Shown here in pieces: positions 1 to 64,000 of a stretch of DNA of 64,000 bases. Location: contig NZ_VKKY01000003.1 in NCBI RefSeq assembly GCF_008271695.1, positions 868,001 through 932,000 on the forward strand, read 5' to 3'. The stretch is from Rufibacter hautae (GTDB lineage Bacteria; Bacteroidota; Bacteroidia; Cytophagales; Hymenobacteraceae). The notes below the pieces were generated by a model. That model saw only the letters and a list, made by a program, of their open reading frames with translations, made no database searches and was not told where the DNA came from. Positions within the stretch are counted from its first letter, which is position 1. Each line of letters starts with the position of its first letter. The position numbers and the translations under genes were made by a program.

Positions 1-285
1 GAGCGTTCTTCGTTCTTCACCACCAGCCTGAGTGCCCGCAAAGAAGTATTTGGCGGAAAGGGTAATATCATCTTGCGGGTGCAGGATGTATTCAACACCA
101 TGCGGTTTAACTCGTACACGTTTTCAGAAGGACAGTTTGAGGAAACCAGCCGTTACAAGCCTCAAAGTCAAATTGTGTTTGTTGGTTTCAGCTACCGTTT
201 CGGGAATGTGTCGCAGAAAAAGGAGCGGGGCGAGAACGAAGGCGAATTGCCAAATGGTCCAGAGCGGGAAGTGGAAGGAAACTAA
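1..285 (+). CDS. Outer-membrane beta-barrel protein, C-terminal end (partial)
   Basis: The reading frame is open from the first base, so the gene begins upstream of the window; only the last 94 residues are visible. The segment alternates polar and hydrophobic residues as in the final strands of a barrel. It contains the phrase LRVQDVFNTMRFN, typical of the end of Bacteroidetes TonB-dependent receptor-like barrels (OMP_b-brl_3 type), then a last strand FVGFSYRFGN. A charged tail of about 20 residues follows the strand, whereas most barrels end on an aromatic residue. The family is recognised from these motifs only; the ligand cannot be told. Confidence 0.7.
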   Translation, partial: ERSSFFTTSLSARKEVFGGKGNIILRVQDVFNTMRFNSYTFSEGQFEETSRYKPQSQIVFVGFSYRFGNVSQKKERGENEGELPNGPEREVEGN

Positions 286-317
286 GGGTAGACAGAGCGG
301 CGCTTTGGTTGCTTCTG

Positions 318-354
318 CGTTTCAAGGACCGTTTTATGAAAACGGGCTTGAAAC
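318..354. repeat. Dispersed palindrome copy, 3' of the barrel gene
   Basis: CGTTTCAAGGACCGTTTT faces AAAACGGGCTTGAAAC around a short ATG loop. The arms pair with one bulge. It has the outer GTTT...AAAC and inner TTTT...AAAA of the family described in the findings. Confidence 0.65.
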
Positions 355-398
355 CACCAATCCTGAAATTTTCAGGCTTACAACGTAGGTTAATTCAT

Positions 399-438
399 GA
401 AAAAAAGAGGGCATCTCAGGTGAGAGCCCTCTTTTTTT
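399..438. terminator. Bidirectional terminator
   Basis: AAAAAAGAGGGC and GCCCTCTTTTTTT form a hairpin with an A-run on one side and a T-run on the other. It sits between the barrel gene on the plus strand and the glycine-zipper gene on the minus strand, so it can end both transcripts. Confidence 0.85.
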
Positions 439-457
439 GACTTAAAAATAAAGGGAA

Positions 458-760
458 TTAGTCATTATTCTTCTTGGCGTACTGGTCGTAGCGCTTAGGG
501 TCTTTCTTCCGGTCTTTCTTTCTCCCGATGGCCCCACCAGCTACGGTACCGGCCGCAGCCCCGATGATGGCTCCTTTCGTACCGCCAACAATGGCTCCGG
601 CAGTGGCACCACCGGCTCCGCCAATCACCGCGCCTTTGGCTTTTTTACTCCAGCCTCTCTTTTGTTTTTTAACCTCCTGGGCTTGTGCCTCGTGCGTCAC
701 GCTGCCGCCTAATACAAACACAGAGCACAGCATGACCAATGATATCTTCAGATTTTTCAT
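458..760 (-). CDS. Secreted YMGG-type glycine-zipper protein
   Basis: A 100-residue protein with a signal peptide (residues 1-27, ending AQA), a short basic stretch, and a glycine-zipper block at about 41-80 with repeated AxxGG/GAIxG spacing. The tail is very basic and charged. Such segments can insert into or associate with membranes, so an envelope location is likely; the exact role is unknown. The gene at 9280 has the same layout and shares the KGAVIG start of the zipper, so the two are paralogues. It stands alone between a terminator and a run without genes. Confidence 0.75.
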   Translation of the reverse strand: MKNLKISLVMLCSVFVLGGSVTHEAQAQEVKKQKRGWSKKAKGAVIGGAGGATAGAIVGGTKGAIIGAAAGTVAGGAIGRKKDRKKDPKRYDQYAKKNND

Positions 761-960
761 AATCTTATTTCGGTTGATCTATTTGCATTTAACGGTGCTG
801 GCAGATGTGTGTTATGGTTCTAAAAAAGAATGTAATAGGACTTAAGAAAGGAGGGGTTTGCGTGGTGTAGCTGATTTGCCAGGATCAAACCTTCAAAATC
901 CAGTGCTTTAAATTGAACAGTGGCAGTTGAAAGGTAGTGACATTCAAACTACGATTAGCC

Positions 961-1012
961 AAAAGAAACGAGCCGAAATCAACCCCTGAAAGGCTGTTTT
1001 CGGCTCGTTTTA
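961..1012 (-). terminator. Terminator of amt
   Basis: AAACGAGCCGAAA (966-978) pairs with TTTCGGCTCGTTT (998-1010). Read on the minus strand, a T-rich stretch follows. It lies 24 bp beyond the amt stop codon. Confidence 0.75.
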
Positions 1013-1035
1013 TCAAATCTTGCTTAAAAACAGAA

Positions 1036-2394
1036 TTACATTTTCTCGTCGTGCTGCGAAAGGTCAAGACCCAGTTGCTCTTCCTCGCTGGAAACCCGCA
1101 GCGGCGAAATTAGGTCGGTTAGCTTCAGTAGAAGCCAGGAGCCGGCAAACGCAAAGATAGATACACCTACCAGCGCACCCAACTGGGCCAGAAACAACTT
1201 GGTTTCCCCGAAGAGCAGCCCTTGGTCAGCAATAGCAGGATTCACGCCTTTGCTGGCGAATACGCCCGTCAGCAGCATACCTACCATTCCGCCCACGCCG
1301 TGGCAAGGGAAAACATCCAGAGTATCATCCACGCTGGTGCGAGTCCGGAAGTCCACCAAGAGGTTACTGATCACGGCGGAGATCACGCCAATGGCGATGG
1401 AATGCGGCAACGTCACAAACCCAGCGGCCGGGGTAATAGCGACCAAGCCTACCACGGCGCCAATACAGGTACCCATGGCAGAAGGCTTGCGCCCTTTCAC
1501 GCCGTCAAAGAAAATCCAGGCCAGGGCGGCAGCGGCTGAGGCTGTCATGGTAGTGGCCAGGGCTGTGGCAGCCAAAGAATTGGCGCCCATGGCTGAGCCG
1601 GCGTTGAACCCGAACCAGCCAAACCACAGTAAACCGGTGCCCAGCAGCACAAACGTGATCATGGCCGGCGAGTGCGTAGGCTCATGTCTTCTTTTCAGGA
1701 AAAGCGCCGAGGCCAAAGCCGCCCAACCCGCCGACATATGCACCACGGTTCCGCCCGCAAAGTCCAGAACGCCTAGTTTGAACAGAATTCCCTGTGGGTG
1801 CCAGGTGGCGTGAGCCAAAGGTGCATAGATAAAGACAAAGAAGAGCAGGATGAAAACCGTGTAAGACGTAAACCTGATCCGCTCGGCGAAAGCCCCTGTG
1901 ATCAGGGCCGGCGTGATAATGGCAAATTTCAACTGGAACATGGCAAAAAGGGCCAGCGGAATGGTGGGCGCCAGTTCCCATGGAGCGCCGTCCAGCACGT
2001 TCCGCATCATGAAGAACGTGGCCGGGTTCCCGATGAAGCCCCCTATAGATTCGCCGAAGGCCAGGCTAAACCCGAAAACCACCCAGATCACCGCAATCAT
2101 GGCCATACAGATAAAGCTCTGCAGCATGGTGGAGATCACGTTTTTGCGGTTCACCATGCCTCCGTAAAAGAAGGCCAGCCCCGGAGTCATGAGCAACACA
2201 AACGCCGTGGCGGTGAGCATCCAGGCAACATCGGCCTGGTTTAACTGGGCAGAAACCACTGCCTTGGGGACAGAGGGGAAGACAAAGGTCAATCCTACCA
2301 CAATCATCAACAAGATGAAAGGGATTTTGGAAAGCTTAGTGACCGTAGTGGGCGCTGTGACAGGCTTGGTGGCTGTAGCAGTAGAAGTGATCAT
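1036..2394 (-). CDS. amt: Ammonium transporter
   Basis: A 452-residue inner-membrane Amt/MEP/Rh channel moving ammonium into the cell. About eleven membrane segments are visible. The twin pore histidines are present at H219 (in FAGGTVVHMSAG) and H365 (in DVFPCHGVGGMVG), matching H168 and H318 of E. coli AmtB. The N-terminal 20 residues are a Thr/Ala-rich extension before the first hydrophobic segment. A GlnK gene normally sits next to amt in many bacteria; none is seen here on either side. The gene is monocistronic, followed by its own terminator. Confidence 0.95.
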   Translation of the reverse strand: MITSTATATKPVTAPTTVTKLSKIPFILLMIVVGLTFVFPSVPKAVVSAQLNQADVAWMLTATAFVLLMTPGLAFFYGGMVNRKNVISTMLQSFICMAMIAVIWVVFGFSLAFGESIGGFIGNPATFFMMRNVLDGAPWELAPTIPLALFAMFQLKFAIITPALITGAFAERIRFTSYTVFILLFFVFIYAPLAHATWHPQGILFKLGVLDFAGGTVVHMSAGWAALASALFLKRRHEPTHSPAMITFVLLGTGLLWFGWFGFNAGSAMGANSLAATALATTMTASAAAALAWIFFDGVKGRKPSAMGTCIGAVVGLVAITPAAGFVTLPHSIAIGVISAVISNLLVDFRTRTSVDDTLDVFPCHGVGGMVGMLLTGVFASKGVNPAIADQGLLFGETKLFLAQLGALVGVSIFAFAGSWLLLKLTDLISPLRVSSEEEQLGLDLSQHDEKM

Positions 2395-2738
2395 AAGTTA
2401 CCTGAAATGATGTTTGTAAAAGTTTGGCAGTCTAATATTGTGAAAAATTTTTAAGGATAAAACTGTTTGGTTATGAATTGGTTAAGGAATAATTAACATT
2501 GTTGAAGATTTTAAATTAGGTAGATTGCTATTTCCATAATTAGCTTAGGCTGTTTGCTGCCGTGCCTGATACTTTCATACCAGAGTCTGAATTCATTTCA
2601 GAAATTCTTAATTTTCAGGGACCATCAAGCGGTGGAAAGTTTTTGGCGTCTACCACAAACTTTAACTTTTGCCCAGAGAGATTTCTCTTGCTAGCCTTAG
2701 CGCCAGGGGATTGCTTTCCACGTATGAGAACCTGAACC
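2395..2738. other. Intergenic region between amt and the nuclease gene
   Basis: These 344 bp separate divergent genes and should hold both promoters. The half near amt is AT-rich. I see no clear TAnnTTTG box, no repeat and no further gene. Confidence 0.5.
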
Positions 2739-3542
2739 ATGTACCAAACAACATCTATGCGCGCGCACGTTGCCCTTTCAAAACTCACTTTCTGGCTGCT
2801 TTGCCTGGGAATCATGTTGGGTTGCCAGCAAAGCAAAGACTACAGCCAGGAAAACAAACAGGCTCAGGCAGAGGAACAGCCTTCTGAGAACGGATACAAG
2901 GTGATCGGCATTAAAGACGGCGACACGGTGGAACTGCTCAAAGACGGCAAATCACTGACTGTTCGCTTACAGGGAGTGGATTGCCCCGAAAAGAAGCAGG
3001 ATTTCGGCACCCGCGCGCGGCAGTTTACCTCAGACCTGGTCTTCGGAAAGATTGTGAAGTTGGAGGTGGGGAATGTGGATCGCTACGGCCGTACGGTAGG
3101 CACCATCCTTCTGCCCGATGGCCGGACCCTGAACCAGGAACTGGTGCGGAACGGCTTTGCCTGGCATTATACCGCTTACTCCAAAGACCAGGAACTGGCC
3201 CGTCTGGAAGCCGAGGCCCGGGCCGAGAAGCGCGGGCTCTGGGCCGGTCCCTCGCCGCAGGCACCCTGGGAATACCGCCAAAGCCGCCGCGGCAAATCAG
3301 CCACCTCGGGGAACACAGAAAATGAGGAGGAAGGCAGTGTCACCAAAAAAACTACCGCACCCAAGGCTTCCGCGATAGCAAAAGGAGGCAAAGTTTACAT
3401 CTGCCAGAGCAAGGGCTCCAAGATCTTCCACACCGACCCTACCTGCAGCCGCTTGGAACAGTGCAAGAGCACCGTGGCCAACATCACCTTAGCCCAAGCC
3501 CAAAAGGAAAAGCGCACCCCCTGCAAAACCTGCGCTGATTAG
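2739..3542 (+). CDS. Lipoprotein thermonuclease-family protein
   Basis: A 267-residue staphylococcal-nuclease-type protein. The first 29 residues form a lipoprotein signal ending in IMLGC, so it is probably anchored in the envelope. The SNase domain spans about 53-180 and keeps the catalytic pattern: DGDTV near 61, R76 (VRLQG), E84 (DCPE) and R118 (RYGRTV). After a basic linker, the last 50 residues hold HTDPTCSRLEQC and PCKTC, a cysteine/histidine set that could bind a metal. A start at 2757 is also possible and would still leave a full signal sequence. No operon partner is visible. Confidence 0.85.
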   Translation: MYQTTSMRAHVALSKLTFWLLCLGIMLGCQQSKDYSQENKQAQAEEQPSENGYKVIGIKDGDTVELLKDGKSLTVRLQGVDCPEKKQDFGTRARQFTSDLVFGKIVKLEVGNVDRYGRTVGTILLPDGRTLNQELVRNGFAWHYTAYSKDQELARLEAEARAEKRGLWAGPSPQAPWEYRQSRRGKSATSGNTENEEEGSVTKKTTAPKASAIAKGGKVYICQSKGSKIFHTDPTCSRLEQCKSTVANITLAQAQKEKRTPCKTCAD

Positions 3543-3553
3543 GGCACTAGGTT

Positions 3554-3591
3554 TGTTTTAGGGCTGAATCTTAGAAAGAAAGCTTAAAACG
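3554..3591. repeat. Dispersed palindrome copy (degenerate)
   Basis: GTTTTAGGGCTGA faces AAGCTTAAAACG. Only the outer six bases pair perfectly; the layout and length match the family. Confidence 0.5.
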
Positions 3592-3752
3592 AGAGGGGAG
3601 TTGTGGTGCCTGTTGTTCAAAAAACTGCCTTTCACCATTTCGCCCTTCGTGCATGCCAATAGTAGGAGGGGAGTTTCATGCTAGTCATGCTTTTTCCTTA
3701 TTAAAAGTCTGGATGTCCCGGGAGCGTCTGCGCTTAGGCTTCTCAGCACAGA

Positions 3753-3800
3753 AAAAGCGTTTACCGCCTCTTTCCAAGAAAACAGGCGGTAAACGCTTTT
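3753..3800 (-). terminator. Palindrome-family copy acting as sbcC terminator
   Basis: AAAAGCGTTTACCGCCT (3753-3769) and AGGCGGTAAACGCTTTT (3784-3800) are perfect 17-base arms. The core CGTTT...AAACG fits the dispersed family. The stem lies about 40 bp past the sbcC stop and is followed by T-runs on the minus strand. The interval 3543-3842 holds nothing else besides this and the preceding repeat. Confidence 0.8.
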
Positions 3801-3842
3801 AATTTTTAACTCTCCAGAAGTTGGGCTTAGTGGTAAGAACCT

Positions 3843-6800
3843 TTAAAAGGCCATGCCTACGGTGCTCACTACGCTGATTTTGCTGCGGCCACCGGCTTGC
3901 TTTTCCACTACAATCTGGGTGCTGATGCGTTCTTTCAGGGCTTCAACGTGCGAGATAATCCCGATCATTTTTCCGCTGGCCTGCAGGCTTTCCAGCGCAT
4001 CCATGGCAACGTCCAGCGTTTCCGCGTCCAGCGTCCCGAAGCCTTCGTCAATAAACAAGGAGTGGATCTGGGCTTTGTGGCTGGCTAGGTCAGACAGGCC
4101 CAAAGCCAGCGCCAGGCTCACCAGGAAGCTTTCTCCGCCGGAAAGGGAGTTCACCGAGCGGACGGCATCGCCTTGGTAGGTGTCCAGAATCTGCAGCTCC
4201 AGTTCATTTTCGGTGCTCTTTAAGATACGGTAGCGATCATTGAGGCGGTGCAGGTGACGGTTGCCCAGTTCCACCAGACGCGCCAGGGTCAAACTCTGCG
4301 CATACTTGCTGAACTTCTTGCCATCGGCGGAGCCGATGAGGCGGGAAAGACGGTCCCACCGCTCGGCTTCGCCTTTCTGCACGTCCAGTTGTTGGGTGAG
4401 TTGGCGGTGGCGCTCGCGCAGCTCGGTGTCTTGCTGCAGTTGCATCTCCAGGCGGGCAATCTGCGCGAGGTGATGGTTTTTCTCTTCCTCCAAGGCGTTG
4501 ATGAGCGGCTGCAACTCTTCCAGGGTCAGCTCAGTGAGGTGGCGTTCCTTCTCGGTCTGGTATTCGGCGCGGGTTTCCCGGAGGCTATTTTCCTGCCCAT
4601 GAAGCGTTTTTTGCAGTTGGTTTTGCTCTTCCCGTAGGCGGTGTACCTCGGCTTCCGGCAGAAGCAGGGCCTGCAGGTCGGCCAAAGTACCAAAGCCCAG
4701 CGGCTGTATCTTCTGGAGGAGCGCGGCCTCAAGAGTAGCCTGCGCTTGTCTGTTCGTTTGCTGCTCCTGCTGTTTTTGGCTCAACTGATGGGAGAGCAGG
4801 TTCAATTGTTCCTGTTCTTTTTGCAGCGCGGCATCGGCAGATTGCAGGGCTTGGGCTGCTCCTTGCAAAGCCTGCTGCAGGCGCTGTTTTTCCGCTTGCG
4901 GCTGAAGCCCCTCGGGTAGGAGCCTGTAGCGTTGGGCGCGGAGTTCCTGCAAATGGGCCAGACTTTTCTGCAGGTGTTCCTGGCGCTGGTTAAGCTCCTG
5001 CTGTTTTTCGTCCCGAGACCGCTGGCAGCTTTCTACCTCGGCCTTGGCCTGGACGTATTTCTCCCGCAATTCCGGCATCTGGGCGTTTTTCTGCTCATAC
5101 TCAATCCTGCGTTTCTCCAGTTGGGCCAAAAGGTCTGCCCCGTTGCTGCCGGAGTAGGAGAGGCTATAGGTACTGAAGAACGATTGAAGTGTTTGGGCAA
5201 AGACTTTTTCCTGCTCGGCTAGATCATCCAGTTCCTCCTGCAGTCGGTGGATCTGGGTTTCTGCCTGGGCCTGTTTCTCAGCCGTTTTTTCCAATTCATG
5301 CCGAAAGCGCTGCTGTTCTGTGAGTAGCTTTTGCTCCGTTTGGTGCGCGGCCTCGGTGCGGGTTCTAAGGCCCCGGAGTTCCTCCAGCGTGGCGGTGGCG
5401 TGCCGTAGTTCGGTTTTACGGGCATTCCAATACTGGTCTATGGCCTGGGCGCCGGAGATCTCATGCGTGAGTTCCAGAGCGGTGTTGATCTGCCCGAATT
5501 GGGTACTGATAGTCTGCGCCTGCGCGGCCAACTCCTGCACCTGCTCCTGGGTATGCTGCCCGGCGATTTCCAGTTTGTGCACGGCGGCGGCCAGTTCCCG
5601 CTCCAGGCTGTCTAATTGCTGTACGCGCTGCTGCTGCCGCTGTAGGTTCTGCTCGGCCTCTGATAAAGTCTGCGGCTGGTGTTCTTCCACGAAAGGATGG
5701 TGCGTAGATCCGCACAGCGGACAGGGTTGCTCGGGCTGCAGTTGGGCGCGGGCATCTTCGTACTTTTGGATCTGGCGCTGCAGATCCACGATCTGCTGCA
5801 GGTCTTTAAGCTTGTCTTGGGCCTGTTCACGCTCGGTCTTGGTTTGGGTGAGCGAAGTGCGTCCCTGGTGCAGGTCCTGGGTGGTTTTGGAAAGCGCCGT
5901 CTGCAGCTCTTGCCGACGGGTCTCCAGTTGCAGGTAGGTTTTGCTCAGATCCAGCTGCTTTTCCAGTTGGCTGCAAACCTGAGGCAAGCGATGACAGAGT
6001 TGTTCCAGGGCCTCATGCTGCTGGCCCTGCAAAGCGGCTTTGGCCTGTTCCTGCAGTTTGGCTAGCGTGGTTTGCTGCTCTTTCAGGTGGCGTTCCGTGG
6101 TCTTCAGTTGGGTTTTCCAGGAAGCTGCGTTTTGGGTTTCTTTCTCAAAAATAAGCCGGAAATCAGTCTGTTCTTTCCGGAACCTGGTTTGCTGTTTCTG
6201 TACTTCCTCCAGGCTTTTGTATTCTGATTTCCCTTCGTGGAGGGTTTGGGTCAGTTCCTCGTCCTGCGCGTGCTCCCCGAGCCACTTTTTGATGGAGACT
6301 CCCAGCTCGGAGATTCTTTTGAACTCAGCCTGCAGTTGGTCAGACGTAGTGGCTAACTCTTTTACCTGGGCTTGCAGTTGGGTGGTGGCTGCCTCATCTT
6401 TGGTGTACTGGGCCTGTTGCGCTGCCAGATGCGTGTCTTGCTGCAAGACTTTGTCTAATCTGGGCTCTGCTTCGGTTAAGGTTTGCTGTGCAGTCTGATG
6501 TTGGGCACGGGCAGTATTGGCTGCCTCTGCATGGGAGGTGACCAGTTGCTTTTGGGCTGGAATCTGCTGTTGCAGGAAGTCTATTGTTTTGACATACGTC
6601 TGCCCCTGAAGCTGTACCTCTGAAAGACGCGCCAATTCCCCTTGGAACGGCTGAGCCTGGTCATGGCGCTGCAGTTTCTCGCGGTTGGGTTCCCAGGCTG
6701 TTTGCTGAGCTTGGGCCTGAGCTAATTGGGCAGTAAGTGACTCCTGCTTTTGGGTTAGTTTCTGCAGGTTGTCCAGCCAGATTTGCTGGCTTTGGTGCTG

Positions 6801-7511
6801 CTGCACCTGCTGGTTGGCCAGCCTAACGGCGGCTTTCATCTCGGTGGCTTCCTGAGCCATGACGGCGCGGGTCTCCTCGGGCAAAAGCTGGTCCAACTGC
6901 AGCATACGTTCCAGGTCCTGCAGTTTCTGTTTCTCGGCTTTCGCCTTCTCATACGCCGCCATGGAGATGTGCGAGTAGATGCGCGTATCCGTGAGTTTCT
7001 CCAGAAGTTCACTGCGCTCGCTCTCGCTGGCTTTCAGGAAACGCGTGAAATCTCCCTGCGAAAGCATCACCGAGCGCAGAAACTGCTGGAAATCCAGTCC
7101 GCACAACTCAATGATGCGTTGTCGCGTCTCCGAAAGGCGTGATTCCAATACTTCCTGGGTGGCAGCGTCAATCAACTCCATCACGGGACTTTGCAGTTTG
7201 CCATCGGCTTTTCCTCGGCTGCGCCGGAGGTTCCAGCGCGCGCGGTAGGTTTTCTCTTGGGTCTCAAACTCCACCTCAGACCAGCACTCGCCGGTATGGC
7301 GCGTCATGATCTCGGATACGTCGCGGCCGTGCCGCGGTACCTGCCCGTAGAGCGCCACCGTGATGGCGTCCAGGATGGTGGTCTTGCCCGCCCCGGTGGG
7401 TCCGGTAATGGCAAAGAGCCCCGATTCACTCAAAGGCGCCTCATCAAACCGAATAAGGTGCTCACCCTGCAGCGAGTTCAGGTTAAGGAAACGAACAGAA
7501 GTTATCTTCAC
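3843..7511 (-). CDS. sbcC: SbcC/Rad50-type exonuclease ATPase subunit
   Basis: A 1222-residue SMC-like ATPase that, with the SbcD nuclease, opens hairpins and processes blocked DNA ends. The Walker A motif GPTGAGKT is at 37-44. Two long Gln/Glu/Ala-rich coiled coils flank the zinc hook CPLCGS near residue 595. The ABC signature LSGGESF is near 1123 and Walker B LFIDEGFG near 1155. Length is normal to slightly long. sbcD usually precedes or overlaps sbcC; here the 351 bp upstream contain no sbcD, and none is seen in the window. The start is supported by MKITSVRFLNLNSL, typical of the family. Confidence 0.93.
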   Translation of the reverse strand: MKITSVRFLNLNSLQGEHLIRFDEAPLSESGLFAITGPTGAGKTTILDAITVALYGQVPRHGRDVSEIMTRHTGECWSEVEFETQEKTYRARWNLRRSRGKADGKLQSPVMELIDAATQEVLESRLSETRQRIIELCGLDFQQFLRSVMLSQGDFTRFLKASESERSELLEKLTDTRIYSHISMAAYEKAKAEKQKLQDLERMLQLDQLLPEETRAVMAQEATEMKAAVRLANQQVQQHQSQQIWLDNLQKLTQKQESLTAQLAQAQAQQTAWEPNREKLQRHDQAQPFQGELARLSEVQLQGQTYVKTIDFLQQQIPAQKQLVTSHAEAANTARAQHQTAQQTLTEAEPRLDKVLQQDTHLAAQQAQYTKDEAATTQLQAQVKELATTSDQLQAEFKRISELGVSIKKWLGEHAQDEELTQTLHEGKSEYKSLEEVQKQQTRFRKEQTDFRLIFEKETQNAASWKTQLKTTERHLKEQQTTLAKLQEQAKAALQGQQHEALEQLCHRLPQVCSQLEKQLDLSKTYLQLETRRQELQTALSKTTQDLHQGRTSLTQTKTEREQAQDKLKDLQQIVDLQRQIQKYEDARAQLQPEQPCPLCGSTHHPFVEEHQPQTLSEAEQNLQRQQQRVQQLDSLERELAAAVHKLEIAGQHTQEQVQELAAQAQTISTQFGQINTALELTHEISGAQAIDQYWNARKTELRHATATLEELRGLRTRTEAAHQTEQKLLTEQQRFRHELEKTAEKQAQAETQIHRLQEELDDLAEQEKVFAQTLQSFFSTYSLSYSGSNGADLLAQLEKRRIEYEQKNAQMPELREKYVQAKAEVESCQRSRDEKQQELNQRQEHLQKSLAHLQELRAQRYRLLPEGLQPQAEKQRLQQALQGAAQALQSADAALQKEQEQLNLLSHQLSQKQQEQQTNRQAQATLEAALLQKIQPLGFGTLADLQALLLPEAEVHRLREEQNQLQKTLHGQENSLRETRAEYQTEKERHLTELTLEELQPLINALEEEKNHHLAQIARLEMQLQQDTELRERHRQLTQQLDVQKGEAERWDRLSRLIGSADGKKFSKYAQSLTLARLVELGNRHLHRLNDRYRILKSTENELELQILDTYQGDAVRSVNSLSGGESFLVSLALALGLSDLASHKAQIHSLFIDEGFGTLDAETLDVAMDALESLQASGKMIGIISHVEALKERISTQIVVEKQAGGRSKISVVSTVGMAF

Positions 7512-7862
7512 GGGATTGGAAACTAAGCGAGTTAGTAAAGATAACAGGTTTTAGAGAAGGGGGATGTGATATGAGAAAGGCTTTGGAGAAAAATTATGGA
7601 TCGTTCTCCACCTTAGCGTATTGTAGAAGGAAAATTCCTTCAAAATGTGCTGATGAGCTTAGTTGTCATTTCAATGTACTTAGGATTGGTCTCTTAAAAA
7701 GAGGTGGGTTTAACTTAAGGCATTATAAATAGTTCTACTTTGTCTATGAATTCTTAAGTAATTAATTTTCGCTGTTATCTTTGTAAATATTGTTTTAGGG
7801 GTGATTTTTTCAAAATAGTGCTTAAACATCAAATTTTATGAAGTCAGAATTTTACTATTTGC
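7512..7862. other. AT-rich intergenic region
   Basis: This 351-bp stretch lies between divergent genes. It is clearly AT-richer than its left side and similar to the acyltransferase gene that follows. No gene, no RNA and no strong repeat is visible. Confidence 0.5.
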
Positions 7863-8945
7863 ATGGCTCCTTCTAAAAGAATTGTAGAGTTAGATTGTAT
7901 AAGGGGGATAACTGCTTTTATAGTTGTCTTTTTTCATTTTTCAAGCGGGACGACGTTGTTTCCTTATTTCAGGCTATTTGCCGGAGGAACAGATCTGTTC
8001 TTTATCATCAGCGGTTTTGTGGGCTACAATCTCCTCAGAAGTAATCCTAACGTAGGTGAATACAGCCTGAAAAGGTTTATAAGGTTGATTCCCATGTTTT
8101 GGATCTGTGCGTCCCTTACTTTTGGATGTATGTTTTTGTACAACCTTAAACATGGAGTACCGGTAGAGGCTTTGGTTTTGCAGTACTTTTCTAATCTCTC
8201 TTTCTTAAACTACTTTCAAGAAATACCCTTTCTGGATGGTGTCTACTGGACCCTCCTGATAGAGGTTCTCTTTTACGCGGTTTTGGCTTTAATCTTATGG
8301 TGTAAAGGGGAGCGGTACGTAGAGTGGGGTGGAGCTCTCATTTTGGGATACTTATTAATAACCAGTATGTTTCCTCTAGGTTCATTTACTTTAACTCACG
8401 AAGCAACCGTGAACGGTTTTCCGCTTTTGATCGTATGGCCATCCTTCTATGCCGGAATTATCTTCAATAAAATAAAGTATGACCAACCAAGCGCCTGGCG
8501 CTGGATTCTAATTGGGCTCTGCCTCTTAACTTCTATTTTGTCTATTAGTAATTCCCATACCATTCATGGAGTTGTAAATTATTTAAGCCCTGCTGAGAAT
8601 GTAGGAATGACCGTGCTCTATTTTCTTGTTTTTTACTTGGCTATCAACTCTTATGTGCCATTCTTTATAAATAAGGCCTCCCTGTTCCTTGCTCAAATAT
8701 CTTATTGCTTGTATTTGGTTCATAATGAAATAGGAAGGCTATTTGTCCAGCCTAAATTGAAGCTATTACCTGTGTTTTGGCAAATTCTCTTGATGACTGG
8801 ATGTGTCCTGGTGGTTGCTTATGTATTAAGTTACTTTATCGAAAAGCCATTGCTTAAAAAGCTTCACATAAAATTGTTTGTAGCAAATAGGGAATCAACT
8901 GAGAAATCCCAAGTCCACCAACGTAATCCTGAACTGACATTATGA
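7863..8945 (+). CDS. Acyltransferase 3 family membrane protein
   Basis: A 360-residue integral membrane protein of the OafA/YrhL type, which transfers acyl groups to sugars or other envelope molecules. The family signature is at the N-terminus: LDCIRGITAFIVVFFHF, including the expected histidine, followed by GGTDLFFIISGF. About ten hydrophobic segments follow, ending in a short cytoplasmic tail. Codon use and base composition are AT-richer than those of sbcC and the isc genes, and the flanks share this, which suggests acquisition as a single gene. No glycan-synthesis neighbours are present, so the acceptor is unknown. Confidence 0.85.
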   Translation: MAPSKRIVELDCIRGITAFIVVFFHFSSGTTLFPYFRLFAGGTDLFFIISGFVGYNLLRSNPNVGEYSLKRFIRLIPMFWICASLTFGCMFLYNLKHGVPVEALVLQYFSNLSFLNYFQEIPFLDGVYWTLLIEVLFYAVLALILWCKGERYVEWGGALILGYLLITSMFPLGSFTLTHEATVNGFPLLIVWPSFYAGIIFNKIKYDQPSAWRWILIGLCLLTSILSISNSHTIHGVVNYLSPAENVGMTVLYFLVFYLAINSYVPFFINKASLFLAQISYCLYLVHNEIGRLFVQPKLKLLPVFWQILLMTGCVLVVAYVLSYFIEKPLLKKLHIKLFVANRESTEKSQVHQRNPELTL

Positions 8946-8972
8946 AGTAGGTTCTTTTAAGGGAAGAAAGTT

Positions 8973-9022
8973 TATCAAACTAAAAGCCAGTCCATTATAA
9001 TGGACTGGCTTTTAGTTTGATA
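8973..9022. terminator. Perfect 50-bp palindrome after the acyltransferase gene
   Basis: Each half is 25 bases and the centre (8997/8998) has no spacer. It includes AAAAGCCAGTCCATTA and its exact complement. It starts 28 bp after the stop codon and is probably a terminator, though it lacks a long separate T-run. The rest of 8946-9279 holds nothing else that I can identify. Confidence 0.6.
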
Positions 9023-9279
9023 TAAGCTGAAAATTGACATTTCTAATACAGCCTCCTAGCTTCACTTCTTGAGGGAAAATCATCAATGTATCTAAATATT
9101 GCTAAATCCGTTTTATCACCTGATGAGCCTTAAAGTGCTAATTAAAAGGCGAGGAGCTTCCCTGAATTGGCAAAATGAATCTAAAGGGTGCTTTTATTTT
9201 AGATTTCATTTTTGGCACGGTAGTTGAAAAGGTAGAAAACATAAGAGATAAACTTTTACAGACTCTAAAAAGTACTAAC

Positions 9280-9813
9280 ATGAAAAAGCTAAGTTTGATA
9301 TTCGCCCTTCTGTTCTTAGTGACTGTTGCCTTCAATGATGCCCAGGCGCAAGAAAGAAAAAAATGGAGCCCACAAGCCAAAGGTGCGGTGATTGGAGCTG
9401 GTACTGGTGCTGCGGCAGGTGCCATCATCAACAAACGTAACCGAGTTGTAGGTGGTGTAGTTGGTGGTGTCGTTGGTGGTGCTGCCGGATATGGTGTAGG
9501 TAAAATCGTTGATAACAAAAGAAAGAAAAGAGCTGCAGAACAAGAAGCTGAGTTCAACAGAACTGTAGCCGCTAACCGCGCTTATTCTTATAACTCATCT
9601 AACAGGTCTTCTGGTTCTGCCAAGAGATCTTCTACTTCCACAGCCGCTAAATCAGCTGCTGTTGCCGCTCCGGCTACCATGGCCTACACTGGCTATACTG
9701 CCGGTCAGCCGCAGATCATGAGCATGTCTAACCTGTCTTTCTTGCCGAACGAGAACTACGGTGACTATTCTAAGCCGTACGCTGATTCTGAATACAGAAG
9801 AAAAAGCTGGTAA
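9280..9813 (+). CDS. Secreted YMGG-type glycine-zipper protein
   Basis: I take the start at 9280 because a clear signal peptide begins there (MKKLSLIFALLFLVTVAF, ending AQA at 23); an upstream in-frame start would add 35 residues that hide it. The 177-residue protein has a glycine zipper at about 33-75, including KGAVIGAGTGAAAGAI and repeated VVGG units, then a basic segment and a Ser/Ala-rich half ending in an acidic/aromatic tail. It is a longer paralogue of the gene at 458. Envelope-associated; function not known. Confidence 0.75.
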   Translation: MKKLSLIFALLFLVTVAFNDAQAQERKKWSPQAKGAVIGAGTGAAAGAIINKRNRVVGGVVGGVVGGAAGYGVGKIVDNKRKKRAAEQEAEFNRTVAANRAYSYNSSNRSSGSAKRSSTSTAAKSAAVAAPATMAYTGYTAGQPQIMSMSNLSFLPNENYGDYSKPYADSEYRRKSW

Positions 9814-9837
9814 GCTGGGCACATGCCTACCTATAGG

Positions 9838-9866
9838 AAAGCCCAAGCCCTGTGCTTGGGCTTTTT
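9838..9866 (+). terminator. Terminator
   Basis: AAGCCCAAGC and GCTTGGGCTT form a hairpin followed by TTTTC, 25 bp after the glycine-zipper gene. Confidence 0.8.
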
Positions 9867-9945
9867 CATTAGAAGTCTATAATATTTGAAACCTCTAATA
9901 TTCAAACCGAGTATGTGGTTTATTGATTCACTAAAATCTGAACGT

Positions 9946-10407
9946 ATGAAATCGTCCATTGTCATGTTTTTGTTTGCGGCCCTGCTTTTCTCCTGTACTA
10001 AAACCGAGAAGAAAGAGCCCGTTAACGTGCAGCAACTGAACCAACAATTTATAGGTGCCTGGAACAGCAGAAACTCGGCCCAATTAGATACCCTTCTTGC
10101 CGAGGATGTACATTTTGTGCAAGGCGAGGTGCATTACAACGGCAAATCTGAAGTGTCGCAGAAATGGGTGCGCGAAACCATGGGTACCATTGAGAACCTG
10201 AAAACTTTCCCGGTGAGCTCCGGTGCTGATGAAAACATCGCTTTTGAAGGTGGTACTTTCACAGTAGATGTAATTCCGTCTGATCGCCAATTACCGAAAG
10301 GAGAGGGCGAAGGTAACTTCATGCTACTCTGGAAAAAGAACGAGAAAGGCGCTTGGAAACTTCACTATGCCCAACTGGAAGACCACCCAGTGCAGGTAGC
10401 CAGATAA
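9946..10407 (+). CDS. Small lipoprotein with a SnoaL/DUF4440-like fold
   Basis: The start at 9946 gives a lipoprotein signal ending in LLFSC; an earlier in-frame start would add 20 residues with no signal. The 153-residue product has the pattern of NTF2-fold proteins: QFIGAWNSRNSAQLDTLLAED near the beginning, then strands with FVQGEVHYNGKSE and a final LLWKKNEKGAWKLHYAQLED. Proteins of this kind are either small enzymes or ligand-binding proteins; the substrate cannot be inferred. It stands alone with a terminator behind it. Confidence 0.7.
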   Translation: MKSSIVMFLFAALLFSCTKTEKKEPVNVQQLNQQFIGAWNSRNSAQLDTLLAEDVHFVQGEVHYNGKSEVSQKWVRETMGTIENLKTFPVSSGADENIAFEGGTFTVDVIPSDRQLPKGEGEGNFMLLWKKNEKGAWKLHYAQLEDHPVQVAR

Positions 10408-10434
10408 GCATTGAGAATTTAGCGTTAATTTCTG

Positions 10435-10466
10435 AAGGCTTGGAGAAGTAATCTCCAAGCCTTTTT
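10435..10466 (+). terminator. Terminator
   Basis: AAGGCTTGGAGA (10435-10446) pairs with TCTCCAAGCCTT (10451-10462) and is followed by TTT. Confidence 0.85.
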
Positions 10467-10541
10467 CTTGGAGCACACTTTAGGTTGTTTACTTGAGTTA
10501 AAAGACGGAATAGAATCTCTAGAGCTTTTTACTGGTTATGT

Positions 10542-10702
10542 GTAGAGTTAGCGTCAGCGCTCTACGCACTTACCGGACAGCCAATCTCCTGATTGGCGTA
10601 CTGGAGAAGGGCAGATGTTTCGATGGTGTTTCCAGAAAAAAGTGCAGGATAAGCACCGTAGTATTAAGCTTCCAAGTTTCACCAATCAGGAGATTGGCTG
10701 TC
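10542..10702. repeat. Pair of inverted 21-bp hairpin units in a gene-free stretch
   Basis: GACAGCCAATCTCCTGATTGG (10576-10596) recurs exactly inverted at 10682-10702, 85 bp away. Each unit is itself a small hairpin, CCAATC(4)GATTGG. A further imperfect hairpin, GTAGAG...CTCTAC, lies at 10542-10565. The 476-bp region 10408-10883 has no coding capacity that I can support. The layout could be a miniature mobile element or a structured RNA. Confidence 0.55.
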
Positions 10703-10827
10703 TGAGAGTGGCTTAGTGAGAGACTATGCACAATGTACCGCACTACTTATCGTGATGGCTTGAGACTACAAACACATATACATGAGAAAAAGCTGATCTT
10801 TTTACGCCCGTTTTCCTGAAAACACCT

Positions 10828-10869
10828 ATAAAGCAAAAAGGCACCGCATGCGGTGCCTTTTTGCTTTAT
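10828..10869 (-). terminator. Perfect 42-bp palindrome, isc operon terminator
   Basis: The halves meet at GCATGC (centre 10848/10849). The stem contains AAAAAGGCACCGC and its exact complement, with T-runs on both sides. It ends 14 bp before the IscA-type stop codon, so it terminates the isc operon. Confidence 0.85.
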
Positions 10870-10883
10870 TACAATGAAACAAG

Positions 10884-11210
10884 TTATACAGAGAAACTGT
10901 CGCCGCAGCCGCAGGTACGGCTGGCATTGGGGTTGTTGAAGAAGAAGCCTTTGCCGTTTAATCCATCGGAGAAGTCCAGCTCAGTGCCAGCTAGGTAAAG
11001 GAAGCTTTTCATATCTACCACTACCTTCACGCCTTTGTCTTCAAACTCCTGGTCCATGGGCTTTACCTCGTCATCGAAGTCCAGCTTGTAAGACAATCCG
11101 GAGCATCCACCACCGGCTACAGAGGCTCTCAAGCGGAAGCTGTCATTTATGTTAGAGTCTTGCTTCAGCTTTTCTACTTTTTCTTTTGCTTTATCAGAAA
11201 CGGTAATCAT
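10884..11210 (-). CDS. iscA: IscA/ErpA-type iron-sulfur assembly protein
   Basis: A 108-residue A-type carrier that receives iron-sulfur clusters from IscU and passes them to client proteins. All three conserved cysteines are present: C36 (GGGCSG), C100 and C102 (CGCG near the end). Length is normal. It is the last gene of a minus-strand operon iscS-iscU-unknown-iscA and is closed by a strong palindromic terminator. IscA and ErpA cannot be told apart from the sequence alone; the operon position is why the iscA symbol is used. Confidence 0.9.
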   Translation of the reverse strand: MITVSDKAKEKVEKLKQDSNINDSFRLRASVAGGGCSGLSYKLDFDDEVKPMDQEFEDKGVKVVVDMKSFLYLAGTELDFSDGLNGKGFFFNNPNASRTCGCGDSFSV

Positions 11211-11228
11211 ACGCGTGTCCTTTTTAAT

Positions 11229-11636
11229 TTAAGAGACTGGGTTCAAAACCACACTGAAAACGGTGATGGTGTTGATGTCCCGGCCATAATATAGTTTATC
11301 CAACGCATCATACATGTTGGTCGCCCGGAAGTAGGAGGTGTTCAGCTCGCGCTCGCCCCGCGCCACCCACTGGATGGTAAAGGAGCTTTCTTGGTCACGC
11401 GATTGCCGCACATAGTCCAGCATCTTCCGGAGCGCATCCACCCGGTCATAACCTGTTACGGTATGGAACAGGAACGACTGGTGGTGCCGCGGGTTCACGG
11501 TAATCAAATCAAGGCGCATTCGGTCTTCCATGGGGCGGAAGTCAAACAAAAGCTGACTTCCCTCCATGCCTAAATGCTCCTCAATCTGCTTCTGAATCCG
11601 GGCGCTCTCTACGTGCACATTGGTGGATACATCCAT
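11229..11636 (-). CDS. Unknown protein inside the isc operon
   Basis: I do not recognise this 135-residue protein. It has no signal peptide, membrane segment or cysteine. It starts MDVSTNVHVESARIQKQIEE, has RMRLDLITVNPRHHQSFLFHT in the middle and a relatively hydrophobic end with NTITVFSVVLNPVS. It lies 15 bp downstream of iscU and 18 bp upstream of the IscA-type gene, so it is almost certainly co-transcribed with them. It replaces the hscB-hscA-fdx genes seen in proteobacterial isc operons. A role in cluster assembly is inferred from position only. Confidence 0.7.
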   Translation of the reverse strand: MDVSTNVHVESARIQKQIEEHLGMEGSQLLFDFRPMEDRMRLDLITVNPRHHQSFLFHTVTGYDRVDALRKMLDYVRQSRDQESSFTIQWVARGERELNTSYFRATNMYDALDKLYYGRDINTITVFSVVLNPVS

Positions 11637-11651
11637 GCGCTCGCAGGAATC

Positions 11652-12065
11652 TTAGTGGTGCGACTTAGCCTCTACCAATGGCTCCAGACCGTTTTTCACG
11701 CGGTAGTCATTAATAGCAGACTTGATAGCGTCCTCGGCTAGAACAGAGCAGTGAATTTTAACTGGCGGTAACGCCAATTCTTCCACAATCTCCATGTTGT
11801 CAATGGCCAACGCCTCGTCAACAGTTTTGCCTTTCAACCACTCCGTGGCCAAAGAAGAAGAAGCAATAGCAGAACCACAACCGAAAGTTTTGAACTTGGC
11901 ATCGGTGATTACTTGGTTCTCATCTACTTCGATCTGCAAACGCATTACGTCACCGCACTCAGGGGCACCTACTAAACCAGTACCCACGTTTGATTTTGAT
12001 TTGTCCAGCGTACCTACGTTGCGTGGGTTGCTGTAATGATCTATTACTTTATCTGAATAAGCCAT
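11652..12065 (-). CDS. iscU: Iron-sulfur cluster scaffold protein IscU
   Basis: A 137-residue scaffold on which [2Fe-2S] clusters are built with sulfur from IscS. The ligand residues are all visible: C37 (APECGD), D39, C63 (FGCGSA), H105 and C106 (KIHCS). The chaperone-recognition motif LPPVK is at 99-103, which is notable because no hscA or hscB gene is nearby; the chaperones must be elsewhere or be general DnaK/DnaJ. The C-terminus ends in KSHH. It lies second in the operon after iscS. Confidence 0.95.
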   Translation of the reverse strand: MAYSDKVIDHYSNPRNVGTLDKSKSNVGTGLVGAPECGDVMRLQIEVDENQVITDAKFKTFGCGSAIASSSLATEWLKGKTVDEALAIDNMEIVEELALPPVKIHCSVLAEDAIKSAINDYRVKNGLEPLVEAKSHH

Positions 12066-12098
12066 GGCTTTGTTTTAATTACAATTTTATAAAAATGC

Positions 12099-12182
12099 AT
12101 TAAGAATGGGGGTAAGTAACTAGGGTATACGATATTAGATCCTATTCTGATCATACCTACTCCTTAATTCCCCATTCTTAAT
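12099..12182. repeat. Inverted repeat between iscS and iscU
   Basis: ATTAAGAATGGGG (12099-12111) and CCCCATTCTTAAT (12170-12182) are perfect 13-base arms around a 58-base loop. The stem covers most of the 124-bp iscS-iscU gap. It could stabilise or separate the mRNA segments; no T-run follows on the minus strand, so a simple terminator is less likely. Confidence 0.6.
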
Positions 12183-12189
12183 TAAAATC

Positions 12190-13404
12190 TTAGTGTTCTG
12201 CCCACTCTACAGAGTCAAGGTCAATACCTTCTTTGAACATTTCCCACAGCGGGCTTAGTTCACGAAGTTTGGTCACAGCTTCCTTCACGTGGCTGATGGC
12301 GTAATCCACTTCCTCATCGGTAGTGAAACGGCTCAAACCGAAACGCAGGGAAGAGTGCGCCAGGTCATCGCTCATGCCCATTGCTTTGAGCACGTAAGAA
12401 GGCTCCAGGGAAGCAGAAGTACAGGCAGATCCTGAAGATACGGCAATGTCTTTCACGCCCATCATCAAGCCTTCCCCCTCTACATATTTGAAGGAGATGT
12501 TGCTTACGTGGGGTAGACGGCTCTCTTTGTTTCCGTTCAGGTAAGACTCTTCCATTTGCAGCAACTCGCGCTCCAAGCGGTCACGCATGGCGATGATGCG
12601 GGCAGTGTCAGAAGCCATGTCGGTGCGGCAGATCTCGGCGGCTTTGCCTAAACCTACAATACCAGGCACGTTCAAGGTACCAGAACGCATGCCGCGCTCG
12701 TGTCCGCCACCGTCCATCTGGGCAGTAACTTTTACCCGTGGGTTTTTACGACGTACGTACAAGGCACCAACGCCTTTAGGACCGTACATTTTGTGACCGG
12801 AGAAAGCCATGATGTCAATACCATCGGCTTCCACATCCACCGGAATTTTACCCACGGCTTGGGTCGCATCTGAGAAGAACAGAACGCCATGTTTCTTGGC
12901 AATTCTTCCGATCTCTCTGATAGGCTGAATCACACCCACCTCGTTGTTTCCATACATGATAGAGATCAGGATGGTCTTGTCCGTGATGGCAGCTTCCAGT
13001 TCTTCCAGGTTAATCAGGCCTTCTGCGTCTACCTGCAGATAGGTTACCTGTCCGCCCAGTTTCTCAATGTGCTTACACGTATCCAACACTGCTTTGTGCT
13101 CAGTAGTGGCCGTGATGATATGGTTTCCTTTAGAGGCATACATCTCAAACACACCCTTGATGGCAAGGTTGTCTGACTCCGTAGCGCCTGAAGTGAAAAT
13201 CAATTCCTTGGGGTTACAGTTAATCAATGCCGCGATCTGCTCACGGGCATAGTCTACCGCTTCTTCGGCGGCCCAGCCGAACGGGTGATTCCGGGACGCA
13301 GCGTTCCCGAAGTGATTGGTGAAGTACGGCAACATGGCCTCCAACACGCGCGGGTCCATAGGCGTGGTGGCATTATTATCTAGATAAATCGGAAATTTCA
13401 GCAT
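12190..13404 (-). CDS. iscS: Cysteine desulfurase IscS
   Basis: A 404-residue PLP enzyme that takes sulfur from L-cysteine and supplies it as persulfide to IscU. The PLP lysine is K205 in [11 protein letters not shown], the cofactor region contains ATTEHK, and the catalytic loop cysteine is C328 in [10 protein letters not shown]; the long loop is that of IscS-type rather than SufS-type enzymes. It is the first gene of the operon. No IscR regulator gene is found beside it, so the operon is regulated in another way or by a distant gene. Confidence 0.95.
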
Positions 13405-13523
13405 CTTCGTCAGTAGTTTTCCTGTGTTGGCTTATCAAAAAAACAGATTTTAGCTCCAGTTAGTTTGATTTGCACGCAAAAATACACAAAAAACATTACT
13501 TAGAATACCTTTAAATAAACCGT

Positions 13524-13922
13524 ATGCATGTAGAACATATTGGCATTGCCGTGAAAAATTGCCAAGAAGCAAATCAATTGTTTGCCAAATTATTAGGCGC
13601 AGAGCCTTACAAGGCCGAAAAAGTTGAAAGCGAAGCCGTTAATACCTCCTTTTTCCACGTGGGCAACACCAAGATTGAGCTTCTGGAAGCCACCGCCGAG
13701 CACAGCGCCATCCATAAGTTCATTGAGAAGAAAGGGGAGGGGATTCATCACATTGCCTTTGAAGTGGAGGACATTGTAGCCGAGATGGAGCGCCTCAAAG
13801 CCCAGGGTTTCCAACTCCTGAACGAGGCCCCTAAACTCGGCGCCGATAATAAACTGGTCTGCTTTGTGCACCCAAAATCAGCCAACGGAGTGCTGGTGGA
13901 ATTGTGCCAGGAGATCAAATAA
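13524..13922 (+). CDS. mce: Methylmalonyl-CoA epimerase
   Basis: A 132-residue vicinal-oxygen-chelate protein that interconverts the two methylmalonyl-CoA epimers in propionate metabolism. The metal-ligand positions fit the family: H5 (EHIGIAV), H76 in GEGIHHIAFEV, and E126 in VLVELCQE. Length is normal for the family. The mutase and carboxylase genes are not in the window. It is divergent from iscS with 119 bp between the starts. Confidence 0.92.
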   Translation: MHVEHIGIAVKNCQEANQLFAKLLGAEPYKAEKVESEAVNTSFFHVGNTKIELLEATAEHSAIHKFIEKKGEGIHHIAFEVEDIVAEMERLKAQGFQLLNEAPKLGADNKLVCFVHPKSANGVLVELCQEIK

Positions 13923-13935
13923 ATGGCTTTACGGT

Positions 13936-13973
13936 CGTTTTTAGGCCGTTTTAGTAAAAACATGCCCTAAGCG
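13936..13973. repeat. Dispersed palindrome copy
   Basis: CGTTTTTAGGCCGTTTT faces AAAAACATGCCCTAAGCG. The inner part pairs imperfectly, the outer TTAGG/CCTAA pair. It lies 13 bp behind mce. Confidence 0.6.
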
Positions 13974-14272
13974 TAAATGGCGAGACACTTAAAGAATATT
14001 TGAACATGACTAGGTCTTTTGGGCGGGTGTAAAGGTGAGTTGAAGGGCTTCCCAAAATCCGCTGCCAAGGCTTTTGAATAATGGAAGGAACAATGCTTTC
14101 GCTTTGATTCTGGCGCTATCCTGAAAGATACCAGGTGTAGAAGAAGTAAACGGGCTATAGGCTGAAGGTTTTGTGGCTTCGAAGACCTCCGTGTTGTCTG
14201 CAGAGCCTTTGAGTGTCTCTGCCTGTTCTGTTTTGCTGCCGAGTTGCCAAAAGCAGGCTTAAAATGGCTGGG
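13974..14272. other. Gene-free stretch upstream of cca
   Basis: About 300 bp with no coding potential, structured RNA or repeat that I can support; it ends at the promoter of the tRNA nucleotidyltransferase gene. Confidence 0.45.
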
Positions 14273-14304
14273 TTTGTCAAAGCCTACCCATTCCCGTACC
14301 TTTG
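14273..14304 (+). promoter_or_regulatory. Bacteroidetes-type promoter of the tRNA nucleotidyltransferase gene
   Basis: TTTG at 14273-14276 and TACCTTTG at 14297-14304 are separated by 20 bp, an exact match to the TTTG / TAnnTTTG consensus. Transcription would begin near 14311, about 60 bp before the start codon. Confidence 0.75.
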
Positions 14305-14372
14305 CAGCCTGAACAGTGTCTTTTCCAACCAGGAAAGGGTTGTTTAAAAAGTACAGAATCAATTTGTTGCCC

Positions 14373-15797
14373 ATGACCACTGAGATTACCCTTCCAGAAC
14401 ACCCAGTTTTTGCCGTAGTGGCCCAGGCCGCGAAGGAGTTGAACACGGAGGCGTACGTCATCGGTGGATTTGTGCGGGACCTGGTGCTTAAGCGGCCCTC
14501 CAAAGACATTGACGTGGTGTGCATAGGAAGTGGCATTGACCTGGCGCAACTGGTGGCCAGTAAGCTCCCCAACAAACCCAAAGTAGCCGTTTTCAAGAAC
14601 TTCGGGACGGCCATGCTCAAAACCGAGGACGGCTGGGAAGTGGAGTTTGTGGGAGCCCGCAAAGAGTCTTACCGGTCCGATTCCCGCAAGCCCGAGGTGG
14701 AGCAAGGAACACTGGAAGATGATCTGAACCGCCGCGACTTCACCATCAACGCCATGGGCATCAGCCTGAACGAAGGCAGTTTCGGGGAGTTGGTGGATCG
14801 GTTCGAGGGGATGAAGGACCTGCGGCGCAAGAACCTCAAAACGCCGCTAGCGCCGGGCATCACCTTTTCAGATGATCCGTTGCGGATGATGCGGGCCATC
14901 AGGTTCGCCTCGCAACTCAACTTTGACATCGACCCAGACACGTTTGACGCCATTGGGGAGAACAAGGAGCGCATTAAGATTGTGTCGCAGGAGCGCATCA
15001 CCGATGAGCTGAACAAGATCGTGCTCTCCAAAAAGCCGTCGTACGGATTCAAGCTGCTGTTCCAGACCGGACTGTTGCATTTGATCTTCCCCAAAATGGT
15101 GAAGCTGCACGGCGTAGAGACGATCAACAAGAACTCGCACAAAGACAATTTCTACCATACGCTGCAGGTGCTGGACAACGTGGCCGAGGTCTCAGATGAC
15201 CTTTGGCTCCGCTGGGCCGCCATCCTCCACGACATCGCCAAGCCCGAGACCAAGCGCTACAACGAGAAAGTGGGCTGGACCTTCCACGGCCACGAAGACC
15301 GCGGCGCCCGCCAGGTGCCTAAGATTTTCGCTGATCTCAAGTTGCCGCTGAACGAGCACATGAAGCAGGTGCAGAAACTGGTTCGGCTCCACTTACGGCC
15401 AATTGCGCTGGTAAAGGAAACCGTGACTGATTCTGCCATCCGGAGATTATTGTTTGAGGCAGGAGATGACATCGACTTGCTCATGCAACTCTGCAAAGCC
15501 GATATCACCTCCAAGAACCATGACAAGGTGAAGCGCTACCTGCAGAACTTTGAGAAGGTGGAGGCCAAATTGAAAGAGGTGGAGGAGAAAGACAGCCTGC
15601 GCAACTTCCAACCGGTTATCAGCGGAGACTTGATCATGCAGACTTTCGGGATCTCTCCGTCCAAGGAAGTAGGTATCCTGAAGAACGCCATCACGGAGGC
15701 CATTCTGGAAGGCGAAATCCGCAACGAGTATGACGAGGCTTTCCCTTTCTTATTATCTGAAGGCAAGAAGCTTGGTTTGCAGCCGGTGACTTCCTGA
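14373..15797 (+). CDS. CCA-type tRNA nucleotidyltransferase with HD domain
   Basis: A 474-residue class II nucleotidyltransferase that adds or repairs the CCA end of tRNAs. The start at 14373 (MTTEITLPEHPVF) is preferred over 14316 because it gives the usual N-terminus. The motifs are GGFVRD at 31-36, the catalytic pair D45/D47 in DIDVV, RRDFTINAM at 120-128, and an HD domain with HD at 286-287 (AAILHDIAKP). This combination is standard for Bacteroidetes enzymes often called poly(A) polymerase or CCA-adding enzyme. Neither tRNA-Lys gene in the window encodes a CCA end directly, consistent with a need for it. Confidence 0.93.
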   Translation: MTTEITLPEHPVFAVVAQAAKELNTEAYVIGGFVRDLVLKRPSKDIDVVCIGSGIDLAQLVASKLPNKPKVAVFKNFGTAMLKTEDGWEVEFVGARKESYRSDSRKPEVEQGTLEDDLNRRDFTINAMGISLNEGSFGELVDRFEGMKDLRRKNLKTPLAPGITFSDDPLRMMRAIRFASQLNFDIDPDTFDAIGENKERIKIVSQERITDELNKIVLSKKPSYGFKLLFQTGLLHLIFPKMVKLHGVETINKNSHKDNFYHTLQVLDNVAEVSDDLWLRWAAILHDIAKPETKRYNEKVGWTFHGHEDRGARQVPKIFADLKLPLNEHMKQVQKLVRLHLRPIALVKETVTDSAIRRLLFEAGDDIDLLMQLCKADITSKNHDKVKRYLQNFEKVEAKLKEVEEKDSLRNFQPVISGDLIMQTFGISPSKEVGILKNAITEAILEGEIRNEYDEAFPFLLSEGKKLGLQPVTS

Positions 15798-15825
15798 AAG
15801 CAGTAGGGAACCGGAAGTTTCAACC

Positions 15826-15886
15826 AAAAGAGGATTTCGTTTAGCGTCTGATTTACAAAAACAGGCGCTAAACGGATTCCTCTTTT
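15826..15886. terminator. Bidirectional terminator built on a dispersed-palindrome copy
   Basis: The core CGTTTAGCGTCTG...CAGGCGCTAAACG (15838-15874) is a family copy with a G-T wobble. It is extended by AAAAGAGGA on the left and TCCTCTTTTT on the right. It separates two convergent genes. Confidence 0.8.
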
Positions 15887-15887
15887 T

Positions 15888-16781
15888 TTATGGGTTGGCT
15901 TTTTTAGTTAGGGCGCACTTCAAAGCCTCGGCTTGCATGGGCACGTGGTTTCTGCCCACCACCGCCAGTACCCGCTCGCCTCTAAGGACGGCTTCAGAAA
16001 GGATCCGGTACATGTGCGCGTTTCGGTTCTCGCTGCTCTGGCGGTTGATGTCGTTGGTGAAGTTACCGCCGGTTTTCAGGCTGTCTCCCAAAGGGTCAAA
16101 CCAAGCGGTTGGAGCCTCCCACCAGTGAACTGGAGCCGTCCAGTATTTCTGGTAGGCCACCTGTAAAGCCGCTAGATCCGGAATCACTCCGTCAAAACCC
16201 TTGATCATGGTGTTGGCTTTCTGCAGCAGTTGGGTGATGGCGGTTTTCAGCTGGTCTTCGTTCAGGACCTTACGCTCCCGTAGTCGGCTTGCCTCGCGCA
16301 GTACAAAAAACAGCTTGACTTGCTCCTTGCTGAACCGGCTGGATTTCAAGAGTTGGTCTATCTCTTCCTGCGGTGACATTTCCAAGGTCACGGTTTTTAT
16401 GCCATCGGCTTGGGCCAGGAAGCGCACGTAGCCAGACTCCCCGAACTGTTTGATGGTTTCCTCTTCAGTGGCAGCAACACCTCGGTTTGGTCCCTCAAAA
16501 AAGGCAAGGGTTGGTTTCAGCGTGTTCCAGGCCTGTTTGATCTGGGCAAACTGGGCGTGCGTGGGATCTGAGGTATGCGTAGTGCCAATGTATTCCAGGC
16601 TTCCGCCCGAAGGACTTTGCAGGGTTAGATTCCACTGCGTTGTTGGTGTCTCTTTCCAGTTTTTATAGGAAAGCAATTTAGTGTCGCAATCTGTAGGGGG
16701 CGTTTGGGCCTTACTTTGGGAAAAGGAGGCCAAAAATAGAGCCAGCACCATAGAGCCCATGGCGAAAATCTGGTTTTTCAT
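15888..16781 (-). CDS. Secreted TraB/GumN-like (DUF5694-type) protein
   Basis: The start at 16781 gives a signal peptide (MKNQIFAMGSMVLALFLASF, ending SKA); a longer in-frame version would add 13 residues in front. The mature protein of about 270 residues has EYIGTTHTSDPTHAQF near its beginning, FFEGPNRG in the middle and RVLAVVGRNHVPMQA at the end. A conserved histidine at each end and a central glutamate are typical of the TIKI/TraB/GumN fold, a group with proposed metal-dependent protease or erythromycin-esterase-like activity. Its substrate is unknown. It converges with cca at a shared terminator. Confidence 0.65.
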   Translation of the reverse strand: MKNQIFAMGSMVLALFLASFSQSKAQTPPTDCDTKLLSYKNWKETPTTQWNLTLQSPSGGSLEYIGTTHTSDPTHAQFAQIKQAWNTLKPTLAFFEGPNRGVAATEEETIKQFGESGYVRFLAQADGIKTVTLEMSPQEEIDQLLKSSRFSKEQVKLFFVLREASRLRERKVLNEDQLKTAITQLLQKANTMIKGFDGVIPDLAALQVAYQKYWTAPVHWWEAPTAWFDPLGDSLKTGGNFTNDINRQSSENRNAHMYRILSEAVLRGERVLAVVGRNHVPMQAEALKCALTKKANP

Positions 16782-16995
16782 CTGAGTTGAATGGGGATGA
16801 AGTGGAAGTCTAAGCGGCAACAGGGTTTGCCGAAATCTCTGAGGAGAAAAGGGAGGGCTGAATAAGGGAAGGTAAATTCAGCAACTTAGATTCATTTCAT
16901 GGAGGGGGAAAAAGAAGGAGGACTTTGCCAGAAGCGCGTCCTCCCTATACAAAAGCTTCTCAAGAAATCCAGAAAGAGAGCTTTTGGTGACAAAT

Positions 16996-17033
16996 CGTTT
17001 AGGGCCTATTTTCTGCAAAACAGGCCCTAAACG
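16996..17033. repeat. Dispersed palindrome copy (near-perfect)
   Basis: CGTTTAGGGCCTATTTT faces AAAACAGGCCCTAAACG with a CTGC loop and one mismatch. It ends 4 bp before the pspC-family stop codon, in the position of a terminator, but has no T-run. Confidence 0.8.
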
Positions 17034-17037
17034 GGTA

Positions 17038-19524
17038 CTATCTGCGGCGGTTTACGCGGGAACCACCAGATTGATTTTTCTCTACTCGGGCCTCGCCCAC
17101 ATATTCCACGGAGCTGGCTCCGCTGGCATCGGCATACAGTTCTCTCGCTACGTTCACTACGCTCTGGCTTGCGCCGCTTACGTTTACGTGGGCCACCTGG
17201 GCCTCCATTTTGGAAGCGTCTACTTTGCACGCGCCGCTGCCGTCAATAGAAAGGTCATCGGCGGTGCCTTTTAGGCTGGCCCGGGAGGCGCCGCTCAGGT
17301 CAACATCCAGATGGCCGGTGCTGATGCTGATGGCTACTTCGCTGGCCCCAGATTGCTTGATGGTGAAGTTCTCCGGCGCAAAACCTATGATCTCGGCTTT
17401 AGCGGCTCCCCCAATGTCCACTAGGGAGAGGTCTGGCGTTTCTACCTCAATGAGGACTGCGCTCTTGTTGCCTTCCCACCATTTCATGAACTCGCTCTCA
17501 CGGCTGATTTTTAAGACGCCGTTCTGCACCCGTATCTTCAGTCTTTCCTGCTCGTCTTGGGAGCCGGTAACCCGCACGAAGTTGCGGTGAGACTGACGCA
17601 CTCTTATATGGTAAGCGCCTCCGGCCTCTATTTCAGTAAAGTCACGCACGTTATAGATCTTGGCGATGCCCTCGTACTGGTCTTTGAGAATGGCCAGGTC
17701 ATCGTCCATGCCCACGGCGGTGCGAGGCTGGCGGGCGGTGGTGCCGCCGGTGCTGTCCACTACGCTGCAGGTAAGGCAAACCAGACGGCCGTTTTTCATC
17801 TGCCAGGTGTTGCTGGCCAGGTCCTCAGAGTAATAGTCACCGTCGGTGATCTCATCTGAGAAGTGGTTGGCGTAGCCCTCAGAGAAGCGGAGTTGCTTTC
17901 CTTCGGGGATCAGAACTCTGATTTCCAGATCCTGGTCGCGGAAAATGGCGTTGGGTTTGAAGATGAACGCGTCATCGAACCGAAGCACAGAATCCTGCTG
18001 CACCATTTTGTAGGAGATCATCTGGGCGTTGTTGATGGCGTCTGCCTCGTCCATGCCCTTGGCTTTGTAAGTCTGAATCACTTTCACATCGGTGCCGTTG
18101 TAGCCTTCCATTTTCACCCGCATGCGGTGGCCGTAGCTATGGTTGGTGTCACGGATGTTGAAGACCATGGTTTGGTAGGCAGCCGCCGGAAAAGTCTGCT
18201 CGGTGGCAAATTCACCGGTTTCCTGGAACTGACGGGCCGTAAGCGCGATACCGCTCAGTAAAGCCGCAAGGGCCAGAAGCCATACGCCCAGCATAGGCCA
18301 GCCCACGGTGGGGCGCAACAGGAACCGCTTGGCCAGCATACCCACGCCCAGAAGGAACAACAGGAGCGCCGGGATAAAGCCCGCGAAGAAACCTGCCCAT
18401 ACCAACCAGCCAGGAACCGCATTGAAGAAAGCCGCAGCCGGGATATCCCCGACGTTGAAATACTGGGGCTGGTCATAAACCCCGGTTCCTATCATTAAGG
18501 AGGTGAGCAGGGCAATCATAAAGCCACCGGCTACCACCATCAACAAAAGGCCCGCAAATACCCGCACCAAGGTGATCAAGGCACCCAATACCGGGTTCAG
18601 CACTCTGGACAAGACCTGGATCACCTGCGACACCAAACGAACCGGAAACAAGAGGACTTTGGCTAAGGTGCTCTCCTGCCCGTTAGCGTCCCGCATGTTC
18701 AAGTTGTTTTTAACCGATTCTTCTATACTGGAGAGCGTAACGGGGTTTCCCTGCATTTGCACCCGCTCTGTTATGGTTTTAGCCTCAGGCACGGCAATCC
18801 AGAGAATGATGTAAGGGATCAGGCCCACCCCGCCTATCAAAAAGAACAGCAGGAACAGTAGTCTGATGATGGCCACGTCTGCCCCAAAATAGATGGCGAT
18901 ACCGCTGGCCACGCCGCCCAGTTTCTTGTCTACCGGGTCACGGAACAGTTTGCGCACCGGAATGTCTGGCAAAGCAGCGTTCTTAGGCAAAGCCACCCAG
19001 CAAACGACGTAGAGGATCACCCCCAGGATGGTAAAGCCACCGGTAAACGGTACGCCCAGCACCAGCAGCACAAAGGCCAGTCTTACCCAGATAGGGTCCA
19101 TCTGCAGGTAATTGGCGATACCTGCCGCCACACCGGCCAGCACTTTGCGGTTCACGTCGCGGTACAGGCGTTTCTGCTCTGTGGGAGCGGGTTCGTACGG
19201 CGGAGGAGTAGCGGTGCTGCCCTGGTTTCTGGCCGAGGTGGCTTCTGCTTCTTCAATCTCCACCGTTTCAAAGTCGGCGATGGTTCCCATCTGCGCGATG
19301 AGCGCCTGTACGTCATCGCGGGAGATGACCTGCTTGCCCGGGTTCAGGCGGGAGAAGAAGATCTCCGCGATGCGGGACTCTATGTCGGCCACGATCTCCT
19401 CATGCCCCTCATAGGTAGAGAAGTACGTCTTTATGCCGGCAAGGTATTGGCTCAACATCTCGTAGCCGTCTTCCTCCACGTGGAAGATCATGCCTTGCAG
19501 GTTGACACTTATATTCTTTTTCAT
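17038..19524 (-). CDS. PspC-domain membrane protein with a head-GIN (DUF2807) domain
   Basis: An 828-residue protein. Residues 1-90 form a cytoplasmic domain (MKKNISVNLQGMIFHVEEDGYE) also seen in other Bacteroidetes PspC proteins. Two PspC units follow at about 115-180 (KVLAGVAAGIANYL) and 190-250 (KKLGGVASGIAIYF), each with membrane segments. Further membrane segments lie at about 290-430. The C-terminal 190 residues (from FTEIEAGGAYHIRV) are a putative auto-transporter adhesin head-GIN domain with repeated SGAS units. It is translated 2 bp after the padR gene. A role in sensing envelope stress is inferred from PspC. Confidence 0.88.
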   Translation of the reverse strand: MKKNISVNLQGMIFHVEEDGYEMLSQYLAGIKTYFSTYEGHEEIVADIESRIAEIFFSRLNPGKQVISRDDVQALIAQMGTIADFETVEIEEAEATSARNQGSTATPPPYEPAPTEQKRLYRDVNRKVLAGVAAGIANYLQMDPIWVRLAFVLLVLGVPFTGGFTILGVILYVVCWVALPKNAALPDIPVRKLFRDPVDKKLGGVASGIAIYFGADVAIIRLLFLLFFLIGGVGLIPYIILWIAVPEAKTITERVQMQGNPVTLSSIEESVKNNLNMRDANGQESTLAKVLLFPVRLVSQVIQVLSRVLNPVLGALITLVRVFAGLLLMVVAGGFMIALLTSLMIGTGVYDQPQYFNVGDIPAAAFFNAVPGWLVWAGFFAGFIPALLLFLLGVGMLAKRFLLRPTVGWPMLGVWLLALAALLSGIALTARQFQETGEFATEQTFPAAAYQTMVFNIRDTNHSYGHRMRVKMEGYNGTDVKVIQTYKAKGMDEADAINNAQMISYKMVQQDSVLRFDDAFIFKPNAIFRDQDLEIRVLIPEGKQLRFSEGYANHFSDEITDGDYYSEDLASNTWQMKNGRLVCLTCSVVDSTGGTTARQPRTAVGMDDDLAILKDQYEGIAKIYNVRDFTEIEAGGAYHIRVRQSHRNFVRVTGSQDEQERLKIRVQNGVLKISRESEFMKWWEGNKSAVLIEVETPDLSLVDIGGAAKAEIIGFAPENFTIKQSGASEVAISISTGHLDVDLSGASRASLKGTADDLSIDGSGACKVDASKMEAQVAHVNVSGASQSVVNVARELYADASGASSVEYVGEARVEKNQSGGSRVNRRR

Positions 19525-19526
19525 GG

Positions 19527-19865
19527 CTAGTTGGATTTCTTGCGGTTGATGATGAAGGTGGTGGAGTCTACCAGTTCCAGCCAGGTGAGGCGGAGCTGCT
19601 CTAGAAACTCAGTGCCGGTGGCGGTGAGTTTGTAGTACTTGCGGGGAGGTCCCGAGGTGGATTCCACCCAGGAGTAGTCCAGGAGGCCGGCGTTCTTCAA
19701 TCTGGTCAGCAGTGGGTAGAGCGTCCCCTCCACTACGATCATCTTGGCTGCGGTCAGTTCCTCCAGCATGTCGGAGGCGTAGGCTTCGCCGCGGGCGATG
19801 ATTTCCAGAATGCAGTACTCCAGAATCCCTTTCCGCATCTGCACTTGTGTGTTTTCTACTTTCAT
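19527..19865 (-). CDS. PadR-family transcriptional regulator
   Basis: A 112-residue winged-helix regulator. The start at 19865 (MKVENTQVQMRKGILEYCIL) is the usual one for this family; a longer in-frame version would add 32 poorly conserved residues. The DNA-binding region contains EGTLYPLLTRLKNAGLL and the wing PPRKYYKLTATG. It is the first gene of a two-gene operon with the PspC protein. Direct repeats overlap its promoter, which suggests that it represses its own operon. Confidence 0.93.
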   Translation of the reverse strand: MKVENTQVQMRKGILEYCILEIIARGEAYASDMLEELTAAKMIVVEGTLYPLLTRLKNAGLLDYSWVESTSGPPRKYYKLTATGTEFLEQLRLTWLELVDSTTFIINRKKSN

Positions 19866-19890
19866 GGTCTGTGAGTCTGAATTATTGATA

Positions 19891-19927
19891 CAAATATATA
19901 AGAAGGTACTATGTAAAACAAGGTACT
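19891..19927 (-). promoter_or_regulatory. Promoter and candidate PadR operator
   Basis: On the minus strand, TATATTTG (plus 19891-19898) matches the -7 box, and TTG (plus 19919-19921) lies 20 bp upstream as the -33 element. The 8-mer AAGGTACT occurs at 19903-19910 and again at 19920-19927, 17 bp apart, bracketing the spacer. A regulator bound there would block the promoter. Confidence 0.6.
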
Positions 19928-20151
19928 GGTGAAATTTATTTTTGGTTGCTGTTTTCCTCAAGAAAATGCTTGCGGCAAGTACTGAAAGGGGCTTTGGGAG
20001 AGGTAGGCAGGCTGGCGGGAAAGAAATAGGAGTAAAATGGAACAGAACTTGCTCAGTGAGTGTAATAAGCGCTAAAGTAATGTTGTTATAATGTTGCCAG
20101 ATGGCACTATCTTTACATGATTATTCCGTATATGACGTATAATTATATTTT

Positions 20152-21231
20152 ATGAATAAAAAACTAGTACCCATCTTTTTACTTCTTACTTACCTTCTTT
20201 TTCCTGACCAGGCGCAGGCACAGGATATCTCTGCGCCTAAGTACAGCAATGAGTTCCTTAACATTGGGGTAGGGGCTAGGGCCTTAGGGATGGGGAGTGT
20301 GCAATCGGCCATCGTGCGCGATGCCACGGCAGGATTCTGGAATCCTGCCGGTCTCGTAGGCTTGCCTAAACGTCACAATGCCGCGTACATGCACTCTGAG
20401 CTTTTCGCCGGCATCATCAAAAACGACTATGGTTCTTACGCCACCAATCTGGATTCTACTAGTGCCTTGGCTTTCTCGGTAATCCGGGTAGGCGTGGATG
20501 ACATCGCGGATACTCGCCGCCTGCAGAATGAGTATGGCGCCATCCAGTATGACAGCATTGAGTTCTTCTCGGTGGCAGACTACGCTTTCTTGGCATCATA
20601 CGCCCGCCAGAGCAACCTTATCAAAGGTCTTACCTTGGGTGCCAACGCCAAAATCATTTACCGCAACGTAGGGAAGTTCGCCAACGCCTGGGGTTTCGGG
20701 ATTGATGCCGGGGCGCAGTTACGCCGGGGCAACTGGCAATTCGGGTTGATGGCCAAAGACATCACCACCACCTTCACCGCCTGGAGACTGAACCCCGATG
20801 AACTGGAAGATACTTATCTGAAAGACCAGGAGTCCTTTAACGCCAACAGCATTGAGGTTACCCTGCCACGTTTGATTTTGGGTGCCGGCCGCTCTTTCCA
20901 GTTCGCCAACCGCTTCTCTGCTTTAGTGGCCACTGACCTGGAAATCACCACTGATGGGAAAAGAAATACCTTGCTCTCTACCGGAGTAGTTTCCGTGGAC
21001 CCAAGGGTTGGAGTAGAGCTGGGTTATGCCAACTCCGTGTTTTTGCGCGGTGGTTTCAATAACGTGCAGCAAATAGAAGACCTTGACGGAAAAAGCAGTT
21101 GGAAAGTACAGCCAAATTTTGGCATTGGTGTAGCCACCCGTGGCCTACAACTAGACTTGGCCTTATCCAAAGTTTCTGATAACTCCCAAGTCTCTTCCGT
21201 GATTGTTTCTTTGGCCTATAGTTTTGATTGA
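20152..21231 (+). CDS. PorV/PorQ-family outer-membrane protein
   Basis: A 359-residue FadL-like barrel of the type IX secretion shuttle family (PorV/LptO). The signal peptide ends AQA at residue 23. The mature N-terminus has the family pattern FLNIGVGARALGMGSVQSAI and then GFWNPAGLVGL; the last strand ends in SLAYSFD. In type IX secretion, PorV carries cargo from the translocon to the PorU sortase. The next gene downstream is a PorU-like C25 peptidase starting 23 bp after the stop, so the two are probably co-transcribed and act together. A separate canonical porV elsewhere in the genome cannot be excluded. Confidence 0.85.
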   Translation: MNKKLVPIFLLLTYLLFPDQAQAQDISAPKYSNEFLNIGVGARALGMGSVQSAIVRDATAGFWNPAGLVGLPKRHNAAYMHSELFAGIIKNDYGSYATNLDSTSALAFSVIRVGVDDIADTRRLQNEYGAIQYDSIEFFSVADYAFLASYARQSNLIKGLTLGANAKIIYRNVGKFANAWGFGIDAGAQLRRGNWQFGLMAKDITTTFTAWRLNPDELEDTYLKDQESFNANSIEVTLPRLILGAGRSFQFANRFSALVATDLEITTDGKRNTLLSTGVVSVDPRVGVELGYANSVFLRGGFNNVQQIEDLDGKSSWKVQPNFGIGVATRGLQLDLALSKVSDNSQVSSVIVSLAYSFD

Positions 21232-21254
21232 TTTTTGTGCGCGCGCTAATTTAT

Positions 21255-24200
21255 ATGAAGACACCTTACTATTTAAAATCTTTACTTCTTACTGCTCTAG
21301 TTTTCTTTGCCCTGTTGGGTTCTGCGCAGCGCTCTTATGGGCAGCAGATCACCTACGGGAATGAGTGGATCAATTACAGCCAGAAATACTATAAAATAAA
21401 AGTGCCCGCTACTGGCATTTACCGTTTAGACAAAACCTACCTGCAAGCCGCCGGCATCAATGACGTAGACCCGCGCAATTTCCAACTCTATCGCCGGGGC
21501 CAGGAAGTCTCCATCCACGTGGAAGGTGAAGCAGACGGCTCTTTTGACGCTGGTGACTTCATTGAGTTCTACGGGGAACAGAATGACGGGGCTTTGGATA
21601 GAGAGCTTTACAAAAATCCAGAGGATCAAAAACACAATCTCAATTACAGCTTATATACTGATACAGCTGCTTACTTTTTAACCTGGTCTGGTGCAAACGG
21701 TAGGCGAATGATTTCTCAATCCTCTAGTTCTTCCACGCTTACTCCAGAGCCATGGGTGATGCATTCGCGTGTATACCAAGCTTTAGATGCTTATGCACGC
21801 GGAAAGAAATATGGCGAAAATCACCTGTCTTGGGGCGATGTAGGGGAAGGATACTCCTCGGGAGGATTCAATCTGACTACCGCCGCCGCTTCTGTGCGGG
21901 AGTATAAAGTGGATTCAATCCAGAATGTTAGTACGCAGGGGCCAAGGCCTACAGTAGAAGTCATGATTGTGGGTAATAATCCTGTGGCTCCTGATGTGAA
22001 TGTTTTTGTAGTTGAAAATGGGGTTGAAAAGCTAATTGGTAATATAAAGTGCCCAACCTATGGGTTAGGTAATGCCACGTTCCCGTTCGATTTTTCCAGT
22101 ATATCTGCTTCTGGCCAGCTCACTCTTAGGATTAGAGCTGGTGCTGTTGGCGGTACGTTTCGGTTTTGTTATGCAAAAGTTACATATCCTAGAAACCCGG
22201 TAATCAATGGGGGAACACTAACGTTTGATGCTGCGAAGGCACCAAATGGTGAAGAATTGTTTTCTTTTGAAGGTACTGCCGCGGCAAGAGCCATAGCTTA
22301 TGATATTACCTCCCCAAATAACGTTTACAGGATTGAAGGCAATGTTAATGGTTCTAAAAAGGAATTTGTTTTTTCCAGAGCCACCTCTGGCTTGGCTAGA
22401 AAAGGCTTTCTATGGTCCAAATCGCCTATCGTTCCCCTGCCAGTCAGTGAGGTGAAGTTTAGAGCCTTGACCGGGAACACAGCCTCCTATATTATAGTCT
22501 CCCATCAGGCATTGATGCAGCCGGTGAATTCGTCTCTAAATCCTGTAAAAGACTATGCTGCATTTAGAGCTTCTGCTGCAGGCGGCAATTATGATACCTT
22601 GGTAATGGAGGTGGGTCAGTTGTATGACCAGTTCTTTTACGGCGATAAATCATCTGCCGCCATCAGAAGGTTTATGAAATTTATGATGGTTAATGGCAAA
22701 CCAGAATACTTGTTTATAATTGGTAAGGGGTTAGAAGCTGATAATATTAATGTGCGGAAGAATCCCGCAGCTCTTGTTTATAAGGATTTAGTGCCCACGG
22801 GAGGTACACCTGGCTCGGATGTTTTCTTTACAGCTGACTGGGAGCAGGGAAAATACGTGCCAAAAGTAGCCACTGGTAGGATTCCGGCTAATACACCTCA
22901 GGAGGTTCTGAGTTACCTTAACAAGGTTCAGTTACATGAAAGTTTGCCTCAGAATCTGGAGTGGAGGAAGAACATTCTTCACTTAGGGGGAGGTATTGAA
23001 GGATCAGAGCGTACGACGCTAGCTGCATACCTGAGGTCATATGAACAGATTGCGGAAGGAAAGTGGTTAGGAGCAAGTGTCACCACCAAAATCAGGAGTT
23101 CAATTGCAGGTTTGGATACCATCAATGTGGCAAAAGAGCTTAATGCAGGGTTGAGTTTGATTACCTTCTTCGGACACAGTTCTACCACAACTTCAGATTT
23201 GGACATTGGGCTTGTTTCTAATGTTCTGTCTGGGTACAGGAACAATGGTAAATATCCCATGATCTTAATGAATGGTTGTAATGTTGGTAACAGCTTTATT
23301 CCCGCGAAATCATTCGGAGAAGACTGGCTATTAACTCCGGAAAAAGGTGCACTTGCGTTTTTAGGTCATGCCAGCTATGGGTACCCTTCGCTATTGAACA
23401 TCTTTAGTTCTAGTTTCTATAGGACTTGTTTCAGTAATCCAGAGTTCTTTGGAAAACGCTTGGGAATACAGCATAAACAAGTAATTCAAGAAGTGACTAA
23501 TGCCATCAGTGGGGAGAATGCCACAGCCATGGCCATGCAAATGGTCCTTCAATCAGATCCAGCATTGTTGCTTATTGCACCAGAAAATGCCGACTATACT
23601 GTTGAAAATGGAGGCGTAAGTATTTCAGGTACAGACGGAGGGAAAGTTACGGCTACCTCAGAAAGCTTTGTTTTATCAATCGACGTTAGAAACTTAGGTA
23701 AGGTTAATGAATCACCTTCCTACATTTCAATCAATAGAACCCTAGAAAATGGGACTGAACTGCTTTATGACTCCATCAAAATTCCAGCCGTTTATTACCG
23801 GGACACCATAAAACTAGAGCTACAAGCTTTAACCACTGATGGTTCGGGAGTCAATACCTTCAGAATTAAGTTAGACCATACAGATACAATCCCAGAAATT
23901 GATGAAACCAATAATGAGTATACATTTGAAACCTTCTTTTCTAAAAGTGGGGTAGTTGCTTTAACTCCTAATGAATATGGGATTGTTTCAACAGATAAAG
24001 TAAAGCTCATTGGGCAATCAACCGATTTGCTATCAGCACCTCGGGATTACTATTTTGAAATCGACACTACCGCATCGTTCAAAAGCCAATGGAAGAAAAC
24101 GACTGTTGTGAATGCTGCAGTACTGCCTACTTGGGAAGTCCAATTACCTTCCCCAACTGCTTCAAACGACAGTACTGTCTACTTTTGGCGTCTGAGGTAT

Positions 24201-26273
24201 AACTCCTTTTCAGCTGAAGAAGATACTGTTTGGGCAGTAAGTTCCTTCAGGCATATTCCGCAGAGTGCCAGTGGTTGGTCACAGGCTAACTTAGGTCAGT
24301 TTACAAAATCTGACCTCCAAAGAATAAACCTGAACGAAAAAGCCAACAAATTGGAGTTTGCGCCTCTGTATAAAAGCATTCTGATAAAAGGTGGCGGTGG
24401 CGCCTTGGGCATGTCACTGAGTTCTCCTTTTGGTATATTCATAGACAACAATGCTTTCTTCTGGGATAATTGTGGATATACAAGACCTAATATTCTGGCA
24501 ATGGTTTTCAATGATGTAACCTTGGAGCCTTACACCAGCATGCCTGCCAATGCGGGAAGCAGATGTGGTCTATCTGGTACGTTTGTTTACCAATTCTCCA
24601 ATTTATCAACCGTTGCAAACCAAGATAGGTTAGAAGCATTTTTGAAAGCAGTACCGGCTGGCTACCATGTTGCCATGGTAGGAATAAACACCATTCCGTA
24701 CCAATCCTTTAAACCTACCTTAAGAGAAGCCTTCAAAGGAATTGGATCGTCTATCATTGATAATCTAAAAAATGGAGATCCATTCGTGATCTTAGGCCGA
24801 AAAGGGATTGCGTCTGGTTCTGCAACTGAATTTGGTGGAAGTGATGCAGACGCCACTACCCCAAGAAACATGCAGGCGGTTCAAATTGAAAGGGTCCTTC
24901 AAGTGAGTGACGCCCAAGGTGTTTTGACTTCTACCCTCATCGGACCTTCCAAGGAGTGGAAATCACTTCACCATCAAGTTAAACTGGAATCATCAGATAG
25001 CTACCAATTAGATGTGGTTGGGGTAGACCAGACCGGAAAGGAAACAGTTCTTTCTTCAAATGTGACGACCTCCAATCTTAGTTTAGCCGATGTTAATGCG
25101 GCTACGTATCCTTATCTAAGGTTAAAATTGACATTGAAGGATGAAACCCAGCGAACTGCACCTCAACTAGGTCAGTGGACGGTATTGTATGACGGATTGC
25201 CAGAAGGATTGGTTCGTCCTGACCTGGTTGGTTTGGATAAATACAACAAACTATCTGAGCAGGCAGCTAGCGGGGAGGTGAATCTCCAATATGCTTTCCA
25301 TAATATAAGCCAGGTGAACTTCTCTGATTCTCTCACGGTAGAAACCACCCTGTTTGAAGAAAACGGGGCTAAAACGGTGAAGACCTTTAAAGTGGAGCCG
25401 CTGCAGAAAGAAGACACGGTTTTCTTCACCCATAAGTTCTCTACTTTGAACCTGAAAGGTTCTAACAGACTAAGGGTGACAGTGAACCCTCGGATCCTGC
25501 CGGAACAAAACTATTTTAACAACACGCTGGAGGTGCCTTTCAATGTAAACCTTACTGCTGGCATGCCGCCTGTTTTGGACGTAGTGTTTGATGGCGTGAG
25601 AATTCTGGATGGCGATATTGTGTCTCCGAGCCCGTTGATCAGTATGGTGTTGAAAGACAATAACCGCAAAATCCCGATCACCGACCCTACTTCTATGAAG
25701 GTCTACCTGAAGAAAGAAGGTGGCGATTTTGAGGAGATCGAGGTGAGCTCTAATCCTAACATCCGGTGGTACCCAGCTGATGACAAGAATGATTTCAGGG
25801 TGGAGTACCACCCTGAGAAACTTGCTGACGGCAAATACACTTTGGAAGTTCAAGGCTTTGATGCCTTGGGTCAACGGGCAGGAAATGAGCGGTACAGCAT
25901 TAATTTCGAAGTGGTGAACGAATCATCGGTAACCAACTTCTATCCGTATCCTAACCCGTTCTCGTCTAAAACAAGATTCGTGTTCACCTTAACCGGAAGC
26001 ACTGTGCCAGACAAGATGAAAATCCAGATCATGACTGTGACCGGAAAAGTGATTAGAGAGGTGCAGAAAGAGGAACTGGGCCCAATCAAAATAGGCAACA
26101 ACGTTTCTGAATTTGCTTGGGATGGAACCGATGAGTTCGGCGACAAACTGGCCAACGGCGTTTACCTATACCGCGTGGTGATGGATAACGGACCTGAGGA
26201 TATGAAGCACCGCTACACCCAGGGAGACAAAGCCTTCAAGAAGGGCTACGGTAAAATCTACATCCTCCGATAA
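21255..26273 (+). CDS. C25-family cysteine peptidase, PorU2-like type IX secretion sortase
   Basis: A 1672-residue secreted protein. The start at 21255 gives a signal peptide; the in-frame TTG at 21228 would add nine residues in front of it. The gingipain-type C25 catalytic residues are visible: a histidine in LITFFGHSS near residue 640 and a cysteine in LMNGCNVGN near 675. Two Ig-like or CARDB-like regions with ETNNEY and YFNNTL follow. The last 110 residues (YPYPNPFSSKTRF..., ending GKIYILR) resemble a FlgD-Ig/type IX C-terminal domain. It is much longer than canonical PorU (about 1100-1200 residues). The middle is AT-richer than both ends. Confidence 0.85.
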   Translation: MKTPYYLKSLLLTALVFFALLGSAQRSYGQQITYGNEWINYSQKYYKIKVPATGIYRLDKTYLQAAGINDVDPRNFQLYRRGQEVSIHVEGEADGSFDAGDFIEFYGEQNDGALDRELYKNPEDQKHNLNYSLYTDTAAYFLTWSGANGRRMISQSSSSSTLTPEPWVMHSRVYQALDAYARGKKYGENHLSWGDVGEGYSSGGFNLTTAAASVREYKVDSIQNVSTQGPRPTVEVMIVGNNPVAPDVNVFVVENGVEKLIGNIKCPTYGLGNATFPFDFSSISASGQLTLRIRAGAVGGTFRFCYAKVTYPRNPVINGGTLTFDAAKAPNGEELFSFEGTAAARAIAYDITSPNNVYRIEGNVNGSKKEFVFSRATSGLARKGFLWSKSPIVPLPVSEVKFRALTGNTASYIIVSHQALMQPVNSSLNPVKDYAAFRASAAGGNYDTLVMEVGQLYDQFFYGDKSSAAIRRFMKFMMVNGKPEYLFIIGKGLEADNINVRKNPAALVYKDLVPTGGTPGSDVFFTADWEQGKYVPKVATGRIPANTPQEVLSYLNKVQLHESLPQNLEWRKNILHLGGGIEGSERTTLAAYLRSYEQIAEGKWLGASVTTKIRSSIAGLDTINVAKELNAGLSLITFFGHSSTTTSDLDIGLVSNVLSGYRNNGKYPMILMNGCNVGNSFIPAKSFGEDWLLTPEKGALAFLGHASYGYPSLLNIFSSSFYRTCFSNPEFFGKRLGIQHKQVIQEVTNAISGENATAMAMQMVLQSDPALLLIAPENADYTVENGGVSISGTDGGKVTATSESFVLSIDVRNLGKVNESPSYISINRTLENGTELLYDSIKIPAVYYRDTIKLELQALTTDGSGVNTFRIKLDHTDTIPEIDETNNEYTFETFFSKSGVVALTPNEYGIVSTDKVKLIGQSTDLLSAPRDYYFEIDTTASFKSQWKKTTVVNAAVLPTWEVQLPSPTASNDSTVYFWRLRYNSFSAEEDTVWAVSSFRHIPQSASGWSQANLGQFTKSDLQRINLNEKANKLEFAPLYKSILIKGGGGALGMSLSSPFGIFIDNNAFFWDNCGYTRPNILAMVFNDVTLEPYTSMPANAGSRCGLSGTFVYQFSNLSTVANQDRLEAFLKAVPAGYHVAMVGINTIPYQSFKPTLREAFKGIGSSIIDNLKNGDPFVILGRKGIASGSATEFGGSDADATTPRNMQAVQIERVLQVSDAQGVLTSTLIGPSKEWKSLHHQVKLESSDSYQLDVVGVDQTGKETVLSSNVTTSNLSLADVNAATYPYLRLKLTLKDETQRTAPQLGQWTVLYDGLPEGLVRPDLVGLDKYNKLSEQAASGEVNLQYAFHNISQVNFSDSLTVETTLFEENGAKTVKTFKVEPLQKEDTVFFTHKFSTLNLKGSNRLRVTVNPRILPEQNYFNNTLEVPFNVNLTAGMPPVLDVVFDGVRILDGDIVSPSPLISMVLKDNNRKIPITDPTSMKVYLKKEGGDFEEIEVSSNPNIRWYPADDKNDFRVEYHPEKLADGKYTLEVQGFDALGQRAGNERYSINFEVVNESSVTNFYPYPNPFSSKTRFVFTLTGSTVPDKMKIQIMTVTGKVIREVQKEELGPIKIGNNVSEFAWDGTDEFGDKLANGVYLYRVVMDNGPEDMKHRYTQGDKAFKKGYGKIYILR

Positions 26274-26278
26274 CTACC

Positions 26279-26316
26279 CTTTTTAAGGCTGATTTCTAAA
26301 AATCAGCCTTAAAAAG
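26279..26316. repeat. Dispersed palindrome copy (perfect arms)
   Basis: CTTTTTAAGGCTGATTT and AAATCAGCCTTAAAAAG pair over 17 bases with a CTAA loop. It starts 6 bp after the sortase-like gene. The arms differ from other copies but match each other. Confidence 0.8.
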
Positions 26317-26326
26317 AATTTGCTAG

Positions 26327-26365
26327 AACAAAAAGGGCTTCTGATCATCAGAAGCCCTTTTTGTT
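26327..26365. terminator. Bidirectional terminator
   Basis: AACAAAAAGGGCTTCTGAT and ATCAGAAGCCCTTTTTGTT are perfect 19-base arms around a single C. The hairpin lies between the convergent PorU2-like and folA genes. Confidence 0.88.
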
Positions 26366-26403
26366 TGCATAAAGCGGATGATAAAGAATCAAACTACTTC
26401 CTT

Positions 26404-26438
26404 GTTTAGGAGCTTATTTCGTAAAATCAGACCTTAAG
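26404..26438. repeat. Dispersed palindrome copy (degenerate)
   Basis: TTTAGGAGCTTATTTCG is followed by TAAAATCAGACCTTAAG. The spacing fits the family but the arms pair only in part. It lies just behind folA. Confidence 0.4.
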
Positions 26439-26451
26439 TAAAGAAGCCACC

Positions 26452-26958
26452 TTAATTCTGACTGAACCCAGCTTTCCTCCGGAAGGTGAAGAAGGTGAAA
26501 GGATAGGCGTGTTTCTCATCGGCGAGGTGCTCTTCCTGCTCTGTGACCTCCCAGGCATCGGCTTGCAGTTCGGGGAATTGTACATCGCCCTCAAAAGATT
26601 CGTGTACCAGGGTGAGGTAAACCACTTCAGCCAAAGGAAGGGCCTGGGCGTAGATTTCGCCGCCGCCTACTACCAGCACGTGCTCATCCTTTGAAAGTCC
26701 CTGCTGCAAGGCTTCCTCCAGTGAGGTGGTAATGATACATCCCTCGGGTGCTTGGTAGTCCGGTTGCCGGGTTACGATGATGGAGGTGCGGCCGGGCAGG
26801 GGCTTCCCGATGGCTTCAAAGGTTTTTCGGCCCATGACCATGGGGTGGCCCATGGTCAGTTTCTTGAAATGCTGCAGGTCTTTGGGCAAGTGCCAGATGA
26901 GTTGGTTGTCTCTTCCGATCACGCGGTTCTCCGCGATGGCTACTACTAGTGCGATCAT
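26452..26958 (-). CDS. folA: Dihydrofolate reductase
   Basis: A 168-residue enzyme reducing dihydrofolate to tetrahydrofolate with NADPH. The start at 26958 is set by MIALVVAIAENRVIG, the standard N-terminus; a longer in-frame version has no family match. The catalytic acid is D27 in LPKDLQHFK, followed by MGRKTFEAIG and VVGGGEIYAQA in the cofactor site. Its ATG overlaps the TGA stop of fmt (ATGA), indicating translational coupling. This pairs one-carbon metabolism with initiator-tRNA formylation in a single operon. Confidence 0.95.
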   Translation of the reverse strand: MIALVVAIAENRVIGRDNQLIWHLPKDLQHFKKLTMGHPMVMGRKTFEAIGKPLPGRTSIIVTRQPDYQAPEGCIITTSLEEALQQGLSKDEHVLVVGGGEIYAQALPLAEVVYLTLVHESFEGDVQFPELQADAWEVTEQEEHLADEKHAYPFTFFTFRRKAGFSQN

Positions 26959-27905
26959 ATGGCGTGTTGAAACGTGAAACCCCGCAGAAAGTCCTGAATC
27001 TTCATGCGCTTTTTGCCTTCCATCTGCAATTCCTCTACCGCATAGGCGGTGCCGTTTCCGCAATGGATGTGCAGATAGGTTTTGCCATCGGTGGAGTAGG
27101 TGCCGGGTTCCGTTTCGGGGCCGTTTTCCAGAACTCGGCCCAAAAACACCTTGAATTGCTTTTCCTCCAGCACGGTCCAGGCGGCAGGGTAGGGCGACAA
27201 TCCGCGCACGAAATTGTGTACCTGCTCAGCAGGCTGCGTCCAATCTATCTGGCAGGTCTGTTTGAATATCTTGGGAGCCATGTGGAGCGGTTCCTCGGGC
27301 TGGGGCTGTGGATACGGCTGCACGCGTTCCTCAACAATAGCAGAAACGGTTTCCAGCAGCAGGTCGGCGCCGGCGTGTTTCAGCTTCTCGTAGAGTGTCC
27401 CGAAGTTGTCTTCCGGGGCAATGGCCACTTTGTTCTGCAAGATGATGTCTCCGGTATCAATCTCGTGCTGCAGAAAAAACGAGGTGACGCCGGTTTCCTG
27501 GTCGCCGTGAATGAGGGCCCAGTTGATAGGGGCCGCGCCGCGGTAGTGGGGCAGCAGCGAGGCGTGGATGTTCAATGATCCCAAAGGCGGCATGTTCCAG
27601 ACAGCTTCGGGCAGCATCCGGAAGGCCACAATTACCTGTAAAGTGGCATTGTAGCTCCGGAGTTCCTCTTGGAAAGCCGGGTCTTTGAGGTTGGTAGGCT
27701 GCAATACCGGTAAATCATGCTGTAAGGCAAATTCCTTTACCGGCGAATAAACCAGTTTCAGGCCTCGGCCTGCGGGTTTATCCGGGGCGGTGATCACGGC
27801 CACCACGTTCCAGTTGTTTTCCACCAATGCCTGAAGGGCGGGCACCGCAAAGTCGGGGGTGCCCATGAAGATAATCCGGAGGTCTTCTTTCTGCATGTTA
27901 TTCAA
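26955..27905 (-). CDS. fmt: Methionyl-tRNA formyltransferase
   Basis: A 316-residue enzyme that formylates initiator Met-tRNA using 10-formyltetrahydrofolate. GTPDFAVPAL is at 15-24 and the catalytic residues are N112, H114 and D150, in LNIHASLLPHYRGAAPIN and HEIDTGD, matching N106, H108 and D144 of E. coli. The C-terminal tRNA-binding domain begins near 210. It overlaps namZ by 8 bp upstream and folA by 4 bp downstream, so the three are one operon. The def gene, a common partner, is absent here. Confidence 0.95.
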   Translation of the reverse strand: MNNMQKEDLRIIFMGTPDFAVPALQALVENNWNVVAVITAPDKPAGRGLKLVYSPVKEFALQHDLPVLQPTNLKDPAFQEELRSYNATLQVIVAFRMLPEAVWNMPPLGSLNIHASLLPHYRGAAPINWALIHGDQETGVTSFFLQHEIDTGDIILQNKVAIAPEDNFGTLYEKLKHAGADLLLETVSAIVEERVQPYPQPQPEEPLHMAPKIFKQTCQIDWTQPAEQVHNFVRGLSPYPAAWTVLEEKQFKVFLGRVLENGPETEPGTYSTDGKTYLHIHCGNGTAYAVEELQMEGKKRMKIQDFLRGFTFQHAI

Positions 27906-29139
27906 AATCTGGGTAAAGCAGGTACTGCTTGCGCATTTTCTTGTAGGCTTCCAGTTCTGGTTTCCAGGACGCCCTGATCTCTTTCTCGGTCATGCCGGCC
28001 ATGATCTGTTTCTGCAGTTCATCGGTGCCGGCCAGGCTCTTGAAGAAGTTGTTGAAGAACTTCTCTTTTTGCCCCGATTTCTGATAAAAGTCGAGTAAAT
28101 AACTCAGGGTGAAATTCTCTTTCAGTTGCATTTTGGTCAGGTCTTTTCCGTAGCACATCTGGTTTTTGTAAGGCGGATCCATGGACATGCCCGGAATAGG
28201 CACTGGTGTGAAAGAGAAAGATTTGTCCGGGTAATACGGTGCCCCAATGACCTGGAACGGCGTCTGCGTGCCGCGGCCCTGGCTTACGGTTGTTCCTTCA
28301 AACAGGCAAAGAAACGGATACAATCTGATGGATTGGTCGTTGGGCAGGTTGGGTGACGGTTTGATGGGCAGCGAGTAGAACATCTTGTGCGTGTAGCCTT
28401 TCACCGGAATGGTCTTCACCTGCGCTTGCACGCTGTTTTGGAGCCATTTTTCGCCGTTGATCATCAAAGCGTACTCGCCCAACGTGAGCCCGTGCGCGAT
28501 GGGAATGGTGTTCATGCCCACGAAGGATTTAAACTGGGGCTTTAGCACCGGACCATCCACCAGGTAACCGATGGGGTTGGGCCGGTCCAGCAGCAGCATG
28601 GGCTTGTTCTGCTCGGCGCAGGCTTGCATCACGTAGTGCATGGTGCTGCTGTAGGTGTAAAAACGCACGCCCACGTCCTGGATATCGAACAAGAGGACAT
28701 CCACGTCTTTCAACATCTCGGCGCTCGGTTTTTTGTTCTTTCCATACAATGAGAGGATAGGAATGCCGGTTTTAGGATCGGTGGTGTTGTTGATGTGGGC
28801 GCCCGCATCGGCATCGCCGCGGAAACCGTGCTCTGGTGCGAAAATCATGGTGATCTTCACGCCGCGGCTCAGCAGGGTATCCACCAGGTGGGTCTTGCCA
28901 ATGGTGGAGGTCTGGTTTACGACCATGCCCACGCGTTTGCCCTGCAGGTACGGTAAATATAACTCTGTCTGCTGCGCGCCCGTTAGGAGAGGGGCCTGCT
29001 GTGGCGACCGCTGTTGCGAAGCATTAGGGGCGGATGTGCCGCTGACAGAAGGGCTATCCGTGGTGGGGACGGTTACGGCTGGTTTGCAGCTGGCCAGCGT
29101 GGCACAGAACATCGCCGTACGGAGGATGGTTACAAGCAT
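27898..29139 (-). CDS. namZ: Exo-beta-N-acetylmuramidase NamZ-type lipoprotein (DUF1343)
   Basis: A 413-residue DUF1343 protein. The family includes NamZ, which removes terminal MurNAc from peptidoglycan fragments. The first 18 residues end in TLASC, a lipoprotein signal, followed by a Ser/Pro/Thr-rich linker to about 50. Family motifs include VNQTSTIGKTHLVD, FAPEHGFRGDADAG, LLFDIQDVGVRFYTY and LDRPNPIGY. It would act in the periplasm in cell-wall recycling. It begins a three-gene operon with fmt and folA, an unusual pairing that may reflect only shared transcription. Confidence 0.85.
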   Translation of the reverse strand: MLVTILRTAMFCATLASCKPAVTVPTTDSPSVSGTSAPNASQQRSPQQAPLLTGAQQTELYLPYLQGKRVGMVVNQTSTIGKTHLVDTLLSRGVKITMIFAPEHGFRGDADAGAHINNTTDPKTGIPILSLYGKNKKPSAEMLKDVDVLLFDIQDVGVRFYTYSSTMHYVMQACAEQNKPMLLLDRPNPIGYLVDGPVLKPQFKSFVGMNTIPIAHGLTLGEYALMINGEKWLQNSVQAQVKTIPVKGYTHKMFYSLPIKPSPNLPNDQSIRLYPFLCLFEGTTVSQGRGTQTPFQVIGAPYYPDKSFSFTPVPIPGMSMDPPYKNQMCYGKDLTKMQLKENFTLSYLLDFYQKSGQKEKFFNNFFKSLAGTDELQKQIMAGMTEKEIRASWKPELEAYKKMRKQYLLYPDFE

Positions 29140-29188
29140 AGGTTTAGTTTAAGAACAGATAGCTATCTTTAAGCACAAAATAGACGAA

Positions 29189-30403
29189 GTGAATCTTTCC
29201 CGATACATTGCCAGCCGTTTGACTGGCGCCCGTTCAGACTCATTTACCGCCTCGGTCACAAAAATAGCAAAGTTCAGCGTAGGGCTGGGCATTGCCATCA
29301 TGATTGTGTCGTTCGCCATCCTGGAAGGTTTCCGTTACGAGATACAGGAAAAGATCTTCAGCTTTGGCGGGCACCTGCAAATTAGCAAATTTGACACCAA
29401 CAATTCGTTTGAAGGCTACCCCATGGGTACCTCCACCGGGCTAGGCGACTACAAAAACATTCCGGGGGTGGCGCATCTGCAGCCTTTCGCCCGCAAAACA
29501 GCTATTATCAAAACCGATGACGAGGTGCTGGGCGTGGTGCTGAAAGGCGTGGACACCACCTATGATTTCCGGGGGATGCAGGCCAACCTGGTCTCAGGCT
29601 CGGTGCTGGAGTTCAACGATACCGCCGCCTCCAACCAAATCATGATGAGCCAACTCATGGCCGATAAACTGCGCCTGAAGGTAGGGGAGAAGGTATTGTT
29701 CTACTTTATCCAGAATCCGCCGCGCATGCGCCGCTTTGAGGTGAAAGGCATTTTCAAGACCGGCTTGGAAGAGTTCGATAATGTGTACGTGCTGGGCGAT
29801 CTGCAGCAGATCAGGGACCTGAACCAGTGGCCTGATACCCTGGTGGGTGGCTACGAGATCCTGCTCAGCGATTTCACCCAGATTGACACCGTCACGAGCC
29901 AGGTCTTTGATAAGATGAACTACGATTTACAGTTGGAGAAAATCACCGATACCTACGCCCAGCTTTTTGACTGGCTGGAACTTCTCAAGCGGAACGTAAT
30001 CATCTTTCTGGTGCTGATTGTGTTTGTGGCTACCTTCAACATGGTGTCTACGCTCTTTATTATGATTCTGGAACGCACCAACATGATAGGCGCGCTCAAA
30101 GCTATGGGCGCCACCAACGGACAGATAAGAGGCATTTTCCTGCACCGCGGCCTGCGGCTCACCATTGCCGGACTCATCGGCGGAAACCTGTTGGCCCTGC
30201 TCTTCTGTGGCGTGCAGGACTACTTCCACCTCATCCCACTAGACCCCGAGAACTACTACATGGACACCGTGCCCATCCATTGGGACTGGCGCATCTGGGT
30301 AGGCATCAACGGCATCACATTTATCTTGACCATGCTGTCCATCCTGTTGCCCACCTTGCTTATCGCCCGAATCCACCCGGTGAAAGCCATTAAATTTGAT
30401 TAA
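29189..30403 (+). CDS. LolC/LolE-type ABC transporter permease
   Basis: A 404-residue FtsX/MacB-type permease with one N-terminal membrane segment (about 27-48), a periplasmic domain to about 265, and three C-terminal membrane segments, with LERTNMIGALKAMGATNGQIR as the coupling helix. Such proteins extract lipoproteins for export to the outer membrane or move other envelope substrates. I use a GTG start at 29189 because NLSRYIASRL is the family N-terminus. The ATPase is not encoded beside it. The divergent namZ gene starts 49 bp away. Confidence 0.88.
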   Translation: MNLSRYIASRLTGARSDSFTASVTKIAKFSVGLGIAIMIVSFAILEGFRYEIQEKIFSFGGHLQISKFDTNNSFEGYPMGTSTGLGDYKNIPGVAHLQPFARKTAIIKTDDEVLGVVLKGVDTTYDFRGMQANLVSGSVLEFNDTAASNQIMMSQLMADKLRLKVGEKVLFYFIQNPPRMRRFEVKGIFKTGLEEFDNVYVLGDLQQIRDLNQWPDTLVGGYEILLSDFTQIDTVTSQVFDKMNYDLQLEKITDTYAQLFDWLELLKRNVIIFLVLIVFVATFNMVSTLFIMILERTNMIGALKAMGATNGQIRGIFLHRGLRLTIAGLIGGNLLALLFCGVQDYFHLIPLDPENYYMDTVPIHWDWRIWVGINGITFILTMLSILLPTLLIARIHPVKAIKFD

Positions 30404-30411
30404 ATGCTTAA

Positions 30412-30456
30412 CCCCGGTTTCAGGGCTCTTTTCCTAAAAATAGCCCTGAAACGGGG
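30412..30456. repeat. Dispersed palindrome copy
   Basis: CCCCGGTTTCAGGGCT faces AGCCCTGAAACGGGG with one bulged G; the inner part is TTTTCCTAAAAA. It starts 9 bp after the permease gene. Confidence 0.75.
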
Positions 30457-30482
30457 CAGTGCTTAAAAGCCTATGGTATATC

Positions 30483-30512
30483 CCGGCTGATCTTAAGGTC
30501 TGCCGGTTTTTT
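30483..30512 (+). terminator. Terminator
   Basis: CCGGCTGATCTT and AAGGTCTGCCGG pair with two mismatches and are followed by eight T. It lies between the convergent permease and MscS genes. Confidence 0.75.
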
Positions 30513-31307
30513 TTATTTCAGGGCGATTTCCTCTTGTTCAAAAGCTTCTTTCACTTTTTCGTTCAGAGATTCTGATACCTGTTGGAATCGGTAATCGCCG
30601 CGCTGGACCCACACTTTCACCGAAATAGTCATGGTTCCAGCGGCAAGTTTCTCAACCCCCACGCTGGGTTCAGGGTCCTGCAGAATCCTGTCATCGGTGG
30701 AAATCACACGCTGGATCACCTCCCGAACTTTGGACAAAGGAATAGCAGCATCTATGGTATAAGAGACATCAAGCCGTCTAGTATTTTCCACGTCATAGTT
30801 CACCACTACCGCCGAGGCCAAAGGCCCGTTGGGAAGATAGATGGTTTTATGGTCCTCGGTAGTGATTACAGTGTTGAAGATGTTGATGAGCGCCACCGTG
30901 CCCTTCTGCCCCTGCGCCTCAATGTAATCCCCAACTTTGAACGGTTTTATGGCCAGAATCAAGACCCCGCCCGCAAAATTGGAGAGACTTCCTTGCAACG
31001 CCAGACCTACCGCAAGACCCGCAGACCCCAGCAAAGCCAAGAACGAAGTAACCTCCAGACCCACCTGAGCAATCACAATAATAATGAGCATCACCAACAG
31101 CACAATGTTGAGGATGTTCTTGAGGAAAGGCCGTAAGGACGGATCCACGTTTTTGCGGGTCATCAACCGGTACGTGAAATCCGTGATTCGCCGGATGAGC
31201 CACAGGCCAATCAACAGGATAACGATGGCTACTAAAATCTTGATGCCATACAGCACCGCGAAGTCCTGGATGTGGGTCAGGAAACGTTCTGCGTTAAACA
31301 TTATCAC
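30513..31307 (-). CDS. Small-conductance mechanosensitive channel (MscS family)
   Basis: A 264-residue MscS-type channel that opens on osmotic downshock. There are three membrane segments at about 20-38, 68-85 and 92-110. The pore helix carries GSAGLAVGLALQGSLSNFAGG, and the beta domain follows with FKVGDYIEAQGQKGTV and TIYLPNGPLASAVVVNY. The length is that of a minimal MscS. A second ATG two codons downstream is an alternative start. It shows no operon partners. Confidence 0.92.
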   Translation of the reverse strand: MIMFNAERFLTHIQDFAVLYGIKILVAIVILLIGLWLIRRITDFTYRLMTRKNVDPSLRPFLKNILNIVLLVMLIIIVIAQVGLEVTSFLALLGSAGLAVGLALQGSLSNFAGGVLILAIKPFKVGDYIEAQGQKGTVALINIFNTVITTEDHKTIYLPNGPLASAVVVNYDVENTRRLDVSYTIDAAIPLSKVREVIQRVISTDDRILQDPEPSVGVEKLAAGTMTISVKVWVQRGDYRFQQVSESLNEKVKEAFEQEEIALK

Positions 31308-31397
31308 AAGGGTAAGAACTTGATATTTTATATAATAGATGCTGCGGGTGTGTCCATTTATCCTCTAATTTCAAGTACTAGATGGTACATCCAAGGA

Positions 31398-32105
31398 TTA
31401 TACATCCTGCCCTAAATGCCGTGACCGCAGGACCAGATTCGGATCAAGGCAAATCTGCCGATAGTATTCCTCCTCAGAAGGGGCGCAAACACCGGGGAAG
31501 TCCCCGCTTTTGCCTAGCAGGTCTGCCATAAGTTGAAAGTGCAGGTGCGGGGGCCAATCACCGTTTTCGGGGTATGGGCCCATGGTAGCAATCTGGTCTC
31601 CGGCGGCAATGGGCTTGCCCACAGACAAACCATCTAAAGAGGTGCGGCTGAGATGACCGTATAAGGTATAGAAAATGATTCCGTCCAGTTCGTGCTGCAG
31701 GATGATGGTAGGGCCGTAATCCCCGAAGTTGGCATTGTCCTGGAAACTGTGCACGGTTCCCGCCAGTGGCGCATAGATGGGGATGTGAGCCGGAGCCCAG
31801 ATGTCCACGCCCAAATGGAGGGACCGAGACTCACCTGCTCCCCCAAAATGCTCGCTGCGCCGATAGATGACCCGGTCCTCAAAATATCCTCCCACGCCCA
31901 CTGTCGCGTTTTTCTCGCGGAGCATTTCCTGCACAAACTGCTCAAAAGAAGCTGTATCCTTGAAGTCGGCTTGGAGCAGAGTCTGGTTCGCAGCGGTGAA
32001 ATCAAGGCGCACCACATCCGGGGCATTCAAATCATGGTCCAGGATAGGGGCGAAGGAAGAGGCGTGGGCAGTGAGAAGCGAGATCAGTTTGGCCGTAGTT
32101 TCCAT
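31398..32105 (-). CDS. M23-family metallopeptidase without a signal peptide
   Basis: A 235-residue LytM-domain protein. The zinc motif is complete: H97 and D101 in HLGVD, H151 in YGHLS, and H187/H189 in PHLHF. Most M23 peptidases act on peptidoglycan outside the cytoplasm, but no signal peptide or membrane segment is visible here. The C-terminus PGVCAPSEEEYYRQICLDPNLVL resembles the M23 domain found in multidomain phosphotransferase/aminotransferase proteins of other bacteria, as I recall them, so the substrate may not be peptidoglycan. Confidence 0.85.
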   Translation of the reverse strand: METTAKLISLLTAHASSFAPILDHDLNAPDVVRLDFTAANQTLLQADFKDTASFEQFVQEMLREKNATVGVGGYFEDRVIYRRSEHFGGAGESRSLHLGVDIWAPAHIPIYAPLAGTVHSFQDNANFGDYGPTIILQHELDGIIFYTLYGHLSRTSLDGLSVGKPIAAGDQIATMGPYPENGDWPPHLHFQLMADLLGKSGDFPGVCAPSEEEYYRQICLDPNLVLRSRHLGQDV

Positions 32106-32279
32106 AGAATGGCGCTAAAACGTATGCAGAGGGTTATCAATTCGGAAAGATAGGGCAAAAACAAACGACCGCCTGCTTTTTTTACCCTAAGTTCGGGCGG
32201 GAATATGAAATGTTGTAACTTTCCTCCCTTATTGAAAGTTAGTCAAACCCGAATCACCTACGATTTTCGTATAGAAACT

Positions 32280-33362
32280 ATGAGCAACGCTTATTTCAAC
32301 ATGAAAGTGGCGGACATCACGCAGGAGACGTCAGATGCCATCACCCTTCATTTAGATCATCCAGATAAAAAGAACATCCCTTACGTTCCCGGTCAGTTCC
32401 TTACCTTGATCCTTCCCGTGAACGGACAAAAAGTACGCAGATCCTACTCTCTGTGCAGCATTCCCGACGAGCCTTATTTCTCGGTGACGGTGAAGCGGGT
32501 AGAAGGCGGTCTGGTGTCAAACTTCCTTGCCCAGAATGCCCAAGTGGGCCAGACTATTGAGGTGATGGCTCCTATAGGGAACTTTAACCTCAAGCCTGAG
32601 CCCTCCCAGAAGCGCCACATCTTCCTGTTCGGTGGCGGAAGCGGCATCACGCCGTTGCTGTCAATGCTCAAAAGCACGCTCAAATACGAGCCGCAGAGCC
32701 GCGTTACGCTCATCTACGGTAACCGCAACGTGGATTCTGTCATCTTCAAAGACCAACTGACCCAACTGGAAGAACAAAATCCAGATAAATTCAAAGTGGT
32801 GCACGTGTTCAACGAAGCCCTGGTAGACGCTACTGAGAAGCAGGATCACATTGGTTTGCTGGACCGCTCCATGGTGCTGCGCCTGTTGCAAGACCTAAGA
32901 GTGCCTGGCTATCAGCAGGAAAGTTTTTACATATGCGGCCCTGAGGGGATGATGAACGAGGTGCGCGAGGCGCTTCATTTCATGAGTGTACCGGCAAATC
33001 AAATCTATAAAGAGAGTTTCACGGCGCCAACCGGACCAGAGGCCCATTCCGCGGATGTGAGTGCTGCTCCTGAATCTGACGAGATCATCACCCGCACCGT
33101 CACCATCCGCTACGAAGGCCAGGAGTACCAGGTGGAGGTGAAACCCACCGAAACCATCCTGGATGCCGGCTTGAAGGCCGATATAGACTTGCCGTATTCC
33201 TGCCAGGCCGGCCTTTGCACCGCCTGTATGGGCAAGTGCGTAAGCGGACGCGTGCATTTAGATGAGCGCGAAGGCTTGTCAGATGCGGAAATTGCCCAAG
33301 GATACGTTCTAAACTGCGTAGGCCATCCGCTCACCGCCGATGTGGTGATTGAGATTGGTTAA
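32280..33362 (+). CDS. PaaE-type ferredoxin-NAD(P) reductase with C-terminal 2Fe-2S domain
   Basis: The start at 32280 (MSNAYFNMKVADI) is chosen because the extra 25 residues of a longer frame do not fit the family. The 360-residue protein has an FAD domain with RRSYSLCS at 53-60, an NAD(P) domain with GGGSGITPLLSML and YICGPEGMM, and a plant-type 2Fe-2S domain with cysteines 308, 313, 316 and 346. This order is that of PaaE and other phthalate-family reductases. No paaABCD oxygenase genes are nearby, so its partner is unknown. It lies 18 bp before the M3 peptidase gene. Confidence 0.88.
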   Translation: MSNAYFNMKVADITQETSDAITLHLDHPDKKNIPYVPGQFLTLILPVNGQKVRRSYSLCSIPDEPYFSVTVKRVEGGLVSNFLAQNAQVGQTIEVMAPIGNFNLKPEPSQKRHIFLFGGGSGITPLLSMLKSTLKYEPQSRVTLIYGNRNVDSVIFKDQLTQLEEQNPDKFKVVHVFNEALVDATEKQDHIGLLDRSMVLRLLQDLRVPGYQQESFYICGPEGMMNEVREALHFMSVPANQIYKESFTAPTGPEAHSADVSAAPESDEIITRTVTIRYEGQEYQVEVKPTETILDAGLKADIDLPYSCQAGLCTACMGKCVSGRVHLDEREGLSDAEIAQGYVLNCVGHPLTADVVIEIG

Positions 33363-33380
33363 TCGTTTTTAACCCGATTT

Positions 33381-35120
33381 ATGGAAAACACCTCCCAAAC
33401 GCTCGCGTTGCCAGAACGCAAACCCCGCCAGTACATGCCCGCAGACTTTGAGGTACGGGACTGGGAATCGCTGGAGTCATACTTTGAGGAACTGAAAACC
33501 CGTGAGATCCACTCGCAGGAAGACCTGGAGAGATGGATCGCGGACCGCAGTGAACTGGAGAGCGTGCTCTCTGAGAACCTGGCCTGGCGCTACATCAAGA
33601 TGACCTGCGACACCCAGGACGAGGCGCTCACGCAGGCATTCCAGTTCTTCGTGACCGAGATTGAGCCCAAAGCCTCGCCGTATGACGATGCCTTCAACCG
33701 CAAACTGGTGGAATCGCCGTACATTGACGGGCTGGACGAAGAGAAATACCGCATTTACCTGCGGGGCGTGCGCCGGGCCATTGAACTGTTCCGGGAGGAG
33801 AACATTCCGCTGCAGACCGAGATCAGCACCAAGCAGCAGCAGTACGGCGCCATTGCCGGAGCCATGATGGTGACCCTGGACGGGGAAGAGATGACCCTGC
33901 AACGTGCTGCCGACCGCCTGAAGCAGACCGACCGCGCTGTGCGCGAGGATGCCTATCTAGCCATCCAGAACCGCCGCCTCGAAGACAAAGAAAAACTGGA
34001 CGAACTCTACACCGAGTTGGTGCAACTGCGCCACCAAGTGGCCCTGAACGCCGGCTTTGAGAACTTCCGGGACTACATGTTCGCCGCCCTTGGCCGATTT
34101 GACTACGGTCCTGAAGACACCTTCTCCTTCCACCAGGCCATTAAGGAGAAAGTGGTGCCCGTTACCCGCCAGATCGATTTGAACCATAAAGACCAGTTAG
34201 GCCTGGATACCCTGCGTCCTTGGGACATGGACGTTGACCCCAGTATGCTGCCGCCGCTGGAACCATTTAAAACCGGCGACCAGCTGCTTTCCCAAACCAT
34301 TGAGTGCTTCTATCACCTGGATTCTTTCTTGGGCGACTGTCTGGTAACCATGCGCGAGATGGGCCACCTGGACCTGGAATCACGCAAAGGCAAAGCACCA
34401 GGCGGTTACAATTACCCATTGGATGAGATCGGGGTGCCGTTCATCTTCATGAATGCGACTTCCTCCCTGCGCGATGTGGTAACGTTGTTGCACGAAGGCG
34501 GCCATGCGGTCCATTCCTTCCTGACCCGTGATTTACCGCTCAACGCCGCTAAACACCCACCGTCCGAGGTGGCCGAGCTTGCTTCCATGTCCATGGAATT
34601 GCTCACCCTGGATTATTGGGACATCTTCTTCCCGAACCAGGAGGATCTGGTACGCGCCAAGCGCCAACACCTGGAGGGCGTTCTGGAGACCTTCCCGTGG
34701 GTAGCCACTATTGACAAGTTCCAGCACTGGGTGTATGAGAATCCTAATCATACTGTGGAAGAGCGCCACCAGAACTGGGTGCGCATCTTTGAGGAATTCA
34801 ATTTGCAGGAAGTAGACTGGAGCGGATTGGAGCACATCAAGCCGTACATCTGGCAAAAACAGCTGCACCTCTACGAAGTGCCTTTCTATTACGTGGAGTA
34901 CGCCATGGCCCAACTAGGCGCTGTCGCCGTCTGGAAGCGCTACAAATCTGAGCCTGAAGCAGCCTTGGAAGGCTACAAAAAAGCCTTGAGCCTTGGCTAC
35001 ACCGCCACCATTGGGGAGATCTACGCCGCCGCTGGCATCCGTTTTGATTTCTCCAGCGAGTACATCCAGACTTTGGTAGACTTCGTGAAAGACGAACTAG
35101 CCCAACTGGACCACAAATAG
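33381..35120 (+). CDS. M3-family oligoendopeptidase
   Basis: A 579-residue cytoplasmic zinc peptidase of the PepF/thimet oligopeptidase family. The zinc motif is H371-E-G-G-H375 in LLHEGGHAVHSFL, and the third ligand glutamate is in SEVAELASMSMELL. The N-terminal half is all-helical. It has no signal peptide and would cut short peptides. It follows the reductase by 18 bp and may be transcribed with it. A perfect hairpin terminator lies behind it. Confidence 0.93.
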   Translation: MENTSQTLALPERKPRQYMPADFEVRDWESLESYFEELKTREIHSQEDLERWIADRSELESVLSENLAWRYIKMTCDTQDEALTQAFQFFVTEIEPKASPYDDAFNRKLVESPYIDGLDEEKYRIYLRGVRRAIELFREENIPLQTEISTKQQQYGAIAGAMMVTLDGEEMTLQRAADRLKQTDRAVREDAYLAIQNRRLEDKEKLDELYTELVQLRHQVALNAGFENFRDYMFAALGRFDYGPEDTFSFHQAIKEKVVPVTRQIDLNHKDQLGLDTLRPWDMDVDPSMLPPLEPFKTGDQLLSQTIECFYHLDSFLGDCLVTMREMGHLDLESRKGKAPGGYNYPLDEIGVPFIFMNATSSLRDVVTLLHEGGHAVHSFLTRDLPLNAAKHPPSEVAELASMSMELLTLDYWDIFFPNQEDLVRAKRQHLEGVLETFPWVATIDKFQHWVYENPNHTVEERHQNWVRIFEEFNLQEVDWSGLEHIKPYIWQKQLHLYEVPFYYVEYAMAQLGAVAVWKRYKSEPEAALEGYKKALSLGYTATIGEIYAAAGIRFDFSSEYIQTLVDFVKDELAQLDHK

Positions 35121-35135
35121 TCAGACCATTTCTCA

Positions 35136-35178
35136 AAAACAGAAAAGCCTCAGAAGATATCTGAGGCTTTTCTGTTTT
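35136..35178 (+). terminator. Terminator of the reductase-peptidase unit
   Basis: AAAACAGAAAAGCCTCAGA (35136-35154) and TCTGAGGCTTTTCTGTTTT (35160-35178) pair perfectly around a 5-base loop. Confidence 0.88.
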
Positions 35179-35266
35179 AAGTCAATTTTTGCAAAATCTT
35201 CTTGAAAACGATTCTGATGTAGGCGGAAGGATTTTCTGGCTGTTCCAGTCGGATAACTAAAAGGCT

Positions 35267-35908
35267 TTATGATCCTGTTTCTTCGCTCTCCTCGGTGGAT
35301 TTGGCGTTCTTGTCTACCCATTGGAAAAGCGGGGCGGGCTGCAGGGTGTCAAAGGGTTTCCCCAGTTTGGGTACCTGTTTTTTGTAGCGGCGCAGCAGCG
35401 TGTTTAGTTCTTTGGCGGTTTGGTCATAGCGGCCGCGGTAGAAAACGGTCTCGGTCTGGTGCGCAGTGATGGACTGGTTCAAGGAATCAACGCGGGGAAC
35501 GCCGGTAGGGCCGTCTTCGGGTAGGAAAGCGCGCAGGGCGTTCCATACAGAGTCTTGGGCGGCATCATAAGCATCAATGCGGTCAGAGTCACGCACGGTG
35601 TTGCGGTCATAGCGCAAGGTACGCAGGCGGCGGAGGGCCTTTTGCAGCTCGGAGCGCTGCTGCGCTTCCATGGCGGCCGGCGGAATGGCCGCCAGCATTT
35701 CCTCCATCTGTTGGGTTTTCAGGCTATCGCTCCACATCATCACCTTCCACTTGCCGTTGAGGGTGTCAGACAGGACCGTAAGTTCCTCTTTTAACTGTTC
35801 ATTTGATATGGGACGGGCCAGGGGGCCAGACCTGCCGGAGTCTTTGGAGCAGCCAGCCATACCCAGGATCACCGCCACGGATAGCCCAAAGATTATATGT
35901 TTTCTCAT
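35267..35908 (-). CDS. Lipoprotein of unknown function
   Basis: A 213-residue protein with a lipoprotein signal ending in LGMAGC at residue 20. The rest is mostly charged helix, with several Arg-rich stretches and no cysteines. The end, YRGRYDQTAKELNTLLRRYKK, followed by PLFQWVD, faintly recalls the end of LemA proteins (a tyrosine/asparagine-spaced helix before an aromatic tail), but this is not enough to assign the family. It would be tethered to an envelope membrane. It has no operon partner. Confidence 0.65.
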   Translation of the reverse strand: MRKHIIFGLSVAVILGMAGCSKDSGRSGPLARPISNEQLKEELTVLSDTLNGKWKVMMWSDSLKTQQMEEMLAAIPPAAMEAQQRSELQKALRRLRTLRYDRNTVRDSDRIDAYDAAQDSVWNALRAFLPEDGPTGVPRVDSLNQSITAHQTETVFYRGRYDQTAKELNTLLRRYKKQVPKLGKPFDTLQPAPLFQWVDKNAKSTEESEETGS

Positions 35909-36131
35909 GCTTTCTTTTGTAAATAAGAGTACGCCTGTTATGATGCTCAGGCGGGCCAGAAAGTAGGCCAGACACCCTGCAAACGTAACAGCTCCCTTTC
36001 CCGTTACAGCGCATACCCACCCGCGGAACCTTATCTAAAGGAAAAGCAAAGGCGAGCAGGGCCGTTCAATTCTTTTGTGGGAACGCCTTAAAGCCTGCGA
36101 AATTATAAAGAGACTGCTGAAACTGCCTGAA

Positions 36132-36713
36132 CTAGAAGTTTTTGAGGCCGTTGAGCAGCAAGTTGGAGAGGAACTCCGCAATCTCGTCCGGGCTCATCTT
36201 GCCTTCGGGTTTATACCACATGTGCAACCAGTTAAGGCTAGAGAGGAGCGTCAGAACCACGAATTTCTCATCGGTGACTTTGAATTCTCCGCTCGCGATT
36301 CCCTCGCGCACAATCTCCCGCAGGCTTTCCTCGTACTGGAAACGCATGTCATGGAACTTGCTCAGGGAGGGCTCGCTCAGATGGCGCCACTCGTTGAGGA
36401 ACACCCCGGCCGCCGGTGGGTTCTTGGTGAGTACCCGCACGTGGGCCGCCACGGCCAGGCGCAGTTTCTCGGCCGCCGGCACGTCTTTGGTCTTCACCTC
36501 GTCAAAGGCGGCATTGAACTCATCGGCCATCTTAAAGCAGACGCGCTGCAGGATATCCTCCTTTGATTTGATATGCGAATAAAGACTTCCGGCCTCGATT
36601 CCCAGTTCCAGCGCCAGATCCCGCATGGTGGTGGCGGCGAAACCCCTGGATTTGAAAAGGGAAGTGGCAACTTGGTCTATCTGTTCTTTGCGCGACAATT
36701 GGGTGCTGGACAT
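36132..36713 (-). CDS. TetR/AcrR-family transcriptional regulator
   Basis: A 193-residue regulator. The N-terminal helix-turn-helix spans about 10-55 (RKEQIDQVATSLFKSRGF, TMRDLALELGIEAGSLYSH). The C-terminal ligand domain resembles FadR/PaaR-like TetR proteins (KFVVLTLLSSLNWLHMWYKP), which often control fatty-acid or aromatic acyl-CoA genes; the PaaE-type reductase lies 3 kb away, so a link is possible but not shown. The nearest genes are an unknown lipoprotein and thiL, on opposite sides. Confidence 0.88.
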   Translation of the reverse strand: MSSTQLSRKEQIDQVATSLFKSRGFAATTMRDLALELGIEAGSLYSHIKSKEDILQRVCFKMADEFNAAFDEVKTKDVPAAEKLRLAVAAHVRVLTKNPPAAGVFLNEWRHLSEPSLSKFHDMRFQYEESLREIVREGIASGEFKVTDEKFVVLTLLSSLNWLHMWYKPEGKMSPDEIAEFLSNLLLNGLKNF

Positions 36714-36818
36714 AGAGGGTACTGTTTACAATCAAAGCTACTAATGCGAACGGCCGTTAGCAAATTTACTTGCCTGGAGCCCCGGAATTCTTTGCAATGA
36801 AAGGTGCCGTGGAAAAGC

Positions 36819-36826
36819 TATCTTTG
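36819..36826 (+). promoter_or_regulatory. -7 box for thiL directly before a dispersed palindrome
   Basis: TATCTTTG fits TAnnTTTG. A TTTG at 36791-36794 is 24 bp upstream, slightly too far for a standard -33. The palindrome begins at the next base, so it would lie at the 5' end of the transcript. Confidence 0.45.
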
Positions 36827-36864
36827 CGTTTTAGGCAAGTTTTTCTAAAAATAAGACGAAAACG
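36827..36864. repeat. Dispersed palindrome copy upstream of thiL
   Basis: CGTTTTAGGCAAGTTTTT faces AAAATAAGACGAAAACG. The arms pair partly. Unlike most copies it lies in front of a gene. Confidence 0.55.
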
Positions 36865-36912
36865 TATATCTCCTATCAAATAGGATGAAAAAGTACGATA
36901 AGTAGATACAAT

Positions 36913-37941
36913 ATGTCAGAATATACCTCTTTAGACACCTTGGGCGAATTTGGGTTGATCCGCCGCTTGCAGGAAAACATTGAAATGAACCAGCCGTCTA
37001 CCGTGGTGGGCATTGGCGACGATGCCGCGGTGCTGGAGCCGGGTCAGAAGCAGATTGTGGTTTCCACCGATATGCTGGTGGAGAACGTGCACTTTGACCT
37101 CACCTTCTGCCCTTTGAAGCACCTGGGCTACAAGGCCGTGGCCGTGAACGTATCTGATATTGCCGCCATGAACGCCGTGCCTACCCAGATTGTGGTGAGT
37201 TTGGCCATTGGCGCCCGCTATACCGTGGAGGCCATTGAAGAACTGTATGCCGGTATGCGTCTGGCCTGCGAGAGTTACAACGTGGACCTGGTGGGCGGCG
37301 ACACCACGGCTTCGCGCGGTGGGCTGGTGATTAGTATCACTGCTTTGGGCGAGGTGGAGAAAGGAAAAGCGGTGCTGCGCAGCACGGCCCAAATCAATGA
37401 CCTCATCTGCGTGACCGGCGACCTGGGTGGCGCCTACCTGGGCCTGCAGCTGCTGGAGCGCGAAAAACAGGCGTACCTGGCAGACCCCGAGACCCAGCCC
37501 GAACTGGAAGGCAAAGACTACGTGGTAGGCCGCCAATTGAGACCCGAGGCCCGCATGGATGTGATCCATGAGCTGAAGGAACTGGGCGTGCACCCCACGT
37601 CCATGATTGATATCTCCGATGGATTAGGTTCTGAGTTGCTGCACATCTGCTCGCAGAGCCGGGTAGGAGCGGCCATTTACCAGGACAAACTGCCCGCCGA
37701 CCAGCAGACCTTGGAAACCGCTGAGGAATTCAAACTGGACCCCGTAACCTGCATCCTGAACGGCGGCGAAGACTACGAACTGCTCTTCACCGTGAAAATG
37801 GCCGATTTCGATAAAATCAGGAACCACCCCGATATCACCATCATCGGGAACATCACCGATGCCGGCGAGGGGGTGCGGTTGGTGACCCCGAGCGGCAACT
37901 CTTTCCCCATCAAGGCGCAAGGCTGGAACCACTTCGGGTAA
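36913..37941 (+). CDS. thiL: Thiamine-monophosphate kinase
   Basis: A 342-residue PurM-like kinase that makes thiamine diphosphate from the monophosphate. Key motifs are GIGDDAAVL near 33-41, STDMLVENVHFDL, NVSDIAAMNA, LVGGDTTAS and ICVTGDLGGAYLG; ISDGLGSEL and LNGGEDYELLF near the end are also typical. Length is normal. It stands alone; other thi genes are absent from the window. A perfect terminator follows. Confidence 0.95.
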   Translation: MSEYTSLDTLGEFGLIRRLQENIEMNQPSTVVGIGDDAAVLEPGQKQIVVSTDMLVENVHFDLTFCPLKHLGYKAVAVNVSDIAAMNAVPTQIVVSLAIGARYTVEAIEELYAGMRLACESYNVDLVGGDTTASRGGLVISITALGEVEKGKAVLRSTAQINDLICVTGDLGGAYLGLQLLEREKQAYLADPETQPELEGKDYVVGRQLRPEARMDVIHELKELGVHPTSMIDISDGLGSELLHICSQSRVGAAIYQDKLPADQQTLETAEEFKLDPVTCILNGGEDYELLFTVKMADFDKIRNHPDITIIGNITDAGEGVRLVTPSGNSFPIKAQGWNHFG

Positions 37942-37954
37942 GCATCAATTGTCA

Positions 37955-38004
37955 CTAAACAGCAAGCCCCAACTTCCTGATAGAAGTTGGGGCTTGCTGT
38001 TTAG
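37955..38004 (+). terminator. Terminator of thiL
   Basis: CTAAACAGCAAGCCCC continues to AACTTC and pairs perfectly with GAAGTTGGGGCTTGCTG plus TTTAG: 22-base arms with a 6-base loop. Confidence 0.85.
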
Positions 38005-38033
38005 AGGGTACTTTCAAAAAATCAGGTCTAAAA
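37999..38033. repeat. Dispersed palindrome copy (degenerate, overlaps terminator)
   Basis: GTTTAGAGGGTACTTTC is followed by AAAATCAGGTCTAAAAC. The right half matches the family well; the left half doubles as the end of the thiL terminator. Confidence 0.4.
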
Positions 38034-38045
38034 CAGGGATATGCC

Positions 38046-38414
38046 TTAATCCTCTGGGTAGGGAACGAACACGAAGTTCATGAAGTCGCGGTCCACCACA
38101 AAGAGGCAGCAATATTCATCGGCATCACGGTAGGCCTGTTGGAAATCCTCTATTTTGTCTTCCAGCACCAGTTTGCGGCCCACAAAGTCCTCCAGGTAAG
38201 AAGCGTTGATGTTCCAGTCCAACTGGCGCTCCTCGGCGGCAATGATCAGCCCGCCAATCTTGGTGACCTCCTTGGAGAACACAAAAATGGGGTACTTGGA
38301 GATATCGCGCTTTCTGATGAGGTAAGAAGCCTCTTTCAACGTATCAGACACCTGCACAAAGTCTTTGGTGATGGTGCCCAGGTATTTACCGTTCAGTTCT
38401 GGATCGTTTTGCAT
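38046..38414 (-). CDS. Conserved-looking cytoplasmic protein of unknown function
   Basis: A 122-residue acidic protein that I do not recognise. It has no signal or membrane segment. It begins MQNDPELNGKYLGTITKDF, has YPIFVFSKEVTKIGGLIIAA in the middle and ends in CCLFVVDRDFMNFVFVPYPED. Alternating hydrophobic strands and one helix suggest a compact alpha/beta fold. It lies between thiL and rlmD, bounded by a palindrome on each side, so it is transcribed alone. Confidence 0.65.
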   Translation of the reverse strand: MQNDPELNGKYLGTITKDFVQVSDTLKEASYLIRKRDISKYPIFVFSKEVTKIGGLIIAAEERQLDWNINASYLEDFVGRKLVLEDKIEDFQQAYRDADEYCCLFVVDRDFMNFVFVPYPED

Positions 38415-38467
38415 GGGAGTGTCAAGTAGTGCGTATCTGGTAGCACGTATTATCTTACGAAAGAGAT

Positions 38468-38507
38468 GCGTTTGGGGGCTGTTTTTCAGAAAACAGCCCC
38501 CAAACGC
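38468..38507. repeat. Dispersed palindrome copy (perfect arms)
   Basis: GCGTTTGGGGGCTGTTTT and AAAACAGCCCCCAAACGC pair over 18 bases around TCAG. It lies 18 bp after the rlmD stop codon and probably ends that transcript. Confidence 0.85.
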
Positions 38508-38525
38508 TTTGGGTAATAGCAGAGA

Positions 38526-39944
38526 TTAGCCGCGCAAGGTGAGCAGCGCCACGCTTTCTACGTGGTAGGTCTGCGGGAACATGTCCACTGGCTGGATCTT
38601 CACCACATCGTACAGTTCTGAGAGCATCTCCAGGTCGCGGGCTTGGGTAGAGGGGTTGCAGCTCACGTACACAATACGGCTGGCTTTCACCTCCAGCAGG
38701 CGGGCCACCACATCTGGGTGCATGCCGGCGCGAGGCGGATCGGTGATGATCACATCCGGGCGGCCGTGTTTGGCAAACAGATCGTGCGTGAGCACGTCTT
38801 TCATGTCGCCGGCGTAGAAATGCGTGTTGGTGATGTCGTTGATCTGCGAGTTGATTTTGGCGTCTTCAATGGCGCTGGCCACGTACTCAATGCCCACCAC
38901 CTGCGCGGCAGACCTTGCCACGAAGTTGGCGATGGTGCCCGCACCGGTGTACAGGTCATACACAATCTCATGGCCGTTGAGCAGCGCGAACTCGCGAGTG
39001 AGTTTGTAGAGGTTGTATGCCTGCTCTGAGTTGGTCTGGTAGAATGACTTAGGCCCCACCCGGAACCGCAAACCTTCCATCTGCTCATGGATGTAGGGCT
39101 CGCCGTGGTAGCACACCACCTCCAAGTCATGGAACGTCTCGTTGCCCTTGTTGTTGACCACGTAATGGAGCGAGGTGATCTGCGGAAATTCCGCTAACAG
39201 ATGATCCAGCAAGGGCTGCAGCAAGTCAAACCGGTCCTCGAATACCTGTAGAATTACCATCAAATCGCCGGTGTTGGCCGTTCTTATGATGAGGTTGCGC
39301 AGAAAGCCTTCCTGTTTCACCAGGTTGATGAACGCCAGGTTATGCTCCAGCGCGTATTTCTTCACCGCCAGGCGGATGTCATTAGACGGGGCCGGCTGCA
39401 GGTAACAGTGCTGGATGTCTACGATCTTGTCAAAGCGCAGCGGCACGTGGAAGCCCAAGGCCCGACGTTCCAATTCCACGCCGCTGTCTATCTGCTCTTT
39501 GGTGAGCCAGGCGTTGTCTGAGAACGTGAACTCCAGCTTGTTGCGGTAGAAACTCACCCGGTCTGAGGGCAGAATGGGCAGCATCTCATGACCTCTGACC
39601 TTACCAATGCGCTCAATATTGTCGTTGACCTGTTTCTGCTTGAAAAACAGCTGGGTATCATACGGGATGTGCTGCCACTTGCAGCCGCCGCACACGCCAA
39701 AATGCTCGCAGAACGGCTGGGTGCGCATTTCTGAGTATTCATGGAAATGCACGGGCACGGCCTCCAGGAAATTCTTCTTCTCCTTGGTCACGCGCACGTC
39801 CACCACATCGCCGGGGGCTACGTCTGAGATAAAAACCACCAGGTTCTCGTAACGGGCCAGGCACTTGCCTTCGGCGGCCATCTCTTCCACCCGAAGCTGC
39901 GGAAGGATGTTGTATTTGCTTTTTCTTTTCTTGTGTCTTCTCAC
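38526..39944 (-). CDS. rlmD: 23S rRNA (uracil-5-)-methyltransferase RlmD
   Basis: A 472-residue SAM-dependent RNA methyltransferase. A TRAM domain is at about 15-65. The iron-sulfur cysteines include C79, C85 and C88 (FCEHFGVCGGCKWQ). The Rossmann domain has VYDLYTGAGTIANFVA, then TDPPRAGMHP and VSCNPSTQARDL, which carries the catalytic cysteine. Cluster delivery would come from the isc system seen at 11-13 kb. Related TrmA-family enzymes of other specificity (RlmCD) are possible. Confidence 0.9.
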   Translation of the reverse strand: MRRHKKRKSKYNILPQLRVEEMAAEGKCLARYENLVVFISDVAPGDVVDVRVTKEKKNFLEAVPVHFHEYSEMRTQPFCEHFGVCGGCKWQHIPYDTQLFFKQKQVNDNIERIGKVRGHEMLPILPSDRVSFYRNKLEFTFSDNAWLTKEQIDSGVELERRALGFHVPLRFDKIVDIQHCYLQPAPSNDIRLAVKKYALEHNLAFINLVKQEGFLRNLIIRTANTGDLMVILQVFEDRFDLLQPLLDHLLAEFPQITSLHYVVNNKGNETFHDLEVVCYHGEPYIHEQMEGLRFRVGPKSFYQTNSEQAYNLYKLTREFALLNGHEIVYDLYTGAGTIANFVARSAAQVVGIEYVASAIEDAKINSQINDITNTHFYAGDMKDVLTHDLFAKHGRPDVIITDPPRAGMHPDVVARLLEVKASRIVYVSCNPSTQARDLEMLSELYDVVKIQPVDMFPQTYHVESVALLTLRG

Positions 39945-39997
39945 GATGCCGCAAAAATACGAAGAAAACTCTGCCCAGCCGCTTGTTCCTGCAAATG

Positions 39998-40036
39998 CGT
40001 TTTAAAGGAGTTTTCAGAAAATCGGCCTTGAAACAG
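39998..40036. repeat. Dispersed palindrome copy
   Basis: CGTTTTAAAGGAGTTTT is followed by CAG and AAAATCGGCCTTGAAAC; partial pairing. Confidence 0.6.
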
Positions 40037-40113
40037 GAGAAAGGATTATTCAGGAAAAAGCAACTCCGATGCTCAGCTTGCACATCAGCGCATTTCCGGT
40101 CTTGCAGGTGCTC

Positions 40114-40152
40114 CAGTTCAAAGCGGATTTCGGGAAAACGAGCCTAAAACTG
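40114..40152. repeat. Dispersed palindrome copy
   Basis: CAGTTCAAAGCGGATTT is followed by CGGGAAAACGAGCCTAAAACTG; the ends CAGTT/AACTG pair and the centre fits the family. It is the second copy within 120 bp between rlmD and the next gene. Confidence 0.5.
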
Positions 40153-40181
40153 ATTGGCTTTGCCATATTGCTTCTTAAGGC

Positions 40182-41219
40182 TTATTTCACCCGGATACCA
40201 AGATTCAATCCAGGCCACACCGCCACGCGCGATTGCCTGGAGATGTTCTCAAACAGGGGCCAGGGCTCCAGTTTCATGCCCGGGTCCTCGCCGGTTTTGA
40301 GTGGTTTCCGGTTAGAGACAAAAACGTTGAGCGTAGCCCCGTACAGCAGCGCAATTTTCCCGAAATCCCGTTCTTTGGTGAGCCGCACTTGTTCCAGCAG
40401 ATTGCTGGAGCCGTTGGTCCAGAACCTGTTTTCGTTTACCTGGTAAATGAGCACATCCAGGAACATGCCTTTGGGGTTCACCGGAAAACCCAGGCCCAAC
40501 CCGTAACCAAAATGGTGCTTCCCTTCGTGCGGACCCCAGCCCAGCGCGAAAATGCTGTAAAGTTTTTGGGTACCCATTTTAAGGGCGCCATTGGCCAGAA
40601 ACGTTTCCCCGGCCCAAAGCTCGGCCCGGTAATAACCGCCGTGCCGCACAATGTTCACCACGCCCAAGGTGGCGCCGCTGCTGGAATCCGCGATGTTGAT
40701 GACGCCAATTTGCAGACCTTTAGAGTGACGCGTTCGGTTAATGGCGCCCAACTGCAGGCCGTTCAGTACCCCGGTAACCGTATTGATGACGCCGCCTATC
40801 TGAACTCCGTTCGCATCCCCCTCCACCGAGTTTAGGATTCCGCCCAGTTGCAGGCCTTCCAGGTTAACCTCCGGCGAAACGGTGGAATCTGGGTTAAAAC
40901 GATACGCCAAGTGAAGGGGGTTGGGAAGCGCGCCAATGGTGTTGATAAGCCCGGCCAACTGCAGACCTTTGGCGTAAGAGTGGTTCCGGTTGATCAATCC
41001 GCTGAGTTGGAGTCCGCTTACGCCTCCGCTTTTATCCCCCAGCACCCCGAAGGAGAAGGAAGTATAAAATTGCTCGCTTTGTTTGCCGTTGGAACCCAAC
41101 CCAGGAGTGACAGAGAACTGAACCGGCCGATACTCCAGTGAAGTACCGGCCGGAGCTTGGGAGAAACCATCGGCAGCCATGGTTAAGAGCGCTGCGATGG
41201 AGAGAAGAAATTTTTTCAT
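40182..41219 (-). CDS. Secreted GLQLGGxxN-repeat protein
   Basis: A 345-residue protein with a signal peptide ending FSQA near residue 22. Between about 68 and 195 it carries at least six copies of a repeat of the type GLQL(S/A/G)G(L/I)(I/L)N: GLQLSGLIN, GLQLAGLIN, GLQLGGILN, GVQIGGVIN, GLQLGAIN and GLQIGVIN. Such repeats can form a beta-solenoid or barrel sheet and resemble LA_2272-type surface repeats. The C-terminal 130 residues look like outer-membrane strands (GYGLGLGF). An outer-membrane location is inferred; the ligand is unknown. Confidence 0.7.
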   Translation of the reverse strand: MKKFLLSIAALLTMAADGFSQAPAGTSLEYRPVQFSVTPGLGSNGKQSEQFYTSFSFGVLGDKSGGVSGLQLSGLINRNHSYAKGLQLAGLINTIGALPNPLHLAYRFNPDSTVSPEVNLEGLQLGGILNSVEGDANGVQIGGVINTVTGVLNGLQLGAINRTRHSKGLQIGVINIADSSSGATLGVVNIVRHGGYYRAELWAGETFLANGALKMGTQKLYSIFALGWGPHEGKHHFGYGLGLGFPVNPKGMFLDVLIYQVNENRFWTNGSSNLLEQVRLTKERDFGKIALLYGATLNVFVSNRKPLKTGEDPGMKLEPWPLFENISRQSRVAVWPGLNLGIRVK

Positions 41220-41408
41220 GGTAAACGTAGTAAGGCCCCTTTTTAAAGGTGGTTAGAAGTAAAGACGCCTTAACCACTGTTTACCCCCACGTGGCAGGGA
41301 TTAATGTTGAAGCCACAAGACGCCGTGGGTGGAGAGGAGAGAGGCGAATGGTGCAAAACTTATCGTAGATTTGCGGCGGCTGCCAAGCAGCAGATGATCT
41401 CATAATAC

Positions 41409-42215
41409 ATGAAAGATAAAGTTGTTATAATCACCGGCGGGTCGTCTGGCATTGGCCGGGCATGTGCGTTGGCGTTCGGGCGGGCTGGTGGAAAAATCGT
41501 GATTTCGGCCCGAAATACCCAAAAGTTGCAGGAAGTAGGTCAGGAGCTGCAAGAAGCCGGCGTACAGTATCTGGCTGTGGCAGGCGACGTAAGCCAGGAA
41601 GCCGATTGCCGCCGCCTCATTGAGGAAACCGTGGCCCGGTTCGGGCGAATAGACGTGATGCTGAACAATGCGGGCATCAGCATGCGGGCCTTGTTCCAAG
41701 ATGTGGATTTAGACGTGATCCGGCAGTTGATGGACATCAATTTCTGGGGAACCGTGTACTGCACCAAATATGCGCTGCCGTACCTGCTCCAAAGCAAAGG
41801 ATCGGTGATTGGGGTGTCCTCCATTGCCGGTTACCAAGGTCTGCCGGGCCGCACAGGATACTCGGCCTCTAAGTTTGCGATGCAGGGCTTTCTGGGCTCC
41901 CTCCGTACCGAGACGCTCCAACAGGGGCTGCACGTGATGATTGCCTGCCCAGGTTTCACCGCCTCCAACATCCGCAACACCGCCCTTTCCGCCGACGGAA
42001 GCCAGCAGGGGGAATCTCCGCGGGATGAGAGCAAAATGATGTCCGCGGAGGAAGTCGCCGACCATATTCTGGCAGCCACCCGCAAGCGCAAGCGCGAACT
42101 GGTCCTTACCACCCAAGGCAAGCTGGCGGTCCTTTTAGGTAAGTTTCTGCCCGGCCTCACTGATAAACTGGTGTACAACCAAATGAAAAAGGAGCCGAAT
42201 TCTCCGTTCAAATAG
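41409..42215 (+). CDS. Short-chain dehydrogenase/reductase
   Basis: A 268-residue classical SDR. The NAD(P)-binding motif GGSSGIG is at 10-16, NNAG at 86-89, and the catalytic residues are a serine near 137, Y151 and K155 (GYSASKFA). The basic residues after the first strand (SARN) favour NADP. The C-terminal region with KRELVLTTQGKLAVLLGKFLP is common in SDRs acting on lipid-like substrates; the substrate is not known. It is a single-gene unit facing the sugar locus. Confidence 0.88.
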   Translation: MKDKVVIITGGSSGIGRACALAFGRAGGKIVISARNTQKLQEVGQELQEAGVQYLAVAGDVSQEADCRRLIEETVARFGRIDVMLNNAGISMRALFQDVDLDVIRQLMDINFWGTVYCTKYALPYLLQSKGSVIGVSSIAGYQGLPGRTGYSASKFAMQGFLGSLRTETLQQGLHVMIACPGFTASNIRNTALSADGSQQGESPRDESKMMSAEEVADHILAATRKRKRELVLTTQGKLAVLLGKFLPGLTDKLVYNQMKKEPNSPFK

Positions 42216-42219
42216 AACA

Positions 42220-42258
42220 TGATTCGGGCCTGTTTTACTGAAAATAGGCCTCAAACGG
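42220..42258. repeat. Dispersed palindrome copy
   Basis: GGGCCTGTTTTACTGAAAATAGGCCT has paired arms; AAACGG follows on the right. Its right end overlaps the terminator. Confidence 0.65.
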
Positions 42259-42296
42259 AAAGAGCCCGCAGCGTACTGCGGGCTCTTTCCGTTTGA
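42251..42296. terminator. Bidirectional terminator
   Basis: TCAAACGGAAAGAGCCCGCA plus G pairs perfectly with the 21 bases ending CTTTCCGTTTGA around a CGTA loop. It separates the convergent SDR and GH130-type genes. Confidence 0.85.
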
Positions 42297-42313
42297 ACAG
42301 GTAAGGTCAGTTC

Positions 42314-43531
42314 CTACTTCGCCGCGGTGGCCGTGTTGGTGCCTTTCTGGTTCGCCACGGTAGCCGCTATTTTGGAATCGGCGGTGCCGTAGTAGAGGTA
42401 CCATTTTCCTTTGAACGGCGCCAGACCTTCCACGAAACAAACGTTGTCTACCTGACCGTTGATCTCGTAGTCCTTGTCTGGGGTAATGAACCATTTGGAG
42501 GTGCGGGCCAGCACTTTGAACGGGTCGTTCTTGTCCAGCAGCACCTGGCCGGCGGCGTAGTTCCCGGCGGCTAAGGTGGTGTCTCCGTAGGTGGGACTGT
42601 TTTTGCTGTTGTAGATGAAGACAATGCCACGGTCGGTGAGCAGCGCGGGCGGGCCGGGTTCTACCAGTTCGCTATCAAACTCGTGTTTGCGGGGCTGGAA
42701 CACTACTTTGAAGGCCTCGTCGTAGCCGCGCATGCTGTCTGGTTTGGCTTTGGTGGGATCGGTCTCGGGGACCGGGGTCCAGTCAATCAGGTTGTCCGAA
42801 GTAGCCATATAGATATTCGATTCGCCCCATAGCATCTGGTACTTGCCGTTAATCTTGGTAGCCACCAACCGACTGCCTTCCTGCCGGGCGATGATGGAAC
42901 CCGCCTTGGTCCAGTACTTGATGTATTTGCCGTTTTTAGCTTTCCCAAACACCGAGCCATGCTTTTTCCAGTTCCGCAGGTCTTTGGAGGTAGCAATCAT
43001 GAGGCGGGCAGTTTTTCCGTCATACGCGGTGTAGGTGAGGTAATACGTGCCGTTCTCGTCTTCCACCATGCGCGGGTCTTCGCAGCCGCCTTCCCATTCC
43101 AGCGCTTTGTAGGCATCGTTATCGGGGTAAAGCACCGGGGCCGGGTACTTGGTGAACTTGAGCCCATCGGTGCTGTAGGCCAGCCCCAGGCGCGACGTCC
43201 CCGCAAATTTCCCAATTTTATCCTCGGCGCGGTACAGCATGTACACCGTATCGTTGCGCACGGCCACTGTGGGGTTAAACACATCTTTGGCTTCCCAGGC
43301 CACGGAGTCTTTGCGGATGGGGTCATAGAACATGGCATCAGGGTCTGGGATGAGCACCGGGTTGGCGGCATCGGCTTTCACGAAGGGGCCCAGCATCCAA
43401 TCCTCAGGAGTATTCAGCGTGGTGGCCGAGGCTTGGGCCTGCTCGGTTTTCTCCCGTTTGCTCTGGCAGCTGGTGAACCCTACAAGTAAAAGCAGGCTCA
43501 GGATGGCAATCTTCTTGCATATATGTTTCAT
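42314..43531 (-). CDS. GH130-type glycoside hydrolase/phosphorylase lipoprotein
   Basis: A 405-residue five-bladed-propeller enzyme with a lipoprotein signal (C22 in VGFTSC). Family-like motifs include VFNPTVAVRNDTVYMLYRAED, read here as two phrases, FNPTVAVRND and YMLYRAED, then GGCEDPRMVEDENGTYYLTY and MIATSKDLRNWKKHG. GH130 enzymes act on beta-mannosides, as phosphorylases in the cytoplasm or as hydrolases in the periplasm; a lipoprotein is more likely a hydrolase, because phosphorolysis needs intracellular phosphate. GH43/GH32 relatives are the alternative. It is the last gene of the susC-susD operon. Confidence 0.78.
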   Translation of the reverse strand: MKHICKKIAILSLLLLVGFTSCQSKREKTEQAQASATTLNTPEDWMLGPFVKADAANPVLIPDPDAMFYDPIRKDSVAWEAKDVFNPTVAVRNDTVYMLYRAEDKIGKFAGTSRLGLAYSTDGLKFTKYPAPVLYPDNDAYKALEWEGGCEDPRMVEDENGTYYLTYTAYDGKTARLMIATSKDLRNWKKHGSVFGKAKNGKYIKYWTKAGSIIARQEGSRLVATKINGKYQMLWGESNIYMATSDNLIDWTPVPETDPTKAKPDSMRGYDEAFKVVFQPRKHEFDSELVEPGPPALLTDRGIVFIYNSKNSPTYGDTTLAAGNYAAGQVLLDKNDPFKVLARTSKWFITPDKDYEINGQVDNVCFVEGLAPFKGKWYLYYGTADSKIAATVANQKGTNTATAAK

Positions 43532-43599
43532 AGTGGTTGGCGGTTTTTGGTGTGAGAAGAAGCCCGGCTCCGCGCTTGCGGAACCGGGGTGTTTTTGGC

Positions 43600-45093
43600 C
43601 TAGTTTTGCGGTAAGCCCAGTAAATCAACCTCGCGGCGGGGAATGGGCAGCAGGGCGTTGCTGGGCTGCCAGCCGTTGCCGTAGTCTTTGTAGCCTTTGA
43701 GCGGATCAGCGTCCGGAGCCTTTGCCAGCACCTCATCGGCGATGCCCCAGCGCACTAGGTCAAAGTAGCGATGCCCTTCAAAGGCCAATTCTACCCGTCG
43801 CTCGTGCCGGATGGCGTCAAGCAGCTCCTGCTGGTTGTTGGTGGTAACTTCCGGCAGCACCGAGGGATCACTGGCTTGGTTTCTGGAGCGTGCCCTTACC
43901 TGTTCCAGCGCGGCCCGGGCCTCGGGTAGTTGGTTTAGCTGGGCGTGGCTCTCGGCTTTCCAGAGCAGGACATCGGCGTAGCGGATGTAGATATAGTCCA
44001 CGCCGCCGTCGTCAATGGGTGTCACGTTGCTCATGAATTTCTTCACGTTGTAGCCGGTGAGCGGAGACCAGGCAGGGTTATAGTCAGAGCCGTCCACCCA
44101 CTTGTCTCCGGACATGAACACAGTGGCTTTTAGCCGAGGGTCGTTCGTCTCAAATTCATCTACCAGGTCCTGCGTAGGAATCAGGAAGCCCCAGCCTTTG
44201 CCCTGCGGCGCGAACACTGCGTTCAGGATAGCGCCTTGCGAGGGCACCAAACCTGCCTCGTGCCGGGAAGCGAAGATGATTTCCTTGCCTTTCTCGCCCT
44301 CGCCATTGAAGTTGTCCTCAAACTCCGGCAGCAGCATGTAGCCTGATTTCTGCACCTCGGCGATCTCGTTCAAACAATCTTGCCAGCGTTGGCGGTATAG
44401 GTAAGTTTTGGCCAGCAGCGCATGGGCCGCTCCGCTGGTGGCGCGGTGGTAATTGGCGTCCTCGGTATAGTTCATCGGCAGCAATTGCATGGCCTGGGCC
44501 AGGTCGCTTTCAATCTGGCCGTAGACTTCCTGCACCGAGGCGCGGACCGTATTGTCGGTTTTGCCTTGTTCAGGGGCAATAAGTGGTACCCCACCAAAGT
44601 TGACCACCAGCCGAGAGTAGTAGAACGCCCTCAGAAAGTAGGCTTCGCCGCGCATGCGGTTGTAGAGGTCAGCGCTGAGGCCGGCAACGTTGCTCCCGTC
44701 CTGCTGCAGAAACGTGTTGGCGGCGTTGATGCCTTTGTAGTTGAAGCGCCAGATGCCCAGGACATTGTTGTTCTCGGGAAAGATATTGAAGGTCTCCATC
44801 CTTCGCATATCTTCCTGGTCGCCCAAGCCGCCGCCTCCTTTTACGGCATCATCACTCATAACATCCCCAATGACCCATTCACGGGGGATGGAAGCCCCGT
44901 TTTCCCACTCCCAATTGCCCCGGAACCGGTTGGTCAAGGGCAGGTACACGGCGTCAATGGCCAATTGGAAATCACTGGCCTGGGTGAAGACGTTGCCTTC
45001 GGTGAGTTTCCCTTGCGGGAGTTTGTCCAGCTCGTCCTGGCAACTGGTTTGCAGGACTATTAGCAAAAACAGGCTATAAATATACTTTTTCAT
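43600..45093 (-). CDS. SusD/RagB family nutrient-binding lipoprotein
   Basis: A 497-residue outer-membrane lipoprotein. The signal ends in VLQTSC at residue 18. The N-terminal TPR-like part contains YFLRAFYYSRLVVNFGGVPL, and the C-terminal part carries RHERRVELAFEGHRYFDLVRWG, both hallmarks of SusD proteins. It caps the SusC channel and captures glycans. It lies 23 bp behind susC and 68 bp before the GH130-type gene. Confidence 0.95.
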   Translation of the reverse strand: MKKYIYSLFLLIVLQTSCQDELDKLPQGKLTEGNVFTQASDFQLAIDAVYLPLTNRFRGNWEWENGASIPREWVIGDVMSDDAVKGGGGLGDQEDMRRMETFNIFPENNNVLGIWRFNYKGINAANTFLQQDGSNVAGLSADLYNRMRGEAYFLRAFYYSRLVVNFGGVPLIAPEQGKTDNTVRASVQEVYGQIESDLAQAMQLLPMNYTEDANYHRATSGAAHALLAKTYLYRQRWQDCLNEIAEVQKSGYMLLPEFEDNFNGEGEKGKEIIFASRHEAGLVPSQGAILNAVFAPQGKGWGFLIPTQDLVDEFETNDPRLKATVFMSGDKWVDGSDYNPAWSPLTGYNVKKFMSNVTPIDDGGVDYIYIRYADVLLWKAESHAQLNQLPEARAALEQVRARSRNQASDPSVLPEVTTNNQQELLDAIRHERRVELAFEGHRYFDLVRWGIADEVLAKAPDADPLKGYKDYGNGWQPSNALLPIPRREVDLLGLPQN

Positions 45094-45116
45094 GTCTGAT
45101 AGTTTGGGTGAAGAAA

Positions 45117-48100
45117 TTAGAAGCCCAACTGCAACCCGAAGGTGAAGATGCGAGACTGCGGATACGTGCCCATGTCAATGCCCCGGCCCAGGTCGCCGTA
45201 GTTGGCCAGGTTCTCATTGGTGTATAGCTCTGGGTCCATGCCGCCGTAATCGGTGATGGTGAACAGGTTCTGGGCGCTGGCGTACACCCGCGCTCTGCTG
45301 ATGCCCACACTTTGCATCAAGGTACCTGGCAGGGTATAGCCCAGCACCACGTTTTTCAGGCGCAGGTAAGAGCCGCTTTCCACGTACCGGTCAGAGGAGC
45401 GCCGGTTGTTGTTGGGGTCTTGGTAGGTGGCCCGGGGCATGGAATTGCTGGTACCCTCACCGTTCCAGCGCTCTTCATAGAACTCCCGCTTCACGTTGAA
45501 ACCGCGCGCATCAAAACTGTTGATGATGTTGTCCACCTCGTTGTAGATTTCGTTGCCGTACACGCCGTTGAAAAACAGGTTCAGGTCGAAGTTTTTGAAG
45601 CTGAGGGTGCCGTTCAGGCTGTACAAGAGCTCGGGGTTGGGATCACCTATGATGGTGCGGTCGGCATCGTCAATCTTGCCGTCGTTGTTCACGTCCACGA
45701 ACCTTATGTCGCCAGGCTCGGCGTTGGGCTGCAGTTGCTCGCCAGTGGCATTCACGTAGCCTTGCACGTCTTCCGCGGTTTGGAACAGCCCATTGGTTTT
45801 ATAGCCGTAAAACGCACTCAGCGGCAAACCCTCGCGCAGAATCACGCTGCCCGAGCCGGAGGAAAGGATCTGCTCTTTGGATTGGTACAGCGACACCACC
45901 CGATTTTTCACCGTAGTCAGGTTGCCGGTCACATCCCAGGTGAAGCCGCCGGTGCTCTGGCGGTAATTGAGCGAGAAGTCCCAGCCTTTGTTCGAGAGCT
46001 TGGCCCCGTTCACGTAAGGCGGCGTGGCGTCTCCGTTGGTGTAGGAGGCCGGTAACTGGATAAGGATGTCGCGGGACTGTTTATCGAAGTAATCCACGCT
46101 CAGATTTATCCTGCCCTGGAACAGCGAGGCGTCCAGGCCTACGTTGGTCTGCTCGGTGGTTTCCCATTTCACGTCGGGATTCCCTAAGCTGATGGGCTGC
46201 AACACCCCGTTGGAAGTGGAATACAGCGTGGCAAACGGATACAGCCCGATTTCCTGGTTCCCCAATTCGCCCCAACTGGCGCGCAATTTCAGGTCTGGTA
46301 CCCAGGTCACGTTCTGCATGAAGTTCTCCCGCGCCAGGTTCCAGCCCACCGATACCGATGGGAAATATCCGGTTCTATTGTTCTCACTGAAGCGGGAGGA
46401 GGCATCGGCCCGAAGGTTGGCGGTTAGCAGGTATTTTTCCTTAAACGCATAAGAAACGCGCCCGAAATAGGACATCAAGGCCCATTCTTCCTGCACACCG
46501 CTGCTGAACTGCTGCCCCAACCCGAAGTCCAGGTATTGCAGATCTGGGTTGACATCGGTACGGTTATCGTAGCCGTTGCGGGCCGCCGACAGGTAGTCTA
46601 CCTTGAAGGTCACGTACTCGGTACCCAAGGTGAAACCTACGTCATGAGCCTCGTTGAAATTATGGTTGTAATTGAGGGTATTGGTCCAGTTGAGGGTGTA
46701 GTATCGGTGCCTGAATTTGTCCAGGGACTTGTCTTTGTCAGAGAGGGTGGTGCGGTCGCCGGGAATCTGGCCGTTGTATTGCTGCTGTTCCTGCAGGGAG
46801 AAATCAAGCCCGGCATAAGTGCGCAGGCGGAAATCGTTTAGGAAGCCGACCTCAGCGTAAATGTTGCCCACGGCTCGGTAGCGGTCCAGGGCCCGGTTGC
46901 GGTAGTCAGCAATGGCGAGCGGGTTTTTGGCATCGCCGTAGAAAATGGGGTTCTGGTAGAGCGAGGCCGGCGGCAAATCGGTGTAAAATCCGGAAGCCGG
47001 GTCATAAACGGGAACGGCGTTGGGCCGAAGCAGCGCGTAGCGCACCACGCCGGGCAAACTTCCGGGCCGGCCGCCATCGCCGGAGGCACCCAGCGCTTTG
47101 GTGTAGTCATAGGTGAGGTTCAGGTTCTCGCCCACGGTCAGCCATTTCTTCACGCTGCTGCTCACGTTGGAGCGGAGGCCGTAGCGCTTGAACTCTGAGT
47201 TCTGGATGGTGCCTTCCTGGTTCACCATATTGCCGGAGATGTAATACCGGGTCACATCGTTGCCTCCGGAAAAACTCAGGTTGTACCGCTGAATAGCGGC
47301 GGTGCGGAAAGTGGCATCCAACCAGTCGGTATTGGGTAGAGTAGAAGCATTGTCGTTGTTGCGGGTGGTGGCGCCGTCATTTTCAAAGGCTTCGTTCTGC
47401 AACTCAATGAACTCGGCGGTGCTCACCATATCGGGTAAACCAATGGGACTGGCCACTCCGTAGGAGGCTTCCAGGGCAATCTCGTTTTTCCCGGCCTTGC
47501 CTGATTTGGTGGTCACCAGCACCACGCCGTTGGCGGCCCGGGCCCCGTAAATGGACGAGGCAGCGGCGTCTTTCAGCACTTCAATGGACTCAATATCGTT
47601 GGGCGAAATGGTGTTCAACCCGCCGGTCACCGGCACGCCATCAATAATAAAGAGCGGATTGCTGTTGTTGAGCGTACCGATTCCCCTGATTCTTATCACG
47701 GCCTCAGTACCTGGCGCGCCGGTGGGAGAGGTGACGTTCACGCCCGCGGCTTGCCCTTGCAGCGCCGTGCTCAAATCTACTGCCTGTGTTTGGGCCAGGC
47801 TGGCCCCTTTGATGGACGAAATGGCCCCAGTAACCTGGCTTTTCTGCTGCGTGCCATAACCCACCACTACCACTTCGTCCAGCGCCTGTTGGTCAGTGAC
47901 CAGTGTGACGTTAATGGTAGCGCGTTCATTGATGGCGACTTCCTGGGTCTGGAACCCGATGTAGGTTAACACCAGGGTACCGCTTCCGCTAGGCACGGTC
48001 AACGAGTAGCTGCCGTCTGCATTGGTGGCGGTGGCGGTGGTGGCCCCTTTCAGTTGCACGGTGACCCCCGCTAACCCAGAGCCAGTATCATCGCGCACCA

Positions 48101-48251
48101 CGCCGCCCACCGTGAAGGTCTGGGCAAAGGCCTGAGTCACCAAAAACAGGCAGAGCAGCAACATCCCCAGGAAGCGCAGCCTCCACCGCCTTGTTTCCGG
48201 GAATGTCTTCTGAGGGAGAGGCAGTGCCTCGTGAGTAGATGTTCTGTGCAT
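45117..48251 (-). CDS. SusC/RagA family TonB-dependent glycan transporter
   Basis: A 1044-residue outer-membrane receptor. The signal peptide has a long basic front and ends AFAQ near 44. A carboxypeptidase-like beta-sandwich (GGVVRDDTGSGLAGVTVQLK) spans about 48-130. The TonB box region DEVVVVGYGTQQKSQVTGAI starts the plug, followed by IRIRGIGTLNNSNPLFIIDG, the SusC signature. The barrel ends IFTFGLQLGF. It imports the oligosaccharide bound by SusD, powered by TonB. It is the first gene of the minus-strand operon and is probably switched on by the hybrid regulator upstream. Confidence 0.95.
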   Translation of the reverse strand: MHRTSTHEALPLPQKTFPETRRWRLRFLGMLLLCLFLVTQAFAQTFTVGGVVRDDTGSGLAGVTVQLKGATTATATNADGSYSLTVPSGSGTLVLTYIGFQTQEVAINERATINVTLVTDQQALDEVVVVGYGTQQKSQVTGAISSIKGASLAQTQAVDLSTALQGQAAGVNVTSPTGAPGTEAVIRIRGIGTLNNSNPLFIIDGVPVTGGLNTISPNDIESIEVLKDAAASSIYGARAANGVVLVTTKSGKAGKNEIALEASYGVASPIGLPDMVSTAEFIELQNEAFENDGATTRNNDNASTLPNTDWLDATFRTAAIQRYNLSFSGGNDVTRYYISGNMVNQEGTIQNSEFKRYGLRSNVSSSVKKWLTVGENLNLTYDYTKALGASGDGGRPGSLPGVVRYALLRPNAVPVYDPASGFYTDLPPASLYQNPIFYGDAKNPLAIADYRNRALDRYRAVGNIYAEVGFLNDFRLRTYAGLDFSLQEQQQYNGQIPGDRTTLSDKDKSLDKFRHRYYTLNWTNTLNYNHNFNEAHDVGFTLGTEYVTFKVDYLSAARNGYDNRTDVNPDLQYLDFGLGQQFSSGVQEEWALMSYFGRVSYAFKEKYLLTANLRADASSRFSENNRTGYFPSVSVGWNLARENFMQNVTWVPDLKLRASWGELGNQEIGLYPFATLYSTSNGVLQPISLGNPDVKWETTEQTNVGLDASLFQGRINLSVDYFDKQSRDILIQLPASYTNGDATPPYVNGAKLSNKGWDFSLNYRQSTGGFTWDVTGNLTTVKNRVVSLYQSKEQILSSGSGSVILREGLPLSAFYGYKTNGLFQTAEDVQGYVNATGEQLQPNAEPGDIRFVDVNNDGKIDDADRTIIGDPNPELLYSLNGTLSFKNFDLNLFFNGVYGNEIYNEVDNIINSFDARGFNVKREFYEERWNGEGTSNSMPRATYQDPNNNRRSSDRYVESGSYLRLKNVVLGYTLPGTLMQSVGISRARVYASAQNLFTITDYGGMDPELYTNENLANYGDLGRGIDMGTYPQSRIFTFGLQLGF

Positions 48252-48398
48252 AATGTCTGTTAGTTAAGGATACATGAATGGAGGTGATCTTACTTGGTAC
48301 TTCTGGCCCGGCAAAGGCCGCCAGAGCGGGTAGAAACTCTTTTTAGGAATTTGGTGCGGCCGTGTCATTCCCCAGCGCACTAGGAAACGGGGGTGAAT

Positions 48399-48406
48399 CA
48401 AATGTA
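48399..48406 (-). promoter_or_regulatory. -7 box upstream of susC
   Basis: The minus strand reads TACATTTG, an exact TAnnTTTG match, 148 bp before the susC start codon. No good -33 TTTG is present, as expected for an activator-dependent promoter. Confidence 0.5.
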
Positions 48407-48449
48407 TAATTTGTCTATCCGTTGGCTATGTACTGGAGTCACAATGTGG

Positions 48450-48465
48450 TGTACTATAGTATCAA
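48450..48465. promoter_or_regulatory. Candidate hybrid-regulator binding site, susC
   Basis: TGTACTATAGTATCAA, with the perfect 10-bp palindrome TACTATAGTA. It is 44 bp upstream of the -7 box. The same motif with one change lies upstream of the MFS gene at 54736. A further GTACT half-site is at 48430-48434, 21 bp (two helical turns) away. Confidence 0.5.
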
Positions 48466-48598
48466 CCGGCAATGGCACGCTGTTTTGCAGGGTTTCTGGT
48501 TGAAGCAAGGTTCCCCCTTTCAGAGCGGCTCAGCTGCGGATGATCTGGTGCTTTTGAAACGGAGTGCCTTGACCGAAAAGAAGAAGACAATGACTATC

Positions 48599-48637
48599 CG
48601 TTTTCAGGCTGTTTTCAGGAAAAGAAGCCAGAAATCA
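48599..48637. repeat. Dispersed palindrome copy (degenerate)
   Basis: CGTTTTCAGGCTGTTTTCAG is followed by GAAAAGAAGCCAGAAAT; GGCT/AGCC-type pairing remains in the middle. Confidence 0.45.
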
Positions 48638-48730
48638 GAAGCAGCCCTGAGGCTTTGCTTCGCTCAAAGAAGGGACCTGCTGCGGCATGATGGAGGAACC
48701 TTCTAATGGTTGACGATTCCCCTGAGACTT

Positions 48731-48769
48731 CGTTTTAAGGGTCTTTTCTGAAAAACAAGGCTAAAGCAG
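48731..48769. repeat. Dispersed palindrome copy behind the hybrid regulator
   Basis: CGTTTTAAGGGTCTTTTCTG is followed by AAAAACAAGGCTAAAGCAG. It ends 2 bp before the regulator's stop codon. Confidence 0.5.
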
Positions 48770-48770
48770 G

Positions 48771-51700
48771 TCAGGCCTGGATGCGGTGGTGCGCGCGGAA
48801 TTCATTAGGGGGGCACTCGTAGCGTTTCTTGAACTCTCGGAAAAAGTAAGATTGGTTGTTGAAGCCTGTTTGGTAGAAGATCTCAGACACGCTCAGGTTG
48901 GTGTTCTGCAACAGAGCCGCCGCTTTCTGCAGGCGCACGTGTTTGATGAACTCGGCGGGGGTCATGGCCGAAAGGGCTTTGAGCTTGCGGTACAGCTGCA
49001 TTCTGCTCAGCATCAGCTCTTTTTCAAGCAGGGCGGCGTTCAGGTCGGGGTTGTCCAGGTGCGCTTCGATGCGTTGGAGAACTTTGGAAAGGAATTCCTT
49101 ATCGGTGCTTTCCAGGTGGTTTTCGTCCAGGGAAACGGTGAAGCTGTCTTTCTGGAACAGTTGGTGCAGCCGGTTCTTGTATTCCAGAAGTTTCCGGACC
49201 CGCACCAGCAGGTGGGCCGTGTGGAAGGGTTTGGGAAGGTAGGCATCGGCGCCGGCGTCATAGCCTTCCACTTTTTCCTCCAGGGTGCCCCGGGCCGTGA
49301 GCAGCACCACCGGAATGTGACACGTTTCTGGCGTGTTTTTTAATCGGGCGCAAAGCTCCAGACCGTCCATCTTTGGCATCATGATATCGGAGATAATCAG
49401 GTCGGGGAGGGTTTTGGCCAGCAGCTCCAGGGCCTTCTGGCCGTTTTCGGCCTCAAAAATCAAAAAATCCTCTTCCAGCAGGTCCCGCAGGAGATAACGA
49501 ATATCGGCCTCATCTTCTACCAGCAGCACCATGGGCTTATGATCTGGGGCTAAGCTTTGGAGCAGGGCGTGTTTGTTGTTTTGGGAGATGGGCTGTGCGT
49601 TCTGTTTCTGAGGTTGGTGCGTGGCGGCGTGCAGCAGCGGAGAGGGTTTGTCTTGCAACACATTATCTCGGGTGAGCCCTGTTACGCTCGGAATGGCAGC
49701 GATAGGAAGAGTGGAAGTAAACGTCACCCAATCGTCAGAGCTCTGCACAGTAATCTGCCCGTTGAGCAGCGAAACCAGTTCCTGTGTGAACGCCAGCCCA
49801 ATCCCGAAGCTGAACTTCTGTTTCTGCGTCCCATCCAGCACGAAGAACCGCTCAAAGAGCTTTTGCAGTTGCTCCGGCGACAGATTACTGCCTGAGTTGG
49901 CCACCGTGATCTGCACTTGGTGCGCAGCGGCATCCTCGGTCACCGTTAGGACAACTTCCTGGTTAAGCCCACTATGTTTAAAGGCGTTGGAGAGCAGGTT
50001 GAAGACAATTTTCTCCAGCTTGTCCTTATCGGTCCAGCCCAGCACTGCCGGGCTGATGTGCGTGGTGAACCGAAGATTTTTCTGCTCTTCCAAAGGCGTA
50101 AAGAGTTCGGCAATGTTGGCCAGCAGCGCCGAGACGTTCACATAGCTGTAATGCACCGTCAGGTGGCCTTCCTGCGCCTTCCTGAACTCAAGAATCTGGT
50201 TCACCAGGTAATGCAGCCGCGAGGTGTGCTGCTGTACAAGGGACAGGAAATAAGCGCTGTCACCCGACTTCGCCTGCGGTTCCTTTTTCTGAAGGTAGCG
50301 TTCCAAAGAGCCGGTGATGAGCGTGAGCGGCGTCTGCAGTTCATGGGCAATGTTGGTGAAGAAACCCAACTGCTCCTGGTGAATCTCTTCGTCTTTCAGC
50401 CGCAGGCGATGTTCCAACTCCAGCTGGTTTTTCATTTCCAGGCGACTCCGGCGGTAAGAGGAGTAGGCGTAGAGGGAAACCACCGTCACCACAAAGTAGA
50501 ACAGAAAAGCCTGCCAGCTCAGCCACAGGTATTGGTCCACGGTTACCCGGAACAGCACGGCCTCCTGCGTCCATTTGCCTTCGCCGTTCGTCCATTTCAC
50601 TTTGAAGGTGTAGGTGCCAGGCGCCAGGTTGCGGTACGAGATCCGGCCATTGGTGTTGGAGTACACCCAGGCTTGGTCTGCTCCCTCCAACAGATAAGCG
50701 TACTGTGATTTCTCTGATTTTTGGAAGTCAATGGCTTTCAAGCGGAGATCAAAAAAACCTTCGCGGCGGCTGACGGTGAAGTTCTCCGGTTTCTGTCTCT
50801 GGCTTGGCCGAAGCACCAGCTGGCCATAGGCATTTCGGTAAATCTTACTGCCCAGTTGCAAATCCGTGACCAGCAGGTTTACCTGGCGGTCACTGGCCTG
50901 GATCTCGTCTGGGTTCACGTAGTTGAACCCGTAAATCCCCCCGAAGAAAAGCATTCCTTGGGCATTCTTCCACACGGCGCCGTCACTGAACTCGTTGCCC
51001 TGTAAGCCATCCTCTGACTGGAACCGGTCTACCTGCAGAGAGGCGGGGTTGATGCGGGCTAGGCCATTGTTGGTGCTGACCCAGATGTTGCCCTTGCCGT
51101 CCTCAGAGATGCCGTGGATGGAGTTGTTGGGCAAGCCTTCCTCGGTGGTCAGCTTTTGAAAGATCAATTTTCGCTGGAGTACTTGGTCCTCCTGGACCCA
51201 GTTCAGCCCATAGCTGGTACCTATCCAGAGGCGGTTCTGGCGATCTTTGTACAAAGAAAGCACATCATTATGCGACAGGCCCTCAACCTCAGAGAAAGCT
51301 TTGAAATGCCGGAATTTGCGCGTGGTTTTGTTGAATAAACTCAGCCCTCCGTTGCGGCAGCCCAGCCACAGATAGTTTCCTTGGCCCGCCAGCAGGGAGA
51401 AGATTACGTTGCTGGCCGGGCCGCTGTCATCACCGTGGAAAGGGAAACGCTCCAGGTATTGGACTGCCCATTTCCCTGACTTCTGGGCCCTGAGTTTTAA
51501 ATGGACTAAACCGTAGCCGCTGGTGGCCAGCCAAACGGAGCTGTCCTGGTCCGGCAACACGGCATATACCGAGGCGAACGCCGCATGCTGGTGGCTGCCC
51601 GCTACGTCCTTCCATTTCGTGAACTTCTGGGTTTCCGTATCATACAGCGTAATCCCTGGGCCGTCGGTGCCCAAGTACACCAATCCTTCTTTTCCGGGCT

Positions 51701-52892
51701 GGATGGCATACACCGCATTATTCTCCAGTTGGTGCGGCGCCGAGTAGGAGAGTGGCTCCGCTTCCAGTTGCCGCAGTTTGGGGCTATAGTTAAACCTGAT
51801 AATCCCGTTTCCTTTGGTGCCCACCCAAATCTCTTCGCCTACCTCGCTGAAAGCCCGCACCGCTTTGAAAGGCGCCCCGGTGGGCAGTTCAGAAATGCTG
51901 TGGAATAACCGGTAGTTGGGCGCTATTTTCAGGATGCCGTTGCCATCTGTTCCCACCCAAATGGTTTGGTCTTTGGAGGTCCAGAAAGAAGTAGCGGCAA
52001 CGCTGTTCAGGAGCTGGAGTTCTTTGCCCAACGCCAACGGCTGGAAACGGTGATCAAAGCTCCCGACGCCTCCGCTTGCCCAAGCCACCTGAAACCCGGA
52101 AGGAACTTCTACGAAAGCTTTGATGGGTTCTGGAAAATAGGCAACTGCTTTCGCCTGCAAGGTTACAGGAGAGACTTCCCAGAGCGTATGGGTGCCGGTT
52201 TCCAGGAGAAAGATATTTTTCCCTTGCACGAAGAGTTGTGCTGCCTTAACAGGTAAAGTGGCGCTTATCTGGAAAGTTTTGTTGCGAGGAGAATAGACCT
52301 CTACCCGTTCCTGATTCAGAATCCAAAGATTCCCTTGGGCATCAAAACTGAGATCTGAGACGTTCGCTAAAGGGAAGGGGAACTGAAACGGTTCAAACAC
52401 CTGCGTGGCGGCGTTGAAGTGTTTCCCCACGGTTTTCCCGTTTTCTTGAATTATGCAGAATACCCCTTGCTGGGGGCAGATGGCTAAAACCTGTGCCTCT
52501 ACTTGTCTGCCGTTTTCATAAAAGTAGTTAGAAAACTCACCGGTTCTTTTGCTGTAGCGGGAGATGCCTTCGCTGGTTTCAATCCAGATGTTTTTGGCAG
52601 CGTCTTCAGAAAGGTAGGTGATGACGTTGTTCCCGATGCTTTTGCCTTGGCCCTTCTGGTGGTAATTGAAAATATGGAAACTAGAGCCGTCGTACACATT
52701 CAGGCCGTCATACGTCCCTATCCAAAGCAAATCATCAGAATCCTGGTAGAGGGCATTGACGCAGCTGTTGGATAACCCGTTCCGGCTGTCTAGCTGCTGC
52801 ACCGCGAAAGACCTGCCCATAGATGGTTGGCCTAAAACCAAATTTCCCCAGGAAAGCGAAGCCAAAAAGAACAGCAATAAGAAACGCAGCAT
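48771..52892 (-). CDS. Hybrid two-component system regulator (HTCS)
   Basis: A 1373-residue one-protein signalling system that senses glycan fragments in the periplasm and binds DNA in the cytoplasm. In order: signal peptide (1-21), two-component regulator propeller repeats (about 30-690, e.g. DLLWIGTYDGLNVYD), a Y_Y_Y domain (about 700-785), one membrane helix, a HisKA domain with the phospho-histidine in TNIAHELQTPLTLI, an ATPase domain (NLLSNAFKHSG, FSFGIGLAF), a receiver with the aspartate in DLIISDIMMPKMDG, and an AraC helix-turn-helix (MLSRMQLYRKLKALSAMTPA). It lies between the MFS and susC genes and presumably controls both. Confidence 0.95.
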   Translation of the reverse strand: MLRFLLLFFLASLSWGNLVLGQPSMGRSFAVQQLDSRNGLSNSCVNALYQDSDDLLWIGTYDGLNVYDGSSFHIFNYHQKGQGKSIGNNVITYLSEDAAKNIWIETSEGISRYSKRTGEFSNYFYENGRQVEAQVLAICPQQGVFCIIQENGKTVGKHFNAATQVFEPFQFPFPLANVSDLSFDAQGNLWILNQERVEVYSPRNKTFQISATLPVKAAQLFVQGKNIFLLETGTHTLWEVSPVTLQAKAVAYFPEPIKAFVEVPSGFQVAWASGGVGSFDHRFQPLALGKELQLLNSVAATSFWTSKDQTIWVGTDGNGILKIAPNYRLFHSISELPTGAPFKAVRAFSEVGEEIWVGTKGNGIIRFNYSPKLRQLEAEPLSYSAPHQLENNAVYAIQPGKEGLVYLGTDGPGITLYDTETQKFTKWKDVAGSHQHAAFASVYAVLPDQDSSVWLATSGYGLVHLKLRAQKSGKWAVQYLERFPFHGDDSGPASNVIFSLLAGQGNYLWLGCRNGGLSLFNKTTRKFRHFKAFSEVEGLSHNDVLSLYKDRQNRLWIGTSYGLNWVQEDQVLQRKLIFQKLTTEEGLPNNSIHGISEDGKGNIWVSTNNGLARINPASLQVDRFQSEDGLQGNEFSDGAVWKNAQGMLFFGGIYGFNYVNPDEIQASDRQVNLLVTDLQLGSKIYRNAYGQLVLRPSQRQKPENFTVSRREGFFDLRLKAIDFQKSEKSQYAYLLEGADQAWVYSNTNGRISYRNLAPGTYTFKVKWTNGEGKWTQEAVLFRVTVDQYLWLSWQAFLFYFVVTVVSLYAYSSYRRSRLEMKNQLELEHRLRLKDEEIHQEQLGFFTNIAHELQTPLTLITGSLERYLQKKEPQAKSGDSAYFLSLVQQHTSRLHYLVNQILEFRKAQEGHLTVHYSYVNVSALLANIAELFTPLEEQKNLRFTTHISPAVLGWTDKDKLEKIVFNLLSNAFKHSGLNQEVVLTVTEDAAAHQVQITVANSGSNLSPEQLQKLFERFFVLDGTQKQKFSFGIGLAFTQELVSLLNGQITVQSSDDWVTFTSTLPIAAIPSVTGLTRDNVLQDKPSPLLHAATHQPQKQNAQPISQNNKHALLQSLAPDHKPMVLLVEDEADIRYLLRDLLEEDFLIFEAENGQKALELLAKTLPDLIISDIMMPKMDGLELCARLKNTPETCHIPVVLLTARGTLEEKVEGYDAGADAYLPKPFHTAHLLVRVRKLLEYKNRLHQLFQKDSFTVSLDENHLESTDKEFLSKVLQRIEAHLDNPDLNAALLEKELMLSRMQLYRKLKALSAMTPAEFIKHVRLQKAAALLQNTNLSVSEIFYQTGFNNQSYFFREFKKRYECPPNEFRAHHRIQA

Positions 52893-53157
52893 ATTCTAGA
52901 GAATTAACGGGGACCCAGTGTAATTCTAAGCGTTATTCTTCAGGCAAGACGGCGGTTAAGGCCAAATGGAGGTTGTATGTAGTATGATGAAAATTTGTCT
53001 TTAAATAACTTTGGCTCTAAGGCTGTGAGTAGATGTATCTAATTTAGTGATTTTTTTGCTAAAATCTTAACCTTGTGCTAGTTGTTGCAGAAGGCCTTTG
53101 GTAGGTTTTGAGACCGGCGCGGGTAAATCAAATGCTGTCACCATTTGGTTTTTACAG

Positions 53158-53196
53158 CTGTTTTAGGACTATTTTCTGAAAATTGGCCTTGAAACG
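53158..53196. repeat. Dispersed palindrome copy
   Basis: CTGTTTTAGGACTATTTTCT is followed by GAAAATTGGCCTTGAAACGG. The centre TTTTCTGAAAA is the commonest core; the arms pair partly. Confidence 0.6.
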
Positions 53197-53288
53197 GATT
53201 TTCAGATTACTGCCTTTTAACGTTGGGGTAAAACCGAGTTCCTTAGCGTTTAGAATTTTTGGAGGGATGTCCTGTCGGGTAAGCATAG

Positions 53289-53350
53289 GAACCAGCCTTC
53301 TGTTTTGCGCCTGTTCACAAGAAAACTGGCTCAAAACAGAAGGCTGGTTC
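53289..53350 (-). terminator. MFS gene terminator enclosing a palindrome-family copy
   Basis: GAACCAGCCTTCTGTTTTG (53289-53307) and CAAAACAGAAGGCTGGTTC (53332-53350) are perfect 19-base arms. The interior, CGCCTGTTCACAAGAAAACTGG, gives a family-like core (53300-53339). The interval 52893-53374 holds only this and the copy at 53158. Confidence 0.75.
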
Positions 53351-53374
53351 TTCAGCGGACAATCTGGCAAGTAT

Positions 53375-54640
53375 TCAGGGTTTGTATAGACGGTACCCGA
53401 AGAGGAAGATGACAGTGTAGCAAAGAATGGGAAGATAGTAGGCCTGTGCTACGTCTTGGTTTGCAATAAGGCCCATGAGCGGAGGGAACACGGCGCCGCC
53501 CACCACGCCCATCACTATAAAGGAAGAGGCTTGCTGGGTATGGGGCCCCAGATCTTTCAGACCCAAGCTGAAAATGGTGGGGAACATGATGCTGAAGAAG
53601 AAATTAAGCATCAGGAGGGCGATAAAGGAAGGCCAGCCCCAACTTTGGGCGATGATCAGGCACATGGCCATGTTGGCCAATGCAAAAGCAGCCAACAATT
53701 TGTTTGGGGCGATGAACTGCATCAGGTACGTCCCAATGAACCTTCCCAGCATCATCATGACCATGCTCAGGGAAAAATAGTAGGAGGCTGTTTCATCATT
53801 GAGACCCATTTTCTCCACGCCATAGTTGATGAAAAAGGCCCAAGTGGCGCCCTGGGCCCCCACGTTGAAGAATTGGGTAATGAAGGCCCATACAAAGTGC
53901 CGGTGCTGGAACAGCTTCTTGGGTGCTTTCAGGTCTTGGGGTGTGGCCGCCACTTCGTAGGCATCAGGGTCAAGGACGTGGGCATCTTTCAGGGCGGGCA
54001 CTTTCACAAAGGAGAAGGCAATTGCGATAAGCGTGATGAGAACACCAATGCTCAGGTACAGCGTCTTGACGGAGTCCAAGCCTGCCTGGGTGTCGCCTCC
54101 CACGCGCAGAATAAAATAGCCTCCAATGAGCGGACCGATCACCGCGCCTAGTCCGTTAAAACCCTGCGCGAAGTTGAGGCGTTGGTCACTCGTGCGCTCA
54201 TCGCCTAAAGAAGCCACAAAGGGGTGCGCTACCGCCTCCAGTGTCGCCAGGCCGCAGGCCAGCACGAACAACGCAATCCGGAAGAAACCGAAAGATTCGG
54301 CATTGGCGGCGGGCAGGAACAGGAACGCGCCACAGGCATAAAGCGTAAGCCCCAGCAAAACCCCCTTCTTGTACCCAAACCGTTTCATAAATAGCCCCGC
54401 CGGAATGCCCATGACGGCATACGCTCCAAAGATGGAGAACTGCACCAATCCAGATTCGGCCTTTGACACGTTCAGTACGTTCTGAAAATGCCGGTTCAGC
54501 ACATCGCCCATGGTGATGGCAATGCCCCAGAGCATGAAAAGCGAAACCACAAACCCAAAGGTGACAAGGAACCGGCTCTCCGTAAAACGGGGTTTGTGCG
54601 TAAGCAGATTACCTTTATCTGAGACAGCTGTTTGTAACAT
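53375..54640 (-). CDS. FucP-type sugar:proton symporter (MFS)
   Basis: A 421-residue major facilitator protein with twelve membrane segments. The FucP/GluP sugar subfamily is indicated by FGFVVSLFMLWGIA at the start, VAHPFVASLGDERT, and LNFAQGFNGLGAVIGPLIGG. It imports a monosaccharide or small sugar across the inner membrane. It lies upstream of the hybrid regulator in the same direction, with the candidate regulator site in front of it. It probably takes up the sugar released by the locus; fucose, glucose, galactose and mannose are all possible. Confidence 0.9.
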   Translation of the reverse strand: MLQTAVSDKGNLLTHKPRFTESRFLVTFGFVVSLFMLWGIAITMGDVLNRHFQNVLNVSKAESGLVQFSIFGAYAVMGIPAGLFMKRFGYKKGVLLGLTLYACGAFLFLPAANAESFGFFRIALFVLACGLATLEAVAHPFVASLGDERTSDQRLNFAQGFNGLGAVIGPLIGGYFILRVGGDTQAGLDSVKTLYLSIGVLITLIAIAFSFVKVPALKDAHVLDPDAYEVAATPQDLKAPKKLFQHRHFVWAFITQFFNVGAQGATWAFFINYGVEKMGLNDETASYYFSLSMVMMMLGRFIGTYLMQFIAPNKLLAAFALANMAMCLIIAQSWGWPSFIALLMLNFFFSIMFPTIFSLGLKDLGPHTQQASSFIVMGVVGGAVFPPLMGLIANQDVAQAYYLPILCYTVIFLFGYRLYKP

Positions 54641-54735
54641 ACCTCCACTAGTTAAGGGAAAATTCCTGCTGCGGCGAAAAAGTCTCTCACAGAGGAAGAA
54701 TACATTAAAACTAGCTGTCTTAGTATCTATGCCTA

Positions 54736-54751
54736 TGTACTATAGTAACAA
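54736..54751. promoter_or_regulatory. Candidate hybrid-regulator binding site, MFS gene
   Basis: TGTACTATAGTAACAA, 15 of 16 identical to the site at 48450. It is 96 bp upstream of the MFS start codon, in the same orientation relative to the gene as at susC. Confidence 0.5.
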
Positions 54752-54830
54752 AGTAGTGAAGTGGCGCTCTGGAGGTGGAGTTAGCGTGGAAATGTTGCCA
54801 GCATAAGTGTTGCTACACTTGGGTGAGATT

Positions 54831-55595
54831 TCAGAAAAGGTTCTTGTCACCCAGCGGCTGCGGCAGGAGGAGTAAGTTGTTCTTTCTGATGTAGGCGGTC
54901 TGGTCTTCCCATTCAATGCGGTACCAGATGTCCTGCTCACCCAAGATATTCACTTTGTGGCCCAGGCTAACGGTAGCTACCAAGCCAGCGCCTGCCGAGG
55001 GGGCTGCCATGATGGGGACATTGCTGTTCCGGATAATGCCTTGCTGGTCTAAACTCAGGAAATTGGCAAAGTAGAAGACAAATGCCAGGTAGGCCAGCAC
55101 CATGAGTTTGATTTCTGGGCTGATGGGTTTCTTCTTGCTCCAGTTTACCAGCAGCAGCGTGATAGAGATAACCGCCATCACCAACAGCAACTCCAGAATC
55201 TGGGTATAGTATTTATAAAACTGGGTCTTGAAGAAGTTCCAGTCGGTGTACTCGTAGCCAGAGAGGTGCTGTTGCAGGCCTACCTCCTCCATTTTCCGGA
55301 GGACAGAGCGGCTGGGGTGTTTGCTGTAGTACAGCTGCAGGTAATGCATGGACTGGGTGTATTGCTGAAGTCCTTCATGGATGTAGGCCATTTTCAGGAG
55401 CATCTGCGGCGAGTAAATCCGCTTCTGGGAGAGTAACTGTTCGTAAATCTGGAGGGCTTGGGTGTAGCGGTGTTGGTTATATAAAAAATCTGCCTGGGCT
55501 AGTTTTTCGCTAGGAGATTGAGCCATAACAGGTTGTATCCAGAAGAAGCCCGTGACGTAAAAAAGCAGGTAGAATTTGCGAAAAATGTTTGGCAT
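54831..55595 (-). CDS. TPR membrane protein with SH3-like C-terminus
   Basis: The start at 55595 (MPNIFRKFYLLFYVTGFFW) gives a signal sequence ending MAQ; 55622 is also possible. A longer open frame runs back through a tRNA gene and cannot be real. The 254-residue protein has TPR-like helices at about 30-100 (LAQADFLYNQHRYTQALQIYEQ), two membrane helices near 130-150 and 160-180, and an SH3b-like end (LGHKVNILGEQDIWYRIEWEDQ). The layout resembles BatE of the Bacteroidetes aerotolerance operon, but no bat genes are nearby, so the name is not given. Confidence 0.7.
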   Translation of the reverse strand: MPNIFRKFYLLFYVTGFFWIQPVMAQSPSEKLAQADFLYNQHRYTQALQIYEQLLSQKRIYSPQMLLKMAYIHEGLQQYTQSMHYLQLYYSKHPSRSVLRKMEEVGLQQHLSGYEYTDWNFFKTQFYKYYTQILELLLVMAVISITLLLVNWSKKKPISPEIKLMVLAYLAFVFYFANFLSLDQQGIIRNSNVPIMAAPSAGAGLVATVSLGHKVNILGEQDIWYRIEWEDQTAYIRKNNLLLLPQPLGDKNLF

Positions 55596-55664
55596 TTTCA
55601 GAAAGGGGTTATACTTTTGCATCGCAAATGAGGGGAACGCCCTCCCAAGCAAAGGTAGTAAAAA

Positions 55665-55737
55665 GATTCTGTAGCTCAGCTGGTAGAGCAATACACTTTT
55701 AATGTATGGGTCCTGGGTTCGAATCCCAGCGGGATCA
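55665..55737 (+). tRNA. tRNA-Lys (anticodon TTT)
   Basis: A 73-nt cloverleaf. The acceptor stem GATTCTG/CGGGATC pairs with G-T wobbles, the D arm is GCTCAGCTGGTAGAGC, the anticodon loop CTTTTAA sits in the stem ATACA/TGTAT, and the T arm is CTGGGTTCGAATCCCAG. CCA is not encoded. Confidence 0.95.
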
Positions 55738-55746
55738 CTGATCACC

Positions 55747-55784
55747 AAAAGCCTTTCCGGCCCCAACGTCGGAAAGGCTTTTTT
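55747..55784 (+). terminator. Terminator between the two tRNA genes
   Basis: AAAAGCCTTTCCG and CGGAAAGGCTTTTTT form a hairpin with a T-run. The two tRNAs are therefore probably separate transcripts. Confidence 0.85.
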
Positions 55785-55802
55785 ACCACCTTTTAATTAC
55801 CT

Positions 55803-55875
55803 GATTCTGTAGCTCAGCTGGTAGAGCAATACACTTTTAATGTATGGGTCCTGGGTTCGAATCCCAGCGGGATCA
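55803..55875 (+). tRNA. tRNA-Lys (anticodon TTT), second identical copy
   Basis: All 73 bases are identical to the copy at 55665. It marks the left border of the AT-richer segment, a common integration position. Confidence 0.95.
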
Positions 55876-55900
55876 CACCACTCTTAATGAGTGAAACAAT

Positions 55901-55936
55901 AAAAAGCCTCTTTGCGCAATGTAGAGAGGCTTTTTT
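55901..55936 (+). terminator. Terminator behind the second tRNA-Lys
   Basis: AAAAAGCCTCT and AGAGGCTTTTTT pair around a 13-base loop. Confidence 0.85.
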
Positions 55937-55949
55937 GTTTTTAGGAATT

Positions 55950-56145
55950 AAATTGTCACTAACAAAATGGTGATTTGTTAGTGACAATTTCGATTGTGTT
56001 AGTGAAAGTGAAAATTTGTTCTCTTTGAAAGATTATAGAAACTATAATTTTGAATCATCACCTGTCAAATTAGGTGATTTGGCTTTTAAATAGGTTTTAG
56101 TGAAAGAAACACTGATTTTCACTAACAGTCACTAACAGCATTACA
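55950..56145. repeat. TTAGTGA repeat cluster behind umuC
   Basis: AAATTGTCACTAACAAA (55950-55966) and TTTGTTAGTGACAATTT (55974-55990) form a perfect 17-base hairpin. TTAGTGA, in either orientation, recurs near 55999, 56097, 56123, 56131 and 56140. The hairpin could end umuC transcription; the extra copies look like protein-binding sites. Confidence 0.6.
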
Positions 56146-56152
56146 TGAGTAC

Positions 56153-57427
56153 TTATTTAACATATACGCTCTGCAAATCGCTTATTCTGGTGGTGTAGCA
56201 GGGTGACTTGAAATCCCGCTTCAACTGCCAGACACCATCAATGCCCTGGGTCGCCACTTTGACCTTATCCCTACCGAACCTATCTGTGAGACCGTCCAGC
56301 ACACCCATGAGCTTATTATGCTTGCCCCTGTCCACCGTATCAAGGAGGTCGTACTGAATCTGGGTCTCTGGCACTATGTCGGTGACAATCACGCCAGACT
56401 TCTTATACCAGTAACCGTCTCTGTAGATAGCTTTAAGGGCTATGCATGCGTAATGGATTAACTCAATGTCTGAGTTCGAGGCCACTGGTAAACAAACTGT
56501 CTTGCTGTTGGAGTACTGTCTGTCGTTTTCTGAGAACCTGTTGGTGGTGACGAAAACCGTGACGAGCCTTTCGCAGCTTTTCTGCCGCCTCAGTTTCTTG
56601 GCGCACTTCGCTGCATATGAGGCGGTGGCCTCTTGAAGTACTTCAAAGCTATCAGCTTTCTTACCAAAGCTCCTGGATGTGCAAATCCCTTTTTTAGATG
56701 GGGCAACCTCTTCCAGTTCCAGGCAAGACTCTCCACGAAGTTCCTTCAACAATCTCACACCCACGATGGTCATGTGCTGCCTCACCCAATTCTCGGATAG
56801 ATTGGTGAAGTCCAGTGCAGTCTGTACGTTTCGTGTCCTAAGGAACCTGGCGTACTGGCGACCGATGCCCCATACATCTTCTATGCTGGTGGCCTCTAAT
56901 GCTTTTTTGATGTGGTATGGGTCTGTCAGCACAAGCACACCGTTCGCTTTCCTTGACTTCTTGGCGAGTCTGTTTGCCACCTTCGCAAGTGCCTTGGTGG
57001 GTGCTATGCCGACCGAGACGGGTATGCCAGTCCATTGCAGAACAGTTGCCTTAATCTCATGCGCATAGGCGAACAGGTCTTTCTTGTAGAAGTTGCTAAG
57101 GTCAAGGAAGCACTCGTCTATGGAATATACCTCGATGCAGGGCGTGAAATGGGAGAGCGTCTGCATCACCCTATCACTCAAATCACCATACAGCTCATAG
57201 TTGGAAGAAAAGGCACGCACCTGACCGTTCTCCACCATGCGCCTTATCTTGAAAAAAGGCTCACCCATGGGAATGCCGAGTTCCTTCGCCTCATTGCTAC
57301 GTGCTATCACGCACCCATCGTTGTTGGAGAGTACTACCACGGCCTTTCCGTTCAGGTCAGGCTGGAATACACGCTCACATGAGCAGTAGAAGGAGTTACA
57401 GTCCACCAGAGCAAATAAGGATGTCAT
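56153..57427 (-). CDS. umuC: Y-family translesion DNA polymerase UmuC
   Basis: A 424-residue error-prone polymerase. The start at 57427 (MTSLFALVDCNSFY) is preferred because D9 then begins the first catalytic motif; a frame starting nine codons earlier is possible. The second motif is YSIDECFLDL with D104 and E105. The family motif SVGIAPTKALAKVAN, the GIGRQYARFL hairpin, and the little-finger domain (SRSFGKKADSFEVLQEA) are intact. It begins 5 bp after umuD and is translated with it. A double frame break is not present, so it should be active. Confidence 0.93.
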   Translation of the reverse strand: MTSLFALVDCNSFYCSCERVFQPDLNGKAVVVLSNNDGCVIARSNEAKELGIPMGEPFFKIRRMVENGQVRAFSSNYELYGDLSDRVMQTLSHFTPCIEVYSIDECFLDLSNFYKKDLFAYAHEIKATVLQWTGIPVSVGIAPTKALAKVANRLAKKSRKANGVLVLTDPYHIKKALEATSIEDVWGIGRQYARFLRTRNVQTALDFTNLSENWVRQHMTIVGVRLLKELRGESCLELEEVAPSKKGICTSRSFGKKADSFEVLQEATASYAAKCAKKLRRQKSCERLVTVFVTTNRFSENDRQYSNSKTVCLPVASNSDIELIHYACIALKAIYRDGYWYKKSGVIVTDIVPETQIQYDLLDTVDRGKHNKLMGVLDGLTDRFGRDKVKVATQGIDGVWQLKRDFKSPCYTTRISDLQSVYVK

Positions 57428-57432
57428 GATGA

Positions 57433-57888
57433 TTAAGGCTTGTGTATGACCCAAATCACCACGCCCCAGACCTGTAGGTTCATTTCCTCGGTAAGCTCGA
57501 TGGGGCGGTAGGCGGGGTTGGCTGGCATTAGGAAAGCCTTACCGTTTATTCTTTTGAAGGTCTTCACGGTGAACTCACCGTCCACGAAGAAAATCACAGG
57601 CTTACCGTCAATGGGCTTGAGTGACTTGTCAATCACCAGTATGTCTCCTTCGTTGATGTCAGCGTCCACCATGGAAGAGCCACGCACCTTCAGCATATAG
57701 GTGGTGGTTGGGCGTTGCACGAGGTATGTGGAGAGGTCTATCTTCTCACCGAGATAGTCATTTGCGGGCGATGGAAATCCCGCTGAAATCTCGCAATGGA
57801 AAAGCGGTATCTCTATTCCCTCTGCGAAAGAGAAATCTACGGGTTCCAGTACAAGCGGATTGATTGGTATAACTCTGTCTATGCACAT
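57433..57888 (-). CDS. umuD: UmuD-type S24 self-cleaving accessory protein
   Basis: A 151-residue LexA-fold protease that matures by self-cleavage and activates UmuC. The start at 57888 (MCIDRVIPINPL) removes 18 poorly fitting residues. The cleavage site is A36-G37 in ISAGFPSPAND, the nucleophile is S72 in GSSM, and the general base is K109 in TVKTFKR; the 37-residue spacing equals that of E. coli S60 and K97. A small palindrome lies 7 bp in front of the start codon. Confidence 0.93.
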   Translation of the reverse strand: MCIDRVIPINPLVLEPVDFSFAEGIEIPLFHCEISAGFPSPANDYLGEKIDLSTYLVQRPTTTYMLKVRGSSMVDADINEGDILVIDKSLKPIDGKPVIFFVDGEFTVKTFKRINGKAFLMPANPAYRPIELTEEMNLQVWGVVIWVIHKP

Positions 57889-57894
57889 GCCTGT

Positions 57895-57910
57895 ATTAGT
57901 TTTTACTAAT
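57895..57910. promoter_or_regulatory. Candidate operator in front of umuD
   Basis: ATTAGTTTTTACTAAT, a perfect 6-4-6 palindrome, ends 7 bp from the umuD start. A second inverted repeat, AATTAGCTG...CAGCTAATT, is at 57953-57980. Both share the TTAG half-site with the repeats behind umuC. Confidence 0.5.
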
Positions 57911-58027
57911 AATATTAGCAAATACGCAAACAACTGAGTCAATAACTAAAATAATTAGCTGAAATTTTCAACAGCTAATTTGGATTGTCCACAATATCTG
58001 GTGGAACTTGTTGGCCATCAAGACATT

Positions 58028-58687
58028 TCAAAGAGAGTTTATTACCTCAGGAACGTTGTTGGTTGCAGAGTTGACAAGCGTAGAGACAGGGTAGGCCATC
58101 ATCTTATCTGCGTCAAACGGTTGGAGCAGCGAAATAAAGCCCTGCTGAGACTCATTACCGTCCAACCATAGTTCCTCGGCCTCTGGGGAGAGAATCACTG
58201 GCATGCGGTCATGTATGGGGTTCACGAGTTCATTAGCGGATGCCGTGATGATGGAGAAGGTATTAATTATTTCACCCGTTGATTTGTCCAACCATTCATC
58301 CCAGAGGCCAGCGAAGCTGAATAGGTCACCGTCCTTCATGGTTATCCTGTGAGGCACTTTCCCATGGTCGGTAACTTTCCATTCGAAGAAACCGTCCGCT
58401 GGCACAAGGCACCTCTTTAATTTCAGCAGGTTTCGGAAAGAAGGTTTCTCGGTGATGGTCTCAGCCCTGGCGTTGATTGGCCTTTTCACCGCCTTCGTGT
58501 CTTTCGCCCAGAATGGTAGCAGACCCCATGAGAAGAATTGGACGGTATTGGGTTTCTCGTTTGTCACGACAGGTAGGCTCTGCGATGGTGCTGCATTGTA
58601 ATGCGCCTGCTCCACTGTTTCAGCAAGAATTTTGCCCAGATGTGATTTGCTGTCCTTTTTGGGTATTACGGAGTATCTTCCGCACAT
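58028..58687 (-). CDS. SRAP-domain protein (YedK/HMCES family)
   Basis: A 219-residue protein that protects abasic sites in single-stranded DNA by forming a cross-link with the catalytic cysteine. The start at 58687 is decided by MCGRYSV, because C2 must become the N-terminal residue after methionine removal. Other family motifs are NAAPSQSLPVV, PINARAETI, CLVPADGFFEWK and HDRMPVIL. It is upstream of umuD in the same direction with 139 bp between, so it may be a separate transcript. With umuDC it forms a DNA-damage cluster. Confidence 0.93.
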   Translation of the reverse strand: MCGRYSVIPKKDSKSHLGKILAETVEQAHYNAAPSQSLPVVTNEKPNTVQFFSWGLLPFWAKDTKAVKRPINARAETITEKPSFRNLLKLKRCLVPADGFFEWKVTDHGKVPHRITMKDGDLFSFAGLWDEWLDKSTGEIINTFSIITASANELVNPIHDRMPVILSPEAEELWLDGNESQQGFISLLQPFDADKMMAYPVSTLVNSATNNVPEVINSL

Positions 58688-58732
58688 GGTTCCTTTCTGT
58701 AGTATTTGAATGAAATTTACCAGAAAACTCAC

Positions 58733-59098
58733 CTAAACTTTGATTTTTATAAGCATGGAGCAAGTGGTAAAGTTGCTATGTTGTATTTATTTAGGTTAGC
58801 TTACACATAAGTGAAGAGTGGTCTGTTTTAATGGGTTGCTCGTTGTGCTAATTGGGGCGAATTCAAATAATATTTATAAAGAATTTATCAATATAATTTG
58901 AATTCGCCCTTGGTTCTGTTACAGCTCACTGAAATTGTCATTTAAAGAAGGACTAATATGTTTTAATGAAAAAGATTAGTAATTATTTTGATTCCTGAAT
59001 AAGCCTATAGCAGAAAAATGGTCAAGTGCATATTTTACAATGGAGTAAAGTTATGCAATAATGGTAGCATAATCTACCACCCCGAATTAACTTATTTA
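58733..59098. other. AT-rich gene-free stretch with a long hairpin
   Basis: GGGCGAATTCAAAT (58855-58868) and ATTTGAATTCGCCC (58896-58909) are perfect 14-base arms around 27 AT-rich bases. I find no gene in these 366 bp. Confidence 0.5.
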
Positions 59099-59269
59099 CT
59101 ACCTTTTGTCCAATCGTCTAATTTTAGGCTTTTCTAATTTTGCGTTCAAGTCAATACCTCTCTGCCTGAACTCAGTATCTATGATATCCTGCTCTTCTTT
59201 CGTCTTTGCATATTTCCACATTGCGTATAATATGTCTATAGGGGCGTTTTTTAACTGTTCTTGTGTCAT
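59099..59269 (-). CDS. Small acidic/basic hypothetical protein
   Basis: A 56-residue frame beginning MTQEQLKNAPIDILYAM and ending LEKPKIRRLDKR. The N-terminal part is a plausible amphipathic helix and the end is basic. It is not recognised. Normal codon use for the surrounding AT-rich DNA and its position 19 bp from the stop of the gene upstream (59289-59630) suggest a real two-gene unit. Confidence 0.55.
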   Translation of the reverse strand: MTQEQLKNAPIDILYAMWKYAKTKEEQDIIDTEFRQRGIDLNAKLEKPKIRRLDKR

Positions 59270-59288
59270 TGTTTAATAAATCAGATGT

Positions 59289-59630
59289 TTACAAAGAGTT
59301 GGTGCCATTTATCATCTTGACATTTTGCTGATATAGGCTCAATATCTTAGTTGATGTGCAATTAAGAGATAAACAAGTACGGTATACTTTGTTGTTGTTT
59401 TTGAAATACTCCACTACTAACCTTGCGAATAAGTCTTTAGAGTGTTTTTTAGGAAAATAAATAACAGTGTACCGTTCGGTGTTCTCAGAGAATCCGTGCT
59501 GAATAAAATCGCACATATCAACTGTTATATTTTTAATTCTACTAAACCTTTCATTGTCAAAAGTAGTTTCTTGTGTTTTAGCAACAAGCAGGCCTTTTTC
59601 ATTAAAATACTGTTCTTTCAAGTGTTCCAT
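59289..59630 (-). CDS. Hypothetical protein, 113 residues
   Basis: Not recognised. It has no signal peptide or membrane segment. It starts MEHLKEQYFNEKGLLVAKTQ and has ERYTVIYFPKKHSKDLFARL in the middle, a mixed strand-helix pattern. The base composition fits the acquired segment. It is probably transcribed with the small gene downstream. Confidence 0.55.
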   Translation of the reverse strand: MEHLKEQYFNEKGLLVAKTQETTFDNERFSRIKNITVDMCDFIQHGFSENTERYTVIYFPKKHSKDLFARLVVEYFKNNNKVYRTCLSLNCTSTKILSLYQQNVKMINGTNSL

Positions 59631-59854
59631 ATTTATTCTTTTTTTACCTTTTAATTAGTGTATTTGCTTATCAAACGACCAAGTATATCCAATTGTTCAC
59701 TGCTAAAAAGACACCTTACAAGCATATATATTATCTTTGTATTAGGGGTTGAAAATTTATATAAGTTCTTTTTTTGTTAATATATAATTTTTGAGTTGAC
59801 CTAAGAATATTCGGTTTTTTAATGACAAATAGAATACTTTGATTTTGTGCTAAG

Positions 59855-60111
59855 ATGGTAAAGCAAGAATTAATATTTACTTTATTGGAAAAGTATGATT
59901 GGGAGTTGCTGGTTGTGTTCCTTAAATTAAGTACTTGGAAGAGAAGTTATAATGATAATTCTATCTGTGATGGTACGCAGTGGGAGATAAAAGCGAAAGG
60001 AGATGGGTTCAATATCAAATCCTACGGCTCTAACTAATACCCAAGCGATTTCGGTGAATTCCTGACCATCTTGAAATGGATAGTTGCTGTGGCAGGTATT
60101 GAAATCAAATG
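59855..60111 (+). pseudogene. Interrupted gene with an in-frame TAA
   Basis: The frame from 59855 gives 60 residues ending DGTQWEIKAKGDGFNIKSYGSN and then a TAA at 60035-60037. The same frame continues directly as YPSDFGEFLTILKWIVAVAGIEIK before a TGA at 60109. The two parts read as one continuous protein (GSN, one residue lost to the stop, YPSDFGEFL), so a single nonsense change broke the gene. The N-terminus may also be truncated. I recall similar GSNxYP endings in Bacteroidetes hypothetical proteins, but no function is known to me. Confidence 0.65.
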
Positions 60112-60315
60112 ACAACAGGTGTTTAATCTCAACACCCCATAGTTTTACGCTTATAGCTTTTGTCCTACGGATAATGTCATAATCTTTTTCTATCCTAAAC
60201 TCTGAAGCACTAATTCCATTTCTTTATAATCAACCTTACAATATCACCTCCAACAAACATCTTGTGATAAATTGGCTCCGTACTTATAACAAATAAATGG
60301 GTTGGGTTTATTCAT

Positions 60316-60323
60316 TAGCTTTG
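60316..60323 (+). promoter_or_regulatory. -7 box of the nitronate monooxygenase gene
   Basis: TAGCTTTG fits TAnnTTTG, 11 bp before the start codon at 60334. No -33 TTTG is seen at the usual distance. Confidence 0.35.
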
Positions 60324-60333
60324 CTTTAAAATC

Positions 60334-61404
60334 ATGATACATTCTGCCGTTCTTACTAAGCTTCTCAAAATTAAATACCCAATAATACAGGCACCAATGT
60401 TTGGGGTTTCTTCCCCAGAGATGGTAGCTGCTGCTGCTAAGGCAGAATGTTTAGGTTCATTACCATTAGGTGACCTTCCTGCCGAGAAATGTGTTGACCT
60501 GATACGGGCTACCAGACGGTTGACAACCAAAGATTTCGCAGTAAATATCTTCGTCAATGAAATCCCTCAGCTCAGTGACGAACTTAAGGTTAAATACGAA
60601 GAAGCCAAACGGTTTATCGAGCAGTTTGCAGAATACCAGAAACTGGATGTAGAGCTTCCAGACATCAATGAGATAAAACTTACAACTTACCAGGAGCAAT
60701 TGGATGCTATCATCTCAGAGGGATGCAACATCCTTAGTTTCACATTTGGCAACCTTGATGGAGTTAGTATTCAAAGATTGAAGAGCCACGGGGTGACTTT
60801 GATGGGAACTTGCACATCCGTAAAAGAAGCCCTTATTCTTGAGCAATCTGGTATTGACCTGATTTGTGTTCAAGGTATAGAAGCAGGTGGGCATCGTGGA
60901 ACCTTTGCCTCAGATGAAATACCGAAAATAGGGGGATTATCTTTGCTTGCGCAAGTTTATGACTCAGTTAAGGCACCACTGATATATGCAGGTGGCATTT
61001 ATAACGGTAGGACATTGATTGCAGCCAAAGCCCTGGGAGCGGAAGGATGCCAAATCGGCAGTTTGCTTTTGAGTTCGGTTGAGAGCGCATTGAACCGTTT
61101 TGAGAAAGACAGGTTAGCGGTTATCAAAGAAAACGACACCGTACTGACCAAAAGCTTTTCAGGCCGTTACGCAAGGGGAATCAAGAATGCTTTCATTGAA
61201 AAAATGGAACAGAGTGGCTACATTCTTCCTTACCCTTACCAAAACAAGCTGACGAACCTACTTCGTGCCACCGCAAAAGCTAAGGAGAATATAGATTTTG
61301 TAAGCATTTGGGCAGGCCAATCAACGAGAGAGCTAAGTGAAGAATCTACCACTTTTATCTTAAATAATTTAATTGAAAGTGTTGAGCCGATAGTTAGGGG
61401 CTAA
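60334..61404 (+). CDS. Nitronate monooxygenase family protein
   Basis: A 356-residue FMN-dependent TIM-barrel enzyme that oxidises alkyl nitronates, or a related enoyl reductase-like flavoenzyme. The family motifs are YPIIQAPMFGVSSPEMV at the start, GIEAGGHRGTFASDE with the catalytic histidine, and LIYAGGIYNGRTLIAAKALGAEGCQIGS at the phosphate-binding loop, cited here as GGIYNGRTL and LGAEGCQIGS. Length is normal. It lies in the acquired segment with no functional neighbours; a detoxification role is an inference. Confidence 0.9.
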   Translation: MIHSAVLTKLLKIKYPIIQAPMFGVSSPEMVAAAAKAECLGSLPLGDLPAEKCVDLIRATRRLTTKDFAVNIFVNEIPQLSDELKVKYEEAKRFIEQFAEYQKLDVELPDINEIKLTTYQEQLDAIISEGCNILSFTFGNLDGVSIQRLKSHGVTLMGTCTSVKEALILEQSGIDLICVQGIEAGGHRGTFASDEIPKIGGLSLLAQVYDSVKAPLIYAGGIYNGRTLIAAKALGAEGCQIGSLLLSSVESALNRFEKDRLAVIKENDTVLTKSFSGRYARGIKNAFIEKMEQSGYILPYPYQNKLTNLLRATAKAKENIDFVSIWAGQSTRELSEESTTFILNNLIESVEPIVRG

Positions 61405-61510
61405 TACATTTAGACATTTTGTTTAGGATTTTGCCAGGATTTTTCTTAACTTTATAAAAGAAAAATATTCTTCAGCAAGTTACTTTATCTTTAACTGAAC
61501 CCAGCTATAC

Positions 61511-62419
61511 ATGCATAGAGCCACTACCAATTTAACCAGCAATGATATGTTTGAAATGAAATTCATATTGTCAGAAAGGTTGAAACGGGGTAGGAGTTTA
61601 GCTTATTTTGCATCAGGTACGAGAATCAGAGAAGGTTATAAAGAGCTTCCATTTGAAAATGTAATCCTGATTGACCACTCATTTAAGGATGTGATTTGCT
61701 TCGACCAGAAGGTCATTAAAATCGGGCTTACGGCCACATTAGCCACGGGGCTGCTAAAAGAAGTGGGGGCTAAGCTGGACGCATTTGTCTGTATCAACGA
61801 GGGTCTTTCAGAAGGCAACGGACACGTACCAATCCAGAACCAAGGAATTTTTTCGAACATTCTCCCGCTGATGAAAGAAGAATATATCCATGTGGCCTGC
61901 CCTGGTTATTATGGCCAACGGAAATGGAAGAAGATGTTCAATCTGCCCCAATTAGCTACCGTATTGGATGAAAATGACGTAGATTATCTTGACCCTAAGA
62001 TTTTCTCAGACTACTATAGATATAAGAAGTGCTTTGTCTGGAAGGTCAAAAAGCAAACAGGTGAGCCTTCTACATTCAAATTGGGTTCACGAACCATTAC
62101 TGTGCAGCGTAAGAACATTTGGGAAGACTACGGCACAAGGAAGCTCTTCATCCGCTGCTCTCCTTTAGAGACCGACAACATAAAAAGTGTTGCCCCAGAT
62201 GTAGAGATACTGAAAGACTACAGCTTCGAGCGTTTGCTTCAGTACTGTACAACAAATAAAATAAAGAGAATTGGTTTGTCTCCATGGCTACGCCACAGCT
62301 ACAATGGCTTCCTGAGCTATATCAAAGACAACGAAGAAAGATTTCCCTTCCCGCAGGAGTTAAATTTTTACCATTTAGAAAAAAATGACTTTAAGCAGTT
62401 GTACGCCTTGGCTCAGTAG
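61511..62419 (+). CDS. Unknown 302-residue cytoplasmic protein
   Basis: Not recognised. The first half has a pattern like a Rossmann fold: LAYFASGTRIREGY, NVILIDHSF, KVIKIGLTATLATGLLKE, LDAFVCINEGLSEGNGH and YIHVACPGYYGQRKW. The second half is basic and aromatic, with KKCFVWKVKKQTG and IRCSPLETDNIKSV. A nucleotide- or SAM-binding role is only a guess. A second ATG at 61547 is an alternative start. It follows the nitronate monooxygenase gene by 106 bp in the same direction. Confidence 0.6.
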   Translation: MHRATTNLTSNDMFEMKFILSERLKRGRSLAYFASGTRIREGYKELPFENVILIDHSFKDVICFDQKVIKIGLTATLATGLLKEVGAKLDAFVCINEGLSEGNGHVPIQNQGIFSNILPLMKEEYIHVACPGYYGQRKWKKMFNLPQLATVLDENDVDYLDPKIFSDYYRYKKCFVWKVKKQTGEPSTFKLGSRTITVQRKNIWEDYGTRKLFIRCSPLETDNIKSVAPDVEILKDYSFERLLQYCTTNKIKRIGLSPWLRHSYNGFLSYIKDNEERFPFPQELNFYHLEKNDFKQLYALAQ

Positions 62420-62546
62420 TGGAAGAACAACTCAAAGGATGTCAAGGTTTCGAAGGCGAAATCGTAAGCATTTTCTTTATCAAGTTTGCAAAGGGCTAAG
62501 AAGTGTTTCAATGCTTTTTAGCTGATGTTATAGTAAGTTTTTTTAT

Positions 62547-63158
62547 TTATTCAGTTTTGTGCTGTTCTATTAGTTCAAGCCTTTTTACAACACTATTTTT
62601 CTTTAGTATGGTACCAGGGGATAAAACTGCATTTGCACCTATTCTGGAATTATCCCCAACCAGAGAACCGAATTTTTCCGTGCCTGTTTCAATTATTTCA
62701 AAATCATGTACAACTGATATTTTCTTTAAAGCCCTTTCATTATAGTGATTGGCAGCAATAGAACCAGCTTCAAAATTAATGTATTTACCTAAGATGCTAT
62801 TGCCAATGTAATTAAAATGGGCAACTGCGGTTTCTGAGCAAATGATACTACTTTTTATTTCACAGCCTGGTCCGACTTTAACAGCGCTATCAAGGTAAAC
62901 GCCTTCTCTGAAATAAGCATTAGCCCCGATATAACAGTCTTTGTTTACTATTACTGGGCTTTTCATCACAACTCCTTTTTCAACTATAGCGGTTTTATGC
63001 ACAGCTATGCCATCCTCTATTATATAATCTTCGCCAAGATGTGAAATCATCTTACGCAGTATTTCTTTAAGATTGTCAGTTATCTCCCATGGCTGTAAAT
63101 CCTTTTGGTTGGGGAAAGTATCAGAAAAGCCTTGTATAAAGTCGTCTATGAGAATCAT
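62547..63158 (-). CDS. LpxA-like left-handed beta-helix transferase
   Basis: A 203-residue hexapeptide-repeat protein. An N-terminal helical part (PWEITDNLKEILRKMI) is followed by a beta-helix at about 55-195 with IxxG spacing: IAVHKTAIVEKGVVMKSPV, CYIGANAYFREGVYLD and VGPGCEIKSSII. AHFNYIGNSILGKYINFEAG and SRIGANAVLSPGTIL are characteristic of sugar-nucleotide acetyltransferases (GlmU C-terminal type). It would acetylate or acylate a sugar phosphate. It has no neighbours in a glycan pathway. Confidence 0.82.
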   Translation of the reverse strand: MILIDDFIQGFSDTFPNQKDLQPWEITDNLKEILRKMISHLGEDYIIEDGIAVHKTAIVEKGVVMKSPVIVNKDCYIGANAYFREGVYLDSAVKVGPGCEIKSSIICSETAVAHFNYIGNSILGKYINFEAGSIAANHYNERALKKISVVHDFEIIETGTEKFGSLVGDNSRIGANAVLSPGTILKKNSVVKRLELIEQHKTE

Positions 63159-63417
63159 GAAAGCTTATTTGTTGATTAAGGATGGAAAACTGATTAAAGA
63201 TTATAGTATCTAAATTGGCTACAACTACTGTGTAAACGTGAACATACGCTTATCTGCACTTTGTGGGTAGTGGATGTTTAGTCATTTCCTTAAACTTATT
63301 TAAAGCTCGAGCCCTCTTTTTTCCCTATAAACTACCTGCAATATGAAGATAGTGCCATGAAAACACATTTGCTTTCATGGCACTATCTTTTGAATATCAA
63401 ATAAATCTAACAAATTT
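63159..63417. other. Gene-free stretch with a hairpin
   Basis: AAGATAGTGCCATGAAA (63346-63362) and TTTCATGGCACTATCTT (63373-63389) are perfect 17-base arms with a 10-base loop, followed by T. It may terminate the broken gene that ends at 63418. Confidence 0.6.
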
Positions 63418-63950
63418 CTATTTCAGCATTGGTACAGGTAGTCCAATTTTGTTGAACACATGACCTAAGACATGCCTGAATAATGGCACATATGATGTGC
63501 TACATAGAAACGAATCATGAACCGTGGTAAATGTGTCACAGCCTTGATTGATGGCTTCTATGGCCATTATATCAACCAAATTGTTAATTCTAATCTTTGC
63601 AGAAGCTTCGGCAATGGATACGGCCTATTCTTACCATTAAGAATCTCACATGTTTTTACAAGGTTTGGATACAATAGTTTAAGCTTCTCCTTGCTTTTTT
63701 AGACACTGTTCATCATCGCTAAATAGTACCTTAAAACTTTTACTTTATTCTTGTTCATTTTCTTACCTATCAGTGAAAAGTCACTTATCATCATATGATA
63801 GACGGTACCTACCAGAGCAGCGTCAATGAACCTCCTGAAATCAGATTGGTTGTCATGGATTTGCTTTAAAAAAAACCTTATGGCGACCAGTTTATACTTC
63901 TTCATGTTCTTCTTCAACAGGTCTATACATACCTGCTCTGCGCCAGACTA
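63418..63950 (-). pseudogene. Degraded mobile-element protein with a polymerase-like VHDSF motif
   Basis: On the minus strand the frame reads CIDLLKKNMKKYKLVAIRFF, then FIDAALVGTVYHMMISDFS, up to YYLAMMNSV and a TAA near 63699. It goes on in the same frame as KSKEKLKLLYPNLVKTCEIL, then a frame change near 63620 is needed to reach NNLVDIMAIEAINQGC, TFTTVHDSFLCS and the end GLPVPMLK at 63418. At least one stop and one frameshift show that it is broken. VHDSF resembles motif C of the single-subunit RNA polymerase/family A fold. The gene continues or is truncated toward the right edge. Confidence 0.55.
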
Positions 63951-64000
63951 CAGGCTATTTCTAAAAAAGTGATACTACCATAGATTGGAATTCAACCTTC

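What the first reader, a model, noticed from the sequence alone, without database searches (positions are those of the whole stretch)
318..53339. Family of about 38-bp intergenic palindromes with arms that change together
At least 17 copies are visible (318, 3554, 3757, 13936, 15838, 16996, 26279, 26404, 30412, 36827, 37999, 38468, 39998, 40114, 42220, 48599, 48731, 53158, 53300). The frame is CGTTT-(6-8 variable)-TTTT-(3-4)-AAAA-(6-8 variable)-AAACG. The variable arms differ strongly between copies (AGGGCCT, GGGGGCT, ACCGCCT, AAGGCTGA, CAGGGCT) yet pair within each copy, so the fold and not the sequence seems to be kept. Nearly all lie just behind stop codons, often beside or inside terminators. 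REP/BIME elements are known in other bacteria, but I do not know a description of this one.
Basis: seen in the sequence. Interest (0 to 1): 0.75.

Follow-up and report, generated by a model that had tools for sequence, protein, structure and literature searches.

The report
Rufibacter hairpin repeats with species dialects
One genus of bacteria carries a great many copies of a 38-letter mirror-like DNA element, mostly behind its genes and often at places shared between species, yet several species spell their copies in their own way and some copies look like the top of hairpins that end transcription.

Summary
The palindromes are real. All 19 listed positions match a covariance model; the window holds 28 places at E<=0.01. 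The own genome has 217 exact-frame copies against 0 for the reversed pattern; sampled density suggests 2,500-2,700 per genome. All 16 genomes of the genus (Rufibacter) have 10-1103 exact copies; 4 of 134 genomes from five other genera of the family have one.

Arms change together only weakly between copies of one genome but strongly at single orthologous sites across species, and how palindromic a copy is goes with its site. About a fifth are near-perfect; those with locus-specific outer stems often end in T-runs, like capped bidirectional terminators. Arms follow species dialects (one variant: 472 copies in R. immobilis, 0-17 in 15 others), also at most shared sites outside divergent junctions: concerted evolution.

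It is REP-like but lacks the GTAG/CGTC tag, strand asymmetry, fixed pairing and a link to RAYT genes. How copies are homogenised is unknown. Verdict: new variant of the REP kind.

The parts
319..354 (.). copy, imperfect (5 of 8 arm pairs), inside a small doubtful ORF
3555..3590 (.). copy, imperfect, 12 nt after a stop codon
3759..3794 (.). near-perfect copy with 6-bp outer stem running into A-run/T-run: terminator-like, convergent junction
13937..13972 (.). imperfect copy behind a gene
15839..15873 (.). near-perfect copy in the middle of a 29-bp-arm inverted repeat (86% complementary) with A/T ends: terminator-like, convergent junction; an element is there in G042 and G051 as well
16997..17032 (.). 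near-perfect copy between co-directional genes; an element is there in G027 and G051
26280..26314 (.). perfect 17-bp-arm copy, about 6 nt after a stop codon
26404..26438 (.). imperfect copy
30417..30452 (.). near-perfect copy, convergent junction; element in 6 of 6 genomes compared
35174..35209 (.). imperfect copy, convergent junction; profile match in 10 of 11 genomes, imperfect in nearly all
36828..36863 (.). imperfect copy upstream of a gene between divergent genes; profile match at this junction in 16 of 16 genomes; sequence frozen in most
37999..38034 (.). imperfect copy, convergent junction
38470..38505 (.). perfect copy; element at this junction in 16 of 16 Rufibacter genomes with differing arms
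39999..40034 (.). imperfect copy, first of two in one junction; two copies in all 4 genomes compared
40116..40150 (.). imperfect copy, second of two in that junction
42221..42256 (.). copy 5 nt after a stop; its right foot is shared with the 5' arm of a 21-bp terminator-like hairpin (42251-42296)
48600..48635 (.). imperfect copy, first of two in a junction; two copies in all 4 genomes compared
48732..48767 (.). imperfect copy, second of two
53160..53195 (.). imperfect copy, first of two in a junction; two copies in all 4 genomes compared
53302..53337 (.). copy with 13-bp outer stem; the corresponding copies in G027, G042 and G051 have outer stems of 12, 9 and 13 bp

Best explanation
A REP-like dispersed DNA palindrome special to Rufibacter, here called the GTTT/AAAC element. 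It multiplied before the known species of the genus split (inferred from shared sites), settled mostly behind genes, and has largely stayed at the same sites since (shown for most, not all, of the junctions compared). At some sites, mainly between convergent genes, selection keeps it a near-perfect palindrome that extends into a locus-specific outer stem and often a T-run; there it serves as the top of a bidirectional intrinsic terminator (pairing, compensation and T-runs shown; termination inferred). At the other sites it is an imperfect copy. The core, unlike the outer stem, is repeatedly rewritten from other copies in the same genome, so several species have their own arm dialect even at shared sites (concerted pattern shown; copying inferred, enzyme unknown). 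Copying is preferred over selection site by site because it explains hundreds of equal changes with few causes.
For: Genus-wide and nearly genus-limited: 16 of 16 against 4 of 134 genomes with a single match; covariance model saturated (105 of 105 scored candidates) in 14 of 14 Rufibacter, 1-2 matches in 6 of 46 others. Old sites: profile match at two junctions in 16 of 16 genomes and at four others in 14 or 15 of 16. Compensation at one site: 67 cells changed on both sides against 20.6 +/- 3.9 shuffled, score 0.556 against 0.181 +/- 0.023 and at most 0.184 when slid (13 genomes); second site 46 against 17.7 +/- 3.4 (11 genomes). Palindromicity goes with the site: between-site sum of squares 2042 against 439 +/- 123, 0 of 2000 permutations. 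Inner and outer pairing go together, odds ratio 10.5, p 7e-24. T-rich ends: 44% and 45% with outer stems of 4-7 and 8 or more (n 59 and 40), 13% with 1-3 (n 189), 4% with none (n 217). Dialects. At shared sites arms are nearer to own-genome copies than to orthologues in 22 of 26 comparisons outside divergent junctions (Wilcoxon p 5e-4). The conserved unit ends near C-GTTT...AAAC-G while flanks are locus-specific.
Against: Most copies are not good palindromes, and within one genome arms pair only slightly more than shuffled arms. At two divergent-junction sites arms are not nearer to own-genome copies (2 of 9, with 6 the other way, p 0.31). Some junctions have the element in only part of the genomes (4 of 14, 7 of 14, 4 of 10, 5 of 10). 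No clean empty site or target duplication could be read; the six genomes listed have nearest relatives at 82-92% identity in one gene. Selection by an unknown sequence-specific protein would also give dialects. No enzyme was found and transcription was not measured. At the site G045 has a badly paired copy (1 of 8), which is not among the 13 rows, and G054 has none. Own genome and G012 show weaker dialects. The comparisons are few and not independent.
Confidence: 0.5

Rival explanations
1. The core is the double-stranded binding site of an abundant dimeric DNA-binding protein; each arm is a half-site. Dialects follow changes in the protein's specificity, and selection at each site rewrites the arms.
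For: Within a genome each arm fits a consensus but hardly covaries with the other; among the arm pairs mutual information is high only at the two lowest, 5-32 and 6-31; no G-T over A-C preference on the transcribed strand, 199 against 183, p 0.44; the spacing of the frame is fairly strict.
Against: Half-sites almost never occur alone: 0 of 44, 0 of 24, 1 of 20, 0 of 21 and 1 of 7. Pairing runs on into locus-specific flanks in a minority. Hundreds of sites would have to change in step in one lineage.
Confidence: 0.25
2. A classical REP spread by a RAYT (TnpA-REP type Y1 transposase) of the same genome.
For: High-copy intergenic palindromes are typical of REPs; Y1 genes exist in 15 of 16 Rufibacter genomes.
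Against: Y1 genes are about as common in genera without the element (38 of 46); G017 has none but 265 exact copies, G048 has 6 but 10 exact copies (G048 uses a shifted frame). Of 17 Y1 loci, 7 have an element within 400 bp on the 5' side and 10 on the 3' side by my count of the listing, near the own-genome background of 32% and 49%. The three full-length Y1 genes are flanked by other inverted repeats. No unpaired GTAG or CGTC tag.
Confidence: 0.08
3. Only terminators: selection for hairpins plus shared base composition produced similar stems without any common element.
For: Outer-stem copies look like intrinsic terminators and compensate strongly.
Against: 217 exact frames against 0 in the reversed control, almost none in other genera, species-specific cores, and most copies have no T-run (TTTTT within 30 nt after 13 of 130).
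Confidence: 0.05
4. A DNA-uptake-type watermark kept by biased transformation, as in Neisseria.
For: Many copies with species dialects and use in terminators resemble uptake sequences (recalled; PMC3630211 seen in listing).
Against: Lone half-sites are nearly absent (2 of 116) and copies are mainly in noncoding DNA.
Confidence: 0.04
5. Perfect copies arise by mutation alone: template switching in a hairpin makes one arm a copy of the other.
For: There is an excess of perfect copies over a shuffled-like rest, and perfection runs through core and flanks together.
Against: How palindromic a copy is goes with the site across species, and template switching within a copy cannot make genome-wide dialects.
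Confidence: 0.08

Closest known systems
REP elements (GTAG- and CGTC-tagged families; PMC3733652, passages read; TnpA-REP, PMC8266576, passages read)
   Same: Short palindromes in high copy, noncoding, often behind genes, in families with alternative complementary stem bases. PMC3733652 reports CGTC repeats in Bacteroidetes too.
   Different: No unpaired GTAG/CGTC tag, consensus symmetric on both strands, no fixed pairing in the own genome, no RAYT link, arms longer than the 6-13 bp stems given for GTAG families, retained at many orthologous sites with species dialects.
Neisserial DNA uptake sequences and their dialects (PMC3630211, seen in search listing only)
   Same: High copy number and dialects; use of inverted pairs in terminators is recalled.
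   Different: Here the palindrome is the unit; lone half-sites are nearly absent.
Intrinsic (rho-independent) bidirectional terminators
   Same: Outer-stem copies have long stems, often with A-runs and T-runs at their ends, and compensate across species.
   Different: The top of the hairpin is a repeated, species-specific core; most copies have no T-run.

Membership tests
REP (GTAG/CGTC) | short palindrome, high copy, mainly intergenic | tested here: met
   but most copies are imperfect palindromes
REP (GTAG/CGTC) | conserved unpaired GTAG or CGTC at the foot | tested here: not met
   base profile of 12 positions on either side in five genomes shows mainly C/T before and G/A after the feet, with a partly conserved TTCC...GGAAA in G048
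REP (GTAG/CGTC) | strand asymmetry | tested here: not met
   arm consensus is its own reverse complement
REP (GTAG/CGTC) | association with a RAYT gene | tested here: not met
BIME / REPIN | pairs of elements at fixed short spacing | tested here: not met
   own genome: 15 noncoding spacings under 200 bp against about 21 with random placement; bumps at 120-140 and 260-300 bp in the pooled species were not tested and may be one junction counted in several species
DNA uptake sequence | single oriented motif, many copies in coding DNA | tested here: not met
   lone half-sites 2 of 116 over five species
Intrinsic terminator | GC-rich stem followed by T-run | tested here: inconclusive
   T-rich end in 44-45% of copies with outer stems of 4 bp or more, 13% with 1-3, 4% with none
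MITE / non-autonomous transposon | target-site duplication or clean empty site | tested here: inconclusive
   presence/absence differs at some junctions but flanks are too diverged to read
Any of these | activity shown in the cell | not testable with these tools
   needs RNA 3'-end mapping, binding or mobility assays

The most novel reading that the evidence does not exclude
Hairpin cores at fixed, orthologous sites, in the thousands per genome, are overwritten in place by an unknown machinery that copies 38-bp hairpins between sites (for instance through single-stranded hairpins or repair of breaks at palindromes), so that a whole genome changes its hairpin dialect while each site keeps its own outer stem and terminator role.
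Probability: 0.3. Interest if true: 0.85.

Novelty: new variant of a known kind. Interest (0 to 1): 0.6.

Why it matters
It offers a system in which the usual RAYT account of REP spread does not seem to hold, with some 2,500 copies per genome and 16 species to compare. Because many copies sit at orthologous sites and carry species dialects, it makes testable how dispersed short repeats in bacteria are homogenised, and how a repeat becomes part of a terminator.

Tried and rejected
RAYT origin: tested and not supported. Uptake-sequence idea: lone half-sites nearly absent. RNA-level selection: no excess of G-T over A-C mismatches on the transcribed strand (co-directional 199 to 183; those within 70 nt of the stop 121 to 111); this does not exclude an RNA function. 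BIME-like pairs at 116-142 bp, which the window suggests by eye, do not exceed random placement in the own genome; the pooled species were not tested. Rfam at gathering cut-offs: only two tRNAs in the window. The T-run comparison was biased by unequal window lengths and is replaced. The covariance-model count for whole genomes is capped by the tool at 150 or 105 scored candidates, so it gives no total; the copy number per genome is extrapolated from sampled stretches. Literature: no paper on this family found in searches (held library only; 34 papers hold 'Rufibacter', 30 of them were listed and judged by title and start of abstract). Of PMC3733652 and PMC8266576 I read passages; of PMC12306157 one passage, the abstract and the outline.

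Rows dropped: one search uses 13 of the 15 genomes with the element at that site (G045 and G027 have 35-nt cores, and G045's is poorly paired). One search uses 11 of 14 (G000 and G027 have shorter cores; G037 was left out without a length reason). One search uses the first 100 of 217 copies. One search uses 51 of 67 elements, those with 36-nt cores; 39 of 51 fall to their own dialect, but G017's test stretch overlaps its training stretch, so without it 31 of 43. One search leaves out 7 elements without 36-nt cores. One search takes the best-scoring copy per genome, so that in junctions with two copies different copies may be compared. The background is from the own genome only. Gene calls are my greedy ORF calls. 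The first junction set was chosen because the window has an element there; searches took all junctions of the stretch that passed a length filter.
Full report
What was checked. All are in the sequence. A loose scan for the frame gave 22 hits in the window and 0-1 in each of ten simulated sequences. In the whole genome (5.84 Mb) the exact frame GTTT-8-TTTT-4-AAAA-8-AAAC occurs 217 times, the reversed pattern 0 times. A profile made from 21 window copies gave 224 hits in 464 kb of own sequence at E<=1, with 0 in the reversed and 1 in the simulated control; at E<=0.5 it gave 216 with 0 in the reversed control. With a profile drawn from ten genomes the figure is 208 in 484 kb. Extrapolated, this is about 2,500-2,700 copies. 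Density in the 16 genomes sampled runs from 0.23 (G006) to 0.73 (G063, only 31 kb) per kb. A covariance model from 60 random own copies finds 28 places at E<=0.01 in the window (24 are given as parts, the four weakest or gene-internal ones at 6129, 14230, 16702 and 33365 are not) and none at that cut-off in 220 kb of other genera (the combined profile gives one 9-bit hit there).

Where it occurs. In 150 genomes of the family, 16 of 16 of the same genus have 10-1103 exact copies; of 134 genomes from five other genera four have one copy each. The covariance model agrees: saturated in 14 of 14, 1-2 matches in 6 of 46 others. In G048, with only 10 exact copies, the frame itself has moved to ...CATTTCNNGAAATG....

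Position. By greedy ORF calls in 464 kb, 47 of 65 convergent, 65 of 146 co-directional and 17 of 61 divergent junctions of at least 45 bp hold an element. Of 130 element-stop pairs within range, 41 start 0-14 nt after the stop codon and 6 overlap the gene end.

Arms within one genome. Sixty random own copies show little covariation: score 0.186 against 0.163 +/- 0.012, 18 of 500 shuffles reaching it. In 230 own 36-mers mutual information is strong at the two lowest variable pairs (5-32, z 10.6; 6-31, z 7.1), at the loop centre, between neighbouring bases and between a few unpaired columns (27-29, 25-31, 8-10; z 5.7-7.0), but not at the upper arm pairs. The associations of unpaired columns are what copied sub-families would give. 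The number of paired arm bases shows an excess of 7-8 of 8 (14 of 100 against 1.6) over a shuffled-like rest. In one search six of seven species have more than twice the shuffled number of 8-of-8 copies, G045 just under twice. Good inner pairing goes with pairing of locus-specific outer flanks (outer run of 4 or more in 65 of 129 copies with 7-8 inner pairs, 43 of 487 others). In the 99 noncoding copies with outer stems of 4 bp or more, 44-45% have 5 or more T in the 8 nt after the stem on one strand or the other, against 13% of 189 with 1-3 and 4% of 217 with no outer pair. These look like intrinsic terminators capped by the element. As a whole the family has no T-run: TTTTT within 30 nt after 13 of 130 and within 60 nt after 26 of 130; 29 of 106 stops without an element have it at 40-100 nt.

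Orthologous sites. Using conserved neighbouring genes, junctions were compared across up to 16 genomes. Two (window 38414/38526 and 36713/36913) have a profile match in 16 of 16. Four others have it in 14 or 15 of 16, one in 8 of 8, one in 10 of 11. Junctions with two elements keep two in all four genomes compared (39944/40182, 48251/48771, 52892/53375). Some junctions lack it in all genomes compared, and some vary: 4 of 14, 7 of 14, 4 of 10, 5 of 10. At the junction L197:11079/11176 the stems differ in nearly every species and mostly still pair: 20 of 26 pairs have changes on both sides, 67 such cells against 20.6 +/- 3.9, score 0.556 against 0.181 +/- 0.023, slid controls at most 0.184 (13 genomes). 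A second site gives 46 against 17.7 +/- 3.4 and 0.403 against 0.150 +/- 0.023 (11 genomes). How palindromic a copy is goes with its site over species (23 sites, 176 elements, 0 of 2000 permutations). This is what selection on a hairpin at certain sites predicts.

Dialects. Arms differ by species as a whole genome: GTTTAGGGGC...GCCCCTAAAC occurs 472 times in G045 and 0-17 times in the 15 others; GTTTTTGG[CG][CT]T... 219 times in G022, 90 in its sister G017, 46 in G060 and 0-9 elsewhere (one-gene tree). Samples show separate arm consensus forms for G045, G012, G060, G022 with G017, and G048, while the own genome is a mixture. The loop also differs: in the listed copies GG/CC is common in the centre in G045, CTGG/CCAG in G022. 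At sites shared by eight or more genomes, arms are closer to other copies in the same genome than to orthologues in 22 of 26 comparisons outside divergent junctions (p 5e-4); at two divergent-junction sites only 2 of 9 are, 6 the other way, not significant (p 0.31). Arms of region-2 elements fall to their own dialect in 31 of 43 cases without G017, least well in G012 (4 of 9) and G060 (2 of 4). The unit that is shared ends near C-GTTT...AAAC-G, a little further out in G048, and flanks are local. This is a pattern of concerted evolution.

How it may work. Shown: many copies, nearly genus-limited, retained at many sites, site-bound hairpin conservation, dialects. Inferred: that outer-stem copies end transcription, and that cores are copied between sites. 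I prefer copying because one new variant that spreads explains some 470 equal copies in one species, whereas selection would have to make the same paired changes site by site. A sequence-specific protein is the main rival. No enzyme was found. The absence of a G-T excess on the transcribed strand gives no support for an RNA role of the core.

What it is not. Y1 transposase genes (the kind that includes RAYTs) are not linked: about equal frequency in genera without the element (38 of 46), absent in G017, not clearly enriched beside elements. The three full-length Y1 genes seen (L214-L216) have other short inverted repeats nearby, of the forms GGCTTTAGCC/GGCTAAAGCC and AATGGGTT..AACCCATT, though not each of them on both sides. 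The unpaired GTAG or CGTC tag of REPs is missing (the tags as described in PMC3733652 and PMC8266576, passages read). Lone half-sites are 2 of 116, so it is not an uptake watermark.

Novelty. In the held library 34 papers contain the word Rufibacter, and none of the 30 listed is about repeats by title or start of abstract; searches found no description in their listings. A REP survey by RepRanger does not name Rufibacter, Hymenobacter or Pontibacter in its main text. I file it as a new variant of the REP kind. The possible in-place rewriting would be the surprising part.

Noticed in passing
window 36826-36864 and L197:13257-13386 with orthologues: At these divergent junctions an element lies at a likely promoter: a TATCTTTG or TATTTTTG box (Bacteroidota -7 type, recalled) precedes or lies within it, and the sequence is similar across most species instead of following the dialect; the element seems to have been taken over by the promoter.
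   Followed up: partly
L214, L215, L216: Full-length Y1 transposase genes with two other short palindromes nearby, GGCTTTAGCC/GGCTAAAGCC and AATGGGTT..AACCCATT, possibly the REPs of these genes.
   Followed up: partly
window 42251-42296; L197:19231-19287 in G037: Several plain terminators share feet AAACAGAAAG...CTTTCTGTTT with the element's own feet, and in G037 two half-elements face outwards around a terminator, as if the element were turned inside out.
   Followed up: no
window 8973-9022 and 10828-10869: Perfect inverted repeats of 25 and 21 bp with no loop and without the element's frame; the second touches the weak copy at 10799-10834.
   Followed up: no
window 55665-55737 and 55803-55875: Two tRNA genes with equal Rfam scores (71.3 bits) close together, with short inverted repeats between and after them.
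   Followed up: no
window 33365-33400: An element-like match overlaps a start codon between two close genes; a profile match is there in 9 of 11 genomes.
   Followed up: partly
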